A DNA stretch of 64,000 nt from Bosea beijingensis (GTDB taxonomy: Bacteria > Pseudomonadota > Alphaproteobacteria > Rhizobiales > Beijerinckiaceae): positions 3,786,009-3,850,008 of the forward strand of contig NZ_CP132359.1 in NCBI RefSeq assembly GCF_030758975.1, written 5' to 3'. This document shows positions 1 to 64,000 of this stretch, one piece after another. The notes beneath the pieces were generated by a model. That model saw nothing but the letters and a program-made list of their open reading frames with translations. It did no database searches and was not told the DNA's origin. The translations under genes were made by a program, and so were the position numbers. The number at the start of each line of letters is the position of its first letter. Within the stretch, counting starts at the first letter, position 1.

Positions 1-45
1 ACTCTGGCCAAGAAGGACGTTACTTAGTCTAAACCGGAGGGTGCG

Positions 46-315
46 ATGCGAACTCGCCTGATTATCCTGGCCACATCTATCGCCCTGATTGGCGGGGCGG
101 CAGCTCAGGCGATCCATCCACCGACAAGAGAGGGCTTCGGCGCCAAGCCGGATTCCGCTGAATCACAACGGGAGCGCATCCCGGAGCCTCCCGGCGCAAA
201 TCGGCCTGAAGCTCAGGGCGGGGCCAATTCCCAGCAGAACCGCGAATACGGGAAAGAAACCCAGCCGCGGAAGAAGGGGCTCGAAGAAGGGCTACCTCGC
301 GGCGCTGCTCCATAG
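46..315 (+). CDS. small secreted or lipid-free periplasmic protein, unknown function
   Basis: The 89-residue product opens with a basic residue pair and a hydrophobic stretch (about residues 4-21) ending in Ala-rich sequence, which reads as a Sec signal peptide. The mature part is hydrophilic, rich in Pro, Glu, Gln and Gly, and probably disordered. A GGAGG-like ribosome site sits 6-7 bases before the ATG. I do not recognise a family. The gene runs convergent with the kinase gene that follows. The coding call rests on the start signal and the signal peptide. Confidence 0.6.
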   Translation: MRTRLIILATSIALIGGAAAQAIHPPTREGFGAKPDSAESQRERIPEPPGANRPEAQGGANSQQNREYGKETQPRKKGLEEGLPRGAAP

Positions 316-334
316 TCCCGACCAGGTTCCCCGG

Positions 335-1351
335 CTAGAACTGGATCTTGTTCGCGTCCATCTCGATCACGACAACCAAGCCTGGCGGTAGCCAGGCGAA
401 ATGGGTTTGCGCGCCCAGCTGAGACCTCAGTGCTCGATCGACAAGTTCGCTGCCAAAACCTCGCTTCAGCGGCTCGCCGACCACCAGCGGCCCACCAGTT
501 TCCGCCCAGCGCAGAATGACGGTCTCGCCCGATATGCGTGCATCGATTTCGACCGACCCTGCTGGACTCGACAGGGCACCGTGCTTGACTGCATTCGTCG
601 CCAGCTCGTGAAGAACCAGAGCGATTGCCGTTGAGGCGGAACGGCCGACCTCGATGTGATCTCCAGCGACCGTCATGCGTGGGTTTAAACCAGAGTTATA
701 TGGCGCCACCAGCCTGCCCATGAGGTCCAGCAGATTGTCCGCTGGCCTTTTGCCGCTCTGATCGAGAACGATGCCGTGGGCTCGGTTCAAGGCTCGAATT
801 CGTCCAACGATCTCCTCCGCAAATTTTGCGGATGCAGGCTCCGCGCGCGCCGCCATCGAGATCAGGCTGCCGATCACCGCGAAGATGTTTCCGATGCGGT
901 GCTGCAATTCGCGGGCGATCAGCTCTCGCTGTTCTTCGGCAATACGCCGCGCTGTGATGTCGATATGCGCACCGACCAGCTTGATCGGCTTGCCCAGTTC
1001 ATCGCGCTGGATTTCAGCCTTGGCAAGGATCCAACGAATTTCGCCGTCGGAAGGTCGGATGATCCGGTATTCCGCCTCGTACTCCGTGTCGGCGCCAAAG
1101 ACGCTTCGATGAAACTGACTGACGACGCGATCCCGGTCTTCCGGATGGATGCGCGCAACCCAAGCCTCATGAGTTTCGTTTGCGGCTTCCGGCGGTAGCC
1201 CATGAACAACAAGATACTCAGGCGATCGGCTGTTCCGAAATGCCCCTTCCCGCAGGTCGACTTCAAGGCCGCCGATCTGTCCAATGCGCTGGACGCGAGC
1301 GAGTTCTTCCTCGCGCGAGCGTAGCTGCTTTAGTGCCTCGTTGAGCGGCAA
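335..1351 (-). CDS. PAS-domain sensor histidine kinase, HWE family
   Basis: This is a soluble sensor kinase of 338 residues. A PAS fold with a PAC-like end (GEIRWILAKAE, HIDIT) covers about residues 20-135. The phospho-accepting histidine is H151 in ELQHRIGN. The ATPase domain has the HWE signature: HELATNAVKHGAL around residue 250 and the W-x-E of RWAETGGP at 282-284. HWE kinases in alphaproteobacteria often feed PhyR or other single-domain regulators; that link is inference here. The start appears to be TTG: an in-frame stop lies shortly upstream, and GGGGGCC precedes the TTG. No membrane segment is visible, so the sensed signal should be cytoplasmic. Confidence 0.88.
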   Translation of the reverse strand: MPLNEALKQLRSREEELARVQRIGQIGGLEVDLREGAFRNSRSPEYLVVHGLPPEAANETHEAWVARIHPEDRDRVVSQFHRSVFGADTEYEAEYRIIRPSDGEIRWILAKAEIQRDELGKPIKLVGAHIDITARRIAEEQRELIARELQHRIGNIFAVIGSLISMAARAEPASAKFAEEIVGRIRALNRAHGIVLDQSGKRPADNLLDLMGRLVAPYNSGLNPRMTVAGDHIEVGRSASTAIALVLHELATNAVKHGALSSPAGSVEIDARISGETVILRWAETGGPLVVGEPLKRGFGSELVDRALRSQLGAQTHFAWLPPGLVVVIEMDANKIQF

Positions 1352-1888
1352 GTTTCGGCCCCCAGCCTGACCGCGGAACTATCAGAACAACGATACGTGC
1401 ATAGGGGCATCTGGTTCCTCGCCGTCGTCATCTTTTTCACGCCCGGTGCAGCAATGTTAGCGATCCGGCGGGAAGTCATTGTCGCTCCATTGTCGGCTCC
1501 GACGATGCCGTCATCCAGATTCCACCACCGAGCGAGAGAGCTGCCAAACGCCCGTATGCGAGCTTCAAAAAGGCCCCTTTGTGTCGATCGTGAATTGAAA
1601 AGGGAGATGCCGGTTCAGCCGCGGCCTCTATCACCGGGTCGTCTCCGAGGTACCCATACGTGTTCAAGGCCTCGACCGGGAGCAGCCGGTACATCCGCGG
1701 CTCGCTCTCCGGTCGAAGGCGAAAGAAGCGAGCCGGCAGGCTGGGGGAATGATGCGCCGGCTCGCTTCTGGTGGTCATCTTGGCAGAGGGTCCACCGCTA
1801 TCGTCGATGGGTGCAACGACGTAGCAGCTCTTAAACAGGCTCGTGCATCTTGAGTTCCGGCAGATCAAAAATAGTTCGCCGCCGCGCA
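1352..1888. other. 537-base gap with no gene I can support
   Basis: Open frames exist on both strands here (about 1397-1834 plus, 1476-1913 minus), but neither has a convincing start signal or a recognisable family. The only clear structure is a 14-bp inverted repeat at 1724-1769, listed separately. The right end would hold the promoter of the upstream kinase, whose motif I could not identify. Confidence 0.5.
1724..1769. repeat. perfect 14-bp inverted repeat
   Basis: AGAAGCGAGCCGGC (1724-1737) is matched exactly by its reverse complement at 1756-1769 around an 18-base spacer. A diverged half-copy (GCGGCTCGCTCTCC) lies at 1698-1711. No T-run follows, so it is not a typical terminator. It could be a small palindromic repeat unit or a binding site. 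Confidence 0.6.
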
Positions 1889-2101
1889 TCACCGCTGCCA
1901 GTAGCGCTCCCATGCTCGCTCGGCCAACTCCTCCTCATCGTAGGAAGCATGAGCAAGCGATGCGATGATGAACACAAGACGGGCGTGCTCGCGTTCGCGA
2001 TCCTCCTCGATGACCAGCCGCTTGATACGACTCCAGGCTATTTCGAAGGCGCCCTGAGCGCGGGCGATGTCGGCGGGGTCGCTGAAGGACGAGAAAGGCA
2101 T
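1889..2101 (-). CDS. hypothetical protein of 70 residues
   Basis: The product begins MPFSSFSDPADIARAQ and looks like an all-helical cytoplasmic protein, with a central charged helix (EEDREREHARL) and a C-terminal Trp/Glu-rich helix. I chose the internal ATG at 2101 because the composition upstream (Cys-rich, non-helical) does not fit. The ribosome site there is weak. It resembles in style the short helical proteins common in Hyphomicrobiales stress regions, but I cannot assign a family. Confidence 0.55.
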   Translation of the reverse strand: MPFSSFSDPADIARAQGAFEIAWSRIKRLVIEEDREREHARLVFIIASLAHASYDEEELAERAWERYWQR

Positions 2102-2109
2102 ATCGAACT

Positions 2110-2176
2110 CGGCTAGGCACAACATGCAACCTAGCCGGGCATCAGGGACTCTCAATATCAAATGTTAATGCCCGGC
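2110..2176. repeat. two overlapping inverted repeats between convergently ordered minus-strand genes
   Basis: CGGCTAGG (2110-2117) pairs with CCTAGCCG (2130-2137), and GCCGGGCAT (2134-2142) pairs with ATGCCCGGC (2168-2176). The two hairpins share bases, so only one can form at a time. They lie after the stop of the 2214-2438 gene and before the 1889-2101 gene, so a terminator or attenuator role is possible. No T-tract is present. Confidence 0.45.
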
Positions 2177-2213
2177 GTCGCGGAATTGCAGGTCGCACGG
2201 AAATCCGAGCAGC

Positions 2214-2438
2214 TTACAACAGAAGCTTTGGCAAGACGTATCCGAGGAATGCGAATGCCAAGATTCCTGCAACCAGGATGAGAACGGCTGCAAGACGATT
2301 GAGCTTGGAGCGGGATGCATCCGCCTGCACGAGCAACTTCAGCAACCCGCGCACGGGGCCGATCCGGCGAGGAGCCAGGTAGGCGCCTTCGGCGTCATCG
2401 GCGCTCGCGACCCTCTTCATCTCGTCGACGGCAGCCAT
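2214..2438 (-). CDS. small single-pass membrane protein, unknown function
   Basis: This 74-residue protein has a charged N-terminal half and one C-terminal transmembrane helix (about residues 49-70, ending YVLPKLLL), so it is probably a tail-anchored inner-membrane protein. A GAGG ribosome site sits five bases before the ATG. An exact EcfG-type promoter motif lies about 65 bases upstream on the same strand (2502-2526), which suggests induction in the general stress response. No family recognised. Confidence 0.7.
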   Translation of the reverse strand: MAAVDEMKRVASADDAEGAYLAPRRIGPVRGLLKLLVQADASRSKLNRLAAVLILVAGILAFAFLGYVLPKLLL

Positions 2439-2472
2439 GCGGACCTCGTAGCGGTTCTCGGGCGGCCGCGGA

Positions 2473-2508
2473 GACCGTTCCCTCCATTCAATGGAGTCGC
2501 GAACGGTC
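2473..2508. repeat. nested inverted repeat in a divergent promoter region
   Basis: Outer arms GACCGTTC (2473-2480) and GAACGGTC (2501-2508) enclose a second perfect pair, CTCCAT and ATGGAG (2482-2487, 2491-2496). The right outer arm overlaps the CGTT element of the EcfG-like promoter at 2502-2526, so a protein bound here could block that promoter. Alternatively it is a leader hairpin in the transcript of the 2214-2438 gene. Confidence 0.5.
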
Positions 2509-2526
2509 CGTAGGCGGTTTCGTTCC
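2502..2526 (-). promoter_or_regulatory. EcfG-type stress promoter (exact motif)
   Basis: On the minus strand GGAAC is followed after 16 bases by CGTT, the known consensus for alphaproteobacterial EcfG sigma factors. It faces the small membrane protein gene 2214-2438, with a leader of roughly 60 bases. Confidence 0.7.
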
Positions 2527-2591
2527 TGCGATCGCTGTCGTCATTCATCGCGATCCCCGGAACGAACCCCGGACTGTCCGGTTCAAGAGCC

Positions 2592-2780
2592 ATGTCCCAC
2601 CTGACAATCCGTAACGAGCAGGACCTCCAAGCGGCTCTGCGGCGCGCACAGGACCTCATCGGCTGTATGGGCAGCGACAAGGAGCACGAGCTTGCCGAGC
2701 TGGAGGAAGCTCTTGACCTTTATGCCTGCTTGCTATGGGCGGAGGCTCATATCGCAAATGACAACAAGCCGAGCGATTGA
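2592..2780 (+). CDS. small protein resembling the N-terminal part of HigA-type antitoxins
   Basis: The 62-residue product starts MSHLTIRNEQDLQAALRRAQ and continues with an acidic helix (ELAELEEALDLYACLLW). The spacing of I-N-x-D-x-x-A-L and E-L-x-x-L-E-x-x-L-x-x-Y recalls the helical leader of HigA-like HTH antitoxins, but no helix-turn-helix follows and no toxin gene is adjacent. It may be a stand-alone relative or a remnant. The ribosome site (AAGAG) is modest. Confidence 0.6.
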   Translation: MSHLTIRNEQDLQAALRRAQDLIGCMGSDKEHELAELEEALDLYACLLWAEAHIANDNKPSD

Positions 2781-2914
2781 TCCTGCTGGCCTCTAGCGCC
2801 CCTGCAGAGTGAAGCCTCGGAAATCGACATAAGCGACGGCTTGAATTCTGCCTGAGCCTTTTCACGAGCCGCCTCGGCACGGGCCGGATCGATCGGGTCG
2901 ATTGCAAAGGGCAT
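2747..2914 (-). CDS. possible 55-residue protein
   Basis: A GAGGG ribosome site lies six bases before an ATG, giving MPFAIDPIDPARAEAAREKAQ and a helical, Ala/Glu-rich start. The C-terminal half is less protein-like and its end overlaps the opposite 2592-2780 gene by 34 bases. This is the only candidate gene in the 2781-3212 gap. The good start signal is the main support. Confidence 0.3.
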   Translation of the reverse strand: MPFAIDPIDPARAEAAREKAQAEFKPSLMSISEASLCRGARGQQDQSLGLLSFAI

Positions 2915-3093
2915 GGCTTCCCTCGGCGCGGCGGCGCCTTCGATCCTCAGTCGTTCATGCCGCCAGCAGGCATCGCCCTTCTGAGCTCCCCTCCCCGCGA
3001 TCCGGCCCTTGGCGACGATGGGCTGATGCGGACTTTGGGCCGATACGACATCTCCGGGCGCTCGCCGCCGCCCGACGGAACAGACATCCAAAA

Positions 3094-3118
3094 GGAACTT
3101 CGGGCAATGCTCTCTGTT
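3094..3118 (+). promoter_or_regulatory. EcfG-like promoter (near match)
   Basis: GGAAC at 3094-3098 is followed after 16 bases by TGTT at 3115-3118, one base off the consensus. It lies about 95 bases before the ThDP-enzyme gene at 3213. Confidence 0.45.
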
Positions 3119-3212
3119 TTGCTTGGAACCGTGCCGCTGGGGGATCCATACGGCGCTACCTCCCAACGAGATCGATGTCTCGCGTGCGCTGTCCAATGCT
3201 CTGGAGCGCCTG

Positions 3213-5006
3213 ATGCCCGACACCGTCTCCGATTTCGTTTGGGCCCGACTCCACCAATGGGGTGTCAGACGCGTCTACGGTTATCCGGGCGATGGTATCG
3301 GTGGATTGATCTCCGCCCTGCAGAGGCGCGAAAAGGATATCGAGTTCGTCCAGGCTCGGCATGAGGAAATGGCGAGCCTGATGGCGTCGGGCGAGACGCG
3401 CTTCACGGGAAAGGTCGCGGTCTGCATCGCGACCTCGGGGCCCGGCGCGGGACACCTTCTCAACGGTCTTTATGATGCGCGGCTCGATCACCGGCCGGTT
3501 GTCGCGCTGGTCGGACAACAGGCTCGCTCGGCGATCGGCTCGCATTATCAGCAGGACCTCGATTTGCAATCGCTCTTCAAGGATGTTGCTGGCGCCTATG
3601 TCGAGACCGCATCCGTGCCGGCGCAGGTACCGCATCTGATCGATCGCGCGTTCCGGATCGCGCAGGCAGAGCGGCGCGTGACCTGCGTCATTCTGCCAAA
3701 CGACCTCCAGCTCGAAGCCATGGAAGAGCCGGCTCGGGAGCACGGCATGACGCATTCCGGTGTCGGCATCGACATCTCCCCGGTGGTTCCTGCCGAGCCG
3801 GCGCTGCAGCGTGCGGCCGATGTGCTCAATGCAGGCGAAAAGGTCGCAATCCTGGTCGGAGCCGGCGCGCTCGGCGCGACCGATGCCGTGCTCGCCACCG
3901 CCGAGAAGCTGAAAGCGGGAGTTGCAAAGGCGCTGCTGGGGAAAGCTGTGGTGCCGGACGATGTATCGTTCTGCACCGGCTCGATCGGGCTGCTCGGCAC
4001 AAAGGCCAGTTGGGACTTGATGCAGGACTGCGACACGCTGCTGATGGTCGGTTCGGGCTTTCCATACACCGAGTTTCTGCCGAAGCCGGGACAAGCCCGC
4101 GGTGTCCAGATCGACATCGACGCAGGCATGCTGGGCCTCCGGTATCCGATGGAGGTCAATCTCATCGGTGACGCGGCGGCAACGCTGCAAGCTCTCCTCC
4201 CGCTGCTGAAGCCAAAGGCGGGGGGCGAATGGCGAGCGACGATCGAGGCGAATGTCAGCGAAGCCTGGCAGGAAGCCAGGGACAGCGCGCTGGTCGAAGC
4301 CTCGCCGATCAATCCGCAGCGTGTTGCATCGGAGTTATCGGACCGCCTGCCTGACCACTGCATCGTCACCGCCGACAGTGGGACGACCACCGTTTGGTAC
4401 GCCCGGCATCTCCGATTCCGGCGTGGGATGATGGGGTCCGCTTCCGGCACTCTCGCTACGATGGGCTGTGCCGTTCCCTATGCCATCGCCGCCAAGTTCG
4501 CGCACCCTGATCGGCCTGCGATTGCGCTGGCGGGCGATGGCGCCATGCAGATGAACGGCATGTCCGAGCTGGTGACCATCGCCAAATATTGGAAGCGATG
4601 GTCCGATCCGCGCTTGATCGTCATGGTGCTGAACAACCGCGAATTGGCCTATGTGACCTGGGAAGAGCGCATTCAAGCCGGCGATCCGAAATGGCCGACA
4701 AGCCAGGATCTCCCGGACATCCCCTACGCCGATATCGCGAAGCTCATGGGACTGGGCGGTCGCCGCGTTGACGATCCCGAGCAGGTCGGTCCGGCCTGGG
4801 ACGAGGCACTCTCGGCCGATCGACCCTTCGTTCTGGACATCGTGACCGACCCGAACGTCCCGCCGCTGCCGCCCCATATCACCTTCGCTCAGGCACGAGG
4901 CTTCGCCGGCGCCTTGGCTAGCGGGGACCCCGAGGCCGGCAATGTGGTGACGAGCACCGCTCGCTCCCTCCTCGCAACGCTTCTGCCATCACGGAATGGC
5001 CGCTGA
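3213..5006 (+). CDS. thiamine diphosphate-dependent enzyme of the pyruvate oxidase / acetolactate synthase family
   Basis: At 597 residues this has the standard three-domain layout of the POX/AHAS family: an N-terminal Pyr domain with the conserved Glu in RHEEMAS (about residue 50), a central Rossmann-like domain, and a C-terminal PP domain with the ThDP-Mg motif GDG...NN (GDGAMQMNGMSEL near residue 440, then VLNN). The likely substrate is pyruvate or another 2-keto acid. I cannot tell oxidase (PoxB-like) from carboligase. I start at the ATG at 3213 because GGAG lies seven bases before it and the family's opening sequence begins there; the upstream in-frame extension looks non-coding. The flavodoxin-family gene follows 55 bases later. 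Confidence 0.85.
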   Translation: MPDTVSDFVWARLHQWGVRRVYGYPGDGIGGLISALQRREKDIEFVQARHEEMASLMASGETRFTGKVAVCIATSGPGAGHLLNGLYDARLDHRPVVALVGQQARSAIGSHYQQDLDLQSLFKDVAGAYVETASVPAQVPHLIDRAFRIAQAERRVTCVILPNDLQLEAMEEPAREHGMTHSGVGIDISPVVPAEPALQRAADVLNAGEKVAILVGAGALGATDAVLATAEKLKAGVAKALLGKAVVPDDVSFCTGSIGLLGTKASWDLMQDCDTLLMVGSGFPYTEFLPKPGQARGVQIDIDAGMLGLRYPMEVNLIGDAAATLQALLPLLKPKAGGEWRATIEANVSEAWQEARDSALVEASPINPQRVASELSDRLPDHCIVTADSGTTTVWYARHLRFRRGMMGSASGTLATMGCAVPYAIAAKFAHPDRPAIALAGDGAMQMNGMSELVTIAKYWKRWSDPRLIVMVLNNRELAYVTWEERIQAGDPKWPTSQDLPDIPYADIAKLMGLGGRRVDDPEQVGPAWDEALSADRPFVLDIVTDPNVPPLPPHITFAQARGFAGALASGDPEAGNVVTSTARSLLATLLPSRNGR

Positions 5007-5061
5007 AACATGGCTGCAAGCCGTTGTAATCACCAGCCTTAAACAAAGATTGGATCTGCAG

Positions 5062-5661
5062 ATGTCGCTCACGATCCTGGCTCTCAATTGCACCCTGAAG
5101 CCTGATGGCACGTCCTCGACCCAGCGCATCCTGGAACTGGCTTTGGGGGAGTTTCCGGACGACTGCGAGCGCGAGATCGTTCGTGTCGCCGCACTCGACA
5201 TCAAGCCAGGCGTTTCTTCGGATGAAGGCGATGGCGACGACTGGCCCGCGCTCAGACGCAAGATCGACGCTTGCGACATTCTCCTGATCGGCAGCCCTAT
5301 CTGGCTGGGGCAGCCGTCAAGCGTGGCCAAACGCGTACTGGAACGCATGGATGCCTTTCTCGACGAAGCGGATGATCAGAACCGAACGCCTGCCTATGGC
5401 AAGGTCGCAGCCATCGCCGTCGTCGGGAACGAGGACGGAGCCCATCACGTCTCCGCCGAAATCGGCCAGGCATTGTTCGATGTCGGGTTCACGATCGCCG
5501 CGGGAGGCCCGACCTACTGGGTCGGCGAAGCGATGGGCAGCGTGAATTTCGTCGACCTCGATCAGGTTCCCGAAACGACAGCGAAGACCAACCGCATGCT
5601 CGCCCGCAATGCGGCCCATCTTGCCGGGTTGCTCAAGCGGCATGCCTATCCCGGCTATTGA
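5062..5661 (+). CDS. flavodoxin-family NAD(P)H-dependent FMN oxidoreductase
   Basis: The 199-residue protein follows the flavodoxin-like reductase pattern: a first beta strand with NCTLKPDGTSSTQ near the N-terminus (phosphate loop), a second loop IGSPIWLGQPSSVAKR typical of FMN-binding reductases, and a third with AGGPTYWVGEAMG. It probably shuttles electrons between NAD(P)H and a quinone or other acceptor in the cytoplasm. It starts 55 bases after the ThDP enzyme on the same strand, so the two may be co-transcribed. I used the ATG at 5062 because the family fold starts directly after it. Confidence 0.8.
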   Translation: MSLTILALNCTLKPDGTSSTQRILELALGEFPDDCEREIVRVAALDIKPGVSSDEGDGDDWPALRRKIDACDILLIGSPIWLGQPSSVAKRVLERMDAFLDEADDQNRTPAYGKVAAIAVVGNEDGAHHVSAEIGQALFDVGFTIAAGGPTYWVGEAMGSVNFVDLDQVPETTAKTNRMLARNAAHLAGLLKRHAYPGY

Positions 5662-5678
5662 GCGCGACCTCGCGACCT

Positions 5679-6623
5679 TCACTCCAGGAGCCGGGCTCGC
5701 CGCTCGCGCCATGTCGCGGAGGTCTGCGGCTTCACGAAGACCGAGACGATGTCCGAGCGGCGTTTTCGGAGCTTTGTTTCGATGCGCTCGACGCAATCCT
5801 CGATATCGGCGGTGGAGCGATCGTCCTTGAATTCAAGGCTCAGAGCCACGACGATCTGGTCCGGGCCAAGATGAACCGTGATCATGCCGTTGACCCGCTC
5901 GACATCGGGATCGCCATCGATGGCCGCTCTGATCTCCTCCTGCACCTGCGGCAGCGCAGCTTCTCCAATGAGCAGGGCCTTGCTCTCCCGCGCCAGGAGT
6001 ATCGCCGTGGCGGCAAGGATGATGCCGATCAGGATCGAGGCGACCCCGTCGAGCTCGGGGCGCTCGAAATAGGCTGCTGCGGTGATGCCGATGAAGGCGA
6101 TGAGCAGGCCCAATAGGGCTGCCGTATCCTCGAACAGCACCGTGAAGACGCTGGGATCCTTGCTTTGCCGCACGGCCGCGAAATAGCTCAGGGTACCCTT
6201 GGCGGCCTTGAACTCTTTCAACGCGACCCGCCAGGAATAGCCCTCGAACAGAGCCGAGAGGCCGAGCACCACATAGTTCGCGGTTAGGCTCGTCGCAGGA
6301 TGTGGCGAGATGACATGGGCGATGCCTTCATAGAGCGAGACGCCTGCGCCGACAGCGAAGACCAGCAGCGCAACGATGAAGCTCCAGAAATAGAGTTCGC
6401 GGCCGTGCCCGAAGGGATGTGTGAGATCAGGCGGTCGGGCCGCCCGGTGCAGCCCGTAAAGCAGAAGTGCGCCATTGCCGGTGTCGACGAGGGAATGGAT
6501 TCCTTCCGACAGCATGGCCGAGCTACCCGTCCAGGCTGCAGCGATGAACTTCGTCGCTGCGATCAGGAGATTTCCAACCAGCGCCGCATAGATGACCGTT
6601 CGTGATCCCGCATGCGCCGCCAT
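5679..6623 (-). CDS. cation diffusion facilitator (CDF) transporter
   Basis: This 314-residue inner-membrane protein carries the CDF pattern: several hydrophobic helices, HSLVDTGN in the second helix and ELDGVAS in the fifth, which supply the H/D-x-x-x-D metal site, and a soluble C-terminal domain (about 215 onward). CDF proteins export Zn, Fe, Mn or related divalent cations against protons; the metal cannot be read here. The start at 6623 has a GGAGAG ribosome site. An exact EcfG motif sits just upstream (6645-6669), between this gene and the iron permease gene, which gives it its own stress promoter. Its stop lies 17 bases from the convergent flavodoxin gene. Confidence 0.88.
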   Translation of the reverse strand: MAAHAGSRTVIYAALVGNLLIAATKFIAAAWTGSSAMLSEGIHSLVDTGNGALLLYGLHRAARPPDLTHPFGHGRELYFWSFIVALLVFAVGAGVSLYEGIAHVISPHPATSLTANYVVLGLSALFEGYSWRVALKEFKAAKGTLSYFAAVRQSKDPSVFTVLFEDTAALLGLLIAFIGITAAAYFERPELDGVASILIGIILAATAILLARESKALLIGEAALPQVQEEIRAAIDGDPDVERVNGMITVHLGPDQIVVALSLEFKDDRSTADIEDCVERIETKLRKRRSDIVSVFVKPQTSATWRERRARLLE

Positions 6624-6644
6624 TGGTTCTCTCCGCCTGGGCGC

Positions 6645-6669
6645 AACGAGCAATGCCCACGGGAGTTCC
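6645..6669 (-). promoter_or_regulatory. EcfG-type stress promoter (exact motif)
   Basis: GGAAC, 16 bases, CGTT on the minus strand, ending 22 bases before the CDF transporter start at 6623 and lying in the gap after the 6688-7110 gene. Confidence 0.7.
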
Positions 6670-6687
6670 GGTACGGCTATGGCGTGC

Positions 6688-7110
6688 TTAGTCGGTGGAC
6701 TTTCCGTTGGTGCTGTCGCGAGCGGATGAGGCCCTCTTACAGAAATCCTCGCGGATGAGGGCGAGGTCCTTCTCGTCGAGCTCCTCGAGGTCGAGCAATT
6801 CTTCGCGGGCACCTTCAAATCGCAGAATAAGCTCGTCGAGCTTGATCTGCATCGCAGCCGTGTCGCGGTTCTGGCTATTCTGGATGATGAAGACCATCAG
6901 GAAGGTGATGATCGTCGTGGAGGTGTTGATGACGAGCTGCCAGGTGTCGTTGAAGCCGAATATCGGTCCTGACGCAGCCCAGATCACGATCAGAGTCACG
7001 GCACCGAAGAAGGTGATCGGCTTGCCGGTCCAGGACGCGACCGACTGGGCCATACGCGTGAACAAGGAAGCCTTGTTGCCCTTGTGAATGATATGATCGT
7101 AGCTCGACAT
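6688..7110 (-). CDS. low-affinity iron permease-like membrane protein
   Basis: The 140-residue product has two transmembrane helices (about 30-50 and 58-78) and motifs of the low-affinity iron permease family: FTRMAQSVASWTGKP, a Trp-containing helix, then WQLVINTSTTIITFLMVFIIQN followed by NRDTAAMQIKLDEL. The C-terminal half is an acidic coiled-coil-like tail. Transport in bacterial members is not proven. It shares the strand with the CDF gene, which suggests a metal-homeostasis pair. A near-consensus EcfG motif lies at 7155-7179. Confidence 0.85.
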   Translation of the reverse strand: MSSYDHIIHKGNKASLFTRMAQSVASWTGKPITFFGAVTLIVIWAASGPIFGFNDTWQLVINTSTTIITFLMVFIIQNSQNRDTAAMQIKLDELILRFEGAREELLDLEELDEKDLALIREDFCKRASSARDSTNGKSTD

Positions 7111-7154
7111 GACGCACCTCGGTCCCGCATTGCCTTCGCCCCGGCAAAGCCCTG

Positions 7155-7179
7155 AACCGCCCGGCCATTCGCGAGTTCC
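7155..7179 (-). promoter_or_regulatory. EcfG-like promoter (near match)
   Basis: GGAAC, 16 bases, GGTT on the minus strand, about 45 bases before the iron permease-like gene. Only the first base of the downstream element departs from consensus. Confidence 0.5.
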
Positions 7180-7267
7180 ACGAGAGATAAGATCGAGGAG
7201 CCTTGCAGCGATCGAACTGGTTCGGCGCGCTGGCTGCTGGCAGCGATCTCATGATCTGGATTAACGG

Positions 7268-8194
7268 ATGGGCGGCGAACTCAGTGACGTTCGGATCATG
7301 GAGGGGGACGATGGTCGGGGTGCAATCGTATCGTTTCCCTTTGATGCCGCATTCGTCGAGCGCTTCCGCATGGCATTTCCGCGCGCTCGCTGGAGCGACC
7401 GGCATCGGGCCTGGCGACTGCCGGGCACGACGGCCGCTCGACGCGTCACGCGTTGGCTTGACCGTGAACTCCCGGCAACGTTCACCAATGCCGATGAGCG
7501 CGGGCGGGATTCCTTCTCTTTCGAGCCCATCGTCAGCCCCTATCTTAGTACCGATAGCGAAATCATCGTTAGGACGCCCTATTCGCGCACCGTGGTCGCG
7601 GAATTGCGGGCCGTGCCCTGGGCTTGGTGGCATGGTGAGGACAAGGCCTGGCACATCCCCTTCCGATCCGTCGACGCGCTGCGTGAGCGACGGGCTGTTA
7701 TCGAAGCGGCAGCTCAGCGCAACGAGCCAGAGGCGCGGAAGATGCGAAGCGCCGCTGCGAAATCCGCTCCCGAATATGAAGGCGCCAAAGCCAGGACGAA
7801 CGAGCGGCGGCGGCAGCGTTATCCCGTTCCCGCCACCGCTTTGCCTCCGTTGGACAGGGTCCTGATGTCCCATGAGGGACCGCTCGTGGTTATGGACGTC
7901 ACCGGTGAGATCGTGCCAGCCGAGATCGCCCGACAGCACTATCCTTGGGGCGAGCTCCGGCGCGACGACCTGATCTGGGCACTATGGCGCCGCCCCACGC
8001 ATGATGAGCTGATCAAGGCTTGGCCAGCTCGTCACCAGCCCGCCGCCGATGATTTCGCACAAGGTTGGTGGCAGCCGACTCTTTCCGAACTGCGCGATGC
8101 CAGAAGGGCCGCCCGCTCTCTCGAACGCGCTCTGGAGACGCGCAAGCAAGGGCGTTCTACCCCGGGCAAGGGAGCTAGAGATCGGAGCCCATGA
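7268..8194 (+). CDS. protein with two HARP-like repeats, possible DNA-structure binding
   Basis: Two stretches follow the same pattern of a hydrophobic strand, a helix, then a D/E-K-x-W-x-x-P end: about residues 9-53 (VSFPFDAAFVERFR ... HRAWRLPG) and 97-136 (IIVRTPYSRTVVAELR ... DKAWHIPF). The pattern matches HARP domains, known from SMARCAL1 annealing helicases, where they bind fork and single/double-strand junction DNA. No helicase motifs are present. The C-terminal third (about 190-290) is rich in Trp and Arg and unassigned. The stop overlaps the start of the exonuclease III gene (ATGA), so the two are translationally coupled and a shared DNA-repair role is a reasonable inference. Confidence 0.65.
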   Translation: MGGELSDVRIMEGDDGRGAIVSFPFDAAFVERFRMAFPRARWSDRHRAWRLPGTTAARRVTRWLDRELPATFTNADERGRDSFSFEPIVSPYLSTDSEIIVRTPYSRTVVAELRAVPWAWWHGEDKAWHIPFRSVDALRERRAVIEAAAQRNEPEARKMRSAAAKSAPEYEGAKARTNERRRQRYPVPATALPPLDRVLMSHEGPLVVMDVTGEIVPAEIARQHYPWGELRRDDLIWALWRRPTHDELIKAWPARHQPAADDFAQGWWQPTLSELRDARRAARSLERALETRKQGRSTPGKGARDRSP

Positions 8195-8976
8195 GAATAG
8201 CGACCTTCAACATCAATGGCATCAATGGTCGCCTTCCCGTCCTCCTCCGGTGGTTGAGCGAGACCCAGCCGGACATCGCCTGCCTGCAGGAGCTGAAGGC
8301 TACGCAGGACAGGTTTCCGGAATCAGCGATCCGAGACGCCGGCTACGGCTGCATCTGGGCGGGCCAGAAGAGTTGGAACGGCGTCGCCATCCTGGCACGC
8401 GGCAGCGATCCCATCGAGACCCGCCGCAGCCTGCCCGGCCATGCGGGCGACCAACAGAGCCGTTATATCGAAGCCGCCGTGCAAGGCGTGCTGATCGGTT
8501 GTCTCTACCTTCCGAACGGAAATCCGGCGCCAGGCCCGAAACTCGCGTACAAGCTGGACTGGCTCGCACGCCTCGCAGACCACGCCGCAGAGCTACTGGC
8601 GCATCGCGTTCCGGTCGCGCTCATTGGTGACTTCAATGTCATTCCGACCGAGCGAGACGTCTACAAGCCCGAGCGCTGGCTGGGCGATGCTCTATTTCGT
8701 CCCGAGGTCCGGCGCGCCTTCGAGGCGCTTCTCGCGCAAGGCTGGACGGACGCATTGCGCAAGCTTCACCCCGAAGACCGCATCTACACATTCTGGGATT
8801 ATTTCAGAAACGCATGGGGACGCGATGCCGGCCTACGCCTTGACCATCTGCTTCTGAGCCCGGATCTGGTCGCGCGTCTGGAAGCGGCGGGTGTCGATCG
8901 CCACGTGCGTGGCTGGGACAAGGCCAGCGACCATGCCCCCGCCTGGATTCGACTCGCGGCCATAGCGCTGCAGTAG
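8191..8976 (+). CDS. xth: exodeoxyribonuclease III / AP endonuclease
   Basis: At 261 residues this is a full-length member of the Mg-dependent ExoIII/APE1 family. Visible motifs are the N-terminal FNINGI, the metal-binding Glu in CLQELK (about residue 34), the GDFN catalytic loop near residue 150 and the C-terminal SDHAPAW with the catalytic His. It nicks abasic sites and removes blocked 3' ends in base excision repair. The ATG overlaps the stop of the HARP-like gene by four bases. It ends 11 bases before the convergent DUF763 gene. Confidence 0.93.
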   Translation: MRIATFNINGINGRLPVLLRWLSETQPDIACLQELKATQDRFPESAIRDAGYGCIWAGQKSWNGVAILARGSDPIETRRSLPGHAGDQQSRYIEAAVQGVLIGCLYLPNGNPAPGPKLAYKLDWLARLADHAAELLAHRVPVALIGDFNVIPTERDVYKPERWLGDALFRPEVRRAFEALLAQGWTDALRKLHPEDRIYTFWDYFRNAWGRDAGLRLDHLLLSPDLVARLEAAGVDRHVRGWDKASDHAPAWIRLAAIALQ

Positions 8977-8987
8977 CGAGGGGTATC

Positions 8988-10268
8988 CTACCGACGTCGG
9001 AATTTCGCCTCGTTGTCTTTTTCGCAGCCTCCATCCGGCCTCTCCCATCCGAAGACGCTTCGGCCGCCGTACTCCGGCGAGCGTCGGCGCTCCTCGGCGA
9101 CATACTCGACGAGCGTCGGACCTGTCGCACTCTGTTCCAGCCGGCGACTCTCGCCGTCCAGCCGCGCGATCGCGGCAAGGCGATCCTCCTGACCGAGCTT
9201 CGCCCGGTCGACGGCCGAACGAAGGACACCGATCGTCTGATCATAGACCTTGGTCGGTACGGCGAAGGGCTGGCGATCCTTGCCGCCATGCGCGAGCGAA
9301 AAGCGCGCGGGATCACTGAAACGGCATGGCGCACCATGCAGCACTTCCGCGACCATCGCGAGAGAGCGTACGGTACGAGCACCAATGCCGGGCACGAGCA
9401 GAAGCTCGGAAAAATCGCTCGGGCCCCGGTCGGCCGCGGCGGCAAGCGCACCATGAAGGCGGCGCGCCATGACGTCTTTGGGCTTCACATCATGATGCGA
9501 AGGCATCACGAGATGCGGCAGGGTTAGTTGCGGAGCCACTTGATCGGCGCAAGCGCGCTTCGGTTGGAGCGCAGCTAGCTCTCTGACGATCGCATCAGGC
9601 CCTTCGTCGCGAAGCATCGCGACCTGCGCCGTACGGGCACGATCCGCGCGTGCATCCGTCAGGTTGACGATATTACCGGTGCTACGGCCCTCGATCGCCG
9701 CATGAGGCGCCTCGACGAAGCTGCCGAGCCCCTCGGAATGCCAGTGATAACGCCGCGCCATCCCGCCATCGCCATTCATGCCCTGCTGCACGACCGTCCA
9801 GTGCCCGTCATCCGTCACGAAGAAGCCGTGCAGGTAGAGGTCGAAGCCGTCCTGCACCGCGGCGCTGTCGACCTTCGCGACGAGCCGGCTCGCCTGAGCC
9901 AGCGCCGCTCCGTCGAACCCGACCTTCCCACCGATCTGCTCCAGCTCCGCCGGGGTGCGGCGGGACTGGTTGCCGCGTCCGCCGCAGACATGGAGCCCGA
10001 GCTCGCCGGCGAGCGGCGTCAGGCCGCGCTTCAAAGCCCCGATCACGCTGGTCGTGATGCCCGAGGAGTGCCAGTCCATTCCCATGATCGCGCCGAAGGA
10101 CTGGAACCAGAAGGGATGCGCGAGCCGCCGGAGTAACTCGTCGCGACCGTAGTGCTGGATGATCGCCTCGCAGATCACGCTGCCCAGCCTGGCCATGCGC
10201 TCGCCCAGCCAGGGCGGAACGCGGCCGTAATGCAGGGGAAGATCAGCGCTGCCTGATCGGCGTGTCAT
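8988..10268 (-). CDS. DUF763 family protein with helix-hairpin-helix
   Basis: The 426-residue product opens with RRSGSADLPLHYGRVPPWL, the conserved start of DUF763. Further family blocks are QHYGRDELLRRLAHPFWFQSFG and MGMDWHSSG near residues 40-70. A helix-hairpin-helix-like segment (LLLVPGIGARTVRSLAMVAEVL) lies near residue 300, which fits non-specific DNA binding. The biochemical function of the family is not known to me; its place next to exonuclease III and a HARP-like gene points to DNA repair. I prefer the ATG at 10268, with CCGGAAC before it, over one five codons upstream. Confidence 0.85.
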   Translation of the reverse strand: MTRRSGSADLPLHYGRVPPWLGERMARLGSVICEAIIQHYGRDELLRRLAHPFWFQSFGAIMGMDWHSSGITTSVIGALKRGLTPLAGELGLHVCGGRGNQSRRTPAELEQIGGKVGFDGAALAQASRLVAKVDSAAVQDGFDLYLHGFFVTDDGHWTVVQQGMNGDGGMARRYHWHSEGLGSFVEAPHAAIEGRSTGNIVNLTDARADRARTAQVAMLRDEGPDAIVRELAALQPKRACADQVAPQLTLPHLVMPSHHDVKPKDVMARRLHGALAAAADRGPSDFSELLLVPGIGARTVRSLAMVAEVLHGAPCRFSDPARFSLAHGGKDRQPFAVPTKVYDQTIGVLRSAVDRAKLGQEDRLAAIARLDGESRRLEQSATGPTLVEYVAEERRRSPEYGGRSVFGWERPDGGCEKDNEAKFRRR

Positions 10269-10475
10269 GAAGTTCCGGAACAAATAAAGAACGATCAGTC
10301 GGTATAGGCTCTCGCAGGCTCTCGCGCCAGCCTGAATTCAGCCCGACGGCTTCGATGGGGCAAGCAACCGGTGCCCTTGAACAATCTGCAGGTGGTGGAA
10401 CAGCGAGGCCGCTCGGGCGTCCTGACTCTGGAGCCCAGAGGGCGATGACGATCCATTTGAGTGGATACCACCAGC

Positions 10476-10661
10476 ATGGCCAATGGCAATCGCGAAGCTC
10501 TCAACGACCAGATCGCTCTCCTGCGCCGGCAGGTTTCGGATTTGACCCAACTCGCGGCAGCCGCCTCCGGAGCCGCGCAGGAAGAAAACCTGCAGGAGCA
10601 GATCAACGCCAAGCAGGACCATCTCAACGAGCTCCTGAAGCTGCGTGGCGATGTGGGCTAG
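10476..10661 (+). CDS. small coiled-coil protein
   Basis: The product of 61 residues begins MANGNREALNDQIALLRRQV and is almost entirely heptad-like (Leu, Gln, Glu, Ala), so it is likely a short coiled coil or helical bundle. A sequence GGAAC, 16 bases, CGTC at 10397-10421 resembles an EcfG promoter with one mismatch. Similar tiny helical proteins in this group are often stress-induced, but no function is known. Confidence 0.6.
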   Translation: MANGNREALNDQIALLRRQVSDLTQLAAAASGAAQEENLQEQINAKQDHLNELLKLRGDVG

Positions 10662-10795
10662 CGATACGATCGCGATCGAAGACGGTTCCACTCCCTGCTG
10701 GCCATGCTGGCGGGCAGGGGCCGATGAGCGACTGCTGATGCGAAACCCGCCGGGTTTAGGTAGGATGGCTCATCCGCAGCGGAGACATCGTCCGC

Positions 10796-13156
10796 ATGGA
10801 TAAGCCGATCGCACATCGCCAAGGTTTCCCCGACAGCTTCACGGCAAGCTTGGTCGCGCTCATGCCCGCGGCGGTCTATACTTGCGATGCTGCCGGTCGC
10901 CTCACCTTTTTCAACCGGAAAGCCGTCGAGATCTGGGGACGCGAGCCGCCGCTTGGGGACGATCAGGAACGATATTGCGGTTCGTTTCGCATGTGGACGC
11001 CGGACGGCCACCTGCTGAGGCATGAGGACTGCCCCATGGCGGATGCGCTGCGGGATGGCCGAGCGGGGCGCGATCCGGAGGTGGTGATCGAGCAGCCGGA
11101 CGGCACGCGCCTGATCGCCAACGTGAATATTGACCCGATCTTTGACGATGCCGGCAACATAACGGGCGCAATCAACGTCTTCGTGGACGTTACGGATCGC
11201 AAGCGCAACGAGGCGCTGCTGGCGAGCCAGCGAGAGGCTCTCGAATGCGCCTTGAACGGAGAGCCTCTCACGGCATCATTAGGCATTTTGGGAGGTGCGG
11301 TAACAGCTCAGTACGGTTGCGGCACCCGCTTCGCGTTTTATCTCGCTAATGACGAGAGAACGTCGCTCCGGCACGTCGTCGGCATGTCGGAGGACTATGC
11401 CGCGGCCGTGGATGGCTTCCTGATCGGGCAGGATTCGCTCGCCAGCAGCCTTGCAACTGCCACAGGCGAAGCAGTTCTGACGACCGATGTCGAGGAGGAG
11501 GTGTGCTCGGAGCCATGGCGCGAGATGGCCCGTCGCTTCCAGTATCGCGGCTGCTGGAGCTTTCCGATCCATTCCCGCAAAGGGGAATTTGTCGGCACGT
11601 TCGCTCTTTACTGGCCGCAGCCGGCAAAAGCGGGCTCCTCGGATATCGAGGTTGCGAACCTCGTCACCAACACGGCCGGCATCATCATCGGCCGCGACCT
11701 CGAAGCGAGGTATCGCAGGGCTGCCGAAGCGTCGCTTCGCGAAAGCGAGGAGCGCTTCCAGCAGCTAGGCGCCTCTTCCTCGGATGCCATCTGGGTCAGA
11801 AATGCCCATAGCTGGGACTTTGAATATGTCAGCCCGGCAGTGCAGACGATCTTTGGCGTCACCCCGCAGGCGGTGCTAGCCGACGCCAGGCTGCTCAACG
11901 CCCTGATCATCCCTGAAGAACGTGATGAAGCTTCGAGGAATGTCGAGCGCGTCAGCGCTGGCGAGGTCGTCGTCCAGGAATACCGTATTCAGCGGGCGGG
12001 CGACCTCGCGTTTCGCTGGATCCGAAGCACCGGATTTCCGCTTTGCGGTGGCGACGGTGACATCCAGCGCATCGGGTCGATCGCGCAGGACATCACTGAA
12101 GCGAAACTCGCGGCCGGACACCAAGCCACTCTGCTCGCCGAGCTTCAGCACCGCGTGCGCAATGTCCTGGCCATCGTGCGTTCGGTCACTGTGCGAACCG
12201 GAGAACGAGCCTCAAGTGTGCAGGATTACGCCGATATCCTATCTGGCCGGCTCCTGGCTCTGGCGCGGGTCCAGGCCCTCCTCACACGCGGCGCCAATCT
12301 CAGCGTGAATATCAGAGATGTCGTTCATGACGAGGTCAGCGTGCAGGCACAGCACGAGGGGCAGTATTGGATCGAAGGGCCGGACATTTCCCTCTCTCCC
12401 AAAGCGGCGGAGATCTTGACGCTGGCGGTTCATGAGCTCGGCACCAACGCGATGAAGTACGGCGCCCTGTCCGTAGCCGACGGGAGGGTCAAGGTGGAAT
12501 GGGCCACCTTCGTCAAGCGCGGCATCCCCTGGCTCCGCTTCGTATGGACGGAAAGCGGATCAGCCGCAGCGCCAATTGCCGCGGCAACAGTGCCGCGACG
12601 ACGAGGATTTGGCCGCGAGCTGATCGAAGCTCGCGTACCCTACGAACTAGGCGGGCAGGGGAGCGTTGTCATCGAAGCAGGCAAAGCCCAGTGCCACCTG
12701 GAGTTCCCGCTGGCTGACGGTGCGAGCGTCTTCGAGACGGGAGCGCCGCAGAGATTGACCGTATTTGGAGGAGCACTCGACATGACGGGGGCACCGGATC
12801 TCCACGGCTACCACATTCTGATCGTGGAGGACGAGTACATCGCCACCGATACCGCGCGCGCACTTCAGGGGGCCGGCGCGACGGTTATCGGTCCTTGCGG
12901 AAACGAAGTGGCGGCTCAGGCGGAATTGGCCATGCAAACGCCGGATGCCGTGGTCCTTGATATCAATCTCGGTCATGGTGCGTCGTTCAAGCTCGCCGAG
13001 CATCTGCAGGAAAACGGCATTCCCTTCGTTTTTGTCACCGGCTACGACGCCGATATCATTCCTCCCGACTTCGCAGGCGTCGAGAGGCTGGTGAAACCGC
13101 TGCAACTTCGGCAAGTCGTGGAAGCGATTTCGCGCTTGCTGCAGGCAACGGTCTGA
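10796..13156 (+). CDS. hybrid PAS-GAF-PAS HWE sensor kinase with C-terminal receiver
   Basis: The 786-residue soluble protein reads as PAS (about 15-135, ending VDVTDRKRNEALL), GAF (about 150-305), PAS (about 315-440, ending AQDITEAKLAAG), HWE dimerisation and ATPase domains (H452 in ELQHRVRN; HELGTNAMKYGALS; VWTESG for the W-x-E), then a receiver domain from about 670 with phospho-acceptor D722 in VVLDINLG and a conserved Lys in RLVKPL. The kinase can probably phosphorylate its own receiver or pass phosphate to a separate regulator. No membrane segments are seen. The GAF domain suggests binding of a small ligand or chromophore; no biliprotein-type Cys is obvious. Confidence 0.88.
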   Translation: MDKPIAHRQGFPDSFTASLVALMPAAVYTCDAAGRLTFFNRKAVEIWGREPPLGDDQERYCGSFRMWTPDGHLLRHEDCPMADALRDGRAGRDPEVVIEQPDGTRLIANVNIDPIFDDAGNITGAINVFVDVTDRKRNEALLASQREALECALNGEPLTASLGILGGAVTAQYGCGTRFAFYLANDERTSLRHVVGMSEDYAAAVDGFLIGQDSLASSLATATGEAVLTTDVEEEVCSEPWREMARRFQYRGCWSFPIHSRKGEFVGTFALYWPQPAKAGSSDIEVANLVTNTAGIIIGRDLEARYRRAAEASLRESEERFQQLGASSSDAIWVRNAHSWDFEYVSPAVQTIFGVTPQAVLADARLLNALIIPEERDEASRNVERVSAGEVVVQEYRIQRAGDLAFRWIRSTGFPLCGGDGDIQRIGSIAQDITEAKLAAGHQATLLAELQHRVRNVLAIVRSVTVRTGERASSVQDYADILSGRLLALARVQALLTRGANLSVNIRDVVHDEVSVQAQHEGQYWIEGPDISLSPKAAEILTLAVHELGTNAMKYGALSVADGRVKVEWATFVKRGIPWLRFVWTESGSAAAPIAAATVPRRRGFGRELIEARVPYELGGQGSVVIEAGKAQCHLEFPLADGASVFETGAPQRLTVFGGALDMTGAPDLHGYHILIVEDEYIATDTARALQGAGATVIGPCGNEVAAQAELAMQTPDAVVLDINLGHGASFKLAEHLQENGIPFVFVTGYDADIIPPDFAGVERLVKPLQLRQVVEAISRLLQATV

Positions 13157-13211
13157 CGCACCAAAACAACGATCGCCGTTGCAGGCTTCGCCCTCGGCGC
13201 AGAGAAACAAA

Positions 13212-13772
13212 ATGCTTGGAGTTTCCACGGGACTGTCGACGCTGAACGCATTCGAACTCGCCCCTAGACTCATCGGCATGGAGCTTCTGGTCGAGGGCGT
13301 GGGTGGGACGATCGTTGAAACCGAAGCCTATCTCGCCAACGACCCCGCCTCGCATAGCTTCCGCGGGCCGACCAGAACCAACGCGGCAATGTTCGGCCCC
13401 GCTTGGCATGCTTACGTCTACCGGTCCTATGGCATTCACTGGTGTTTCAACGTCGTGGCGACCGGCAATGGCGCCGTGCTGATCCGGGCGCTGGAGCCGC
13501 GACATGGCATCGAGGTTATGCAGGCTCGCCGCGGCGCGATGATCCAGCTTTGCAATGGCCCGGGCCGGCTGACGCAGGCGCTCGGCTTGTCCGGCATTCA
13601 TGACGGGAAGAGCCTCGACCTGCCTCCGTTCGCCCTCATCGAGCGTCCTTGCGAGCCCGGGATCATCTGTGGCCCCCGGATCGGGATCTCGAAGGCCGCC
13701 GATTATCCCTGGCGCTTTGGGCTTGGTGGCTCACGCTTCCTGAGCCGACCGTTCGCTCCAATGAAGGGCTAG
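13212..13772 (+). CDS. DNA-3-methyladenine glycosylase (AAG/MPG family)
   Basis: At 186 residues this matches bacterial AAG-type glycosylases. Recognisable blocks are IVETEAYLANDPASHSFRG with the catalytic Glu, a following R-T-x-x-N-x-x-M-F-G loop (TRTNAAMFG), the VYRSYGIHWCFNVV core strand and CNGPGRLTQALG near the C-terminus. It excises alkylated bases such as 3-methyladenine and hypoxanthine in base excision repair. I use the ATG at 13212; upstream sequence has no better start. It ends two bases before the convergent gene that follows. Confidence 0.92.
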   Translation: MLGVSTGLSTLNAFELAPRLIGMELLVEGVGGTIVETEAYLANDPASHSFRGPTRTNAAMFGPAWHAYVYRSYGIHWCFNVVATGNGAVLIRALEPRHGIEVMQARRGAMIQLCNGPGRLTQALGLSGIHDGKSLDLPPFALIERPCEPGIICGPRIGISKAADYPWRFGLGGSRFLSRPFAPMKG

Positions 13773-13774
13773 GT

Positions 13775-14128
13775 TTATCGCTTCGGCCTTACCAGGCGTT
13801 TCAACCGCGCGATATTCGTCTTAACCCATTCTCTCCGTGGCGCCTTGAGGCGCCCGGCGGGGATTCGCTCGACGATATAGCGCCGTTCGATACTGATCTT
13901 TGCCGGCGCGATCATCCGGGACGCGTCCTCTATCGCCGCATCGAAAGCGCGGTGAGCATCTTCCAGATCGCGGAAATCGCCGATCAAGGTCGAAGCAGGG
14001 AGCTGCGCCGATTGACCGGCGATCAGGAGCATATTGGACCAACCACGTGCAAAGGCAGCTTCCACGAAGCGCGCGCGAGGCTCCCCGGGCGTCGTCTCGA
14101 TGTCGAAGGTCGCAATAAAATGCTTCAT
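13775..14128 (-). CDS. hypothetical protein, single alpha/beta domain
   Basis: The 117-residue product begins MKHFIATFDIETTPGEPRARF and looks like a compact alpha/beta domain with a basic C-terminal tail (TNIARLKRLVRPKR). I do not recognise the family. The opening beta strand and the DLEDAHRAFDAAIED helix suggest a small ferredoxin-like fold, possibly interacting with nucleic acid through the tail; that is inference. The start at 14128 is preferred because the fold begins there, although the ribosome site is weak. Confidence 0.6.
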   Translation of the reverse strand: MKHFIATFDIETTPGEPRARFVEAAFARGWSNMLLIAGQSAQLPASTLIGDFRDLEDAHRAFDAAIEDASRMIAPAKISIERRYIVERIPAGRLKAPRREWVKTNIARLKRLVRPKR

Positions 14129-14156
14129 ATTGCAGGTCTGCCTGACCGGGATACGT

Positions 14157-14363
14157 CTAGCGCTTTTCGCTATGTTCAAGTGTCAAGGCATTCCGCGCGG
14201 CTCTCGCAGCTTTGCTCATCTCCCGCAATTGCTGCATCAGAACGGGACCTTCGATCTGGCTAGAGTTGTATCCCTCTTCCTGAAGTCTTCGCCGAAGTTC
14301 CCGGATTTTCTGGAAACCGCCTGTTCTCGCCAGCTCGAAAGCACGCTCGAGTACCGTTTTCAT
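14157..14363 (-). CDS. small helical protein, unknown function
   Basis: The product of about 68 residues (MKTVLERAFELARTGGFQ) has a pattern of short conserved Hyphomicrobiales proteins: an aromatic-containing first helix, an RxLRRRLQEEGY segment, and a C-terminal helix beginning GPVLMQQLREM. Three ATGs occur in a row; the third is placed correctly, with AGGA about seven bases before it. It may be DNA- or RNA-associated from its charge, but nothing shows this directly. Confidence 0.6.
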   Translation of the reverse strand: MKTVLERAFELARTGGFQKIRELRRRLQEEGYNSSQIEGPVLMQQLREMSKAARAARNALTLEHSEKR

Positions 14364-14562
14364 CATCATTCCTGCGCCTTGATACGCAAACTAGGCTATG
14401 CTCCAGCTCTTCCAGCGCATTAACGTATGTTACCGGCTTCGGAGCCGCTCGCTTGAGGTCATATGTGTCCGCAGCTGGAACCGATCTCATCGATGGAACG
14501 TTGAGCAGGCGGAATTCACAGTAGTGCTCGTCGCATCGGCGAGCAAAGGGCTGGAAGCCCAC

Positions 14563-14592
14563 AAAACCCCGCCGGCAACCCGGCGGGGTTTT
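14563..14592. terminator. strong bidirectional rho-independent terminator
   Basis: A perfect 13-bp stem (AAAACCCCGCCGG and its complement) encloses a four-base loop CAAC, with A-run and T-run built into the stem so it works in either direction. It lies just downstream of the 14613-14852 gene on the minus strand. Confidence 0.85.
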
Positions 14593-14612
14593 GATGTGCG
14601 CGTGCTCCTCGC

Positions 14613-14852
14613 CTAATCCCCGCACCGCGACAGTATCGTCCCGTCCGGCAAGGCGAAACGGCACCCATCTTCATAATGAACCGGGGTTCCGTCCTCCAAC
14701 GTGTAGGACGTCAATGGAGAGCCCGGCCAGTCGCGCCAGACGATGACATGATACACCGTGCCATCCTCATCCCGGCACCGCTCTGTGTAGAGCGCACGCT
14801 TGACGGGGCTCGGGCGTCGCGCCGGACCAGGCTCCCTCCAGATTGCGACCAT
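14613..14852 (-). CDS. hypothetical protein of 79 residues
   Basis: A GTGAGG ribosome site precedes the ATG, and a strong terminator (14563-14592) follows the stop, so this looks like a complete one-gene unit. The product is beta-rich (VYHVIVWRDWP, YTLEDGTPVHYEDGCRFALPDG), probably a small barrel-like domain. No family recognised. It contains two Cys residues near the C-terminus and mid-chain that could be structural. Confidence 0.65.
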   Translation of the reverse strand: MVAIWREPGPARRPSPVKRALYTERCRDEDGTVYHVIVWRDWPGSPLTSYTLEDGTPVHYEDGCRFALPDGTILSRCGD

Positions 14853-14885
14853 GGCGGCACCTCACGCAACGCATCGATTACGCCG

Positions 14886-15185
14886 TCAACCCGCCGCGCC
14901 GAAGCCGAGTTCCACTTCGTTCGAGTGCTCTTCTAACGCAGCGGTCGGCAAAACGCGTCCGGTCACAGCCAGGTATCGGTCGCTGGAATGCATGACCGCA
15001 ACCACGAGGTAGCTACCGTCCTCGCATTCGAGATTCAGCAAACCAAGCAAGGCTGCCGGGTCGAGGTCGCCGGTGTTGCAGAGCAAATAGCCGCCGCGCG
15101 TGTCGCCGAAATCGTTGCTGAACTGAAAACTGATGGGAAGCCTGCGGCCATCGCGCAGGATCAAAGAGCCTTTTCCGCTATGCAT
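14886..15185 (-). CDS. hypothetical protein, PilZ-sized beta domain
   Basis: From the ATG at 15185 (GGAGAC ribosome site) the product is 99 residues. It opens MHSGKGSLILRDGRRLPISFQF and has strands rather than helices, with VAVMHSSDRYLAVTGRV near the end. It resembles short beta-barrel proteins conserved in Bosea and Methylobacterium-like genomes that I cannot name. Size and strand pattern recall PilZ or small DUF domains, but the PilZ RxxxR and D/N-x-S-x-x-G motifs are absent. Confidence 0.65.
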   Translation of the reverse strand: MHSGKGSLILRDGRRLPISFQFSNDFGDTRGGYLLCNTGDLDPAALLGLLNLECEDGSYLVVAVMHSSDRYLAVTGRVLPTAALEEHSNEVELGFGAAG

Positions 15186-15333
15186 GACAGGTCTCCGACT
15201 GGGCAGCGTCAATGCGCACCGCCAGCGGTCATTTCCAAGGATCGGCATGGAGACAACTGCCTGACCATTGACGCGCATTCACAGGCGGAGCGCACTAACA
15301 TACGCTAGCCGAGCCCACACTCCGGCCACAGCG

Positions 15334-15648
15334 CTACGCTGGAGGTTTCCCGAGGCCGCTTTCCTGGGGCAATTCCGATGCTGACTTAGCCGCGATGCGC
15401 CCCACGATCAGATCGACGAGTTGCCGGACGCTGCGGCAGGCTTTCATCTCGTCATCTGGAACCATGTCGCAATCGAACTCCCGTTCGACCGCGTTCCCGA
15501 TCAAGGTGAGGTCGTCCAGCGACAGCCCGAGATCGGCTTCCAGCGATGCGCCAGGATCGAGCCGCTCGGGATGAACGAGACCTTCGGTCGCAATGATCTC
15601 GACGAGGCGTTTGACGAGAACCGCTTCGTCCGCGCTGAGATCGCCCAT
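15334..15648 (-). CDS. acyl-carrier-protein-like protein lacking the standard DSL motif
   Basis: The 104-residue product follows the four-helix ACP pattern: helix I (DEAVLVKRLVEIIATEGL), the DPGASLEADLGL loop, helix II, and VEREFDCDM before a final helix (VRQLVDLIVGRI). Where typical ACPs have D-S-L with the phosphopantetheine serine, this has G-L-S-L-D-D-L. In an ungapped alignment the serine position is Leu, and a Ser lies one residue earlier. It may be a register-shifted carrier or a non-carrier relative. GAGG precedes the ATG, and it begins 12 bases after the stop of the 15660-15872 gene, so the two form an operon. Confidence 0.7.
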   Translation of the reverse strand: MGDLSADEAVLVKRLVEIIATEGLVHPERLDPGASLEADLGLSLDDLTLIGNAVEREFDCDMVPDDEMKACRSVRQLVDLIVGRIAAKSASELPQESGLGKPPA

Positions 15649-15659
15649 CTCAGCCTCGG

Positions 15660-15872
15660 CTAGTGCAACGCGTCGGCATTGGATCGCTCCCACACCAGTA
15701 TGGCTTTGACCAATGCGGCAAGCTCCATGGCTTCGGCGGTCCCTTCCGGGTAATCGGACAACAGGCGCGCCCGCTCCGCCGCCGCCGCGTATTGCTCACG
15801 ATCTTCGATTGCGACCGGGCGCCCGCGCCGAGCGCTCCGCTTGCCTCCTGCGATAGTCGGCTCGATCGTCAT
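15660..15872 (-). CDS. small basic-then-acidic protein in a stress micro-operon
   Basis: A near-perfect GGAGG site precedes the ATG. The 70-residue product begins MTIEPTIAGGKRSARRGRPV and continues as one long helix (EQYAAAAERARLLS, AMELAALVKAILVWE). The Arg-Gly-Arg-Pro segment is AT-hook-like (RRGRP), so weak DNA contact is conceivable. It sits between the 41-residue and the ACP-like genes and is probably transcribed with both. Confidence 0.65.
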   Translation of the reverse strand: MTIEPTIAGGKRSARRGRPVAIEDREQYAAAAERARLLSDYPEGTAEAMELAALVKAILVWERSNADALH

Positions 15873-15963
15873 GACGGGACCTCCTCTGTGCACCCCGGCG
15901 CAACCTGCTTCGAGGCCGCATGGTTCCCCGTCATCCTCGCGGCTAGCATCGACTTCGCAATAT

Positions 15964-16089
15964 TCAGCCCACCAGCGGCTTCCCGCCATTCTGGACTGCG
16001 CGCTCGGCCTCAGGCGTGAGTTGAACTCCGGTGCCCTCGCGCCGGGCGAGCCGCTGGGCCGCCTCCATCGTCACGCCAATGTCACTCAT
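15964..16089 (-). CDS. 41-residue protein, first gene of the micro-operon
   Basis: This short frame encodes MSDIGVTMEAAQRLARREG and ends GGKPLVG before TGA. A GGTGGGA ribosome site lies a few bases before the ATG, and an exact EcfG promoter on the same strand (16189-16213) ends 100 bases upstream. The composition is helical with a Gly-Pro end. No family recognised. It lies 91 bases before the 70-residue gene. Confidence 0.5.
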   Translation of the reverse strand: MSDIGVTMEAAQRLARREGTGVQLTPEAERAVQNGGKPLVG

Positions 16090-16186
16090 GGGTCCCACCG
16101 GTCACGTCCGGAGCGACCTAATTCGTTCCCATCCGAAGTACGGGCAGCGTTTGAGCTATTCACAGGCTTCCGGATCCCGACAGGTG

Positions 16187-16213
16187 GGAACGCCGGACTA
16201 TTCCGCATGTTCC
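16187..16213. promoter_or_regulatory. overlapping face-to-face EcfG promoters
   Basis: On the minus strand GGAAC (16213-16209), 16 bases, CGTT (16192-16189) is an exact EcfG motif facing the 41-residue gene. On the plus strand GGAAC (16187-16191), 16 bases, TGTT (16208-16211) is a one-mismatch motif facing glgP. Each upstream element of one promoter overlaps the downstream element of the other, so a single site serves both directions. Confidence 0.65.
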
Positions 16214-16283
16214 CTGGTCCCCGTGCATTCCAGACGTGTCAGGCCAAGCCTTGATGTGGCCACCGCATTACGAGATCGTGCCC

Positions 16284-18776
16284 ATGCGGATTCCAGCCTG
16301 GGACTTTCCTTTGTCAGCTCTTTCTCGCGAGACCTCTGTTCATTACGAGCCCGACGAGCAGGTCGAGCGCATCAAGGCGGAGGTGGTGCGCAAGCTCACC
16401 TACTCGCTCGGGAAAAGCCCGGCGGTCGCGCAGCCCCATGACTGGCTGACAGCAGCGATCCTCGCGGCTCGCGATCACGTCATCGATGTCTGGCAGAAAT
16501 CGACCCGGGAGAGCTACGCCACTGGCAGGAAGCGCGTCTATTATCTCTCCCTGGAGTTTTTGATCGGACGCTCGCTCGCCGACGCGCTGAACAATCTCGG
16601 TCTGACCGGCTCCATGGCCCAGGCGCTTCGCGAGCTCGGCGTCGACCTTGCCGGGATCGAGAATCTCGAACCTGACGCCGCCCTGGGCAATGGCGGCCTG
16701 GGCCGCCTCGCCGCCTGCTACATGGAAGCTATGGCCGCGACCGGCGTGCCGGCGCTCGGCTACGGCATCCGCTACGATCACGGTCTGTTCAAGCAGCGCA
16801 TCGATGGCGGACGGCAGATCGAGGTTCCCGAGGACTGGCTGTCCTTCCGCAATCCTTGGGAGTTCGAACGACGCGAGAGCGCCTACAAGATCGGCTTCGG
16901 CGGCACCGTGGCTGCGGGCGGAAAGCCCGGGCAGGTGTTCTGGGCGCCGGAGGAGACCATCTTCGCCGTCGCTTATGATACGCCTGTCGTCGGGTGGCAG
17001 GGGCGCGACGCCAACACCTTGCGGCTCTGGCGCGCAAGGGCGATGCATCCCCTGTCGCTGGATGCCTTCAATCAAGGCGATCTGGTCGGGGCTGTCGCCG
17101 AGCGCAACCGCGCCGAAGCGATCTCGAAGGTGCTCTATCCCAACGACTCGACCCCGGTCGGGCAGGAATTGCGCCTGCGACAGGAGTTCTTCTTCACCTC
17201 CGCCTCGCTTCAGGATCTGGTCCGACGCCACCATCGTCAGTTCGGAACGCTAAACAACCTCGCAGAAAAGGCCGCAATCCAACTCAACGACACCCATCCC
17301 TCGCTTGCGGTCGCAGAGCTCATGCGGTTGCTGATCGATGAGCATGAGGTCGAATGGGAGCGAGCCTGGGAGATCACGACGGCGACGATCTCCTACACCA
17401 ACCACACGCTGCTGCCGGAAGCGCTGGAGACCTGGCCGGTCGCCCTGATGGAGCGGCTCCTGCCGCGCCATATGCAGATCATCTTCGGCATCAATGCCCG
17501 CTTCCTTGACGGCGTCCGCCGCGACGCGCCCGATGCCGACCTCTCCGCGCTTTCACTGATCGACGAATATCACGGGCGACGGGTCCGGATGGCGCATCTC
17601 GCCTTTGTCGGCTCGCACAAGGTCAATGGCGTCTCCGCGCTCCATTCCAACCTGATGAAGGAAACGGTGTTCGCACCACTGCATCATGTCTTCCCGGACC
17701 GGATCACGAATGTCACCAACGGCATCACGCCGCGCCGCTGGCTTCTCAACGCGAATCCGGGTCTGACGAACCTCCTCAAGGAAACTTGCGGGGAGAGGGT
17801 CACGGATGATGTCGGGTTGATCCGCCAGTTCGGCACACACGCCGACGACACGATAGTCCATGACCGGCTGGCAGCGATCCGGCGCGAGAACAAGCTCAGG
17901 CTCGCGACAATCATCCGTCAGGACTGCGGCGTCATCGTCGATCCAGCCGCTCTCTTCGACGTGCAGATCAAGCGCATCCACGAATACAAGCGCCAATTGC
18001 TCAACATCCTCGAGACGATCGCGCTCTACGACGCCATTCGATCCGAGCCCTATCGCGACTGGGCTCCGCGCGTGAAGATATTCGCCGGTAAGGCCGCGTC
18101 GAACTACGTGACCGCAAAATCGATCATCAACCTCATCAATGATGTCGCCGCCGTGGTGAACAACGACATCACGACGCGAGACCGGCTCAAAGTGGTGTTC
18201 CTGCCGAACTATAATGTCAGCCTCGCCGAGACGATCATCCCGTCCGCCGATCTGTCCGAACAGATATCGACGGCCGGCATGGAGGCGTCCGGCACCGGCA
18301 ATATGAAATTCGCGCTAAACGGAGCCATCACCATCGGCACGCTCGACGGCGCCAATATCGAGATCGGCGAGCGTGTCGGGGCCGACAATATCGCAATCTT
18401 CGGCTTGACGGCGGAAGAGGTCGAGGCGGCGCGACGCGATCCCCGCCCGAGCGCCGACATCATCCATGCCTCGGCTCATCTCGAAGGCGTGCTCGATGCG
18501 GTCGCCGGCGGCGCCTACTCCCCCCGCGATCGCGACCGCTATGCCGGGCTCGTGGAAGGCCTCCTCGCCAACGACTGGTTCATGGTGCTCAACGATTTCG
18601 AGAGCTACCGCCTCACCCAGCGGCGGATCGACAGCCTGTGGGCGGATCAGGCGCGGTGGTGGCACATGTCCGTGAACAATACGGCCCATTGCGCCTGGTT
18701 CAGCGCCGACCGCGCCATCCGCGAATATGCGCAGCGTATCTGGAATCTGCCCGCCGCGGCACCGGGAGAAGGCTGA
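16284..18776 (+). CDS. glgP: glycogen / maltodextrin phosphorylase
   Basis: At about 830 residues this is a full-length GT35 phosphorylase. The pyridoxal phosphate lysine is K675 in EASGTGNMKFALNGA, and other family blocks are YYLSLEFLIGR near residue 90, NGGLGRLAACYMEA near 140, and RIHEYKRQLLN near 560. It releases glucose-1-phosphate from non-reducing ends of glycogen or maltodextrin in the cytoplasm. In-frame starts exist at 16236, 16254 and 16284; I take 16284 on family length. glgX follows 13 bases after the stop, so they form one unit, fed by the EcfG-like promoter at 16187. Confidence 0.93.
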   Translation: MRIPAWDFPLSALSRETSVHYEPDEQVERIKAEVVRKLTYSLGKSPAVAQPHDWLTAAILAARDHVIDVWQKSTRESYATGRKRVYYLSLEFLIGRSLADALNNLGLTGSMAQALRELGVDLAGIENLEPDAALGNGGLGRLAACYMEAMAATGVPALGYGIRYDHGLFKQRIDGGRQIEVPEDWLSFRNPWEFERRESAYKIGFGGTVAAGGKPGQVFWAPEETIFAVAYDTPVVGWQGRDANTLRLWRARAMHPLSLDAFNQGDLVGAVAERNRAEAISKVLYPNDSTPVGQELRLRQEFFFTSASLQDLVRRHHRQFGTLNNLAEKAAIQLNDTHPSLAVAELMRLLIDEHEVEWERAWEITTATISYTNHTLLPEALETWPVALMERLLPRHMQIIFGINARFLDGVRRDAPDADLSALSLIDEYHGRRVRMAHLAFVGSHKVNGVSALHSNLMKETVFAPLHHVFPDRITNVTNGITPRRWLLNANPGLTNLLKETCGERVTDDVGLIRQFGTHADDTIVHDRLAAIRRENKLRLATIIRQDCGVIVDPAALFDVQIKRIHEYKRQLLNILETIALYDAIRSEPYRDWAPRVKIFAGKAASNYVTAKSIINLINDVAAVVNNDITTRDRLKVVFLPNYNVSLAETIIPSADLSEQISTAGMEASGTGNMKFALNGAITIGTLDGANIEIGERVGADNIAIFGLTAEEVEAARRDPRPSADIIHASAHLEGVLDAVAGGAYSPRDRDRYAGLVEGLLANDWFMVLNDFESYRLTQRRIDSLWADQARWWHMSVNNTAHCAWFSADRAIREYAQRIWNLPAAAPGEG

Positions 18777-18789
18777 GGCGTTGGCTCCG

Positions 18790-20745
18790 ATGCAGCGGAT
18801 CATTCCCTGCGCGCGCCCGCTAAGCATCGGTGCGTCCCTTGTGGACGACGGAGTCTGCTTCGCAGTCTTCTCGCGCCACGGCACCCGCGTCTTCGTCTGC
18901 CTTTTCGACGAGGCCGGCGAGACGGAGCTGGCATCGCTGCCGCTGCCTTGCCGTGATGGCGACATCCATTATGGCTTGCTGGAGGGTGCCGGCGCGGGGA
19001 TGCGCTACGGCCTGCGCGTCGAGGGGCCATGGCAGCCCGAGCGGGGCCATCGGTTCGACCCGACGAAGCTGCTCGTCGACCCCTATGCGACGCTGATCGA
19101 TCGCCCCTTCCTCTGGAATCCGGCGCTCGCCCGCCATGGCGCGGAAACAGCGGCGCTCGTGCCGCGCTGCATCGTGCAGCCCCTCCCCGTCCCCGGCGAG
19201 GTCCGGGCTTCCGAAGCGACGCCGCCGACCTTCCTCTACGAGCTCGGCGTCCGATCCTTCAGCATGCGCCACCCGGCCGTCCCGCCGCCCTTGCGGGGAA
19301 CACTTGTCGCCCTGCGTGAACCATCCGTCATCGCGCATCTGCAGAGGCTCGGCGTCAGCCATGTCGAGCTGATGCCGGTCGCAGCCTGGATGGACGAGCG
19401 CCACTTGCCGCCGCTCGGGCTCGCCAATGCTTGGGGCTACAATCCCGTTAACTTCTTCGCGCTCGACCCGCGGCTCGCGCCTGGCGGGCCGGTCGATCTT
19501 GCAGCACTCTGCGCAGCCTATGCCGAGGCAGGCATCGGCGTGATCCTCGACATCGTGCTGAACCACACAGCCGAAAGCGATGAATTCGGCGGCACGGTCA
19601 GCCTGCGCGGCCTAGACAATGCCGTCTATTACCGCCATGCCGCCGACGATCCCGCCCGCCTCGTCAACGATACCGGCTGCGGCCATACGCTGGCGCTCAA
19701 TCGCGCTCCGGTGCTGCGTCTGGCGATGGACGCAATGCGGCACTGGCTGCGCCTCGGCATCGCCGGCTTCCGCTTCGATCTCGGCACGGTGATGGGACGC
19801 ACAGAGACCGGATTTACGCCCGATGCACCGCTTTTCGGCGCCATCCTGCAGGATCCGGAACTCGCGCACGCCATCCTGATCGCCGAGCCCTGGGATATCG
19901 GCCCTGGCGGCTATCGCCTCGGCGATTTCCCCGCTCCTTTCGCCGAATGGAACGGGCGCTATCGCGACGACATTCGCCGTTACTGGCGCGGCGATGCCGG
20001 GATGGCCGGCGCGCTGGCGACGCGGTTGGCCGGCTCGTCGGACCTCTTCGCCAACAAACATCGCGGCCCGCAAGCCAGCATCAATTTCATCGCCGCCCAT
20101 GACGGCTTCACGCTGCGCGACCTCGTCTCTTACGAGCGCAAGCACAACGAGGCCAATGGCGAGGAGAACCGCGATGGCCACAATGACAGCCATAGCTGGA
20201 ACGGCGGCATCGAAGGCCCAACGCGCGACGCATCGATCGAAGCCGCGCGCGGTCGCGACGTCCGCGCGCTGCTCGCGACACTCTTCCTGTCGCGCGGTAT
20301 TCCGATGTTGACGGCGGGCGACGAGTTCGGGCGGACCCAGCACGGCAACAACAATGCCTACGCACAGGACAATCCGACCTCCTGGCTGGACTGGGAGCGG
20401 GCCGACGATGAACTGACCGCCCTGGTCGCGGCGCTCGCCGCACTGCGTCGTCGGCACCCGCTTCTAGCCGCCGATACCTTTCTGACCGGCACGGGAGAGC
20501 CGCCGGATGCGCGCTGGCTGAAAGCCGACGCGACAGCGATCGCCGATCAGGACTGGGCCGGTCTCGATGCCTTCTGCTTGCTGCTGCACGGCGCCACAGA
20601 GAGCCTGCTGATCGCGCTCAACCGTAGTATGCATGCGGCCGCGATGACGCTTCCCGCCGGCCGATGGGAGCAGATATTCACCTCCGACGGCCGAATGGAG
20701 GGCATGCTGCCCGCCCGCAGCGTCACACTGTGGCGGAAAGTCTGA
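18790..20745 (+). CDS. glgX: glycogen debranching enzyme, GlgX/isoamylase type (copy 1)
   Basis: This GH13 enzyme of about 651 residues has an N-terminal carbohydrate-binding beta domain followed by the catalytic barrel. The nucleophile is D330 (GFRFDLGTVMGR), the acid/base is E366 (AEPWDIGPGGY), and the third acid lies in FIAAHDGFTLRDLVSYERKHNEANGEENRDG, typical of GlgX. It hydrolyses alpha-1,6 branch points, preferably short chains left by GlgP, whose gene lies 13 bases upstream. The stop codon directly abuts the stop of the convergent second glgX. Confidence 0.92.
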   Translation: MQRIIPCARPLSIGASLVDDGVCFAVFSRHGTRVFVCLFDEAGETELASLPLPCRDGDIHYGLLEGAGAGMRYGLRVEGPWQPERGHRFDPTKLLVDPYATLIDRPFLWNPALARHGAETAALVPRCIVQPLPVPGEVRASEATPPTFLYELGVRSFSMRHPAVPPPLRGTLVALREPSVIAHLQRLGVSHVELMPVAAWMDERHLPPLGLANAWGYNPVNFFALDPRLAPGGPVDLAALCAAYAEAGIGVILDIVLNHTAESDEFGGTVSLRGLDNAVYYRHAADDPARLVNDTGCGHTLALNRAPVLRLAMDAMRHWLRLGIAGFRFDLGTVMGRTETGFTPDAPLFGAILQDPELAHAILIAEPWDIGPGGYRLGDFPAPFAEWNGRYRDDIRRYWRGDAGMAGALATRLAGSSDLFANKHRGPQASINFIAAHDGFTLRDLVSYERKHNEANGEENRDGHNDSHSWNGGIEGPTRDASIEAARGRDVRALLATLFLSRGIPMLTAGDEFGRTQHGNNNAYAQDNPTSWLDWERADDELTALVAALAALRRRHPLLAADTFLTGTGEPPDARWLKADATAIADQDWAGLDAFCLLLHGATESLLIALNRSMHAAAMTLPAGRWEQIFTSDGRMEGMLPARSVTLWRKV

Positions 20746-22818
20746 TCACATCAGCATGATCAAGGACCGCGGCGAAAGTGAGATTTCCTGGTCCGCCTTC
20801 AGTCCCTTGCGGCCCTCGTCCGAATTCGGGCCGGTCTCCGTATCCAGCACGACCGACCACGAACCGGACTTCACCCGCGGCGGTATCTTGAACACGACCT
20901 CGCCGTCAAAGGCGTTGAACAGGATCAGGGCCTCGTCGCCGCCGGCCTCGACATCCGGCATATGCATCAGCAGGCCAATCGCGAGCACGCCGGGATCGTC
21001 CCAGTGCTCTTCCTGTTGATCGCCTCCAGCCGGGTTGACCCAGCGCAGCAGGCAGCCGTCGCGGAAGGACGCCCGCCTAAAGATCGGGTGCTCGTTGCGC
21101 AAGGCGATGACGCGCTGGACGAAGCCGGCGAGCGCCTCGTCGCGCCGCGTGATCTCGTCCCAGCGCATCCAGGCAGTCTCGTTGTCCTGGGCGTAGACAT
21201 TGTTGTTGCCGCGGTTGGAATGACCGTGCTCGTCGCCGGCAAGCAGCATCGGCGTGCCATGGGACAAGAGCAGCGTCGCCAGCAGATTGCGCTTCTGCCG
21301 CTGACGCACCGCAAGGATGCCTTCGTCCTCAGTCGATCCCTCGGCGCCGTGGTTGAAGGACAGGTTATGGCCGTGGCCGTCCTTGTTATCCTCGCCGTTC
21401 GCCTCGTTGTGCTTGTCGTTGTAGGAGACGAGGTCCGCTAGGGTGAAGCCGTCATGAGCGGTGATGAAGTTCACGCTGGCCCAGGGCCGGCGGCCGCGCT
21501 GGTCATAGACATCGCCCGATCCGGTGATGCGGGCAGCGAGGTCGCGGATGATGCCCACTTCGCCCTTCCAATAGGCACGGATCGTGTCGCGGTACTTGTC
21601 GTTCCACTCGGCCCAGCCTGGCGGGAAGCCGCCGACCTGATAGCCGCCTGGCCCGATATCCCAGGGCTCGCCAACAAGCTTGACCTTGCGCAGGACGGGG
21701 TCTTGCCCAATCGCGTCGAAGAAGCCGCCGCGTGGATCGAAGCCGTGCGGCTCACGGCCAAGAATGGTGCCGAGGTCAAAGCGGAAGCCATCGACCTCCA
21801 TCACCTCGACCCAGTAGCGCAGCGAGTCCATCACCATCTGGAGCACGCGCGGATGGGACGTATTGACCGTATTCCCGGTACCGGTGTCGTTGACATAGTA
21901 GCGCGGCTCGCCCGGCATCGTCCGGTAATAGGAGAAGTTGTCGATCCCCTTGAACGACAGCGTCGGGCCGAGCTCGTTCCCCTCGGCCGTGTGGTTGTAG
22001 ACGACGTCCAGGACGACCTCGAGCCCCGCATCGTGGAAGCGGCGGACCATGTCGCGGAACGAGGAAAGGCCGGCCCGCCCGAGATAGCGCTGCATCGGCG
22101 CGAAAAAGCCGATCGTGTTGTAGCCCCAGTAGTTGGACAGGCCCTTGGCGACGAGGTGATGGTCGTCGAGATAGGCATGCACGGGCAGGAGCTCGACGGT
22201 GCTGACTCCAAGGCTCTTGATGTAGTCGATCACGGCCGGCTCGGCGAGGCCGTCGAAGGTGCCGCGGCGGGCTTCGGGCACAGCTGGGTGCAGTTGCGTG
22301 AAGCCGCGCACATGCGTCTCGTAGAAGATGGTCCGGTCCCAGCCGAGACCGGGCGCGCCGGGACGCTGCGGATCGGCTTGCCAGTCCACAACAACGCATT
22401 TCGGCATGTAGGACGCGCTGTCGAGTTCGCTGAAGCTGAGATCGCGGTCTTCCCCGGCACCAATCTCGTAGCCGTAATGCGCATCGTTCCAGTCGACCGC
22501 TCCTGAAAACTCCCGCGCATACGGATCCAGCAGAAGCTTGTTCGGGTTGAAGCGATGCCCCTCCTCCGGGGCGAACCGGCCATGGACGCGATAGCCGTAG
22601 CGCTGCCCTGGCCCCACGCCCGGCAGGTAGCCGTGGAAGATCTCGTCCGTGTATTCCGGCAAAGTGATGCGCGCAGTCTCGTTCTCTCCACTCTCGTCGA
22701 ACAGGCACAACTCGACGCGCTCGGCATGAGCCGAGAACAGGGCGAAGTTGGTTCCCTCGCCATCGAACACAGCGCCGAGTTCGGAAGCCCGGCCGGCCTT
22801 GATCTCAAAACCCGCCAT
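20746..22818 (-). CDS. glgX: glycogen debranching enzyme, GlgX/TreX type (copy 2)
   Basis: A second GH13 isoamylase-type enzyme of 690 residues. The nucleophile is D348 (GFRFDLGTILGR), the acid/base lies in VGEPWDIGPGGYQVGGFP, and NKHNEANGEDNKDGHGHN marks the GlgX subgroup. Compared with copy 1 it carries longer loops and a C-terminal domain ending in an RSLIML segment. It starts at 22818 with GGGAG upstream and has its own exact EcfG promoter (22914-22938). With treY and treZ nearby it could supply the TreX activity of the glycogen-to-trehalose route; which copy does this is inference. Confidence 0.93.
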   Translation of the reverse strand: MAGFEIKAGRASELGAVFDGEGTNFALFSAHAERVELCLFDESGENETARITLPEYTDEIFHGYLPGVGPGQRYGYRVHGRFAPEEGHRFNPNKLLLDPYAREFSGAVDWNDAHYGYEIGAGEDRDLSFSELDSASYMPKCVVVDWQADPQRPGAPGLGWDRTIFYETHVRGFTQLHPAVPEARRGTFDGLAEPAVIDYIKSLGVSTVELLPVHAYLDDHHLVAKGLSNYWGYNTIGFFAPMQRYLGRAGLSSFRDMVRRFHDAGLEVVLDVVYNHTAEGNELGPTLSFKGIDNFSYYRTMPGEPRYYVNDTGTGNTVNTSHPRVLQMVMDSLRYWVEVMEVDGFRFDLGTILGREPHGFDPRGGFFDAIGQDPVLRKVKLVGEPWDIGPGGYQVGGFPPGWAEWNDKYRDTIRAYWKGEVGIIRDLAARITGSGDVYDQRGRRPWASVNFITAHDGFTLADLVSYNDKHNEANGEDNKDGHGHNLSFNHGAEGSTEDEGILAVRQRQKRNLLATLLLSHGTPMLLAGDEHGHSNRGNNNVYAQDNETAWMRWDEITRRDEALAGFVQRVIALRNEHPIFRRASFRDGCLLRWVNPAGGDQQEEHWDDPGVLAIGLLMHMPDVEAGGDEALILFNAFDGEVVFKIPPRVKSGSWSVVLDTETGPNSDEGRKGLKADQEISLSPRSLIMLM

Positions 22819-22913
22819 GTCTTGCTCCCGCCATGTCACAGCACCTTCGTGTCCAGCGTGCAGAAAGGACTATCGTCGCTGCGAGGCTGCCTCGCTTCCG
22901 TCGCGATGGCAGC

Positions 22914-22938
22914 AACGTGCTGCAGCAACAGCAGTTCC
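22914..22938 (-). promoter_or_regulatory. EcfG-type stress promoter (exact motif) for glgX copy 2
   Basis: GGAAC, 16 bases, CGTT on the minus strand, in the 220-base divergent region between glgX and glgA. The predicted leader is about 90 bases. Confidence 0.7.
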
Positions 22939-22983
22939 GGACCGCTGGCCCCGATCTTGCCTGAAATATTTCGCTGCGAGGCA

Positions 22984-23009
22984 GGAACTCGGGGATCGGC
23001 GGACCTGTT
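22984..23009 (+). promoter_or_regulatory. EcfG-like promoter (near match) for glgA
   Basis: GGAAC, 17 bases, TGTT, ending 29 bases before the glgA start. One base of the downstream element differs from consensus. Confidence 0.5.
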
Positions 23010-23038
23010 GTGCTTCGCGGGATGCCAAGGGCGTGACG

Positions 23039-24571
23039 ATGACAAATGTTTTGAAGCTGGCTGAAATCGCAGGCGCCCCCGCTACGTCAGGCCACGCTTT
23101 GCATTATGCCCCCGCCGTCAAGGACGACATCGCCGACCAGCCATCACCGATCGCCGCGACCACAAAACTGCTGTTCGTGACGTCCGAGATGGGCGACTTC
23201 ATCAAGGCCGGCGGCCTTGGCGAGGTCTCGACGGCGCTGCCCCGCCAACTTCGCAAGTTCTGCGAGGTGCGCGTCCTGCTGCCCGGCTTTCGCCAGGTCC
23301 GCAAGGCCAAACCCGCCATGGACGTCGTCCGGCAGATGCCACGCGTCGCCGGCCTGCCGCCATGGTCGCTCGGCCGTTTCACCACGAGCGACGGCCTGAT
23401 CGTCTACACCGTGCTTTGCGACGAGCTCTATGATCGCGACGGCTCGCCCTATGGGCCCTTCGGCGGAGGCGATTTCGGTGACAACGATGTCCGCTTCGGG
23501 CGGCTCTCGCTCGCCGCCGCAGAGATCGCCGCCGGCGAGGCCGACCCGAACTGGAAGCCGGACGTCGTCCATGTCAACGACTGGCCGTCTGCTCTCGCGC
23601 CCGGCTACATGCGCTGGAAGGGGCTGGAGACGCCCTCGATCCTGACGATCCACAATCTCGCTTATCAGGGCCTGTATCATCCGCAGCGCATGCGGCTGCT
23701 GGGCATTCCCGATCAAGCTTTCGACATCAACGGCTCAGAATTTCACGGCAAAATCTCGTTCCTGAAGAGCGGCATCTTCTATGGCTCGCATGTCACCACC
23801 GTTAGCGAGACCTATGCCAACGAGATCACCACGGCCGAGCACGGCTGCGGCCTCGATGGTCTCCTCAAGACGCGAATGGGGGAAGGCAGGTTGACCGGCA
23901 TCGTCAACGGCATCGACGACAGCTGGAATGCGCTGATCGAAGGCGGCCGCTCCGGAGACCAGATCATCCGGCAGTGGAAGCGGCGGAACGCCGCAGACAT
24001 TCGCCGGACATTCGACCTGCCGGAGTCGCGGGGCCCGCTCTTCTCGATCGTCTCCCGTCTGGTCCATCAGAAGGGCATAGATCTATCGTTGGAGGCTGCC
24101 GAGACGATCGTGGCGCAGGGCGGCCAGCTCGTTGTGACGGGACGCGGCGAGCCGCGCATCGAGGAAGCCGTCGAGAAGCTGGCGCGCCGATATCCCCGCG
24201 CCGTCGCTGCGCGGATCGGCTTCGACGACGGCGAAGCCCGCCGTCTGTTCGCCGCCAGCGATTTCCTGCTGATGCCCTCGCGCTTCGAGCCATGCGGTCT
24301 CAGTCAGATGTATGCGCAGCGCTCCGGCGCGCTGCCGATCGCCTATCGGACGGGCGGCCTGGTCGATACGATCGAAGACGGATTGTCGGGCTTCCTGTTC
24401 TCCAATCTGACGGGCGCCGGCTTGACTGGGGCCGTCGCCCGCGCGCTCGAAGCCTTCCGCTCCAAGCGCGCGTTCCGGCAGATGCGGGACCATGCCATGG
24501 CGAAGCGCTTCGACTGGCGCCGGCCCAGCTTCCGCTATGCAGATGTCTATGCCCGCGCGCTCGCCGCCTGA
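23039..24571 (+). CDS. glgA: glycogen synthase (ADP-glucose type)
   Basis: The 510-residue GT5 enzyme shows the KAGGLGEV motif near residue 54 that contacts ADP-glucose, HVNDW and HNLAYQG in the N-terminal Rossmann domain, and the C-terminal SRFEPCGLSQMYAQRSGALPI with the catalytic Glu region, followed by TGGLVDTIED. It adds alpha-1,4 glucose to growing glycogen. I start at the ATG at 23039 because the longer upstream frame overlaps the divergent glgX promoter and reads as non-coding. About 30 residues precede the usual GlgA start (KLLFVTSEM), which is slightly long. Confidence 0.92.
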   Translation: MTNVLKLAEIAGAPATSGHALHYAPAVKDDIADQPSPIAATTKLLFVTSEMGDFIKAGGLGEVSTALPRQLRKFCEVRVLLPGFRQVRKAKPAMDVVRQMPRVAGLPPWSLGRFTTSDGLIVYTVLCDELYDRDGSPYGPFGGGDFGDNDVRFGRLSLAAAEIAAGEADPNWKPDVVHVNDWPSALAPGYMRWKGLETPSILTIHNLAYQGLYHPQRMRLLGIPDQAFDINGSEFHGKISFLKSGIFYGSHVTTVSETYANEITTAEHGCGLDGLLKTRMGEGRLTGIVNGIDDSWNALIEGGRSGDQIIRQWKRRNAADIRRTFDLPESRGPLFSIVSRLVHQKGIDLSLEAAETIVAQGGQLVVTGRGEPRIEEAVEKLARRYPRAVAARIGFDDGEARRLFAASDFLLMPSRFEPCGLSQMYAQRSGALPIAYRTGGLVDTIEDGLSGFLFSNLTGAGLTGAVARALEAFRSKRAFRQMRDHAMAKRFDWRRPSFRYADVYARALAA

Positions 24572-24624
24572 TCATGGTGATCAGGCCGAACACGACGCAC
24601 GCAGCATCTTCGGCAGGACAGCAC

Positions 24625-24888
24625 TCAGCCCTTGGCCTTCGGGGCGGATTTCCGCGCGCCCGCATTCCCGGTCGCCGCCTTCTTGACCGGAACCGTCGCC
24701 TTCGGCTTGTCGTCCACGGTCGCCGAAACCCTGCCCTTGGCAGGCTTCCCTGCCTTGCCGGTTTTACCGGTGCTGGCCGTGACCCGCTCCTCGGCGAGGC
24801 GCCAGTGCTCGGCATCGCGGCCCTCGGGCTTACCTTCGGCTTCCCAGATCGCGTAGGCGGTATCGCGGACGATCTGTTCCCGGCTCAT
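24625..24888 (-). CDS. DUF2934 family protein with Lys/Ala-rich tail
   Basis: The first 35 residues (REQIVRDTAYAIWEAEGKPEGRDAEHW) are the DUF2934 domain: an aromatic helix then G-R/K-P-x-G-x-x-x-x-H-W. The remainder is a low-complexity Lys/Ala/Pro/Gly tail resembling histone H1-like bacterial proteins, so nucleic acid binding is possible. GGAGATAG lies before a tandem ATG; I use the second. Members of DUF2934 often lie beside glycogen or trehalose genes; function unknown. An EcfG-like motif is at 24928-24952. Confidence 0.8.
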   Translation of the reverse strand: MSREQIVRDTAYAIWEAEGKPEGRDAEHWRLAEERVTASTGKTGKAGKPAKGRVSATVDDKPKATVPVKKAATGNAGARKSAPKAKG

Positions 24889-24927
24889 CATCTATCTCCT
24901 CGAAAGGCGGCTGAAGCACGCTGGATG

Positions 24928-24952
24928 AACTGCATGCCGTATAGTTGGTTCC
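24928..24952 (-). promoter_or_regulatory. EcfG-like promoter (near match)
   Basis: GGAAC, 16 bases, AGTT on the minus strand, about 40 bases before the DUF2934 gene. Confidence 0.4.
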
Positions 24953-24989
24953 GACAGATGATCTCGCATGTTCGCGATGGCGGCGAAGC

Positions 24990-25015
24990 GGAACGCGGAG
25001 CCCTTCTGTTGCGTT
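24990..25015 (+). promoter_or_regulatory. EcfG-type stress promoter (exact motif) for glgB-malQ
   Basis: GGAAC, 17 bases, CGTT, ending 60 bases before the glgB start. It is back to back with the DUF2934 promoter candidate. Confidence 0.7.
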
Positions 25016-25075
25016 GCATCATGGCCGATTCCGCAGCCCGGGCGAAACGCCTCTCGTTCTCGGAATAGCCCGCTT

Positions 25076-27286
25076 ATGCGCCAGTCTGCATCTTCTCTGC
25101 CCGCCTTGGCCCAGCATGATCTGGTGTTGCTGGAGGAAGGGCGCCATCCCGACCCCTTCGCCGTTCTCGGCCGACATGGCTTCGCCGGCGGCAGCTTCGT
25201 GCGCGCCTTCCTGCCCGGCTGCAACTATGCCGAACTCGTCACCGGAGAGGGTGAGGAGCGCAACGCGGTGCCGATGGTCACGAACGGTGACGGCGTCTTC
25301 CAGGCGCCTGCGCCGGCCGATATCCCCTACCGCCTCCGCATCTCCTGGCCGGATGGCATCGTCGAGGCGGCTGACCCCTATGCCTTCGGTCTGTCGCTGT
25401 CCGAGGACGATATCTATCTCTTCGCCGAGGGGCGGCATTTCGACCTCGGGACACGGCTCGGCGCGAATCCGCGCAGCTTCGACGGCATCGACGGCGTGCT
25501 TTTCGCCGTCTGGGCGCCCAATGCCTCCCAGGTGGCCGTTGTCGGCAATTTCAACGGCTGGGACGTCCGCCGCCACCCTATGCGCCGCCGGCTCGGACCG
25601 GGTATCTGGGAGCTGTTCATTCCCGGCATCGGCCCGGGCGCCGTTTACAAATACGCGATCACCGGGTCGAACGGCGAAAAGCTCCCCTGGAAGGCCGACC
25701 CGCTTGGCCGCCGGCACGAGGAACCGCCGCGCACCGGCTCGATCGTCTCCGCCGCCCCCGATTTCGAATGGGACGACGCCGGATGGCTGAAGAGACGCGA
25801 GCGGGCCAATCCGATGGCGGAGCCGCTCGCCATCTACGAGGTTCATGTCGGCTCATGGCTCAGGACGGAATGGGGCAGGATGGGCAGTTGGGAAGAGGCC
25901 TGCGACAGGCTGATCCCCTATCTCGAATACATGGGCTTCAGCCATGTCGAGCTCCTGCCGATCACCGAGCATCCCTTCGGCGGCTCATGGGGCTATCAGC
26001 CGCTCGGCCTCTTCGCTCCGACCGCGAGGCTCGGACCGCCCGAATCCTTCGCCCGCTTCGTCGACCGCTGCCATGCCGCCGGCATCGGCGTGATCCTGGA
26101 CTGGGTGCCGGCCCATTTCCCCTCGGACGAGCATGGCCTCGCCCGCTTCGACGGCACGGCTCTCTACGAGCATGAGGACCCTCGCCAGGGCTTCCATCGC
26201 GACTGGAACACGCTGATCTACAATGTCGGCCGGCGCGAGGTCCGCGGCTTCCTGATCGCATCGGCGCTATGGTGGTTGGAGACTTTCCATCTCGATGGCC
26301 TGCGCGTCGATGCGGTCGCTTCCATGCTTTATCGAGACTACAGCCGCGAGCCTGGAGAATGGGTGCCGAACCATCTCGGCGGTCGCGAGAACCTAGAGGC
26401 GATCTCCTTCTTCCAGGAACTCAACACCCTGGTCGGCGCACGCGGGCGCGGCGCCATCACGATCGCAGAGGAATCGACGGCCTGGCCTGGCGTCACCGCG
26501 CCGGTCCATCACGGCGGACTCGGCTTCCATTTCAAATGGAACATGGGCTGGATGCACGACACCCTGCGCTATTTCGTGCGGGACCCGATCCATCGCGGCT
26601 ATCACGGCGACGACGTCACCTTCGGATTGATCTACGCCTTCTCCGAGAACTTCGTCCTGCCGATCTCGCATGATGAAGTGGTCCACGGCAAAGGCTCGCT
26701 CATCTCCCGGATGCCCGGCGACGACTGGCAGCGTTTCGCCAATCTGCGGCTGTGCCTCTCCTTGATGTGGACCCATCCGGGCAAGAAGCTGCTCTTCATG
26801 GGCTGCGAGTTCGGCCAGGAGGAAGAATGGAATGTCGATGCGCCCTTCCCCTGGCCTGCCGACGACGACGTTCGCCGACGCGGCACAATGCAGCTCGTGC
26901 GCGATCTCAATGCCGTCTATCGCGGACACCCCGCGCTTCACCGCCTCGACCATCAGGCGGAAGGTTTCGGCTGGGTGATCGCGGACGATCAGGCCAACGC
27001 CGTCTTCGCCTTCACGCGCTCGGCCGGCGACGGCAGGCCCCCGCTGCTGGTGATCGCAAACATGACGCCGGTGCCGCGCCACGACTATCGCGTCGGCGTC
27101 GCAGCCGCGGGGCTTTGGGCAGAGCGGCTCAATAGCGATGCCGAAATCTACGGAGGTTCCGGGCTCGGCAATGGCGGTCAGGCTGCGACGACGCCCCTCG
27201 CTTCCCACGGGCAAGCACAATCGCTTTCGCTGACCCTTCCGCCGCTCGCTCTTCTGGTGCTGGAGCATGCCGGAGCGGGCGAATGA
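25076..27286 (+). CDS. glgB: 1,4-alpha-glucan branching enzyme
   Basis: At 736 residues this is a full-length GH13 branching enzyme with an extra N-terminal domain (N1) before the CBM48 module ([21 protein letters not shown], about residues 140-165). Catalytic residues are D412 ([12 protein letters not shown]) and E465 (AEESTAWP), and the third acid is in [11 protein letters not shown]. It cuts an alpha-1,4 chain and re-attaches it by an alpha-1,6 bond. The ATG at 25076 follows the exact EcfG promoter at 24990. malQ overlaps its stop (ATGA), so they are translationally coupled. Confidence 0.93.
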
Positions 27287-29325
27287 CCGACGACATCTTG
27301 CGCCAGCTCGCTGCCCGCGCCGGCATCGCGCCCGAATGGACCGACCAGACCGGCGCCTTGCGACAAGTCTCGCCGGACAGTCTGCGCGCGATCCTGCTCG
27401 CGCTCGGCCTGCCCAGCGACACCACCGGAGCTCTGCGCAATTCGCTCGCCGCCGTCGAGGCGCTTCCGCTATCGGGCTCCGCGCGTTTCCTGACCGCCCG
27501 CGTGGGGCAGCCGATTGACCTGCCCGCGACCGGCAATGACGCCGGCGAATTCGAAGCCGAACTGGAGAACGGCACTCGCCGCATTCTCAAGGCAGAACGA
27601 GCGAGCGATCGCCTCGTTCTGCCGGCCTTCGACGCGCCCGGCTATCACACCCTCCATGTTGGCGAAGAGGCTATCACGCTCGCCGTCGCCCCGGCGCGCT
27701 GCGTCACCTTTGCCGATCTGTCGGGAGGCCGGACGGGCTGGGGTCTGGCCGCGCAGATCTATTCCCTGCGCAGCGACGGCGACGGCGGGATCGGCAATTT
27801 CGCCGGCGTGGCCGCGCTCGGCCGGGCGACGGCCCGTCTCGGCGCCGATACCCTGGCGATCAGTCCGGTCCATGCCCTCTATGGCGCCCTGCCCGGTCAG
27901 TTCAGCCCCTACTCGCCCTCGACCCGGCTCTTCTACAACCCGCTCCATGCCGATCCCGCCGCAGCTCTGCCCGACGCCCTGATCCGCGACGTCATCTCGC
28001 GCGAGGGATTGGCGGCAGAGATGGAGCGGCTCTCCGGCCTCGACCGGATCGACTGGCTCGCCGCGACGCCGCTCCGGCACCGCTTCCTGCGTGCGCTCTT
28101 CGATCGGCTGGACCAAGCCGGAGAAAGCCGGGCCGCCTTCGAACGCCATGCCGCGGAAGCCTCGCCGCTGCTGCGCTCCCACGCGATCTTCGAAGTCCTG
28201 CACGCGGCCGAGCTCGCGCGCGATCCCACGTTGCGCTCCTGGCGGAACTGGCAGCCCAGCTATCGCGATCCGGACAGTCCACAGGTGGCGGCTTTCGCAG
28301 AAGCCCATGCCGACGACGTCCGCTACCAGCTCTTCCTGCAATGGCTGACGAGTCTGTCCTATGGCGACGCCCAGCGCGCCTGCCGGGAGTCCGGCATGAC
28401 CGTCGGGCTCATCGCCGATCTCGCCATCGGCATGGACGGCGCCGGCAGCCACGCCTGGAGCCGTCAGGACGAGATCCTGCACGGGCTGAGCATCGGAGCG
28501 CCGCCGGACTATTACGCGGCCGATGGCCAGAACTGGGCGCTGACCACCTTCTCACCGCGCGGTCTCGCGGCCAGCGGCTATGCGCCCTTCATCGAGACCT
28601 TGCGGGCTAGCCTGCGTCATGTCGGCGGGATCCGGATCGACCACGTCATGGGGATGAGCCGGCTCTGGCTGGTCCCGGAAGGCGCTGGCGCGCTCGACGG
28701 CGCCTATGTCAGCTTTCCCTCCGAGACGCTGTTCCGCCTGATCGCGCTCGAATCGTGGCGCCATCGCGCCATCGTCATCGGCGAAGATCTCGGCACCCTG
28801 CCCTATGGCTTCCGCGACGACCTGCGCGAGCAGGGCGTGGCGGGGCTGCGCGTCCTGCGCTTCGAACGTTCCCAGTATGGCTATATCGGGCCATCGGATT
28901 GGGATCGCGATGCGGTGGCTCTGACCAGCACCCATGACCTCGTGCCGACTGCCGGCTGGTGGGCGGGTTCCGATCTCGACGCGCCGGGTGAGACAGGCGA
29001 AGCTGAGAATGTCAGGGCCTGGGATCGCGGCGTGCTCTGGGGCGCATTCAGGGATGCCGGGTTGGCGGAAGGCGAGCGGCCGCCGCCGGAGGATACCGCC
29101 CCTGTCGTCGATGCAGCGATCCGCTATGTCGCGGCGACGCCCTGCACCCTGAAGATCGTGCCGATCGAGGATGCCCTCGGCCTGCGAGTACAGCCCAATG
29201 TCCCCGGCACGACTGTCGAGAAGCCGAACTGGCGCCACCGTCTGGAAGGCAACGCCGCCCGGGTGCTCGATGGCGAGGGTCTCCGCGACCGATTGGCGCC
29301 GCTGGGAGACAACCGCTCAAATTGA
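27283..29325 (+). CDS. malQ: 4-alpha-glucanotransferase (amylomaltase)
   Basis: The 680-residue GH77 enzyme has the catalytic Asp D453 ([13 protein letters not shown]), the acid/base E501 ([10 protein letters not shown]) and the third acid in [14 protein letters not shown]. The N-terminal 130 residues form an extra domain of the kind seen in long proteobacterial MalQ. It transfers maltodextrin segments between chains, recycling short products of debranching. The start overlaps glgB by four bases. Confidence 0.92.
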
Positions 29326-29329
29326 TCAT

Positions 29330-29533
29330 TCAGGCGTGAGACGGCCTGACGACACCTGGCGGCCGCCGAGACAGATCCAGCGTTTCCGTAACGCAGCGGT
29401 AATGCTCGATAGCATCGCGCAAGGCAGCGCTCTCGATCTCGTCTGAGGAGCCGGGCGTGCATGCGCCCAGCATCTTCAGGCGGGATTGCGCGCGCAGCAT
29501 GTCGATCGGGGAACGGATCGGAGCAACTTGCAT
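29330..29533 (-). CDS. small protein of 67 residues, stress-promoter linked
   Basis: A GGAGGTGA ribosome site four bases before the ATG and an exact EcfG promoter 20 bases further up (29553-29577) support a real gene. The product begins MQVAPIRSPIDMLRAQSRLK and has a helical middle (ESAALRDAIEHYRCVTETL). No family recognised. It is convergent with malQ, four bases apart, and divergent from treY. Confidence 0.65.
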   Translation of the reverse strand: MQVAPIRSPIDMLRAQSRLKMLGACTPGSSDEIESAALRDAIEHYRCVTETLDLSRRPPGVVRPSHA

Positions 29534-29552
29534 GGTTCACCTCCGGCGGCTG

Positions 29553-29577
29553 AACGCGCCTCGATATGCCGGGTTCC
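29553..29577 (-). promoter_or_regulatory. EcfG-type stress promoter (exact motif)
   Basis: GGAAC, 16 bases, CGTT on the minus strand, 20 bases before the 67-residue gene start, giving a very short leader. Confidence 0.7.
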
Positions 29578-29712
29578 GCAGACGAGCTGCGATGTTCCGA
29601 CGCATCCTTTTCTGAGCGCTGGGCGTGATCGCTAGGCTGCGAAACCCAAAGCCTCGAAAGCGCGTTGGATCGGCGGCGGCTGCTCGGATCGGCCGGCGGA
29701 AACGGGGGTATC

Positions 29713-32277
29713 GTGACGCAGGCCTATTCGGTGCTGGCGACCTATCGGCTGCAGTTCCACAAAGACTTTCCCTTCGCGCGCGGCGCGGCGCTGGCCGGAT
29801 ACCTGCGCAGGCTCGGGATCAGCCATGCCTATGCTTCGCCGATCCTGGCCGCCCGCGCCGGCTCGCTGCATGGCTACGACGTCATCAGCTATGACGAGGT
29901 CAACCCGGAGCTCGGTGGGATGGACGGGTTCCTGTCTATGGCCGAGGCGCTTCGCGCCGAAGGGATCGGCATCGTCCTCGACATCGTGCCGAACCATGTC
30001 GCCGTCGGCGGCGACGACAATGCGATGTGGCTCGACCTGCTCAAGAACGGGCGCGGCAGTCGCTATGCAGACTGGTTCGACATCGACTTCGACGATGCCG
30101 ATCCGCTACTCGACGGACGGATCCACGCGCCTTTCCTCGGGGAACCCTTCGAGGAGGCACTTGCCGCTGGGAAGATCATGCTGGAGGAGGATCCCCAGAG
30201 GAGTGGTTTCGCCCTGCGCTATGGCGAGCATCTCTTTCCGATCCGGCCGGAGGATGACGCCGAGCTGCGCGGTTACTTCCCAGAGGCCCGGCGCGATCCT
30301 GACGCCCTGCGTGCTCTGATCGAACGACAGCATTTTCATCTGGACTACTGGCGCAATGCCGGCGACCGGCTCAACTGGCGTCGCTTCTTCGATATCACCC
30401 AGCTTGCCGGCATGCGGATGGAGCAACGGGACGCGTTCGAGGCGGCCCATCGCCTTGCCTTCTCGCTTTACGAAGGGGGCTGGATCGACGGCCTGCGTAT
30501 CGATCATGTCGACGGCTTGGCCGATCCTGCCGGCTATTGCAGGGCTCTGCGAGCCCGTCTCTCGGCGCTGGCACCGCGACGCCCGGACTGGGCTGCACCC
30601 GGTCCAGCCTGGATCGTGGTCGAGAAAATCCTGGCATCCGGCGAGGCACTTCCCTCGGACTGGCAAACCGATGGAACGACGGGCTACGACTTCATGGATC
30701 AGGCCAGCGCGGTTCTGCATGCAGCAGATGAAGAGAACAGGCTCGGCCTGTTCTGGTCAGAGCTCAGCGGCCGGCCCGCGAACTTCGACGACGAGGAAAT
30801 CGCGGCACGCCGCGAGATGCTGGACCATGCTTTCGACGGGCAGCTTGAAGCGATTACGGGCCGCCTGATGATGCTTTCCCAGGCTGCAGGCCGCGAGGCC
30901 GACATCCCTCGCGGCGCGATGAAGCGGGCCCTCGCAGCTATCACCTGCCACATGCGTTGCTATCGCACCTATCTGACCGGCGGCTGCGCCCCGGAAGATC
31001 CCGGTTCCGGCTTCAACGAGGCTGTGGCCGCCGCACGCGCGCAACCGCAGGCCGAGCTGCTCGCGATCGACTTCATCGAGGCCGTTTTGACCGGAATGGA
31101 GATGACTTTAGAACCGCGTGCCAGGCGCGCGGTGATCCGGCGCTTCAACCAGCTGACCTCGCCGCTCGCCGCCCGCAGCGTCGAGGATACGGCCTTCTAT
31201 CGTTATGGACGGCTGCTCTCTCGCAACGATGTCGGCTTCGATGCTGCGCGGTTGACACTGCCCGTCGAAGAATTCCATCGGGCGATGGCCGAGCGGGCTC
31301 ATCTCCAGCCTGCCGCCATGCTCGCCTTGTCGACGCACGATCACAAGCGCGGCGCCGACGTCCGCGCCCGCCTCGCGACGATCAGCCGGGACCCGCAGTC
31401 CTGGATGGACGAGGTGCAAGGCTGGTTTGCAATCAACGCGACGATCCGGCCGGACGGCTTGGACCGGGGCGACGAATACATGCTCTACCAAATGCTCATC
31501 GGCACATGGCCGGCTAATGGGATCGCCGGTGACTACGCCGACCGCATCGGTGGGTGGTGGCGCAAGGCCTTGCGCGAGGCAAAGCTGCGCACCGGCTGGG
31601 CCGCGCCCAATCAGGCCTATGAACAGCTCGCCGAGGATTTCCTGCATGCCCTCCTGGACCCGCGCGGCAACCGGGGCTTCCACGATACGCTCAAGCGCTA
31701 TCTCGCGCAGATCGGCCCGGCCGGCGCTCTCAATGGTCTCGCGCAGACCGTTCTCCAGTGCACCGCTCCAGGCGTCCCGGATATCTACCAGGGCAGCGAG
31801 TTCTGGGACCTGAGCATGGTCGACCCGGACAACCGGCACCCCGTGGACTTCGCGGTGCGTGAGTCGGCGCTATTGCAGGGCATCGATGAAGATCGCCTCC
31901 GCGCCGCCTGGAAAGACGGCTGGATCAAGCAATATCTTCTGCACCGGCTCCTGACTGCATGGCGGCGCCATCCCGCATTGTTCAAGCGCGGCAGCTATCA
32001 CCCTCTTTCCGTGAGAGGGCCAAGGGCCGGCGACGCGATCGCATTCTGCCGCGAAACAGAGGAAGCGGTGCTCGCGGTCGTCTTGCCGATCGGCTGTGCA
32101 GCGGCGGATGTCGATGAAGCGCTTTCTCTGCGCGGGGAACGGTGGGGCGATACCGGCGTCACATTGCCGGCTTCGGCCTCGCACTGGGAGCCGCTCCTCG
32201 GGCCACCGGCTTCGGAGAGACAGGTAAAGCTCGCGGATCGGGGGCTCGGCTGCCGCGTGCTGCTGGGCCATCGCTGA
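29713..32277 (+). CDS. treY: malto-oligosyltrehalose synthase
   Basis: About 854 residues, the usual TreY size. It opens YSVLATYRLQFHKDF, the family's first strand, then shows LDIVPNHVA near residue 95, the nucleophile D264 in GLRIDHVDGLADP, and an acid/base region in VEKIL with GTTGYDFMDQ after it. It isomerises the reducing-end glucose of maltodextrin to an alpha,alpha-1,1 bond. I choose the GTG start at 29713 with GGGGGT before it; the longer TTG frame has no ribosome site. No own EcfG motif was seen, so read-through from glgB-malQ is possible. Confidence 0.9.
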   Translation: MTQAYSVLATYRLQFHKDFPFARGAALAGYLRRLGISHAYASPILAARAGSLHGYDVISYDEVNPELGGMDGFLSMAEALRAEGIGIVLDIVPNHVAVGGDDNAMWLDLLKNGRGSRYADWFDIDFDDADPLLDGRIHAPFLGEPFEEALAAGKIMLEEDPQRSGFALRYGEHLFPIRPEDDAELRGYFPEARRDPDALRALIERQHFHLDYWRNAGDRLNWRRFFDITQLAGMRMEQRDAFEAAHRLAFSLYEGGWIDGLRIDHVDGLADPAGYCRALRARLSALAPRRPDWAAPGPAWIVVEKILASGEALPSDWQTDGTTGYDFMDQASAVLHAADEENRLGLFWSELSGRPANFDDEEIAARREMLDHAFDGQLEAITGRLMMLSQAAGREADIPRGAMKRALAAITCHMRCYRTYLTGGCAPEDPGSGFNEAVAAARAQPQAELLAIDFIEAVLTGMEMTLEPRARRAVIRRFNQLTSPLAARSVEDTAFYRYGRLLSRNDVGFDAARLTLPVEEFHRAMAERAHLQPAAMLALSTHDHKRGADVRARLATISRDPQSWMDEVQGWFAINATIRPDGLDRGDEYMLYQMLIGTWPANGIAGDYADRIGGWWRKALREAKLRTGWAAPNQAYEQLAEDFLHALLDPRGNRGFHDTLKRYLAQIGPAGALNGLAQTVLQCTAPGVPDIYQGSEFWDLSMVDPDNRHPVDFAVRESALLQGIDEDRLRAAWKDGWIKQYLLHRLLTAWRRHPALFKRGSYHPLSVRGPRAGDAIAFCRETEEAVLAVVLPIGCAAADVDEALSLRGERWGDTGVTLPASASHWEPLLGPPASERQVKLADRGLGCRVLLGHR

Positions 32278-32290
32278 GCAGGTAACCGCC

Positions 32291-34009
32291 CTACGACAGG
32301 AAGGCGCGGAACGACCTGGGCCCGAGGCGCAGGCCGTCCGCTCCATTTTCCACCTCGCCCAGAGCGAAGATCGCCGCGCCGTCCGCCAGGCCACCGGCCA
32401 CAGCATCGTCGCCGAAATTCGCCATGAGCGTCAAAATCCCTCCACCAAGGGCCCAGGACGCCCGAACGGCGGCCGGGCCTAGCACTGCTGCGCCCAGGCT
32501 GCGGCAGTCGTCGAGATGAGGGACGATCCGGTCGCGCCTGAGCATGATGAGCTGCCGGTAGAACGCGTTCCATTCGACGCTATCATCGGCGGCGACGGGC
32601 TTGCTGGCAGCAAAGGTTGCCGCGGAATTGGGATCGAAAAGCGGTCGCTCCCCTTCTGGATCGAGATGAGCGAATTCGCGCCTGCGACCTTCCCTGACAG
32701 CTTGGGCGAGCTCCTCGTGATGATCGGTGAAATACAGGAAGGGAGCGCGGCTACCCTCCTCTTCGCCCATAAAGATCAGCGGAATCTGTGGGGTCAGCAG
32801 CAGCAGCGCGACGGCGACCCTGACCGCGGCCGGATCGGCCAGGGCCAGCAGGCGTTCGCCGAAGAGGCGGTTGCCGATCTGGTCATGGTTCTGCAGGCAG
32901 TTGACGAAGCGATCGGGCGTCAAATGTGCGCTTGACCGCCCGCGCGGCTCGCCGCTGAAAGAAGCGATCTCACCCTGGAACGCGAAGCCTTCCGCCAGCA
33001 CGCGCGCAAGATGGCGGGCCGGTTCGGCGGCGAAGCTGCCGTAATAGGTGCTGGCCTCGCCCGTCAGCAGGACATGAACGGCGTGATGGAAATCGTCGTT
33101 CCACTGCGCGTCGAAATGCGAAAGCAGCCGGGAGTCGTTGGCGTCGTTCTCGACAACGAGCTGGATATCGCGCTCCGCCGGAATGGCATTACGGACCTCC
33201 CGTCCGAACTCCATGAGGAAATCGAGCGAGGGGATGGCATGGACGGCGTCGAGCCGCAGCCCATCGAACCGGTACTCGTCCAGCCATTGGATCGCGCAGG
33301 CGATGAAATAAGCGCGGACCTCCGGGCGATCGAAGTCGATCGCCGCACCCCATGGCGTATGGCTGCCGGGGTGGAAGAATTGCGGCGCATAAGCGTGCAG
33401 ATAGCAGCCATCCGGGCCGAAATGATTGAAAACAACGTCGAGATGGATCGCAAGGCCGAGTTCATGCGCCTGATCGACCAGTCGCTTCAATTCGCTGGGA
33501 GATCCGTATGCGGCGGCGGGCGCGAAAGGTAGAACGCCGTCATAACCCCATGACCGCTCGCCCGGGAAATCGGCGATGGGCATGAGCTCGACGGCCGTGA
33601 CGCCCAATTGGGCCAGACGCGGCAATTCCGCGGCTATCCCTGCGAAGCCGCCGGCAAGGCCGGGATGAATTTCGTATAGTACAGTCTCACGCCAAGGCCT
33701 GCCGCACCAGCCGCCGCAGCGCCAGGAATAAGCCGAGTCAGTAAGGACGCTCCAGCCATGAACCCCGCCCTTCTGCTGGCGCGAGGCGGGGTCCGGGAAG
33801 GTCAGCCCGTCCGGAGAGCGATAGCGGTAACGGGTTCCGAACGGCAGATCGGCGCGGTGCTCGAACCAGCCGCCGCCGGTCGCGGCCATCGGAAGGCTAA
33901 CCGGTTCTCCGTCGATGTCGATCGAAACCGTCGCGAGCGCGGGCGCCCATAACCTGAACGTCGCAGCCGAGCCAGTCCTCCAGGCACCGAAGCGAACCGT
34001 CTCCATCAT
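32291..34009 (-). CDS. treZ: malto-oligosyltrehalose trehalohydrolase
   Basis: The roughly 572-residue GH13 enzyme starts METVRFGAWRTGSAATFRLWAP, typical of the TreZ N-terminal CBM48-like domain, and has GLRLDAVHAI with the nucleophile D254 and VENDAND as the acid/base region. It releases trehalose from the product of TreY. Two adjacent ATGs at 34009 and 34006 both fit; the ribosome site is poor. The gene is convergent with treY, 13 bases apart, so the pair is not a simple operon, unlike many treZ-treY arrangements. Confidence 0.9.
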   Translation of the reverse strand: MMETVRFGAWRTGSAATFRLWAPALATVSIDIDGEPVSLPMAATGGGWFEHRADLPFGTRYRYRSPDGLTFPDPASRQQKGGVHGWSVLTDSAYSWRCGGWCGRPWRETVLYEIHPGLAGGFAGIAAELPRLAQLGVTAVELMPIADFPGERSWGYDGVLPFAPAAAYGSPSELKRLVDQAHELGLAIHLDVVFNHFGPDGCYLHAYAPQFFHPGSHTPWGAAIDFDRPEVRAYFIACAIQWLDEYRFDGLRLDAVHAIPSLDFLMEFGREVRNAIPAERDIQLVVENDANDSRLLSHFDAQWNDDFHHAVHVLLTGEASTYYGSFAAEPARHLARVLAEGFAFQGEIASFSGEPRGRSSAHLTPDRFVNCLQNHDQIGNRLFGERLLALADPAAVRVAVALLLLTPQIPLIFMGEEEGSRAPFLYFTDHHEELAQAVREGRRREFAHLDPEGERPLFDPNSAATFAASKPVAADDSVEWNAFYRQLIMLRRDRIVPHLDDCRSLGAAVLGPAAVRASWALGGGILTLMANFGDDAVAGGLADGAAIFALGEVENGADGLRLGPRSFRAFLS

Positions 34010-34088
34010 CGACACGCATCGCGTCGGGGACGCTGGTATCTGCACGACATGCCTATTCCTGCCGTCACCATCTGTTGTGCGGGTCGCA

Positions 34089-34114
34089 AACCGGCAACGC
34101 ACCTCCGAGGTTCC
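34089..34114 (-). promoter_or_regulatory. EcfG-like promoter (near match) for treZ
   Basis: GGAAC, 17 bases, GGTT on the minus strand, about 80 bases before treZ. Confidence 0.45.
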
Positions 34115-34164
34115 GGCCTTTTCTCGTAATTTGTACGCATTGGAACATTCGGCGCGGGACAAAG

Positions 34165-34189
34165 GGAACGCCTGCGGCGCCGTCCCGTT
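34165..34189 (+). promoter_or_regulatory. EcfG-type stress promoter (exact motif)
   Basis: GGAAC, 16 bases, CGTT, 36 bases before the DUF892 gene start. Confidence 0.75.
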
Positions 34190-34225
34190 TTGTGGGAATA
34201 CGCAACCCCAAAACGGGAGATGACG

Positions 34226-34729
34226 ATGGGTTGGTTTTCAAAGGACATCGCAACGATGGACGACCTCTTCGTCCACACGCTTCAGGACATCTATTATGCG
34301 GAGAACCAGATCAGGAAGTCGCTTCCCGACATGATCGCGAAGGCGACGAACTCCGAGCTGAAAAGCGGATTCGAAATGCATCTTCGTCAGACCGACGGGC
34401 ATATCGACCGGCTGAAACAGGTCTTTCGCCTGCACGGCGCGGAGGAAAAGGGGGTCACCTGCCCCGCGATCGACGGCATCCTCGAAGAAGCCAGCGATAT
34501 CGCCGGAGACGTGGCCGACAAGCAGGTGCTGGATGCCGCATTGATCGCCGCCGCGCAGGCCGTCGAGCATTACGAGATCACGCGCTACGGCACCCTCGTC
34601 GCTTGGGCCAAGCAACTCGGCCGCGAGGATTGCGCCTCCCTTCTCCAGCAGACGCTCGACGAGGAGGACGCCACCGACAAGAAGCTGTCGAAGCTCGCCC
34701 TCAGCGGCGTCAACCGAAAAGCGGCCTGA
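34226..34729 (+). CDS. DUF892 / YciE-family ferritin-like protein
   Basis: The 167-residue product follows the DUF892 four-helix pattern: MDDLFVHTLQDIYYAENQI at the start, HLRQTDGHIDRLKQVF in helix two, and AVEHYEITRYGTL then LLQQTLDEEDATDKKL. The E-x-x-H and E-H-Y-E residues fit a di-iron site of the ferritin-like type, though metal binding in this family is mostly inferred. Expression with stress is common for YciE-like proteins and fits the exact EcfG promoter at 34165. GGGAG six bases before the ATG at 34226 decides the start over an ATG two codons earlier. Confidence 0.88.
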   Translation: MGWFSKDIATMDDLFVHTLQDIYYAENQIRKSLPDMIAKATNSELKSGFEMHLRQTDGHIDRLKQVFRLHGAEEKGVTCPAIDGILEEASDIAGDVADKQVLDAALIAAAQAVEHYEITRYGTLVAWAKQLGREDCASLLQQTLDEEDATDKKLSKLALSGVNRKAA

Positions 34730-34747
34730 GCGAGCCGACAACGACCA

Positions 34748-34775
34748 CGCCACTGTACGGCTCCGTACAGTGGCG
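34748..34775. promoter_or_regulatory. perfect 13-bp palindrome before a Crp/Fnr gene
   Basis: CGCCACTGTACGG, a CT centre, then CCGTACAGTGGCG. It ends eight bases before the regulator's ATG and overlaps its presumed ribosome site (GGCGGAAC). It could be an operator for autoregulation or an RNA hairpin that hides the ribosome site. It also follows the DUF892 stop by 18 bases, but has no T-run. Confidence 0.7.
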
Positions 34776-34783
34776 GAACGCTC

Positions 34784-35554
34784 ATGCCATTCGATCGTTT
34801 TACGCTGATGGCGGAGCATCATGACTTTTTTCTAAGAAAGCTCAGTCTCGGCATCGAGCTGTCGCCGGAAGATCGTGCGGCGCTGGTCGGGCTTTGCACG
34901 CCAGCTCGGCGGGTCGAGCCGCGGACTGATCTCGCAGACGAGGGCAGCCCACGCGGCGGTCTCATCCTGGTTCTGAGCGGCTGGGCCTGCCGCTATCGCG
35001 TTCTGGCAAATGGCAATCGCCAAATCACGGGCCTCCTGCTTCCAGGCGATTTTTCTCAGCCTTTCGGCATCACGCCGCAGAGATGGTCCTGCTCGCTGAT
35101 GGCTCTGACGCCAGCTACGGTCTGCGAGCTTTCGCCGCGAGCGCTACGCTCTCTTGCCCTGGCTCACCCAACCATCGAGGATGCCCTTTGGCTTGACCTT
35201 TATCTTGAGCGTGACCTCGCCAGCGAACTTATCGTCAGTCTCGGCCGGCGCAGTGCGAGCGAACGCCTCGCCTGCATGCTGTGCGAGATTTACTCCAGAT
35301 TGAAAGCCGTCGGGTTGGTCGATGAACGGAGTTTCGACCTGCCGGTCACACAAGCCGATCTGGCGGACCTGCTGGGATTATCGGCCGTCCACATCAATAG
35401 GTCGCTCATGGATTTGCGTCGGCGCCGGCTCATCACTTGGCATGGTCGTCGCTTCGAAATCCTACGCCTGCGCGAACTGCTCGATCTTGCCCAGGTCGAA
35501 CCGGTTTATTCTGCTTCCTTGTTGTCCGGGACCCCGGAGGTAGCTCATGGATGA
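34784..35554 (+). CDS. Crp/Fnr-family transcriptional regulator (first copy)
   Basis: The 256-residue protein has a cyclic-nucleotide-binding-like beta barrel (about 25-140; GGLILVLSGWACRYRVLANGNRQITGLLLPGDF) and a C-terminal winged helix with VTQADLADLLGLSAVHINRSLMDLRRR (about 187-213) as recognition region. No Cys cluster of the FNR type is seen, so it is not an obvious iron-sulfur sensor. Its stop overlaps the start of the HWE kinase gene by eight bases, which ties regulator and kinase together in one transcript. The palindrome at 34748-34775 directly precedes it. Confidence 0.9.
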   Translation: MPFDRFTLMAEHHDFFLRKLSLGIELSPEDRAALVGLCTPARRVEPRTDLADEGSPRGGLILVLSGWACRYRVLANGNRQITGLLLPGDFSQPFGITPQRWSCSLMALTPATVCELSPRALRSLALAHPTIEDALWLDLYLERDLASELIVSLGRRSASERLACMLCEIYSRLKAVGLVDERSFDLPVTQADLADLLGLSAVHINRSLMDLRRRRLITWHGRRFEILRLRELLDLAQVEPVYSASLLSGTPEVAHG

Positions 35555-36245
35555 GCGGGTCCTGCAAGAAGAAATTCAGCGGTTGCGCGTCGACAACAGA
35601 CGCCTCCGTCGCCTGCTGGAAGCTGCCAACGCGCCGGCCGAGCTACGCCACCGTATGCGCTCGACCATCGCACTGTTGCTGCAGGTCATCAGGCAGTCGG
35701 CCCATCGCGCAACGAGCATCGACAGCTACGTTGCGCATCTCGCTGAGCGCGTCGAAGCCATCTCCCGAGCTCAGGCTGCTGCCGACGATCAGGGCTCGAT
35801 CGACCTGCATTCGCTCCTGTCGGAGGAGCTGACCCGGTTTCGTGTACTGGAAGGAGAGCGGCTGGAGCTCTCAGGGCCCACCGTGCGCTTCAATGCCCGG
35901 CCAGGACAGAGCATCGCTCTTGCGTTTCATGAACTCGCGCTCAATGCCATCGAACACGGCCCCTTGGGCTTGGATGACGGAAGACTCCGTATCCGATGGC
36001 ATTTCGAAGACAAATCACAGCACCACGAGCTTGTGCTGGAATGGCGGGAAAGCGGTGCTGAATCATGTCCTTCGTCGGAGGCAGGTTTCGGAACACAGAC
36101 TTTGACAGCAATGCTGTTTCACGAACTCGGGGCGCAGACCTCGCTATTCCATCATGAGCGCGGCACATCCTGCACGATCCGAATTCCATGGAACGAGAGA
36201 CTGGGCTCGGTTCTCGACGAACAGCTCGTGCCGCTGTTCCGTTGA
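35547..36245 (+). CDS. HWE-type histidine kinase without a sensor domain
   Basis: At 232 residues this has only a short N-terminal coiled coil (EEIQRLRVDNRRLRRLLEAAN), the phospho-acceptor helix (ELRHRMRSTIALLLQVI, His about 35), and an ATPase domain with FHELALNAIEHGPLG and the W-x-E of LEWRESG. With no PAS, GAF or membrane part, its input must come from a partner, perhaps the Crp/Fnr protein whose gene overlaps by eight bases. The second Asn-box differs slightly from the standard HELATNA. It ends at a pair of hairpins. Confidence 0.82.
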   Translation: MDERVLQEEIQRLRVDNRRLRRLLEAANAPAELRHRMRSTIALLLQVIRQSAHRATSIDSYVAHLAERVEAISRAQAAADDQGSIDLHSLLSEELTRFRVLEGERLELSGPTVRFNARPGQSIALAFHELALNAIEHGPLGLDDGRLRIRWHFEDKSQHHELVLEWRESGAESCPSSEAGFGTQTLTAMLFHELGAQTSLFHHERGTSCTIRIPWNERLGSVLDEQLVPLFR

Positions 36246-36280
36246 TCGCCGCGACCGGCGATCCGGCGCATCACGCGCCG
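36244..36280. terminator. two consecutive hairpins between convergent genes
   Basis: GATCGCCG/CGGCGATC (36244-36263, loop CGAC) is followed at once by CGGCGC/GCGCCG (36264-36280). The first overlaps the stop of the HWE kinase gene. No T-tract follows, so rho-independent termination is uncertain. Confidence 0.4.
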
Positions 36281-36305
36281 CTCACGCAAAGCGTATTTCG
36301 GCCGC

Positions 36306-36548
36306 TTAACGGTAATTGTGCCAATGGCCTTCAAGCATCAGCTTGGCGCTGTAGATAGCCTTGCCGCTGGTGTCGCGCACGGAAACTGTGAAAGTCCTGT
36401 GATCTCCATTCGGCAGCTCGTCCCTCGCCATGTCGGGCAGGGCGTCGAGCGCGGCCCTCCGTGCTGCCTCCGCATCGGGGAACTCCTGCCCAACGTTGTC
36501 GATGAGCGGTCGCTGCCCGTCGGATGTGTCGATGAAGTAGCGTGGCAT
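36306..36548 (-). CDS. DUF6894 family small protein (first copy)
   Basis: The 80-residue product starts MPRYFIDTSDGQRPLIDN and continues with EFPDAEAARRAALDALPDMARDELPNGD, the DUF6894 pattern (P-x-Y-F-x-x-x-D-G, acidic loop, A-A-x-x-A helix, then G-D-H). The end is a two-strand sheet. Function unknown; members are abundant in Hyphomicrobiales and often stress-linked. An exact EcfG promoter with 17-base spacing lies at 36581-36606. A relative lies at 43996. Confidence 0.82.
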   Translation of the reverse strand: MPRYFIDTSDGQRPLIDNVGQEFPDAEAARRAALDALPDMARDELPNGDHRTFTVSVRDTSGKAIYSAKLMLEGHWHNYR

Positions 36549-36580
36549 GGTGCGGGTCCTGATCGGGCAAGCCCCGTCGA

Positions 36581-36606
36581 AACGGCCCCGCTTGCCAGCC
36601 GGTTCC
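36581..36606 (-). promoter_or_regulatory. EcfG-type stress promoter (exact motif)
   Basis: GGAAC, 17 bases, CGTT on the minus strand, ending 33 bases before the DUF6894 gene. Confidence 0.72.
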
Positions 36607-36751
36607 ATCACACCGCCACAGCCCTAGTGACACGGCCTTTTGCATCACAGGTTAATGACATCGCCGAAATCCCGCGAAAATTCGCACTGCTCTAACCTGG
36701 GTAAAGGCGGATGGCGCCCGACAAGGACAGGCTCAAGCAGGAGGCCATGCC

Positions 36752-36952
36752 ATGCAGAGCCCGACCGATCGCCTCGACCCAACGTTTTCCCTAGATGCCA
36801 TCGTCACGCCGGAGCAGTTTCGCGACGCACTGTCACGCCTCAGGGGGCTGGAAATCGAAGGAGAGAATTCTCCACGAAGCCGCGAGCGGGCCGCGCTTGA
36901 AATCGGCATATGCCGCTATCTCGCCAATTGCGAGCTACGCGTCAGAAACTGA
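36752..36952 (+). CDS. hypothetical protein of 66 residues
   Basis: AGGAGG lies seven bases before the ATG. The product (MQSPTDRLDPTFSLDAIVTP, then FRDALSRLRGLEIEG and ALEIGICRYLANCELRV) is helical and neutral, with two Cys. No family recognised. It follows a divergent region of about 200 bases that also holds the DUF6894 promoter. Confidence 0.6.
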   Translation: MQSPTDRLDPTFSLDAIVTPEQFRDALSRLRGLEIEGENSPRSRERAALEIGICRYLANCELRVRN

Positions 36953-37078
36953 CGACTCCTTGGTGCGCTCGCAGACAGATCGCCCACCAGCCGAACTTTC
37001 TGCTGCGATGCCTGTTTGCCGATCGCGGCGCGCATCGCTTCGCGCGCTCCGCTGCAAGCGTTTGAAAAGGAAACGACC

Positions 37079-37342
37079 ATGAAGGGACGAGCTCTCGCAG
37101 TCGAACTCGGCAGCCGCTATCCCGGTCAGGATTGGATGGCGCAGCTCTGCGAACGTTCGAAGGAGCCCCGCGACAAGGTGGAGTGGCATCTTCAGGAGGA
37201 TATGGACTTGCCGGAGCAGATCGCCGAGGCAGGCCGGCAGATGCTCGAGAAGGAATCGAAGTTGCCTTCCGGCAAGCTCGATATCGACGATCTTCCGATG
37301 GCTGGCGTGCCGGAATTTCTCGGCAAACTGCACAAGGATTGA
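37079..37342 (+). CDS. hypothetical protein of 87 residues
   Basis: GGAAA precedes the ATG. The product (MKGRALAVELGSRYPGQDWM) is acidic, with a helix around DKVEWHLQEDMDLPEQIAEAGRQML and a tail GVPEFLGKLHKD. It may be a soluble helical stress protein; nothing more can be read. It converges with the 37355-37582 gene, 12 bases apart. Confidence 0.55.
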   Translation: MKGRALAVELGSRYPGQDWMAQLCERSKEPRDKVEWHLQEDMDLPEQIAEAGRQMLEKESKLPSGKLDIDDLPMAGVPEFLGKLHKD

Positions 37343-37354
37343 AGCAAAGGGCTT

Positions 37355-37582
37355 TTATCCCGACTTCGATCCCTTGGTATCGCGCTCACGCCCGTGACCT
37401 TCGCCTTGCGTCGCGTCGCCCGATCCTGAGAGCACCACCGGGTTGGCACTGACCAGGCCGCCTGCGTTCGGATCGGCTTCCGTCGGAGCGAACTGGCCTT
37501 TCGCATCGCGTTGCGCGGCCTTTCCCGTCTTCGCCTGCTGATCCAGCTTCTCGTCCAGCTTGTTTTTCCCGCGTGTGAGCAT
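37355..37582 (-). CDS. small disordered hydrophilic protein, stress-type
   Basis: The 75-residue product has no hydrophobic core: MLTRGKNKLDEKLDQQAKTG, then TEADPNAGGLVSANPVVLSG and a Gly/Asp/Arg-rich end. The DPNAGGL-x-S-A-N-P segment recurs in short conserved alphaproteobacterial proteins I know only as hypothetical. AGGA six bases before the ATG supports the start. Confidence 0.65.
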   Translation of the reverse strand: MLTRGKNKLDEKLDQQAKTGKAAQRDAKGQFAPTEADPNAGGLVSANPVVLSGSGDATQGEGHGRERDTKGSKSG

Positions 37583-37801
37583 TGCGTGTCCTCGCTTTGT
37601 GAAGTGGCTCCGGACCATCAAAGCCACCATCTTCAACCCCGCGGGCGACCGATGGTTTCCGATCCACAGCCCGGCCGCCAGGAAACGTTCGGCACAGCAC
37701 GGTCGGAAGCTGAGCGCGGGCGCCGCCATCCGGTTCCACGTGGGAACTGGCCGCAGGGCTCGCGAGTTTCGGCGCCAAATCAACCGACTGATGGAATGAG
37801 A

Positions 37802-38413
37802 ATGAGCCTGCCCACATCCGCCGGGCCCGACGATGCCGCGCCCGATCTCTTCCGCCCGCTGCAAGCTCGGGATTTCCTGAACCCGCCGATCCTGCTGGCC
37901 GGTGTCGTCGATAACCTGATGTATGCCTTCTTCCGGGATCGTCTGATGACGGCGCCGCTGGAAGGCGTCGTCGTCATCGAGCTCAGCACCTTGGGAGGCG
38001 ACCCAGAGGTGGCTCGGATGATGGGAGAGGATATTCGGTTCCACAGCGAGCAGGAGCCGAACCGGCGCTTCGTTTTCCTCGGCAAGGCTGCGATCTACTC
38101 GGCCGGCGCCACATTCATGAGCTTCTTCGCCCGCCCGAACCGTTACCTGACGCGCGGCACACGGCTCATGATCCACGAGCGCAAGTTGCAGGCCAATGTC
38201 ATCCTCGACGGTCCTCTGACCATGTGCATCGCCAACCTCAAAGCGAAGCTCAACGAGATCGAGCATTCGATCCAGATCCAGAACGAAGGCTTCCAGAACC
38301 TCATCGCCGGTTCGTCGGTCAGCATGGAGCAGGTGCTCAAGCTGGCGCCCGAGAACTGGTATATCGAGGCCAACGAGGCCATGAATCTCGGCCTCATCGA
38401 AGGCGTCATCTGA
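37802..38413 (+). CDS. ClpP-like serine protease
   Basis: This 203-residue protein follows the ClpP/crotonase-like fold: VVVIELSTLGGDPEVARMM, then a nucleophile strand GKAAIYSAGATFMSFF (Ser in Y-S-A-G, where ClpP has A-S-M-G), and RGTRLMIHERKLQ giving the His. The helical handle region (NLKAKLNEIEHSIQIQNEGFQNL) is present. It lies outside a clpP-clpX operon and has a diverged active-site loop, so it is likely an accessory protease or inactive paralog. GGAATGAGA precedes the ATG. A loose EcfG-like motif (GGAAC, 17 bases, AGTT) lies at 37743-37768. Confidence 0.75.
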   Translation: MSLPTSAGPDDAAPDLFRPLQARDFLNPPILLAGVVDNLMYAFFRDRLMTAPLEGVVVIELSTLGGDPEVARMMGEDIRFHSEQEPNRRFVFLGKAAIYSAGATFMSFFARPNRYLTRGTRLMIHERKLQANVILDGPLTMCIANLKAKLNEIEHSIQIQNEGFQNLIAGSSVSMEQVLKLAPENWYIEANEAMNLGLIEGVI

Positions 38414-38539
38414 GAAGCGGGCACTGGCGCCGTGCCCGATCGCAACCCCGTTACATCGCCGCCCTTAAATAGATCTGCGAGCGTACGGTTCGACATATCG
38501 GCGCGATCAGTGCGTTAGCGCACCGAGCTCCAGAGCCCG

Positions 38540-38565
38540 CGAACATCTTCGAGCCTCCATCCGTT
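38540..38565 (+). promoter_or_regulatory. EcfG-like promoter (near match) for the KGG protein gene
   Basis: CGAAC, 17 bases, CGTT, ending 51 bases before the start. The first base of the upstream element is the only mismatch. Confidence 0.45.
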
Positions 38566-38616
38566 CGTCTCCCGAGCCTTCGGGTTCTCCCTGCACCGAA
38601 CAATTGGAGGTTTGCC

Positions 38617-38916
38617 ATGGCAAACAACAACGACCAGCGCGGCTTCGGCTCCATGGACGAGGACAAGCAACGCGATATCGCGTCGAAGGGCGGCCAGAGC
38701 GTGCCGGCCGAGAAGCGCAGCTTCTCGCAGGATCACGACCTCGCCTCCGAGGCCGGCCGCAAGGGTGGCGAAAGCAGCGGCGGCGATCGTCAGCAGCAGG
38801 CGAGCGGCAACGACCGCGGCCAGCAAGGCGGCGATGGCAACCGCGGCGGTTCCAGCAACTTCGCCAATGATCGCGAACGCGCCTCCGAGGCCGGCCGCAA
38901 GGGCGGTCAGAGCTGA
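38617..38916 (+). CDS. KGG-repeat general stress protein
   Basis: The 99-residue product is highly hydrophilic and has three KGG-type repeats: DIASKGGQS, SEAGRKGGES and SEAGRKGGQS, with a Gln/Gly/Asn-rich linker between the second and third. Bacterial proteins of this kind (YciG, GsiB, con-10-like) resemble hydrophilins and accumulate in stationary phase, desiccation and osmotic stress. The ribosome site TTGGAGG is strong. A hairpin follows the stop. Confidence 0.9.
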   Translation: MANNNDQRGFGSMDEDKQRDIASKGGQSVPAEKRSFSQDHDLASEAGRKGGESSGGDRQQQASGNDRGQQGGDGNRGGSSNFANDRERASEAGRKGGQS

Positions 38917-38924
38917 TCTGGCTA

Positions 38925-38954
38925 TGGCTGTCCCGCTTTCGGGCGGGACAGCCA
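38925..38954. terminator. 12-bp stem-loop after the KGG gene
   Basis: TGGCTGTCCCGC and GCGGGACAGCCA pair around a six-base loop. It has no T-run, so it may protect the abundant KGG message or act as a weak terminator ahead of the dehydrogenase gene. Confidence 0.55.
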
Positions 38955-38979
38955 GTTCCATCTCCGTCGGGAGGGTACC

Positions 38980-40149
38980 GTGAAGGCTCTGGTTTGGCAT
39001 GGAAAGAACGACATACGCTGCGAGGCGGTGCCTGATCCTGCGATCGAGCACCCGCGCGATGCCATCATCAAGGTGACGGCCTGCGCCATCTGCGGTTCCG
39101 ATCTTCACATCTTCGACGGCGTCATCCCGCAGATGAAAAGCGGAGACGTGATCGGCCATGAGACGATGGGCGAGGTCGTCGAAGTCGGCTCCGAGAACAG
39201 CAAGCTGAAGGTTGGTGACCGCGTCGTCGTGCCGTTCACGATCTCCTGCGGCGAATGCTTTTTCTGCAAGCGCGGCTATTTCTCCGCCTGCGAGCGCTCG
39301 AACCCCGACCGGGAAAAGGCCGCCAAGCTCTGGGGCAATTCACCGGCTGGGCTGTTCGGCTACTCGCATCTGCTCGGCGGCTATTCGGGCGGCCAGGCGG
39401 AATATCTGCGTGTGCCCTATGCCGATATCGGCCCCCTCAAGGTTCCGTCAGGTCTCTCCGACGAGCAGGTCCTGTTCCTATCCGACATCTTCCCGACCGG
39501 ATACATGGCAGCCGAGTTCTGCGATATCCAAGGCGGCGAGACCATCGCGATCTGGGGCTGCGGGCCGGTCGGACAATTCGCGATCAAAAGCGCCTTCCTG
39601 CTCGGCGCCGAGCGGGTGATCGCCATCGACACGGTGCCTGAGCGCCTCGAACTGGCGCGCCGGAGCGGCGCGCTCACGCTCGATTTCATGAGTGAGGATA
39701 TCTACGAACGCATCATGGAGCTGACCGCCGGGCGCGGCGCCGATGCCTGCATCGATGCTGTCGGCACCGAGCCGGAAACCATGGCAAGCGCGGATTCGAT
39801 CCTCGACCGGATCAAGGTCGCGACCTTCATGGGCACGGACAGGCCGCATGTGCTGCGCCAGGCTATCCACTGCTGCCGCAATTTCGGCGTCGTCTCGATC
39901 GTCGGCGTCTATGGCGGCTTTCTCGACAAGATACCGATGGGATCGGCGATCAATCGCGGCCTGACCTTCCGCATGGCCCAGACGCCGGTTCAGCACTACA
40001 TGCCGAAGCTGCTCCAGCTGATCGAGGACGGGAAGATCGACCCCGGCTTTGTCATCACGCACCGGGCTTCGCTTCAGGAAGGCCCCGAGCTCTACAAGAC
40101 ATTTCGCGCCAAGCAGGACGGCTGCATCAAGGCCATCATGACCCCGTGA
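38980..40149 (+). CDS. zinc-dependent alcohol dehydrogenase, formaldehyde/glutathione-type relative
   Basis: At 389 residues this medium-chain dehydrogenase shows the catalytic zinc ligands ([21 protein letters not shown]), the four-Cys structural zinc loop ([16 protein letters not shown]) and the NAD Rossmann motif ([10 protein letters not shown]). The insert near residue 120-150 and length match the fdhA-like or glutathione-independent group. The substrate is not certain. The start is GTG with GGGAGGGT before it. The SDR gene follows 12 bases later. Confidence 0.9.
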
Positions 40150-40161
40150 AAGGAGCATTCC

Positions 40162-40956
40162 ATGGGACAGGCAACGCCAACGACCAAGCTCGCCGTGGTC
40201 ACCGGCGCCTCCTCGGGCATCGGCTATGAACTCGCCTTGCAATGTGCCGGGCAAGGCTTCGACCTCGTTATCGCAGCCGACGAGGCGGAGATCCACCAGG
40301 CCGGCGACAAGTTGCGCCGGATGGGCGTGGCCGTGGAGGCTGTCGAAGCCAATCTCGCGACGACCGAAGGCTGCGACAAGCTCTACGCCGCCCTTCGGGG
40401 TCGCGCCGTCGATGCCTTGCTCGCCAATGCAGGGCGGGGCCTCGGCCGTGCCTTCGTCGATCAGGACTGGCAGGATATCCGCTATGTCATCGACACGAAC
40501 GTCACCGGCACCGTCTATCTGATCCAGAAGATCGCCCGCGACATGCGCGATCGCGGTGCCGGCCGCATTTTGATCACCGGCTCGATCGCCGGCTTCATGC
40601 CGGGTACTTTCCAGGCCGTCTATAACGGCACGAAGGCGTTCCTCGATTCCTTCTCCTTTGCGATCCGTGCCGAACTTGCCGAGACCGGCGTGACCGTCAC
40701 CTGCCTGATGCCGGGCGCGACGGAAACCGAGTTCTTCGAGCGCGCCGACATGCTCGACACCAAGGTCGGCACCGATGTGAAGGACGACCCTGCCGAGGTC
40801 GCGAAGACCGGGTTCGACGCGATGATGGCGGGAGAAGGCGATGTCGTCAGCGGCTGGTACAACAAGCTTCAGTCCGCGATCGCGAATGTGACTCCGGCCA
40901 GCGTCCTGGCCGAGCAGCACCGCAAGATGGCCGCTCCCGGCACCGCGAAGCGCTGA
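40162..40956 (+). CDS. short-chain dehydrogenase/reductase
   Basis: The 264-residue classical SDR has TGASSGIGYE near residue 15 (cofactor loop), LLANAGRG, the catalytic Ser in LITGSIAGF and the YxxxK pair in VYNGTKAF (around 155-159). PGATETEFFERA follows, typical of classical SDRs. The substrate is unknown. AAAGGAG lies before the ATG. It is co-transcribed with the dehydrogenase. Confidence 0.88.
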   Translation: MGQATPTTKLAVVTGASSGIGYELALQCAGQGFDLVIAADEAEIHQAGDKLRRMGVAVEAVEANLATTEGCDKLYAALRGRAVDALLANAGRGLGRAFVDQDWQDIRYVIDTNVTGTVYLIQKIARDMRDRGAGRILITGSIAGFMPGTFQAVYNGTKAFLDSFSFAIRAELAETGVTVTCLMPGATETEFFERADMLDTKVGTDVKDDPAEVAKTGFDAMMAGEGDVVSGWYNKLQSAIANVTPASVLAEQHRKMAAPGTAKR

Positions 40957-40983
40957 ACGGGACAAGAGCGCGAGGAGCGAACA

Positions 40984-41196
40984 ATGTCTGCAAGCCAGAA
41001 GACAGAGACCGATTTCGACCGAGCCCGCGAGCGGGTCGAGGGCCACCTGTCTGATCGGGATGGAAAGGGCGACAAGCTGACACCGCCGGATGGTCCGCAC
41101 GCCACGGAAGGGGCGACGGATAAGGCAAAGACCCCGGGAAGCGGCGCGCTGTCATCGTCTCGTCCGCGTGATGACATCGAGACAGGCACAGGTTGA
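40984..41196 (+). CDS. small hydrophilic protein of 70 residues
   Basis: GAGGAG precedes the ATG, 27 bases after the SDR stop, so it is probably the third gene of that operon. The product (MSASQKTETDFDRARERVEG, then GDKLTPPDGPHATEGATDKA) is charged and disordered, with no Cys or hydrophobic core. Likely a stress-type disordered protein; function unknown. Confidence 0.6.
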   Translation: MSASQKTETDFDRARERVEGHLSDRDGKGDKLTPPDGPHATEGATDKAKTPGSGALSSSRPRDDIETGTG

Positions 41197-41240
41197 GACA
41201 GGCCTTGTCTCCGCTCCTGCCTGTCGATGGCGACGATCTT

Positions 41241-41453
41241 TTACTGTCGTAGTGCCGGCAGCTTTTGAAGGTCGGTACGACTCTTCGGCCCATCGCGCCG
41301 ATCGACTTGACCAGACTGACGCTCGCGAAGCGTATCGGCGTGATAGAAGTTGAAGCCCACGAAGATCGCTACGATCATCGCCGCAATGACGGCGACGATC
41401 ATCAAGGCGGCTCTACCAGCCTTCCGAGGCGGCGGCGTGTGATTCTCGGTCAT
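41241..41453 (-). CDS. small single-pass membrane protein
   Basis: This 70-residue protein has a transmembrane helix (about 16-34, LMIVAVIAAMIVAIFVGF) after a short basic N-terminus and a charged C-terminal tail. It probably sits in the inner membrane with the tail outside. An exact EcfG promoter lies at 41491-41515, 38 bases upstream. The ribosome site is weak. No family recognised. Confidence 0.6.
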   Translation of the reverse strand: MTENHTPPPRKAGRAALMIVAVIAAMIVAIFVGFNFYHADTLRERQSGQVDRRDGPKSRTDLQKLPALRQ

Positions 41454-41490
41454 GCAGGCCCGCCTTCGAGAGATGCGGTCATCTTGATCG

Positions 41491-41515
41491 AACGCCGGCC
41501 GGCCGAGCACGTTCC
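41491..41515 (-). promoter_or_regulatory. EcfG-type stress promoter (exact motif)
   Basis: GGAAC, 16 bases, CGTT on the minus strand, ending 38 bases before the 41241-41453 gene. Confidence 0.7.
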
Positions 41516-41580
41516 CTCGCTCCAGAATCCGTTGCCTTCAAAGAAATCCGTTGCCCCTCCCCACGGCCGGCCTATTCGCG

Positions 41581-41605
41581 GGAACCGGGTCACTTGGATG
41601 GTGTT
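41581..41605 (+). promoter_or_regulatory. EcfG-like promoter (near match) for the phospholipase D gene
   Basis: GGAAC, 16 bases, TGTT, ending 86 bases before the phospholipase D-family gene start. Confidence 0.45.
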
Positions 41606-41691
41606 CTAAGATCGCCGGCCACGTTGGCTTGGTCACACAGCCTTTGAGAACGAACCGGCACGCAATTGATGCCCCTCCCTTTCAAGCCAGC

Positions 41692-42978
41692 ATGCCCATG
41701 ACGCTCCGACGGCACCCTCTCGTCATCGCGCTCATCTCGGCCGTTCTGGGTATCGTGGGCTGTCTCGTCGTCGGCAACCTGCTGCCGGAGCCGCAGGAGC
41801 TGAAGCAACCGCTACCCCATCACCTTGCCTCGTCGGATCGTCAGCTCAGGACGTCGATGGGCGCCCTCTTCGGCTCGAACTACGTGCCCGGCAACAAGGT
41901 CGAGACGCTGGTCAACGGGATCAGAATCTTCCCCGCGATGCTGACAGCCATTCGCGAGGCGCGGCAGACGATCAGCTTCGAGACCTATATCTACTGGCGC
42001 GGCGCCATTGCCGAGGAGTTTGCCGATGCCCTTTCGGCAAAGGCACGGGATGGATTGAGCGTAAAGGTGCTGCTCGACTGGGTCGGCAGCCTGCCGATGG
42101 ACGAGCAGCTCATCCAGCGGATGCAAGACGCCGGCGTCGAGGTCGTCCGGTTCCGCCCGGTCACCTGGTACACGCTCGACCGGGTCAACAACCGCACCCA
42201 TCGGAAGCTGCTTGTCGTCGACGGGCGTGTGGGTTTCACCGGCGGCGTCGGCATCGCCGATGAATGGAACGGCGATGCGCGCACGCCAAACGAATGGCGC
42301 GACACTCACTATCGCATCGAAGGGCCGGCCGTGGCGGAATTCCAGGCCGCCTTTGCCGAGCACTGGATCGAGGCGACCGGGGAGCTGCTCCTGGGCGACC
42401 GCTTCTTTCCGGAGATCGCCCCGGCAGGCGACCACGCCGCGCAGGTCGTCGTCAGCTCGACCCATCAGCGCAATACCCTGCATCTCATGCTGATGACCGC
42501 GCTCGCCGCCGCGCAGAAGAGCATTCGCATCGCGACGCCCTATTTCGTTCCCGACGACCTGACGCGCCAGCAGCTTCTCGAAGCCCGCAAGCGCGGCGTC
42601 GAGATCGAGATCATCGTGCCGGGGCCCCGCACGGATGCGCGTATCGTCAGGAAGGCGTCGCGACACCTCTGGGGCGACCTGCTCCAGGCCGGCGTGAAGA
42701 TCAGCGAGTATCAGCCGACCTTCTTTCACTGCAAGCTCGTCATCGTCGACGATGTCTGGGCCTCCGTCGGCTCGACGAATATCGACGACCGCGCCCTCAG
42801 GCTGAACGACGAAGCCAACATCAACCTGTTCGATCGGGACTTCGCCAGAACCCAGACGGCCTTGTTCGACAAGGATGCCGCAGCCTCCCGCCCCTATACC
42901 TTCTCGGACTGGCAAAGCCGTTCACCCAGCGAGAAATTCTCGGACTGGCTCTCCAGCCTCGCTCGATCGCAGATCTGA
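41692..42978 (+). CDS. phospholipase D-family protein, cardiolipin synthase type
   Basis: About 428 residues with one N-terminal transmembrane anchor (about 8-28). Both HKD motifs are present: H170 in THRKLLVVDGRVGFTGG and H346 in HCKLVIVDDVWASVGSTNID. The arrangement fits ClsB/ClsC-like cardiolipin synthases, which condense phosphatidylglycerol or related lipids at the membrane; another phosphatidyl transfer or a nuclease role is possible. Two ATGs at 41692 and 41698 fit, with a poor ribosome site. Confidence 0.88.
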   Translation: MPMTLRRHPLVIALISAVLGIVGCLVVGNLLPEPQELKQPLPHHLASSDRQLRTSMGALFGSNYVPGNKVETLVNGIRIFPAMLTAIREARQTISFETYIYWRGAIAEEFADALSAKARDGLSVKVLLDWVGSLPMDEQLIQRMQDAGVEVVRFRPVTWYTLDRVNNRTHRKLLVVDGRVGFTGGVGIADEWNGDARTPNEWRDTHYRIEGPAVAEFQAAFAEHWIEATGELLLGDRFFPEIAPAGDHAAQVVVSSTHQRNTLHLMLMTALAAAQKSIRIATPYFVPDDLTRQQLLEARKRGVEIEIIVPGPRTDARIVRKASRHLWGDLLQAGVKISEYQPTFFHCKLVIVDDVWASVGSTNIDDRALRLNDEANINLFDRDFARTQTALFDKDAAASRPYTFSDWQSRSPSEKFSDWLSSLARSQI

Positions 42979-43212
42979 CATGGTGCATGACTTCATTCGT
43001 TGAGCATCAGCGCGCTGTCACGCTTCCTCGGAAGGCACAACCCAGCCAGCAAGCACACCGCCGTGCCAAGAGGCCGGCAGCTCCAACAACCGATCCATGC
43101 CGAAATCAGAATCGGGAGCTTTCATAACGCTGCGGCTCATATAGCATTTGATGCAGCGCGAGACGGCACGATCTCATATCTGCGAGACGTCATCCGACGT
43201 GGCAGGAAACGA

Positions 43213-43962
43213 ATGGACAAGCAGCACTATCTGGAACGGCTCGTTCTCAAGCTGGAAACCCATGTCCCCCTACCCCCGGCCGAGCGGGAGAAACTGCTGC
43301 AACTGCCGCTCACCTTGAAGCGCCTGGAAGCCAATCACGACATTGTCCGCGAAGGAGAACTCACGCAGCAGTGTTGCCTCGTCGCCGAAGGGCTGGTCTG
43401 TCGCTACAAGATCGTTGGCGACGGTGCGCGGCAGATATTGTCGCTCCACCTTCCCGGCGACATTCCGGACATCCACTCTCTCCTGATCGAGCGCATGGAT
43501 CATTGCCTGGGAACGCTGACGCCGGCGGTGGTCGGTCTCATCCCGCACGAAGCGGTCAGGTCTCTTACGCGGGCTTCCTATCGGATATCGGAAGCGTTCT
43601 GGCGCGAAACGCTCATCGAAGCCTCGATTTATCGTGAGTGGATGGTCGGTATCGGGCGCCGCGCGGCGCCGAGCCGGATCGCCCATCTGCTCTGCGAGTT
43701 CATCACCAAGATGACGGCGATCGGCTTGTCCGACGGCGTGACCTGCAATTTGCCTTTGACACAGCCTGAGATCGCCGACGCGCTCGGCCTGTCGACGGTT
43801 CACATGAACAAGAAGCTCCGGGAAATCCGGGAAGCCAGACTTGTTCGGATCAGGGCCAATCGACTGACGGTTCTGGACTGGAAAGGCCTTTGCAGTTTGG
43901 CTGAGTTCGATCCGGATTATTTGCATCTCCAACCCGGCGCCGCCAAAATCAAAGACGATTGA
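43213..43962 (+). CDS. Crp/Fnr-family transcriptional regulator (second copy)
   Basis: The 249-residue protein has a cyclic-nucleotide-binding-like domain (about 10-125; CCLVAEGLVCRYKIVGDGARQILSLHLPGD) and a winged helix with LTQPEIADALGLSTVHMNKKLREIRE (about 180-205). The layout is very close to the 34784 protein, so they are paralogs in one family; this one has an extra Cys pair (QQCCL) at the barrel. AGGA precedes the ATG. The 233-base gap before it shows no EcfG motif. Confidence 0.9.
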   Translation: MDKQHYLERLVLKLETHVPLPPAEREKLLQLPLTLKRLEANHDIVREGELTQQCCLVAEGLVCRYKIVGDGARQILSLHLPGDIPDIHSLLIERMDHCLGTLTPAVVGLIPHEAVRSLTRASYRISEAFWRETLIEASIYREWMVGIGRRAAPSRIAHLLCEFITKMTAIGLSDGVTCNLPLTQPEIADALGLSTVHMNKKLREIREARLVRIRANRLTVLDWKGLCSLAEFDPDYLHLQPGAAKIKDD

Positions 43963-43995
43963 GGAACAGGTTTGCCTTGGCTGCATTAGGCAGGC

Positions 43996-44268
43996 ATGCC
44001 CAGCTATTTCTTTCACACGCGCGATGGACAGAAGCTCGAAATCGACGAGGAGGGTACGGATTTACCCGACGACCAAAGCGCGCGAAATGCCGCGAAGGAA
44101 CTGCTGGCGGCCCTGAATCGCGAAAAGCTGCCCAACGGTGATCACATGTCCCTTTCGGTCACCGTGCAGAACGCCGACGGCGTGGACATCTACGTTGCGA
44201 ACTTGCGCCTCGATGGCGCCTCCGCTGACATTCCGCCCGGTCCGAAGATCAGGAAGCCGGATCGATAA
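43996..44268 (+). CDS. DUF6894 family small protein (second copy)
   Basis: The 90-residue product begins MPSYFFHTRDGQKLEIDEEG, then LPDDQSARNAAKELLAALNREKLPNGD, a close match to the DUF6894 pattern and to the 36306-36548 protein, with an extra Pro/Lys-rich tail. It follows the Crp/Fnr gene by 33 bases and may be co-transcribed with it. Function unknown. Confidence 0.82.
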   Translation: MPSYFFHTRDGQKLEIDEEGTDLPDDQSARNAAKELLAALNREKLPNGDHMSLSVTVQNADGVDIYVANLRLDGASADIPPGPKIRKPDR

Positions 44269-44429
44269 AACGGGCTGGCGGCGGCTTCATGCTGATGCTT
44301 CGCTGAGGCAGTCGACCGCATCGCAGACTGCGGCCATGCACAGGGAGGAGCGAGGCGCAATAGCATTTGTTATTGCTCCCAGAGCTTTGATCGTTGCAGA
44401 GAGGTGCGTCTCTCCAGCTGGTTCCGTGC

Positions 44430-45926
44430 ATGCCTATCTCCCAGGCGTTCTTCCGACGCTCGAACGCCCTGCTTTTGGCCATAGGCATTGCAGTGCTGGT
44501 CGCCATCGTGGCGACGTCCCTGTGGCTCACGAGCGCGAGTGAACGCTATTTCGGCGAGGTGACGGCTGCCCGCGCTGTGCGGAGCGCCGCCGCCGATCTT
44601 CTCTCGCTCGTGCAGGATGCGGAGACCGGCCAGCGTGGTTTCCTGCTCACCCGGGACGAGACCTATCTGGAGCCCTATAATGTCGCGGTTTCCAGGCTGA
44701 CCGACCAGCGCGCGAAGCTGGAACGCGCCGCCGCCAAGCTGCGCGAGGTAGGCCCGCTGCTTCAGCGCGTGACGAGCGAGCTCGACCAGAAGATGGCCGA
44801 ACTGGCAGCAACGGTCGAGGCGACGCGCAGAGGCGACATCGAGACGGCCGTGCAAATGGTTCGCAGCGGAACCGGCAAGCGGCTCATGGACGAGTTGCGG
44901 ACCGATCTGAACGCTATTCTGGCCAATTCCGAAGCGGAGCTGAGGGAAGCGATCGACGCGCAGCTCACCGCCTCGACGCGGCTGCGCTGGACGACGATCA
45001 TCGGCGCGATCCTGATCCTCGCCATGGCCGGCGCGGCGAGCTGGACGATCATCAGCTATACCCGTGAACTCGTCGCGGCACGTCGCGAGGTCGAAACGCT
45101 GAATGTCGGGCTTGAAGAACGCGTGCGCGAACGAACGGACGCCCTCGTCAAGGCGAACGAGGAGGTCCAGCGCTTCGCTTATATCGTGACGCATGATCTG
45201 CGCGCGCCGTTGGTGAACATCATGGGCTTCACCAGCGAACTCGAGGCGATGTTCAAACCGATCGACGCGTACGTGGCCGCTGGGCCGACTGCTAGCCCGG
45301 AGCAGAAGGCTGCGGCCGAGGAGGCTCTGCGGGTCGATGTGGCCGAGGCGATCGGCTTCATCCGCTCGTCGACGCGCAAGATGGACGGTCTCATCAACGC
45401 AATCCTCAAGATCTCCCGCGAAGGCCGGCGCGAATTGCGGGTGGAGACCGTCGACCTGACCGGGCTCATCGAGACGGCCGCAGCGGCGGTCCACCATCAG
45501 GCCAGCGCGGAGGAAGGCGGTGGGATCGCGCTCGACTCGCAGGTTCCGCGTATCGTCAGCGATCGCCTGTCGCTTGACCAGATCATGGGCAATCTCCTCG
45601 ACAATGCGATCAAATACCGGGCGCCCGACCGCCCGGTCCAGATTGCCGTCCGCACGCGCCGGGAGCGCCGTGGCTGGGTGAAGATCGAGATCGAGGACAA
45701 TGGCCGCGGCATTGCGGCGACGGACCACGAGCGCATCTTCGAGCTGTTCCGGCGCTCGGGCGCGCAGAACACGGCGGGCGAGGGCATCGGCCTCGCCCAT
45801 GTCCGCACGATGGTCCGCAATCTCGGCGGTGACATCGCCGTGCGCTCAGAACTTGGAAAGGGCACGACCTTTACCGTGACCCTGCCCCCCGACCTCGCGG
45901 CCTACAGACGGAGTGCTGAAGCGTGA
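44430..45926 (+). CDS. CHASE3-domain membrane sensor histidine kinase
   Basis: The 498-residue kinase has a first transmembrane helix (about 15-35), a periplasmic CHASE3 domain (ERYFGEVTAARAVRSAAADLL, DAETGQRGFLLT), a second helix near 190-210, a coiled coil (REVETLNVGLEERVRERTDALVKANEEVQ), then HisKA with H255 in THDLRAPLVNIMGF and the ATPase N, D and G boxes (NLLDNAIKYR; EDNGRGI; GEGIGLAHV). This is the phytochrome-associated FAxxxSHDL-like class. Its stop overlaps the start of the response regulator. Confidence 0.92.
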   Translation: MPISQAFFRRSNALLLAIGIAVLVAIVATSLWLTSASERYFGEVTAARAVRSAAADLLSLVQDAETGQRGFLLTRDETYLEPYNVAVSRLTDQRAKLERAAAKLREVGPLLQRVTSELDQKMAELAATVEATRRGDIETAVQMVRSGTGKRLMDELRTDLNAILANSEAELREAIDAQLTASTRLRWTTIIGAILILAMAGAASWTIISYTRELVAARREVETLNVGLEERVRERTDALVKANEEVQRFAYIVTHDLRAPLVNIMGFTSELEAMFKPIDAYVAAGPTASPEQKAAAEEALRVDVAEAIGFIRSSTRKMDGLINAILKISREGRRELRVETVDLTGLIETAAAAVHHQASAEEGGGIALDSQVPRIVSDRLSLDQIMGNLLDNAIKYRAPDRPVQIAVRTRRERRGWVKIEIEDNGRGIAATDHERIFELFRRSGAQNTAGEGIGLAHVRTMVRNLGGDIAVRSELGKGTTFTVTLPPDLAAYRRSAEA

Positions 45927-46366
45927 CCAATGGAAAGCCCGTCTCGATCATCATGATCGAGGATGATGAAGGCCATGCCCGCCTCATCGAAAAGAACATC
46001 CGCCGCGCCGGCGTCAGCAACGAGATCATCCCCTTCGCCAACGGCACGGATGCACTGAACTATCTGTTCGGCTCCGATGGTTCCGGCGCCGTCAGCGCCG
46101 GCCGCCAGCTCCTGATCCTGCTCGACCTCAACCTGCCGGATATGGGTGGCGTGGACATCCTCGAGAAGGTGAAGGCGAACACGCATACCAAGCGCTCGCC
46201 GGTGGTCGTGCTCACCACGACCGACGACAGCCGCGAAATCCAGCGCTGCTACGATCTCGGCGCTAATGTCTATATCACCAAGCCCGTGGACTATGACGGC
46301 TTCGCCAACGCGATCCGCCAGCTCGGGCTGTTCTTCTCCGTGATCCAGGTCCCGGAAACACCATGA
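45923..46366 (+). CDS. single-domain response regulator (CheY/Rcp1-like)
   Basis: The 147-residue receiver has the acidic pocket IEDDEGH, phospho-acceptor D68 (LLDLNLPDMGG), a conserved Thr in LTTTDD and the Lys in ITKPVD. The insert after helix two (LFGSDGSG) is typical of Rcp1-like regulators that partner phytochrome-type kinases. The GTG start overlaps the kinase stop (GTGA), so the two are translationally coupled and almost certainly partners. Confidence 0.92.
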   Translation: MTNGKPVSIIMIEDDEGHARLIEKNIRRAGVSNEIIPFANGTDALNYLFGSDGSGAVSAGRQLLILLDLNLPDMGGVDILEKVKANTHTKRSPVVVLTTTDDSREIQRCYDLGANVYITKPVDYDGFANAIRQLGLFFSVIQVPETP

Positions 46367-46388
46367 CCGGCTTGCGTGGCCGCCGCTG

Positions 46389-47462
46389 ATGCCGAACCGG
46401 CCGATCAACGTCCTCTATATCGACGACGACGCCACGCTGGGGCGCCTCGTGCAGCGCATGCTCGCGCGCCACAACTATGTCGTGGAGCATGTCGAAACCG
46501 CCGATGCGGGGCTCGCGCGCGCAGAAGCGGGCGGGATCGACGTCGTCATCCTCGACCATGATCTCGGGACGGCGTCCGGGCTCGATGTCCTTTCGGTGCT
46601 GTCCAAAGACGCGGCGTCTCCCGCGGTCATCTATGTGACCGCGTCATCGGAGCTGTCGATCGCGGTGACCGCGCTCAAGGCCGGCGCCATGGACTATGTC
46701 GTCAAGACGATCGGCGAGGATTTCGAGATCCTGCTGCGGGCGGCTCTGGAGCATGCCGTAGTCAAGACGCGGCTGACCCGCGCCCGTGAACAGGCCGAGC
46801 AGGAAGTCCGGGCCGCACGTGACCGTGCCGTGACGCTGCTGGCCGAGGTCAACCACCGGGTGGCCAACAGCCTTTCGCTGGTCGGCTCGCTCGTCCGGAT
46901 GCAAGCCAATTCGGTCGAGGACCCCGGCGCCAAGGCGGCCCTCGCCGAAACGCAGGCGCGCATTACCGCGATCGGCAACCTGCATCGCAGCCTCTACACC
47001 TCGGATGATGTCCGCGCTGTCGATCTCGCCGGCTATCTCCGCTCCCTGCTCGATGAGTTCGCCCAGTCACTGGCCGGCTCCGGCCAGATGCCGGCGATCC
47101 GCTTCGAGACCGTGCCCGTGCCCGTGCCGGCGAAAACCGACAAGGCGATCTCGATAGGACTGATCGCAACCGAACTCGTCACCAACGCACTGAAATACGC
47201 CTACCCGAAAGGCCAGGGCGAAGTCCGGGTCAGCCTGTCTCGCGAGGGCGATATCGTCACGCTCAAGGTCGTCGATGACGGGATCGGCTGGACCGGAACC
47301 GGCACGATCAGGGGCACCGGCCTCGGCAGCAAGATCGTGCGTGCGATGGCGAAGAGCCTCGCCACCGAACTGCGCTACACGGATACGGGCGGACGCGGCA
47401 CGCACGCCGTCATGGAACTGTCCTTCGCCGGCCTGGCACCTCCGGCGTCCGAAGCGGCCTGA
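46389..47462 (+). CDS. receiver-histidine kinase hybrid, HisKA_2 type
   Basis: The 357-residue protein puts an N-terminal receiver first (acid pair IDDD at 11-14, phospho-acceptor in VILDHDLG near 56-58, Lys in VVKTIG) followed by a HisKA_2 domain (H156 in LLAEVNHRVAN) and an ATPase domain (ELVTNALKYAYP; DDGIGWTG). Such response-regulator kinases relay signals within a phosphorelay: phosphate on the receiver may modulate the kinase. It starts 22 bases after the upstream regulator and is likely in the same operon. Confidence 0.9.
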   Translation: MPNRPINVLYIDDDATLGRLVQRMLARHNYVVEHVETADAGLARAEAGGIDVVILDHDLGTASGLDVLSVLSKDAASPAVIYVTASSELSIAVTALKAGAMDYVVKTIGEDFEILLRAALEHAVVKTRLTRAREQAEQEVRAARDRAVTLLAEVNHRVANSLSLVGSLVRMQANSVEDPGAKAALAETQARITAIGNLHRSLYTSDDVRAVDLAGYLRSLLDEFAQSLAGSGQMPAIRFETVPVPVPAKTDKAISIGLIATELVTNALKYAYPKGQGEVRVSLSREGDIVTLKVVDDGIGWTGTGTIRGTGLGSKIVRAMAKSLATELRYTDTGGRGTHAVMELSFAGLAPPASEAA

Positions 47463-47483
47463 ACCGCGCCGGACGCTCATAAG

Positions 47484-48086
47484 TTACGCGACGCCTGGAA
47501 GCCTGCGCAGCGCTGCCTCCAGCGAAGCAAGATTGTAGGGCTTGCGGAGTGTCGTCGCCTCAGCGACGCCGAGAATAGCAAGATCGTCATAGCCGGTCGC
47601 GAAGAGGAAGGGGACACCGAGCTCGCGCAGGCGATTGCCGATCGGCTCCGAGGTTTCCGAGCCGAGATTGACGTCGAGGATGGCGAAATCCGGCACCGTC
47701 CGGCCCAGGAACGACAGGGCCTCGGAGACACTCGCGCAGACCTCGACCTGGCTCGCCCCCAGCGTCGCCAGCATGTCCTCGCAATCCATGGCGATGATGA
47801 ACTGGTCCTCGACCATCAGCACGCGCCTGCCTTCCAGTGGCCGGCCAGGCTTGCCCTTTACCGGCACGGGGACCTCTTCAGGAGACGCCGCATCCTCCGT
47901 CCAGCGGACGAATTTGGCGGGAATGCAGAGCTTCGCCGTGATGCCCTCGGGCTCGAAGGACAAGTCGCTGCGGCCGCCGAGATCGTAGGGAATGCTGCGA
48001 TCGATCAGGATGCTGCCGAAGCCCTGACGCGATGGCGGCGCGACCGGCGGGCCACCGCGTTCCTGCCAGAGGATCTCGCAATCGCC
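47484..48086 (-). pseudogene. 5'-truncated HWE kinase-receiver hybrid
   Basis: The reading frame covers only the end of an HWE ATPase domain (the W-x-E of ILWQERGGPPV, then SRQGFGSILIDRSIPYDLGG and the usual closing strand), a Pro-rich linker, and a complete receiver domain (MVEDQFIIAMDCED, ILDVNLGSETSE, FATGYDD, RKPY). The dimerisation His, N-box and any sensor domain are missing. Kinase-like sequence stops at about 48086, where the opposite strand turns into a peptide-binding protein gene. The frame stays open further, but that extension is antisense to the binding-protein fragment. The likely product, if any, is the receiver alone. Confidence 0.75.
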
Positions 48087-48089
48087 CCC

Positions 48090-48407
48090 GGCACCGATCC
48101 GGAGCGGTTCCTCAACCAGTTCACCTCCTGGGAAATCGCCACCAAGGAGAACAAGTGGCTGGGCCGCAACGTCTCGCGCTACTCGGACCCGGCTGCTGAC
48201 GAGGCCTACAAGGCCGCCCAGAAGGAGCTCGACCCGGCCAAGCGCGCCGCGTTCCTGATCAAGGTCAACGACATCTTCTGCGAGGCCAACGTCATCCTGC
48301 CGATCCTGTCGCGGACCCGCATCGCGGCTTCGCTGAACAACCTGTCGCACGACCACAGCGGCTGGGACGTCGATAGCTGGAACATCGCGGCCTGGTATCG
48401 TAGCTAA
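48090..48407 (+). pseudogene. 3' fragment of a peptide ABC transporter substrate-binding protein
   Basis: About 105 codons ending in TAA encode the C-terminal end of an SBP_bac_5 (DppA/OppA) protein: GTDPERFLNQFTSWEIATKE, then RYSDPAADEAYKAAQKELDP, a helix with RAAFLIKVNDIF and DVDSWNIAAWYRS at the end. A complete protein would have about 500-540 residues, so over three quarters are missing. There is no start codon or ribosome site; the frame runs straight into kinase-antisense sequence. The intact permease and ATPase genes follow, so this was the transporter's own binding protein. Confidence 0.82.
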
Positions 48408-48416
48408 GCCCGATCC

Positions 48417-48446
48417 TCCGTCAGGGCAGCACGCTGCCTTGACGGA
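48417..48446 (+). promoter_or_regulatory. 13-bp hairpin between binding-protein fragment and permease gene
   Basis: TCCGTCAGGGCAG pairs with CTGCCTTGACGGA with one G-U pair and a four-base loop. Such hairpins after binding-protein genes commonly stabilise the upstream message and reduce permease expression. Confidence 0.65.
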
Positions 48447-48550
48447 AGACGAACGCGCCGGCCCGCCCTTGCCGCCTCACCAGCCGCAGGGGCGGGCCGA
48501 GCGTCATCAACACCAGTCCGCGGCCATGCCGTGCGTACAGAGACTATTTC

Positions 48551-49510
48551 ATGGCGACATATCTCATCAGGCGGCTCTTGATCGCCATTCCAAGCCTTCT
48601 CGGCATCAGCGTGATCCTGTTCACGATCCTGGCGCTGGCACCGGGCGACCCGTTTTCGGAAATGGCGACGAATCCGAACGTTCCGCCTGAAGTGCGCGAG
48701 GCTCTGCGCGCCAGCTTCGGCCTCAACGACCCGATCATGGTGCGCTATCTGCGCTGGCTGTCGAACATGGCGCAGGGCGACTGGGGCTTCTCCTTCGCCA
48801 GCCGCATCAATGTCGACGACCTGATCCTGCAACGCCTGCCGACGACGCTATTCGTCGTGGGATCATCGCAGATCCTGGCACTGTGCGTCGCCTTGCCGGT
48901 CGGCATCTACGCGGCGACCCGGCCCTATTCGGTCTTCGACCAGATCGCCAACACGCTCGCCTTCGTCGGCTTCTCCCTGCCGACCTTCTTCACCGGCCTG
49001 CTCTTCATCCTGGTCTTCTCGGTCACGCTCGACTGGTTCCCCTTCGTCTACCGTTCCGACATCGCCGCCACCGGCTGGCGCTGGTACTGGGAGATGTTCC
49101 GCCAGGCGATCATGCCGATCACCGTGCTCGGCCTGTTCCAGGCCGCCTCCTACACGCGCTATGTCCGCTCGGCCGTGCTCGACGTCATCCGGCTCGACTA
49201 CGTCACCACGGCGCGCGCCAAGGGCCTGAGCGAGAAGCGGGTCACGCTGCGGCATATCACGCGCAATGCGCTGATTCCGGTCGTCACGCTGGTCGCCCTG
49301 CAGATGCCCGCCGTGTTCGGCGGCGCGCTTGTGACCGAGCAGATCTTTCGCGTTCCGGGCATCGGATCGCTGCTCATCGACGCGATCCTCGCCAACGACA
49401 CGCCGGTCATCATGTCCGTGACCTTCGTGTTCTCCTGCCTGGTCGTCTTCTTCAACCTCATCGCGGATATTCTTTATGGCTGGCTCGACCCTCGCATCTC
49501 CTTCAGCTAA
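48551..49510 (+). CDS. dipeptide/oligopeptide ABC transporter permease (DppB type)
   Basis: The 319-residue inner-membrane protein has six predicted helices and the family opening (YLIRRLLIAIPSLLGISVILF), GDPFSEMA, and the EAA loop region (RLDYVTTARAKGLSEKRV), which contacts the ATPase. It starts 143 bases after the binding-protein fragment. The next permease gene overlaps it by 35 bases. Confidence 0.92.
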   Translation: MATYLIRRLLIAIPSLLGISVILFTILALAPGDPFSEMATNPNVPPEVREALRASFGLNDPIMVRYLRWLSNMAQGDWGFSFASRINVDDLILQRLPTTLFVVGSSQILALCVALPVGIYAATRPYSVFDQIANTLAFVGFSLPTFFTGLLFILVFSVTLDWFPFVYRSDIAATGWRWYWEMFRQAIMPITVLGLFQAASYTRYVRSAVLDVIRLDYVTTARAKGLSEKRVTLRHITRNALIPVVTLVALQMPAVFGGALVTEQIFRVPGIGSLLIDAILANDTPVIMSVTFVFSCLVVFFNLIADILYGWLDPRISFS

Positions 49511-50417
49511 TCCGGCTGCAGGCGCTGCCGTGAGCCAGGTCTCGGTCTCGCCCGGGCGTGAGACCTGGCGTCGCTTCCGGCGCCACCGTCTCGCCATGGC
49601 GAGCACCGTGGTGCTCGGCCTGCTCGTGCTGAGCGTCATCGTCGGGCCCTGGCTGTGGCCGGTGGCGATCAACGACATCGATTTCTCGGCGCAGCTCCAG
49701 GGCCCGTCCTGGTCGCATCCGCTCGGCACCGACGATCTCGGCCAGGATATCATGGCCCGCATGATGTATGGCGGGCGGATCTCGCTCGCCGTCGGCCTCG
49801 CGGCGATGGTGGTGGCGACGATCGTCGGCGTGCTGATCGGCGCGCTAGCCGGCATGTCGCGCAAATATGCCGACCCGATCCTGATGTGGGTGACGGACCT
49901 GTTCCTGTCGCTGCCGCAGCTCCCGCTGCTGCTGCTGATCATCTATCTCTTCCGCGAGCAGCTCAAAGCCGTGTTCGGCGTCGAGGGCGGCGTCTTCGTG
50001 CTGATCGTCATCGTCATCGGCGGCCTGCGCTGGATGCCGGTGGCACGTCTGGTGCGCGCCCAGTTCCTCTCGCTGCGCGAGAAGGAATTCGTCGAGGCCG
50101 CCCGTGCCCAGGGCGCGACCAAGATGCGCCAGATGTTCCGGCACATCCTGCCGAACGCGCTGGGGCCGGTTATCGTCGCCTCGACGATCGAGGTGTCCTC
50201 GGCGATCATCGCCGAATCGACGCTCTCCTTCCTCGGCCTCGGCTTCCCACCGGACATCCCGACATGGGGCCGCCTGCTGTTCGACGCCAAGGACCAGCTC
50301 GACACCGCGCCGCACTGGGCCCTGTTCCCAGGCGCCGCAATCTTCCTTACCGTGCTCTCGATCAACTTCATCGGCGACGGCCTGCGCGATGCGCTCGACC
50401 CGCGTCGCGTCATCTGA
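49476..50417 (+). CDS. dipeptide/oligopeptide ABC transporter permease (DppC type)
   Basis: The 313-residue permease has a cytoplasmic N-terminal extension, WRRFRRHRLAMAS before the first helix, HPLGTDDLGQDIMARMMYGGR (the OppC/DppC signature), and an EAA loop (FVEAARAQGATKMRQMFRHI). It pairs with the upstream DppB-type protein to form the channel. Its start overlaps the upstream gene by 35 bases, which indicates coupled translation. Confidence 0.92.
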   Translation: MAGSTLASPSANPAAGAAVSQVSVSPGRETWRRFRRHRLAMASTVVLGLLVLSVIVGPWLWPVAINDIDFSAQLQGPSWSHPLGTDDLGQDIMARMMYGGRISLAVGLAAMVVATIVGVLIGALAGMSRKYADPILMWVTDLFLSLPQLPLLLLIIYLFREQLKAVFGVEGGVFVLIVIVIGGLRWMPVARLVRAQFLSLREKEFVEAARAQGATKMRQMFRHILPNALGPVIVASTIEVSSAIIAESTLSFLGLGFPPDIPTWGRLLFDAKDQLDTAPHWALFPGAAIFLTVLSINFIGDGLRDALDPRRVI

Positions 50418-50436
50418 TCCCAGGGAAGGGCTAGAC

Positions 50437-52287
<1,851 letters not shown>

Positions 52288-52312
52288 GCCTGAGCACACC
52301 TGAAACGATCAG

Positions 52313-52338
52313 CCCGCGGTACCAGCCGCGGGTTTTTT
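52313..52338 (+). terminator. rho-independent terminator of the peptide transporter operon
   Basis: CCCGCGG and CCGCGGG pair around a six-base loop, followed by a run of six T. It lies 26 bases after the ATPase stop. Confidence 0.88.
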
Positions 52339-52406
52339 CTTGTCAGAGCGACCGAATGCCGGCCGGCGTCGGATGCGGCGAGGCGCCTCTCCGCGAGCGG
52401 TGAGGT

Positions 52407-53336
52407 TCATTGCGGATTCCGGTCGGGCTCGGCCTGCGCCTCAAGCGGCCGAAGCTGCTGGGCCGCTACCTGCCTTACGGCCCTGGTCATGACGTCGAGC
52501 AGTTGCGTGTTCAGCCGCGTGCGCTGCCAGTTCAACGGCACCGCGACCCGATGGAGAGGCTGCAATTCGACCAGGCGCCCCTGCGCGAACAGGGGCGCGG
52601 CCATGCTGATCGGCACCATCGACCAGCCCAGGCCGGCAAGCGTCAATTCAAGCATCCCGTGCGTCGAGGGAGCCCAATGCGTCGGCGGCAAGATGGCCTC
52701 GCCATGGGCGTCCCGCATCCAGCGGAACTGCAATTCGTCGCGCCGGTCGAAGCGCAGCATGGGCGCCGATCGCAATGCCCGGCCATCGACCCCATTCGCG
52801 AATTGCTCGGCATGGAAGGCGGGGCTTGCCACGGCAGCGTAGTCCAGGGCACCCAGTGGATGGATCCTGCAACCGGCCACCGGCGCGAGATCGGCGCTGA
52901 CGGCGGCCACCACCTCGCCGGTCCGCAGTCTTTCGGCCGTATGCGCTTCGTCGTCCAGGACCAATTCGAGCAGCGCGCCGCTTGCAGCCGTGAATTGCGC
53001 GGCGGCGTGCGGGAACCATGTGGCGAGGCTGTCGGAATTGACGGCGACCCGCAGCGTCGGCTTTTCATCCCCCGGCCCGACCAAGCCCTGAAACTCGCCG
53101 GACATGTCGGCCTCCAGCAGCCTGACGCGATCGAGATGGGCGCAGAGCCTGGCACCGCTCGGGGTCGGCAGGCACGGCGCCCCGCGGGTCAGCAACGCGA
53201 CCCCAAGACGCTCTTCCAATCCTTTGACGCGCTGGGAGACCGCAGAAGGCGTGACGCCGAGAACAGCGGCCGCCTTGTCGAAGCTGCCCTCGCGCAGAAC
53301 CGCTGCGACGGCAGCGAGCGCCGCATAATCCAGCAT
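52407..53336 (-). CDS. LysR-type regulator of the ArgP/LysG group
   Basis: The 309-residue regulator has an N-terminal helix-turn-helix (LREGSFDKAAAVLGVTPSAVSQRVKGLEERLG, about 15-45) and a LysR effector domain. The pattern of LDYAALAAVAAVLREGSF is typical of ArgP/LysG, which activate an exporter gene in response to Lys or Arg. It is divergent from the LysE-type gene by only 68 bases, the classic layout. Confidence 0.92.
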   Translation of the reverse strand: MLDYAALAAVAAVLREGSFDKAAAVLGVTPSAVSQRVKGLEERLGVALLTRGAPCLPTPSGARLCAHLDRVRLLEADMSGEFQGLVGPGDEKPTLRVAVNSDSLATWFPHAAAQFTAASGALLELVLDDEAHTAERLRTGEVVAAVSADLAPVAGCRIHPLGALDYAAVASPAFHAEQFANGVDGRALRSAPMLRFDRRDELQFRWMRDAHGEAILPPTHWAPSTHGMLELTLAGLGWSMVPISMAAPLFAQGRLVELQPLHRVAVPLNWQRTRLNTQLLDVMTRAVRQVAAQQLRPLEAQAEPDRNPQ

Positions 53337-53404
53337 TAGCCGTCCTAATTCTGATTTAGCTATTTTAGTTAGACTACTCTCCTCCGCTGCCGCATCAAGC
53401 GGCC
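53337..53404. promoter_or_regulatory. divergent control region of the ArgP/LysE pair
   Basis: This 68-base gap is locally AT-rich (centre TTCTGATTTAGCTATTTTAG), unlike its surroundings. It must hold both promoters and the LysR-type binding site, though I cannot assign the boxes. Confidence 0.55.
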
Positions 53405-54031
53405 ATGGACTCAGCTTTCCTCTCGGCCGCCCTGAAGGGCTTCATGCTATCCGCGGGCCTGATCATGGCGATCGGCGCGCAAAACATGTTCGTGCTCAGG
53501 CAAGGACTCAAGCGCGAGCATGTCTGGCCCATCGTGATGTTCTGTGCGGCAGCCGACGCCATGCTGATCGTCGCCGGCGTCAACGGGCTGGGCGCGCTGC
53601 TTTCGGCGGTACCCGGTCTTTCGATGGCGTTGAGCCTTGGCGGGGCCGCTTTCCTGAGCTGGTACGGCTACGGCGCCCTGCGTCGCTCCATGGCCCCGTC
53701 GAGCCTGATCGTCGATCACCAGGCCGGCATCTCGCTCACGACGGCTCTCGCCAGCACGGCCGCATTCACCTTCCTCAACCCGCATGTCTATATCGACACG
53801 GTCATGCTGATGGGCACGATCGGGAGCAGCATCCCCGCGGACGAGAGGCCGTGGTTCGTCATGGGGGCCGCATCGGCCAGCTTCGCCTGGTTTGCATCGC
53901 TCGGTTTCGGAGCGCGTTTCCTGGCCCCGCTCTTCGCGCAGCCGATCACCTGGCGAATGCTCGATCTGCTGATTGCCCTGATGATGGCGGCGCTCGCCGT
54001 CAGCCTCCTGCGGGACGCCTTGATCGGCTGA
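53405..54031 (+). CDS. LysE/ArgO-family amino acid exporter
   Basis: The 208-residue inner-membrane protein has about six helices and the family motifs GLIMAIGAQNMFVLRQGLKREH near the start and FLNPHVYIDTVMLMG in the middle, which together define the LysE/ArgO exporters. It probably exports basic amino acids and is activated by the divergent ArgP-type regulator. Confidence 0.93.
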   Translation: MDSAFLSAALKGFMLSAGLIMAIGAQNMFVLRQGLKREHVWPIVMFCAAADAMLIVAGVNGLGALLSAVPGLSMALSLGGAAFLSWYGYGALRRSMAPSSLIVDHQAGISLTTALASTAAFTFLNPHVYIDTVMLMGTIGSSIPADERPWFVMGAASASFAWFASLGFGARFLAPLFAQPITWRMLDLLIALMMAALAVSLLRDALIG

Positions 54032-54077
54032 TCCAGCCTGCACGCGCTGCCCGCGATGGGGCAGAAGCGGAAATGCC

Positions 54078-54743
54078 TCAGGCGTAAGCGACCCAACCTC
54101 GAAAAGCGAAGCCTACGTAGAAGAGACGGGTGCCACTGAAGCCCGCCTCGCGCAGCAAGTGTTCATCGGCGCCGGGAGATAGAATCGGCAGACGCTCGGC
54201 GATTCCCGCGCGCGCGGCATTTGCCTGCGCGGGATCAACACCCGACGTGATCGAGAACGCAGCAGAACGCGACAGCCAGAGCTCAAGCTCGCCTTCGGGG
54301 ATGCTGTAATGGGCGGCGACGAGTGGAGCGCCGCGCTTCAAGCGACGCCGCACCTGTTCGAGGGTGCGCAGCCGCTCCTCGCGCTCGATGAAGTGAAGGG
54401 TCAGGATGCAGGTTGCGCCATCGAACGGGCCTTCTGGTGCGCTATGGACGAAACCCTCGTGAAACCGCGTCCGACCGGCGTGATCGCCGAGGGTGGTCCG
54501 AGCAAGGTCGAGCATTGCAGCGGCGGGATCCACCCCGACGAACGACCATTTGGGCTGTCCTTCGGAGAACAGCTTGAGTTCAAGGCCGCCACCAGCACCG
54601 ACAACCAACACATGGGCGTCTGCCGGAGCGCGTTCCGCGAGGAGGAGCATGGCCATTCGCTGCATGTCAGCATAGCCTGGCACCAGGCGAGGCGGGTTCT
54701 CAGCATAGCGGGCAACAGCTTGCGGGTCGGAGAACGCAGTCAT
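54078..54743 (-). CDS. class I SAM-dependent methyltransferase
   Basis: The 221-residue enzyme has motif I VLVVGAGGGLELKLF (about 46-60), a second acidic strand (FVGVDPAAAMLDLA) and CILTLHFIEREERLR after it, all typical for a SAM Rossmann fold. Substrate unknown. I start at 54743 because the fold begins shortly after; the ribosome site there is weak. It converges with the exporter gene. Confidence 0.8.
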   Translation of the reverse strand: MTAFSDPQAVARYAENPPRLVPGYADMQRMAMLLLAERAPADAHVLVVGAGGGLELKLFSEGQPKWSFVGVDPAAAMLDLARTTLGDHAGRTRFHEGFVHSAPEGPFDGATCILTLHFIEREERLRTLEQVRRRLKRGAPLVAAHYSIPEGELELWLSRSAAFSITSGVDPAQANAARAGIAERLPILSPGADEHLLREAGFSGTRLFYVGFAFRGWVAYA

Positions 54744-54973
54744 CGCAATGCCATAGCGTAACACATCCCGCGCCGTATAGGCCTGCCCAAGACCTCCAGC
54801 AGGCAATGGAGGCACCCGGCTTCAGACCAGCGTCTCGCGACTCCGAGAAACTCGTCGTGAAATCCCCCGGCGCGGCGCCCGACCGTTCTATCAGATCGAA
54901 CAGAGCGATCGAAACAATGCGATAGACAGCATATTCCTTCTCCGACTAGGTCAGCGGAGAAGAAGGTTCTCCT

Positions 54974-56056
54974 ATGACCACGCACGCTCCAGCCCCCACG
55001 CCCGCGCCGTCCAGCTCCCTCCTGCGGAGCGCGGGCCGCATCCTGCCGGGCCTCGCCCTCTGCGCCGCCATCAGCGCGCTGGCTTTCGTGCTGGAACATC
55101 TCGAAGCCTTCGCCACGGGCCGCGCCTGGCTGGAGGCCCTGGTGCTGGCAATCCTGATCGGCACCGCCATCCGCTCGGTCTGGACGCCTTCCGAGCGCTG
55201 GCGCCCGGGCATCACCTTCTCGGCGAAGATGGTCCTGGAAATCGCCGTCGTGCTGCTCGGCGCGTCCCTGAACATGGCAATGATCGTCGCAGCCGGGCCG
55301 GCATTGCTCGCCGGAATTGCGGCAGTCGTGGCGATGGCGCTCGTCTTCAGCTTCCTGATCGGCCGGGCGCTCGGGCTGCCGAAACGCATGGCGGTCCTCG
55401 TCGCCTGCGGCAATTCGATCTGCGGCAATTCCGCCATCGCCGCCGTCGCGCCGGTCATCGGCGCGGACGGCAAGGATGTCGCCTCCTCCATCGCCTTCAC
55501 CGCGGTTCTGGGTGTGCTGGTCGTGCTCGGGCTGCCCCTGCTCGTCCCGCTGCTGCGCCTGAGCGAGACGCAATACGGCGTTCTCGCCGGGCTCACGGTC
55601 TATGCCGTGCCGCAGGTCCTGGCCGCGACGGCGCCGGTTGCCGCGGCAAGCGTCCAGATCGGCACTCTCGTCAAGCTCGTCCGCGTCCTCATGCTGGGAC
55701 CGGTCGTGCTGATCCTTTCCATCCTCGGGCACCGGTTGCGGGAAGATACGGATGCGGTCGGCGTCAGGCCGGCATCGCGACGCCTGGCCGTCAACAAGCT
55801 CGTGCCCTGGTTCATCATCGCATTTTTGGGCATGGCGGCGCTGCGCAGCCACGGCCTCATCCCGGAGACCGCCCTTGCCCCCATCGCCAAGACCGCGACC
55901 GTCCTCACCATCATCTCGATGGCGGCGCTCGGCCTCGGGGTCGATATCCGCGTCGTCGCTCGCGCCGGCGGTCGGGTCACCGCCGCGGTCACCCTGTCCC
56001 TGATCGTCCTGACCGCCGTCAGCCTCGGCCTGATTCGCCTGCTCGGCATCGCCTGA
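54974..56056 (+). CDS. YeiH/UPF0324-family putative sulfate exporter
   Basis: The 360-residue protein has about ten hydrophobic helices. The family motif CGNSICGNSAIAAVAPVIGA lies near residue 145 and LTVYAVPQVLAA near 215. Members are annotated as putative sulfate exporters, based on a few studied cases; the real substrate here is unknown. AAGAAGG precedes the ATG. It converges with nadE, 45 bases apart. Confidence 0.88.
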   Translation: MTTHAPAPTPAPSSSLLRSAGRILPGLALCAAISALAFVLEHLEAFATGRAWLEALVLAILIGTAIRSVWTPSERWRPGITFSAKMVLEIAVVLLGASLNMAMIVAAGPALLAGIAAVVAMALVFSFLIGRALGLPKRMAVLVACGNSICGNSAIAAVAPVIGADGKDVASSIAFTAVLGVLVVLGLPLLVPLLRLSETQYGVLAGLTVYAVPQVLAATAPVAAASVQIGTLVKLVRVLMLGPVVLILSILGHRLREDTDAVGVRPASRRLAVNKLVPWFIIAFLGMAALRSHGLIPETALAPIAKTATVLTIISMAALGLGVDIRVVARAGGRVTAAVTLSLIVLTAVSLGLIRLLGIA

Positions 56057-56101
56057 GCGCGCGTGGCGAGCCGCCCCCGGGATCAGCCCCGGTGCGGCCC
56101 C

Positions 56102-58141
56102 TCAATCCGGAATGCGCTCCCAATCCTTGAGCCAGGGTGCGGCCGAGGCGTCGCTCGGCGCGCGCCAGTCGCCGCGCGGCGAGAGCGAGCCGCCGGACGA
56201 GACCTTCGGGCCGTTCGGCACGGCCGAACGCTTGAACTGACTGGTCTCGAAGAAGCGGCGGATGAAGACGCCGAGCCAGCGCTTGATCACGGTCAAGTCG
56301 TAGGCGACGCGCTTGCCCGCTTCCATGTTCGGAGGCCAGTCCCCGGCGGAAGCGTCGCGCCAGGCATGTTCGGAGAGGAAGGCGATCTTGCTGGGCCTGA
56401 AGCCATAGCGCGTCGTGTAGAACAGGTTGAAATCCTGCAGCGCGTAAGGGCCGACGAAATCCTCGGTCTTCTGCGCGGGCTTGTCGCCATCGCCGGGCAC
56501 CAGCTCGGGCGAGATCTCGGTCGCGAGGATGTCGAGCATCACGTCCGAGGCTTCGGCGCCGAAACGGCCGGACTGGGCGACCCAGCGGATCAGGTGCTGG
56601 ATCAGCGTCTTCGGCACCGAGCCGTTGACGTTGTAATGCGACATGTGATCGCCGACGCCATAGGTACACCAGCCGAGCGCCAATTCCGACAGGTCGCCGG
56701 TGCCCATCACCAGGCCATTATGCCGGTTGGCGAGGCGGAAGAGCACCGAGGTGCGCGCGCCGGCCTGCACGTTCTCAAACGTAATATCGTAGACGGGCTC
56801 GCCCTTGGCGAAGGGATGGCCGATATCGACCAGCATCTGCCGGCAGGCCGGCGTCATGTCGATCTCCTCGGCGCTGACGCCGAGCGCCCGCATCAGGCGC
56901 CAGGCATTGTCCTTGGTGTCCTTGCTCGTCGCGAAAGCCGGCAGCGTATAGGCGAGGATGTTCTCGCGGGGCAGGCCGAGCGCGTCGAAGGTATGGGCGG
57001 CGACGATCAGGGCCTGCGTCGAATCGAGGCCGCCGGAGACGCCGATCACGACCTTGTCGAGCCGCGTGCTCTCCAGCCGCTTGCGCAGGCCGTGCGACTG
57101 GATGTTGTAGGCCTCGAAGCAGAGCTCGTTCAAGCGCGCATCGTCATTCGGCACGAAGGGGAAGCGATCGATTTCGCGGGCAAGGCCGAGATCGCTCTCG
57201 CGATCGGGCTCCAACGCGAACCCGATGCGGCGGAAGCCGAGCCGGTCGCGGTTGAGGTCGGCGCTGTCGCCGAAGGTGTTCTGGCGGATGCGGTCCATCG
57301 CCAGCCGTTCGAGATCGATATCGGCGAGGATGAGCTGCGGCTCGGCGGCGAAGCGCTCGGCCTCGGCGAGCAGCGCGCCGTTCTCGTAGATCATCGCCTG
57401 GCCGTCCCAAGCGAGATCGGTGGTCGACTCGCCGGTGCCGGCAGCGGAATAGGCGTAAGCCGCGATGCAGCGGCCCGAATGCGCCTTGCAAAGCGCATGG
57501 CGCCAGTCGGACTTGCCGATCGTGACGTTCGAGGCCGAGAGATTGAGCAGCAGCGTCGCGCCGGCGAGCGCCGCATAGGACGAGGGCGGGATCGGCGTCC
57601 AGACATCCTCGCAGATCTCCATATGGACGGTGAGATCGGGGATATCGCTCGCGGTCAGCAGGATGTCGGTGCCGAAAGGCACCTCCTGTCCGCAGAGCTC
57701 GACATAGAGCGCTCCGGCCCGCTCGCCCGAGGCGAACTGGCGGCGCTCGTAGAACTCGCGATAGTTCGGCAGATAGGTCTTGGGCACGGCGGCGAGAATG
57801 CGGCCGCGATGGATCGCCACGGCGCAGTTGAACAGCCGCCCCTCGACACGCAAGGGCGCGCCGACGACCGCGACGCAGCGCAGGCTGCGGCTTTCCGCGA
57901 CGAGCTTCGCGAGAGCATCCTGCACCGCATCGAGCAAGGCGTTCTGCTGCAACAGGTCGTCGATCGCATAGGCGCTGATGCCGAGCTCCGGGAACAGGCA
58001 GAGCGAGGCGCCGCCTTCGTCGGCGCGTTGCAGCATCTCGAGGGTCTCGGCCAAGTTGAAGGCCGGGTCGGCCACCTTGAGCCGTGGCGCAGCGCAGGCG
58101 ATGCGAACGAGACCATGCGCGTGGATGTTGCGGAAACTCAT
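56102..58141 (-). CDS. nadE: glutamine-dependent NAD(+) synthetase
   Basis: The 679-residue two-domain enzyme has an N-terminal nitrilase-type glutaminase (Glu in [10 protein letters not shown] near 51, Lys in VPKTYLPNY near 120, nucleophile C177 in MEICEDVW) and a C-terminal synthetase with the PP-loop SGGLDSTQA near 367. It makes NAD from deamido-NAD, with ammonia channelled from glutamine. Length and order match the long bacterial NadE group. Confidence 0.95.
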
Positions 58142-58327
58142 TCAGCCCTCTCGCGGCAAGCCTGCTCGGCAATCTCCGGCCGAGCAAGGCATGCATCATC
58201 ATATGCGGCCCGGGCCCCGGCAGCCATGCCGCGCCGCGCAGGCCTGCATATATGAACTGCGCTCGACCTTCAGCAGGGAACCGTTCAGAATCGCATGCGT
58301 ATCTTCCGTGCTGAAGGAGACATACCC

Positions 58328-58756
58328 ATGCGTTCTTTCCTGCGGAACATGGCCCTGGCCGCATTCGCGCTCTGGGCTTCACAGGCGAATGCCCTGCCCG
58401 TCCCCGCGATGCAGGCCGATTCCGGGGTCACGCAGGTCCAACTGCAATGCACCGCCGCGAGCTGCATCGATCCGCGCACCGGCGTCTATACGCAATCGAC
58501 CTGCGACCGCTATGGCTGCCGGCCGATCAGCGGCCCCGTCGGGCGCATCGGCGGCCCCGCCTATGGCGCGCCGCCACCGCGCTACCGGGATCGCGGCGGC
58601 TATGGAGGCGGAGGTTATGGCGGGGGCTATGGTGGCGGAGGCGGCTTCGACTGCAACGCCAACCGCTGCATCGACGGCAACGGGCGCGTCTGGGAGAGCA
58701 CCTGCAACCGCCGCGGATGCCGGCCTCTCCGCCCTGCCCGCGGATCGCGCTGGTAG
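58328..58756 (+). CDS. secreted Cys/Gly-rich protein with duplicated Cys motif
   Basis: The 142-residue precursor has a signal peptide (MRSFLRNMALAAFALWASQANA). The mature part contains two copies of one motif: C-x5-C-I-D, then S-T-C-x-R-x-G-C-R-P (QCTAASCID ... STCDRYGCRP; DCNANRCID ... STCNRRGCRP), separated by a Tyr/Gly-rich linker. The four Cys of each copy probably form disulfides in the periplasm. No family recognised. GGAGA lies before the ATG, which decides the start. Confidence 0.8.
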   Translation: MRSFLRNMALAAFALWASQANALPVPAMQADSGVTQVQLQCTAASCIDPRTGVYTQSTCDRYGCRPISGPVGRIGGPAYGAPPPRYRDRGGYGGGGYGGGYGGGGGFDCNANRCIDGNGRVWESTCNRRGCRPLRPARGSRW

Positions 58757-58779
58757 ATCCCGCTTCCTGCCGTGACGGG

Positions 58780-59397
58780 TTATGCCGCAAGGGCGGCGGC
58801 AAAGACCGACGCGATACCATCGAGCCTGCGCGCATAATCCTCGGCGCTCGGGGCCGTCCCGAGCTTCGCTCCCGCAGCGGCGAAGAGCATGCCGGCCGTC
58901 CAATCCTCGATGCTGGTCGACAAACGCGACAAGGTGATCTCGCCCCGATCTTCGGCCTGGCGGAGCAGCTCGCGGGCGAACCGCGTGAAGATCTGCTCGA
59001 AGGCCTGCAGCTCGCGCGTCGCGATCGTGTTCATCACCGCCTTCAGCTCGACGAGATGCTCGCCGGTGCCGAAGCTGGCATAGGCCAGCCCGTGATGGGC
59101 GTGGAGCAGCGCGGCGAGCCGCTTCGGAAACGACCCCGGAGCCGCCACGACCTCACGGCAACGTGCCTCGACGCGGCGCCCGAGCAGATCCAGCATCGAG
59201 CGGAAGACGTCGTCCTTGCCTTTGAAATGCAGGTATAGCGTCGCCTTGGCGAGCCCCGCTTCCCTGGCGATGTCGTCCATGGAGCTGCGCTTGTAGCCGT
59301 AGCGGGCGAAGAGGCGCAACGCCGCATCGGCGATCTGGTCGGCGCGAACCATCGCATCATCGACGGGAGAGCTGGAATTTTCGCTTCTGTCGGCCAT
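58780..59397 (-). CDS. TetR-family transcriptional regulator
   Basis: The 205-residue regulator has an N-terminal helix-turn-helix (ADAALRLFARYGYKRSSMDDIAREAGLAKATLYLHFKGKDDVF, about 22-66) and a helical ligand domain. It is divergent from the molybdenum hydroxylase operon and likely represses it. A TetR-like palindrome lies between them at 59445-59469. The ligand may be a nitrogen heterocycle or related substrate of the enzyme. Start chosen at the ATG at 59397; an earlier in-frame ATG exists. Confidence 0.88.
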   Translation of the reverse strand: MADRSENSSSPVDDAMVRADQIADAALRLFARYGYKRSSMDDIAREAGLAKATLYLHFKGKDDVFRSMLDLLGRRVEARCREVVAAPGSFPKRLAALLHAHHGLAYASFGTGEHLVELKAVMNTIATRELQAFEQIFTRFARELLRQAEDRGEITLSRLSTSIEDWTAGMLFAAAGAKLGTAPSAEDYARRLDGIASVFAAALAA

Positions 59398-59444
59398 TGC
59401 AGCGTCAGTAGTCTTGACAAAATCCAAACTGCGCGCGACCATCC

Positions 59445-59469
59445 TAGTTAGACTCAAAACGTCTAATTA
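59445..59469. promoter_or_regulatory. candidate TetR operator
   Basis: TAGTTAGAC, seven bases, GTCTAATTA: a nine-base inverted repeat with a single mismatch in the AT-rich divergent gap. Size and symmetry fit a TetR-family binding site between the regulator and the enzyme operon. Confidence 0.6.
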
Positions 59470-59598
59470 GTCCAGTCGCGCGACCCAGGGCTACGGATTC
59501 ATCGCCCGCCATCTGGTATGTCAGATCGGGCCATCGAGGGCGAGCCCTCGATCCGCACCATGGTGCCGCGCTGCGTCATGCCAGCATCGGAGGCAACC

Positions 59599-60057
59599 AT
59601 GGTCTCTCTCAAGGTCAACGGGACGACGCACACCGTCGATGCCGACGACGACACGCCCCTGCTCTGGGCGATCCGCGACAATCTCGGCCTCACCGGCACC
59701 AAGTTCGGCTGCGGCGTCGCGCAATGCGGCGCCTGTACCGTCTTCATCGACGGCCAGCCGCTGCGCGCCTGCGTGACGCCGGTCTCGGCCGTCGGCACCG
59801 GCGAGATCACCACAATCGAAGGCCTCGCCGGCAAGGAGGCGGACGCCGTCCAGGCGGCCTGGATCGCCCGCGACGTGCCGCAATGCGGCTATTGCCAGTC
59901 CGGCCAGGTGATGAGCGCCATCGCGCTCCTGAAGGAAAACCGGAAGCCGACCGACCGCGATATCGACCTCGCGATGAACGGCAATATCTGCCGCTGCGCC
60001 ACTTACGTCCGCATCCGCGCCGCGATCCATGACGCGGCCCGCGCGCTGGAGATCTGA
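59599..60057 (+). CDS. (2Fe-2S) subunit of a molybdenum hydroxylase, isoquinoline 1-oxidoreductase alpha type
   Basis: The 152-residue protein has both expected clusters: a plant-ferredoxin-type one (GCGVAQCGACTVFIDGQ then RAC) and a second in the helical C-terminal domain (CGYCQSGQ, then NICRC). It passes electrons from the molybdenum centre to the cytochrome. GGAGG precedes the ATG. It is the first gene of a three-gene operon. Confidence 0.92.
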   Translation: MVSLKVNGTTHTVDADDDTPLLWAIRDNLGLTGTKFGCGVAQCGACTVFIDGQPLRACVTPVSAVGTGEITTIEGLAGKEADAVQAAWIARDVPQCGYCQSGQVMSAIALLKENRKPTDRDIDLAMNGNICRCATYVRIRAAIHDAARALEI

Positions 60058-60060
60058 GCC

Positions 60061-62241
60061 ATGACCGCGCATGATCCAAAGCTCTCCCGCCGTTCCCTGC
60101 TGACGGGCGCCGGCGCCCTCGTCATCGGCTTCAACCTGCCGCGGAACGCCCGCGCCCAGTCCGGCGCCGCCGCCGGCTATCGGCCGGGCGGCAATGACAG
60201 CTTCGCGCCGAATGCCTTCATCCGCGTCGCGCCGGACGACACCGTGACCGTCATCGTCAAGCATATCGAATTCGGCCAGGGACCGTTCACGGGGCTTGCG
60301 ACGCTCGCCGCCGAGGAGATGGACGCCGCCTGGAGCCAGATGCGGGCCGAGCACGCCATCGCCGACGTCAAGCTCTACGCCAATCTCGCGCTCGGCGTGC
60401 AGGGCACCGGCGGCTCGACCGCCATCGCCAATAGCTGGGAGCAGATGCGCAAGGCCGGCGCCGCGGCGCGTACCATGCTCGTCCAGGCCGCAGCCGACGC
60501 CTGGAAGGTCCCCGCTGCCGAGATCAAGGTCGAGGCCGGCGTGATCAGCCATGCCTCCGGCAAACAGGGCCGCTTCGGCGAATTCGCCGAGGCCGCCGCC
60601 AAGCTGCCCGTGCCCGAGAACCCACCGCTGAAGCCAGCCTCGGCCTACAAGCTGATCGGCAAGGACGGCGCGGTGAAGCGGCTCGACAGCGCCGACAAGA
60701 CGCGCGGCAAGGCGCAGTTCACCATCGACATCCACACGCCGAACATGCTGACCGTCGTCGTTGCCCGCTCGCCGCGCTTCGGCGGCAAGGTCGCGAGCTT
60801 CGATGCCGCCGCTACGCTCAAGGTCAGGGGCGTGGTCGACGTCAAGCAGATCGGCTCCGGCGTCGCGGTCTATGCCACCGGCATGTGGCCGGCGCTGAAG
60901 GGCCGCGAGGTCCTCAAGGTCACCTGGGACGACAGCGAGGCGGAGAAGCGCGGCAGCGCCGAGCTGATCGCCGAATACCGCAAGCTCGCCCGCCAGCCCG
61001 GCACCGTCGCCGGCAGCCATGGCGATGCCGAGGCCGCGCTCGCCAAGGCCGACAAGGTCATCGAGGCTGAGTTCGTCTTCCCCTATCTCGCCCATGCGCC
61101 GATGGAGCCGCTCGACGGCTATCTGGAATGGGACGGTACCCAGGCGCTCGCCCGCTTCGGCAGCCAGTTCCAGACCACAGAGCACCAGACCATTGCCACC
61201 ATCCTCGGCCTGCCGCCGGAGAAGGTCAGGCTCGAGACCATGCTGGCCGGCGGCAGCTTCGGTCGGCGTGCCCAGGTCAGCCAGCATGTCGCGGCCGAGC
61301 TCGCCATGGCCGCCAAGGCGATCGGCCCGAACCGTCCGGTCAAGGTCGTCTGGACCCGCGAGGACGATCTCGCCGGCGGCTATTACCGCCCGCTCTTCGT
61401 GCATCGCCTGCGGGGCGCGGTGAAGGACGGCAAGATCGCGGCCTGGTCGAACACGCTGGTCGGCCAATCCTTCTTCCTCGGCACGCCCTTCGAGGCGTTG
61501 GTGGTGAAGAACGGCATCGATGCGACCTCTGTCGAGGGTGCCAACAAGATCTTCTACGAGGTGCCGGATTTCCGCTGCGACGTGCATAATCCCAAAGTCG
61601 GTGTGCCGACCTTGTGGTGGCGCTCCGTCGGCCACACCCATACCGGCTATGCCGTCGAATGCTTCATCGACGAGCTCCTGCAGGCGGCTGGCCAGGACCC
61701 GCTGCAGGGCCGGCTCGCATTGATGGGCGACAAGCACCCGCGCGCCGCCGCCGTGCTCAAGGCCGTCGGCGAAATGGCGAACTGGAAAGGTTCCGCGCCG
61801 GTCGATGGCCGGGCCCGCGGCGTCGCGGTGGTCGAAAGCTTCAACTCCTTCGTCGCCCAGATCGCCGAGGTCTCGATGGGGCCGGAGGGCGAGCCGAAGG
61901 TCCATAAGGTCTGGTGCGCGGTGGATTGCGGCGTCGCCGTCAACCCCGACATCATCCGCGCCCAGATGGAGGGCGGCATCGGCTTCGGCCTCGGCCACGC
62001 CCTCTACGGCCAGATCACGCTCGATGGCGGCCGGCCGGTCCAGACCAATTTCCACGAGTATCGCTCGCTGCGCATCCACGAGATGCCGGAGGTCGAGGTC
62101 AGGATCATCGCCTCGACGGAGAAGCCGACCGGCGTCGGCGAGCCCGGCGTGCCGCCGATCGGCCCCGCCGTCGCTAATGCGCTCGCGGCGCTCGGCCATG
62201 GCCGGCCCCGCCAGTTGCCGATGCAGGGAGGCTCGGTCTGA
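60061..62241 (+). CDS. molybdopterin-binding subunit of the hydroxylase, isoquinoline 1-oxidoreductase beta type
   Basis: The 726-residue protein begins with a Tat signal ([16 protein letters not shown]), so it is exported folded with its cofactor. Family blocks are [22 protein letters not shown] near 70, [12 protein letters not shown] near 118, [11 protein letters not shown] near 345 and RVGEPG-like [17 protein letters not shown] at the end, with the catalytic Glu. It oxidises N-heterocycles or aldehydes; the substrate is not determined. It follows the 2Fe-2S gene by three bases and overlaps the next by one. Confidence 0.92.
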
Positions 62242-62861
62242 TGAAAAGGAACCTGTTCCTCTCCGCCGGGGCGGCGCTCGCGGTCTGCCTCGCCGGCAGC
62301 GCCCTGACGCTGGCGCAGAACGCTCCCCAGCCCGGCGGTGCAAGCCTGCGCCCCGCATCGAGCTTCTCGTCCATCGCCAACCAGCGCGACCGCTCGGTCG
62401 CGCTCTTCACCGAGATGGGCAAGGTGCTGACCCATCCGCGCTGCATGAACTGCCATCCGGCGACGGAGCGGCCGCGTCAGGGCGATCTGCGCAAGCTGCA
62501 CGAGCCCGTCGTCGTGCGCGGCAGGGATGGCCGCGGCGCGACCGGCCTGCCATGCACGACATGCCACGGCAAACAGAACTTCGACCCGGCGGGCGTTCCC
62601 GGCGACGGGCACTGGGCGCTGGCCCCGGCCTCGATGGCCTGGGAAGGCAAGACGATCGGTCAGATCTGCGAGCAGTTGAAGGACCTGAACCGTAATGGCA
62701 GCCGCGATGTCCCCGCGCTGATCAAGCACGTCACCACCGACACGCTCGTGCTCTGGGGCTGGAACCCCGGCAAGGGGCGCCAGCCCGCGCCGGGCACGGC
62801 AGCCGAGTTCGGCGCACTGATGCAGGCCTGGGCCGATAGCGGCGCAGCCTGCCCGGCATAG
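62241..62861 (+). CDS. periplasmic c-type cytochrome-like protein of the hydroxylase operon
   Basis: The 206-residue precursor has a signal peptide (to about residue 26) and two haem c motifs, CMNCH (around 70) and CTTCH (around 112). It should accept electrons from the exported hydroxylase in the periplasm and hand them to the respiratory chain. The ATG overlaps the upstream stop by one base. Other Cys near 140 and 204 may form a disulfide. Confidence 0.88.
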
Positions 62862-63050
62862 GATGGGCGGAGGCTCGATCCAGTTGCCGAGATCGACAAG
62901 CGACGCCCTGCCATGCCGGGGCGGCGCGACGCATGACCGCTTCCGCGATCATGCAGTCATCGTCGATCGCTCCGGCTTTGCTCCAGCGCCATGGCCCGAG
63001 ATCGGCTGGATCGGGGCCAGGCGCTATGGATGCAGCCGATCAGGAGCGCC

Positions 63051-63314
63051 TCAGCGCTTCCACGGCTTCTCGCTGATCTCTCCGGTACGAGGATCGATCC
63101 GCAGCTTTTGCGCGACGCCGTCCTTGTAGGCCTTTGCTTCCCAACGCATGCTGTCGGCCTCGATCGAGGCGACGGGCGCATAGCCGGCATCCGTCAGCGA
63201 CCGGTAGACCTTGTCCATCGGGATCCAGTCGGGACCTGGCCTGTCATCCGCCATCGCGCTGGTGAGCGAACCCGCCAGGAGGGCGGCGGCGAGAACGAGG
63301 GTTGCTGGTTTCAT
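63051..63314 (-). CDS. secreted PepSY-domain protein
   Basis: The 87-residue precursor has a signal peptide (MKPATLVLAAALLAGSLTSAMA). The mature part (DKVYRSLTDAGYAPVASIEAD, then MRWEAKAYKDG and KLRIDPRTGEI) is a PepSY-type domain: helix, strand with W-E-A-K/V, then a D-P-x-T-G-E-I strand. PepSY proteins often modulate periplasmic proteases or sensor kinases. GAGAGG precedes the ATG. It is divergent from a second PepSY gene. Confidence 0.85.
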   Translation of the reverse strand: MKPATLVLAAALLAGSLTSAMADDRPGPDWIPMDKVYRSLTDAGYAPVASIEADSMRWEAKAYKDGVAQKLRIDPRTGEISEKPWKR

Positions 63315-63423
63315 ATCTGACCTCTCTTGGTTGAGACGCCGTTCTTCTGCCAGACTGCTCCCTCGCCTCGCTGACGACACCTGTCAGCGTTTCGTCAGCT
63401 TCCCGCTGCTATGGCGCACGAAC

Positions 63424-63735
63424 ATGGTCCGTCTCCTCCTCCTGCTTCTGCTGCTCTCGGGCGCGTTGTCCACATCCGCCGCCGCTCTCGACCAGAACCG
63501 CGCCCGGGCTGCGATGGAACGCGGCGAGATCCGGCCGCTCGATCAGGTCCTGGCGACGGCGCGCGCGGCCATTCCCGGCGACGTGGTGGCGCTCGACCTC
63601 AAGGACAAGAAGGGCCGCTGGTACTACAAGCTCAAGATCCTGACGCCCGCGGGCAAGCGGCTGGCGATGCGCGTCGATGCCCAATCCCTGCAGATCCTGA
63701 AGCAGGAAGAAGACGACGACGATGACGACGATTGA
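63424..63735 (+). CDS. secreted PepSY-domain protein with poly-Asp tail
   Basis: The 103-residue precursor has a Leu-rich signal peptide (MVRLLLLLLLLSGALSTSAAA), a PepSY-like domain (QVLATARAAIPGDVVALDLKD, then GRWYYKLKIL) and a C-terminal acidic tail ending in seven Asp. The tail could bind divalent cations. It starts nine bases ahead of the response regulator, so it is likely co-transcribed with a two-component system. Confidence 0.85.
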   Translation: MVRLLLLLLLLSGALSTSAAALDQNRARAAMERGEIRPLDQVLATARAAIPGDVVALDLKDKKGRWYYKLKILTPAGKRLAMRVDAQSLQILKQEEDDDDDDD

Positions 63736-63744
63736 GCCGCGCTC

Positions 63745-64000
63745 ATGCGTATCCTGATCGCGGAGGACGAGAGCGCCATCGCGGCGGATATCAAGGCCGG
63801 CGTCGAGCGGGCCGGCTATGTGGCCGATGTCGTCGGCGACGGCGAGGCGGCCTGGTTCCAGGCAGAGGTCGAGAGCTATGACGCCATGGTGCTTGATCTC
63901 GGCCTGCCGCGCCTCGACGGCCTGAGCGTGCTGCGCCGGCTACGCGCCGCGAACGTCACCTTGCCCGTGCTGATCCTCACGGCGCGCGACGGCTGGCGCG
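63745..64000 (+). CDS. OmpR/PhoB-type response regulator, partial at the window edge
   Basis: The visible 85 codons form most of a receiver domain: MRILIAEDESAIAADIKAGV with the acid pocket, MVLDLGLPRLDGL with the phospho-acceptor Asp near 51, and LILTARDGWR containing the conserved Thr. The style matches QseB/TctD-like regulators that carry a winged-helix output domain, which lies outside the window. The stop of the PepSY gene is nine bases upstream, and a kinase gene is expected downstream. Confidence 0.9.
   Translation, partial: MRILIAEDESAIAADIKAGVERAGYVADVVGDGEAAWFQAEVESYDAMVLDLGLPRLDGLSVLRRLRAANVTLPVLILTARDGWR

Follow-up and report, generated by a model that had tools for sequence, protein, structure and literature searches.

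The 64-kb window (the whole stretch of Bosea DNA analysed, 64,000 nucleotides) is best explained, with a probability of about 0.8, as a general-stress-response gene cluster of Bosea in which many genes have their own EcfG promoter and one EcfG promoter most likely makes a small RNA. In the proposed mechanism, stress would be sensed by HWE/HisKA_2 kinases leading to phosphorylation of PhyR, which would then draw off NepR and so free EcfG. The freed sigma factor would transcribe scattered units comprising glgP, glgX, glgA, glgB, malQ and treY/treZ (covering both glycogen synthesis and breakdown), ion transporters, small proteins of the DUF892, DUF6894 and DUF2934 families, a Crp regulator with an HWE kinase, and the RNA. 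From the sequence we infer the use of these promoters by EcfG, the transcription and action of the RNA, and a joint stress response of the window genes.

EcfG-type motifs in the window and in the genome

A pattern scan for exact GGAAC-N16/17-CGTT returned 12 sites in the window, against a mean of 0.59 and a maximum of 5 in 100 shuffles. All nine sites listed by a first-pass annotation were recovered at the same coordinates, together with three that it had overlooked, namely 14477-14502 (+), 33077-33102 (-) and 34775-34799 (+). Eight of the exact sites were spaced by N16 and four by N17, compared with 0-3 at each of 16 other spacings (8-15 and 18-25). The -10 boxes of the nine sites lay, in order, 63, 21, 99, 95, 60, 19, 30, 32 and 37 bases from the assigned start codon; the range of 20-100 bases given for them earlier is therefore right for eight and narrowly missed by one (19). 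One-mismatch forms, of which at least six had been claimed, numbered 57 at N16/17 in the window, 12 of them scoring at least 13 bits, and most of the 57 are regarded as noise.

A weight matrix trained solely on sites from relatives (57 used, hand-picked, of 69 counted before glgX, glgA, DUF2934, glgB, malQ, the small protein at 29330, treY and the RNA) gave 24 sites of at least 13 bits in 0-42 kb, none in 42-64 kb and six in twelve 20-kb background stretches. The earlier remark that the sites cease after 42 kb is correct as far as exact matches go; upstream of the gene at 43996, which encodes a DUF6894 protein, lies a weaker form, GGAAC-N16-CATT, of 12.5 bits. No assigned start is faced by three of the 24 strong sites (1834, 14888 and 33077), the last of which is probably a chance match since it sits inside treZ.

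Across the 5.56-Mb genome there were 128 exact matches (80 N16 and 48 N17) and 106 matches to the reversed-pattern control, a difference so small that most lone matches are probably due to chance. Twelve of the 128 fall in the window versus 1.5 expected. When the window was compared with the rest of the chromosome, as the earlier claim of a dense run called for, this run proved to hold more exact sites than any other 40 kb (12; next best 8), and uniform placement of the sites gave at most 8 in the best 40 kb over 2000 draws. The run continues upstream of the window, with sites at genome positions 3771955, 3776833 and 3786004.

Bidirectional promoters were considered as a special class and rejected. 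In 341 kb of sampled stretches of this genome GGAAC-N17/18-GTTCC occurred six times (other spacings 0-1), and relatives had seven in 496 kb (0-3 at the other spacings); no such class is claimed because about 13 would be expected from 128 sites and the base composition, by our own estimate. Leaderless transcripts were likewise set aside, an ATG lying 7-9 nt past the -10 box at 7 of 128 sites, which is not clearly above other distances.

Sites before glycogen and trehalose genes and their conservation

The putative sites at the glycogen/trehalose genes are as follows.

16187-16213, both strands: overlapping divergent EcfG sites, 16187-16211 (plus, TGTT form) before glgP and 16189-16213 (minus, exact) before the small ORF 15964-16089
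22914-22938, minus strand: exact EcfG site before the glgX-type gene 20746-22818; exact in 12 of 12 relatives
22984-23009, plus strand: EcfG site, TGTT form, before glgA 23039-24571; one-mismatch in 10 of 10 relatives
24928-24952, minus strand: EcfG site, AGTT form, before the DUF2934 gene 24625-24891; two exact and nine one-mismatch in 11 relatives
24990-25015, plus strand: exact EcfG site before glgB-malQ (25076-29325); exact in 8 of 10 relatives
29641-29666, plus strand: weak site, GAAAC form, 9.8 bits, before treY 29713-32277; three exact and 13 one-mismatch in relatives (16 of 16)
33077-33102, minus strand: exact match inside treZ, probably chance
34089-34114, minus strand: EcfG site, GGTT form, a possible treZ promoter, the treZ start codon being uncertain

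In L101 and L129, the remaining two of the ten glgB relatives, the site lies in front of malQ. For treZ, no site was found at the assumed start in six relatives. The relative sets for glgX, glgA, glgB, DUF2934 and treY all count the near-twin G017, and before these five genes both boxes are kept in relatives while spacers have diverged and gene order differs. With up to one mismatch allowed, the reversed-pattern control matched 8 of 94 upstream stretches of relatives. At glycogen/trehalose loci of equal GC, the density of exact sites per 10 kb was 1.50 for 13 loci of the Bosea group (assigned by record title or same-genus label, L105 being titled only Hyphomicrobiales) versus 0.22, a level expected by chance, for 66 others. 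The conserved glycogen/trehalose promoters thus look real. A site before the gene that is kept in relatives, the mark of an EcfG regulon member, was found for glgX, glgA, glgB, DUF2934 and treY; for the other genes relatives were too few.

Sites before metal-transport, small-protein and other genes

Outside the glycogen/trehalose genes the following were found.

1834-1858, minus strand: EcfG-like site, TGTT form, 16.9 bits, start unassigned; the nearest downstream gene is the HWE kinase 335-1351, about 480 nt away
2502-2526, minus strand: exact EcfG site before the small protein 2214-2438; exact in the single relative found (G010)
2559-2583, plus strand: EcfG site, GGTT form, 8 nt ahead of the ATG of the small protein 2592-2780; no relatives in 16 stretches
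3094-3118, plus strand: EcfG site, TGTT form, before the thiamine-pyrophosphate enzyme 3213-5006; no relatives in 16 stretches
6645-6669, minus strand: exact EcfG site before the cation-efflux gene 5679-6623; no relatives in 16 stretches
7155-7179, minus strand: EcfG site, GGTT form, before the low-affinity iron permease 6688-7110; one-mismatch in the single relative found (G024)
10796-13156, plus strand: HWE histidine kinase with receiver domain, without a strong EcfG site of its own
14888-14913, minus strand: EcfG-like site, GGTT form, 14.8 bits, start unassigned
15902-15927, minus strand: EcfG site, GGTT form, before the small ORF 15660-15872
29553-29577, minus strand: exact EcfG site before the small protein 29330-29533; three exact and one one-mismatch in five relatives
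34165-34189, plus strand: exact EcfG site before the DUF892 (YciE-like) gene 34220-34729; two exact and one one-mismatch in four relatives
34775-34799, plus strand: exact EcfG site before the Crp-type regulator 34808-35554 and HWE kinase 35547-36245; in three relatives, one exact (near-twin G017) and one one-mismatch
36581-36606, minus strand: exact EcfG site before the DUF6894 gene 36306-36548; one exact (G017) and one one-mismatch in four relatives
37743-37768, plus strand: EcfG site, AGTT form, before the Clp-protease-like gene 37802-38413; one-mismatch in 2 of 2 relatives
41491-41515, minus strand: exact EcfG site before the small protein 41241-41453; exact in the single relative found (G017)
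41581-41605, plus strand: EcfG site, TGTT form, before the phospholipase-D-like gene 41692-42978; one-mismatch in 1 of 2 relatives

For several window genes a relative was thus absent from the 16 stretches or present only in G017. The KGG (38617) and alcohol dehydrogenase (38980) genes showed no strong site of their own in the scan at 13 bits or more, and read-through from 37743 is possible for both. The proposal that EcfG-type sites precede metal-transport, glycogen/trehalose and small-protein genes is upheld, these sites being far above background and several kept in relatives. The further proposal of a contiguous stress island is not. The region 7180-14476, a 7.3-kb gap encoding an exonuclease, DUF763, an HWE kinase and a DNA glycosylase, has no site of at least 13 bits; in aligned relatives segments are rearranged or missing (the near-twin G017, mostly collinear, excepted) while genes keep their sites; and further site clusters with paralogues of the same gene families occur elsewhere in the genome. 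The run is therefore not one contiguous unit, and the promoter tends to go with the gene and not with the neighbourhood.

A candidate small RNA and its family in Bosea

One exact site, overlooked in the first-pass annotation, is followed by an element that the annotation also missed.

14477-14502, plus strand: exact EcfG site directly before the small RNA element
14503-14596, plus strand: candidate small RNA element, type A, with leader, hairpin 14525-14545, hairpin 14548-14560 and terminator 14562-14593

This element probably specifies a non-coding product, with a transcription start that would lie some 5-10 nt past 14502. It corresponds to a structured RNA of ~85 nt with a 3' terminator (fold z -8.6); among 128 sites of at least 13 bits in 18 sampled stretches of the genome, only one had a terminator 25-220 nt downstream. 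In an alignment that had been fitted to the structure, both sides had changed in 9 of 21 pairs, giving a covariation score of 0.297 versus 0.162 for shuffled and at most 0.139 for slid controls; most controls were exceeded, one measure (further pair types) being matched by 19 of 500 shuffles. The RNA would begin just past 14502, form two hairpins and end in a terminator with a U-tail, and would most likely act by base-pairing via its conserved leader (CGGAATT..GTAG). In the window copy the leader is GAGCAGGCGGAATTCACAGTAG and the first loop GCATC, an exposed C-rich 5' loop is absent by inspection, and a single-sequence fold placed the leader in pairing with the second hairpin and not free. Among 60 start regions of the window no base-pairing target stood out by duplex energy (best z -2.2), and an Rfam search gave no match above the gathering score (best DsrA, 23.7 bits vs 60).

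A covariance model without the promoter identified 22 elements, spread over 14 of the 67 Bosea genomes and numbering up to three per genome, including 3800511, 4184422 and 1703417 in this one. An EcfG site ended at the element start in 16 of the 22 copies (5 exact, 11 one-mismatch; 15 at offset 0, one at +1) versus 0.24% of random positions, although the copies are related and these are not 16 independent events. Four of the six copies without a site form one orthologous group that includes a second copy in this genome. Alignment A1 held seven elements from 16 matches, leaving out G017:C8, a near-duplicate, together with eight pieces that were short or on the reverse strand, and alignment A4 held 18 loci from 30 matches.

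No convincing copy was found in 24 stretches of relatives' loci; of 31 stretches searched in this genome, 29 likewise lacked one, and stretch L063, searched for nearness to ecfG-nepR-phyR, gave no match. The 53 Bosea genomes without a match (61-63 candidates scored, under stricter filters) and the other 296 genomes of the order, in which no copy was found with 14 candidates scored per genome, argue only weakly for absence. A leader-sequence pattern run over the 67 genomes was rejected, giving mostly matches other than the known copies, including a conserved stretch read as coding, which may be a gyrase-like gene.

The elements are read as a new, putative family of EcfG-made small RNAs in Bosea. 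The chances appear about even that this family is Bosea's own and has two branches, type B holding a single syntenic position within a sub-clade, and type A located among accessory stress genes, with which it spreads.

Alternative explanations

Instead of a trans-acting small RNA, the element at 14503-14596 could be a leader that controls a downstream gene by transcription attenuation. This would fit the strong 3' hairpin and the plus-strand ORF 14676-14936 that follows the window element; plus-strand small-protein ORFs, one family by eye, also lie ~150-160 nt past the start of the type A elements G000b, G020a and G069a, and the flanks of type A elements fall into a single group by similarity. 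We nevertheless consider it unlikely, given that the conserved gene downstream of type B is on the opposite strand in 8 of 8 copies, that the window ORF which by eye resembles one near the G020 copy is likewise on the strand opposite to the element, and that the next ORFs of other type A copies are different or opposite-strand.

GGAAC-like -35 boxes are used by several ECF groups, and the sites might be read by an ECF sigma factor other than EcfG whose -35 box is almost the same. The genome encodes EcfG, NepR and PhyR, the EcfG candidate being named from its Pfam sigma domains and from lying next to phyR and nepR. As noted earlier, these regulators lie outside the window, at genome 2.648 Mb (~1.1 Mb off), where PhyR, NepR, the ECF sigma factor and a HisKA_2 kinase occur together; three HWE kinases are found within 0-37 kb of the window. 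The densest 10-kb site cluster in the genome surrounds phyR-nepR-ecfG itself, and the motif and gene content agree with the EcfG motif and regulon in the available text of PMC6599016, which makes a different sigma factor improbable.

Slightly less probable still is an EcfG-independent structured repeat that follows an EcfG site here by chance. Six of 22 copies indeed lack a site, but the site ends at the same place in the other 16, far above the random rate, with the promoter not part of the model. That the motifs arose by chance from the base composition of a GC-rich region, as the near-equality of exact and reversed patterns genome-wide and the intragenic site at 33077 might suggest, has a negligible probability in view of the shuffles, the spacing control, the background stretches and the conserved boxes with diverged spacers.

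Comparison with known systems

A literature search found no earlier stress-regulon map for Bosea ('Bosea' with 'EcfG' gave nothing related); the present work provides a sequence-only map for the genus and points to a compact structured RNA whose start is predicted. Close systems, by description, include the RpoE2-dependent sRNAs of Sinorhizobium meliloti and GsrN, a sigma-T-dependent small RNA of Caulobacter crescentus. In the available text of PMC5869019, GsrN-like RNAs are predicted in Rhizobiaceae, Brucella, Rhodopseudomonas and Bradyrhizobium, and the homologues have a conserved C-rich 5' loop and typically lie near ecfG-nepR-phyR, C. crescentus excepted. Both GsrN and, by prediction, the Bosea RNA are short, have an EcfG-type promoter and belong to the general stress response. 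As far as that description goes, the Bosea family differs in its CGGAWTT leader and in having up to three copies per genome, and the window copy in lacking the exposed C-rich loop and lying 1.15 Mb from ecfG-nepR-phyR. If the family is as read here, it would extend the general stress response of Bosea to the post-transcriptional level, through an RNA whose leader does not resemble the one reported for GsrN. Should the RNA prove genuine and be induced by stress, EcfG-made RNAs may have taken different forms as they arose in the various Alphaproteobacteria, and it would be worth asking why the EcfG regulon so often recruits an RNA.

For the protein-coding genes, the closest counterpart is Sphingomonas melonis Fr1. 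According to the available text of PMC6599016, the Sphingomonas EcfG motif is GGAAC-N17-20-GTT, and the regulon of this strain includes a cAMP-binding regulator. Malto-oligosyltrehalose synthase, 4-alpha-glucanotransferase, trehalohydrolase and GlgX are encoded there in a cluster that depends on EcfG; the glgX region is named as a putatively indirect target, its motif scoring low. The Bosea window thus shares with that regulon, as there described, a similar promoter motif, trehalose/glycogen genes and a cAMP-binding regulator. In Bosea, however, glgX, glgA and glgB each have their own conserved sites, and the genes belong to one cluster among several that have gene families in common.

EcfG promoter sites in the window

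An exact scan for the EcfG site (GGAAC-N16/17-CGTT, −35 and −10 boxes, respectively) gave 12 sites in the window, against a mean of 0.59 in dinucleotide shuffles, and recovered all nine of the sites that the first-pass annotation had listed between 2502 and 41605 and read as a stress island. The box pair occurred eight times at a spacing of 16 and four times at 17, with 0–3 occurrences at each spacing from 8 to 15 and from 18 to 25. The 5.56-Mb chromosome held 128 exact matches (80 + 48) versus 106 for the pattern read backwards, so that many lone genome matches must be due to chance, and the notable feature of the exact motif genome-wide is its clustering. When site density was compared with the rest of the chromosome, the window run proved to be the genome's richest 40 kb (12 sites), whereas uniform placement reached a maximum of 8 per 40 kb in 2000 draws. 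Other rich places were a run at 4.986–5.021 Mb and the phyR locus at 2.642–2.652 Mb, with eight sites each; twelve 20-kb background stretches together contained one.

The scan was extended with a weight matrix trained on 57 sites of relatives, leaving out the window's own genome and its near-twin G017. This matrix, which favours some window genes because its training set holds orthologues of their sites, found 24 sites of at least 13 bits in 0–42 kb and six in 240 kb of background. None was found at this score in 42–64 kb, in agreement with the earlier remark that no sites were seen past 42 kb. The 24 strong sites comprised 12 exact sites and 12 altered at the first base of CGTT. Units added were those of the thiamine-pyrophosphate enzyme, iron permease, glgP, glgA, DUF2934, treZ (start uncertain), a Clp-like and a phospholipase-D-like protein and two small ORFs; three strong sites (1834, 14888 and 33077) had no assignable start codon ahead.

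At 16187–16213 there is a pair of overlapping EcfG sites, one per strand, each −35 box containing the −10 box of its partner, and a similar palindrome lies upstream of glgP in three relatives (G017, G014 and G018). A 62–73-aa protein (MSHLTIRNEQDLQAALRRAQ / MTHFTIRNEDELNAALDRAI) is encoded at window positions 2592–2780 and again in another stretch (L200, ~5021–5164); in both copies the start codon lies 8 nt past the −10 box, a distance that may point to a leaderless transcript. Much of the site-free part is occupied by an exonuclease-III-like gene, a DUF763 protein and a DNA glycosylase (8191–13772), perhaps a DNA-repair insert. GC content was 61–67% in 0–44 kb and 66–69% in 48–64 kb; ARAGORN found no tRNA or tmRNA, and Pfam no integrase among 50 ORFs up to 49.5 kb.

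Conservation of the sites in relatives

Conservation was assessed for 41 window genes in the 350 nt upstream of each best match in 16 stretches from relatives. Exact sites preceded glgX (20746) in 12/12 relatives, with diverged spacers, and glgB in 8/10; in two stretches (L101 and L129) glgB is separate from malQ and the site sits before malQ instead. One-mismatch sites were found for glgA in 10/10 relatives, DUF2934 showed two exact and nine one-mismatch sites (n = 11) and treY three exact and 13 one-mismatch sites (n = 16), the window treY site itself being a GAAAC form of 9.8 bits. A lone one-mismatch match is weak evidence; 8 out of 94 listed upstream regions contained the reversed pattern. 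DUF6894 (36306) had a site in 2/4 relatives and treZ in 0/6 within the 350 nt, while the cation efflux protein, the thiamine-pyrophosphate enzyme and small protein 2592 had no relative in the 16 stretches. Since gene order varies among the relatives compared, the EcfG site tends to follow the gene. In glycogen/trehalose loci from one search and of equal GC, exact sites numbered 1.50 per 10 kb in 13 Bosea-group loci (reversed pattern 0.18) versus 0.22 in 66 non-Bosea loci (reversed 0.19). The closest named relatives found through the TreY protein were Bosea or unnamed Hyphomicrobiales, with a 99% identical TreY in a Bosea metagenome-assembled genome.

A proposed small RNA family at EcfG sites

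The nine listed sites stood, but the first-pass annotation had missed an exact site at 14477, which faces no assignable gene and directly precedes the following element:

14503–14596 (+), putative small RNA element: leader, two hairpins and terminator

A perfect 14-bp hairpin with a T-run lies 60 bases past this site. Among 128 sites of at least 13 bits in 18 sampled stretches of the genome (a set separate from the 128 exact matches), it was the only one with a terminator 25–220 nt on; random positions had one at these distances in 9/1080 cases. An 86-nt stretch here folds at −52 kcal/mol (z −8.6), its leader being paired with the second hairpin in the single-sequence fold and free in the consensus fold.

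Diverged copies were detected by DNA search, and a covariance model, with the base immediately following the window copy's CGTT as position 1 and later refined, gave 22 matches (E 0.001 or better) in 14/67 Bosea genomes, all of which scored again when the loci were rescanned. In 16 of the 22 copies the element start coincides with the end of an EcfG site (5 exact, 11 one-mismatch), at offset 0 in 15 and +1 in one, as against 0.24% of random positions in the same loci. The six copies lacking a site are one orthologous group of four and two weaker matches. The group of four consists of a type A copy at G000:C1:4184422–4184515, within another EcfG cluster of the window's genome, and its three orthologues (G017, G020 and G021); this copy may have another promoter. 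Nine of 21 base pairs were altered on both sides, and the covariation score exceeded all 500 shuffles and all slides, a test that leans favourable because the structure guided the alignment; for further pair types, 19/500 shuffles reached the observed count.

Two types were evident. Type A (14 copies, including the window's) mostly carries the leader CGGAATT or GAAATTC, and type B (eight copies) mostly GCGGATTTT, with a one-mismatch site in 8/8 and a single syntenic place beside a 100-aa gene. A close version of this neighbour (at least 71% identity) occurs in nine genomes, eight of which have RNA and site and the ninth (G021) a weak RNA trace (E 0.1); in the seven genomes whose version is distant (42–53%), RNA and site are both lacking. 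No copy reached a convincing score in 24 stretches of relatives' glycogen/trehalose loci, and among 31 stretches of the window's genome copies were found only in the window and L066.

The RNA leader would pair with mRNAs; a target search over 60 start regions of the window found none. Less probably, the element is a leader with an attenuator for a downstream gene, as suggested by three type A copies with a plus-strand ORF of one small-protein family ~150–160 nt past the element start; in 8/8 type B copies the neighbouring gene is encoded on the other strand. EcfG dependence is reported for treY/malQ/treZ/glgX in Sphingomonas (PMC6599016), as are EcfG-driven sRNAs in Caulobacter (PMC5869019) and Sinorhizobium (PMC3616915), and no paper on a Bosea EcfG regulon or Bosea small RNAs was found in the literature searched. 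The promoter run is therefore a further case of an already known type, and we think that the small RNA family is the new part.

Regulators and related clusters

PhyR (PhyR_sigma2, with sigma-like and receiver domains), NepR, a HisKA_2 kinase and an ECF sigma factor, which we call EcfG from its place, lie together at 2.648 Mb. Around phyR-nepR-ecfG (G000:C1:2638000–2657000) eight exact sites fall within 10 kb, with Crp-type regulator, DUF992 and extensin-like genes as neighbours. The window encodes the following:

335–1351, HWE kinase
10796–13156, HWE kinase
35547–36245, HWE kinase, downstream of a Crp-type gene that has an exact EcfG site
46389–47462, receiver-HisKA_2 protein

HWE/HisKA_2 kinases would activate PhyR, which would remove NepR from EcfG, and free EcfG would switch on the scattered window units. 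This chain is described as established in Alphaproteobacteria (PMC6599016); its parts are present in the Bosea genome, where it most likely works as predicted.

Relatives of proteins of the window run are encoded elsewhere in the same genome, in stretches picked for EcfG clusters: iron permease (83%), KGG (76%), short-chain dehydrogenase (67%), alcohol dehydrogenase (64%), DUF892 (four copies, 51–56%), DUF6894, Crp-type regulators, HWE kinases, small proteins 1889, 2214, 2592, 15964 and 41241, and a second glgB/treY/treZ/malQ group. In twelve background stretches the comparison yielded two matches, both weak and generic. One of the EcfG clusters, G000:C1:4984000–5049999, holds KGG, alcohol dehydrogenase, iron permease and DUF892 together with the second glgB/treY/treZ/malQ group, its treY-like match falling within a 1641-aa open frame.
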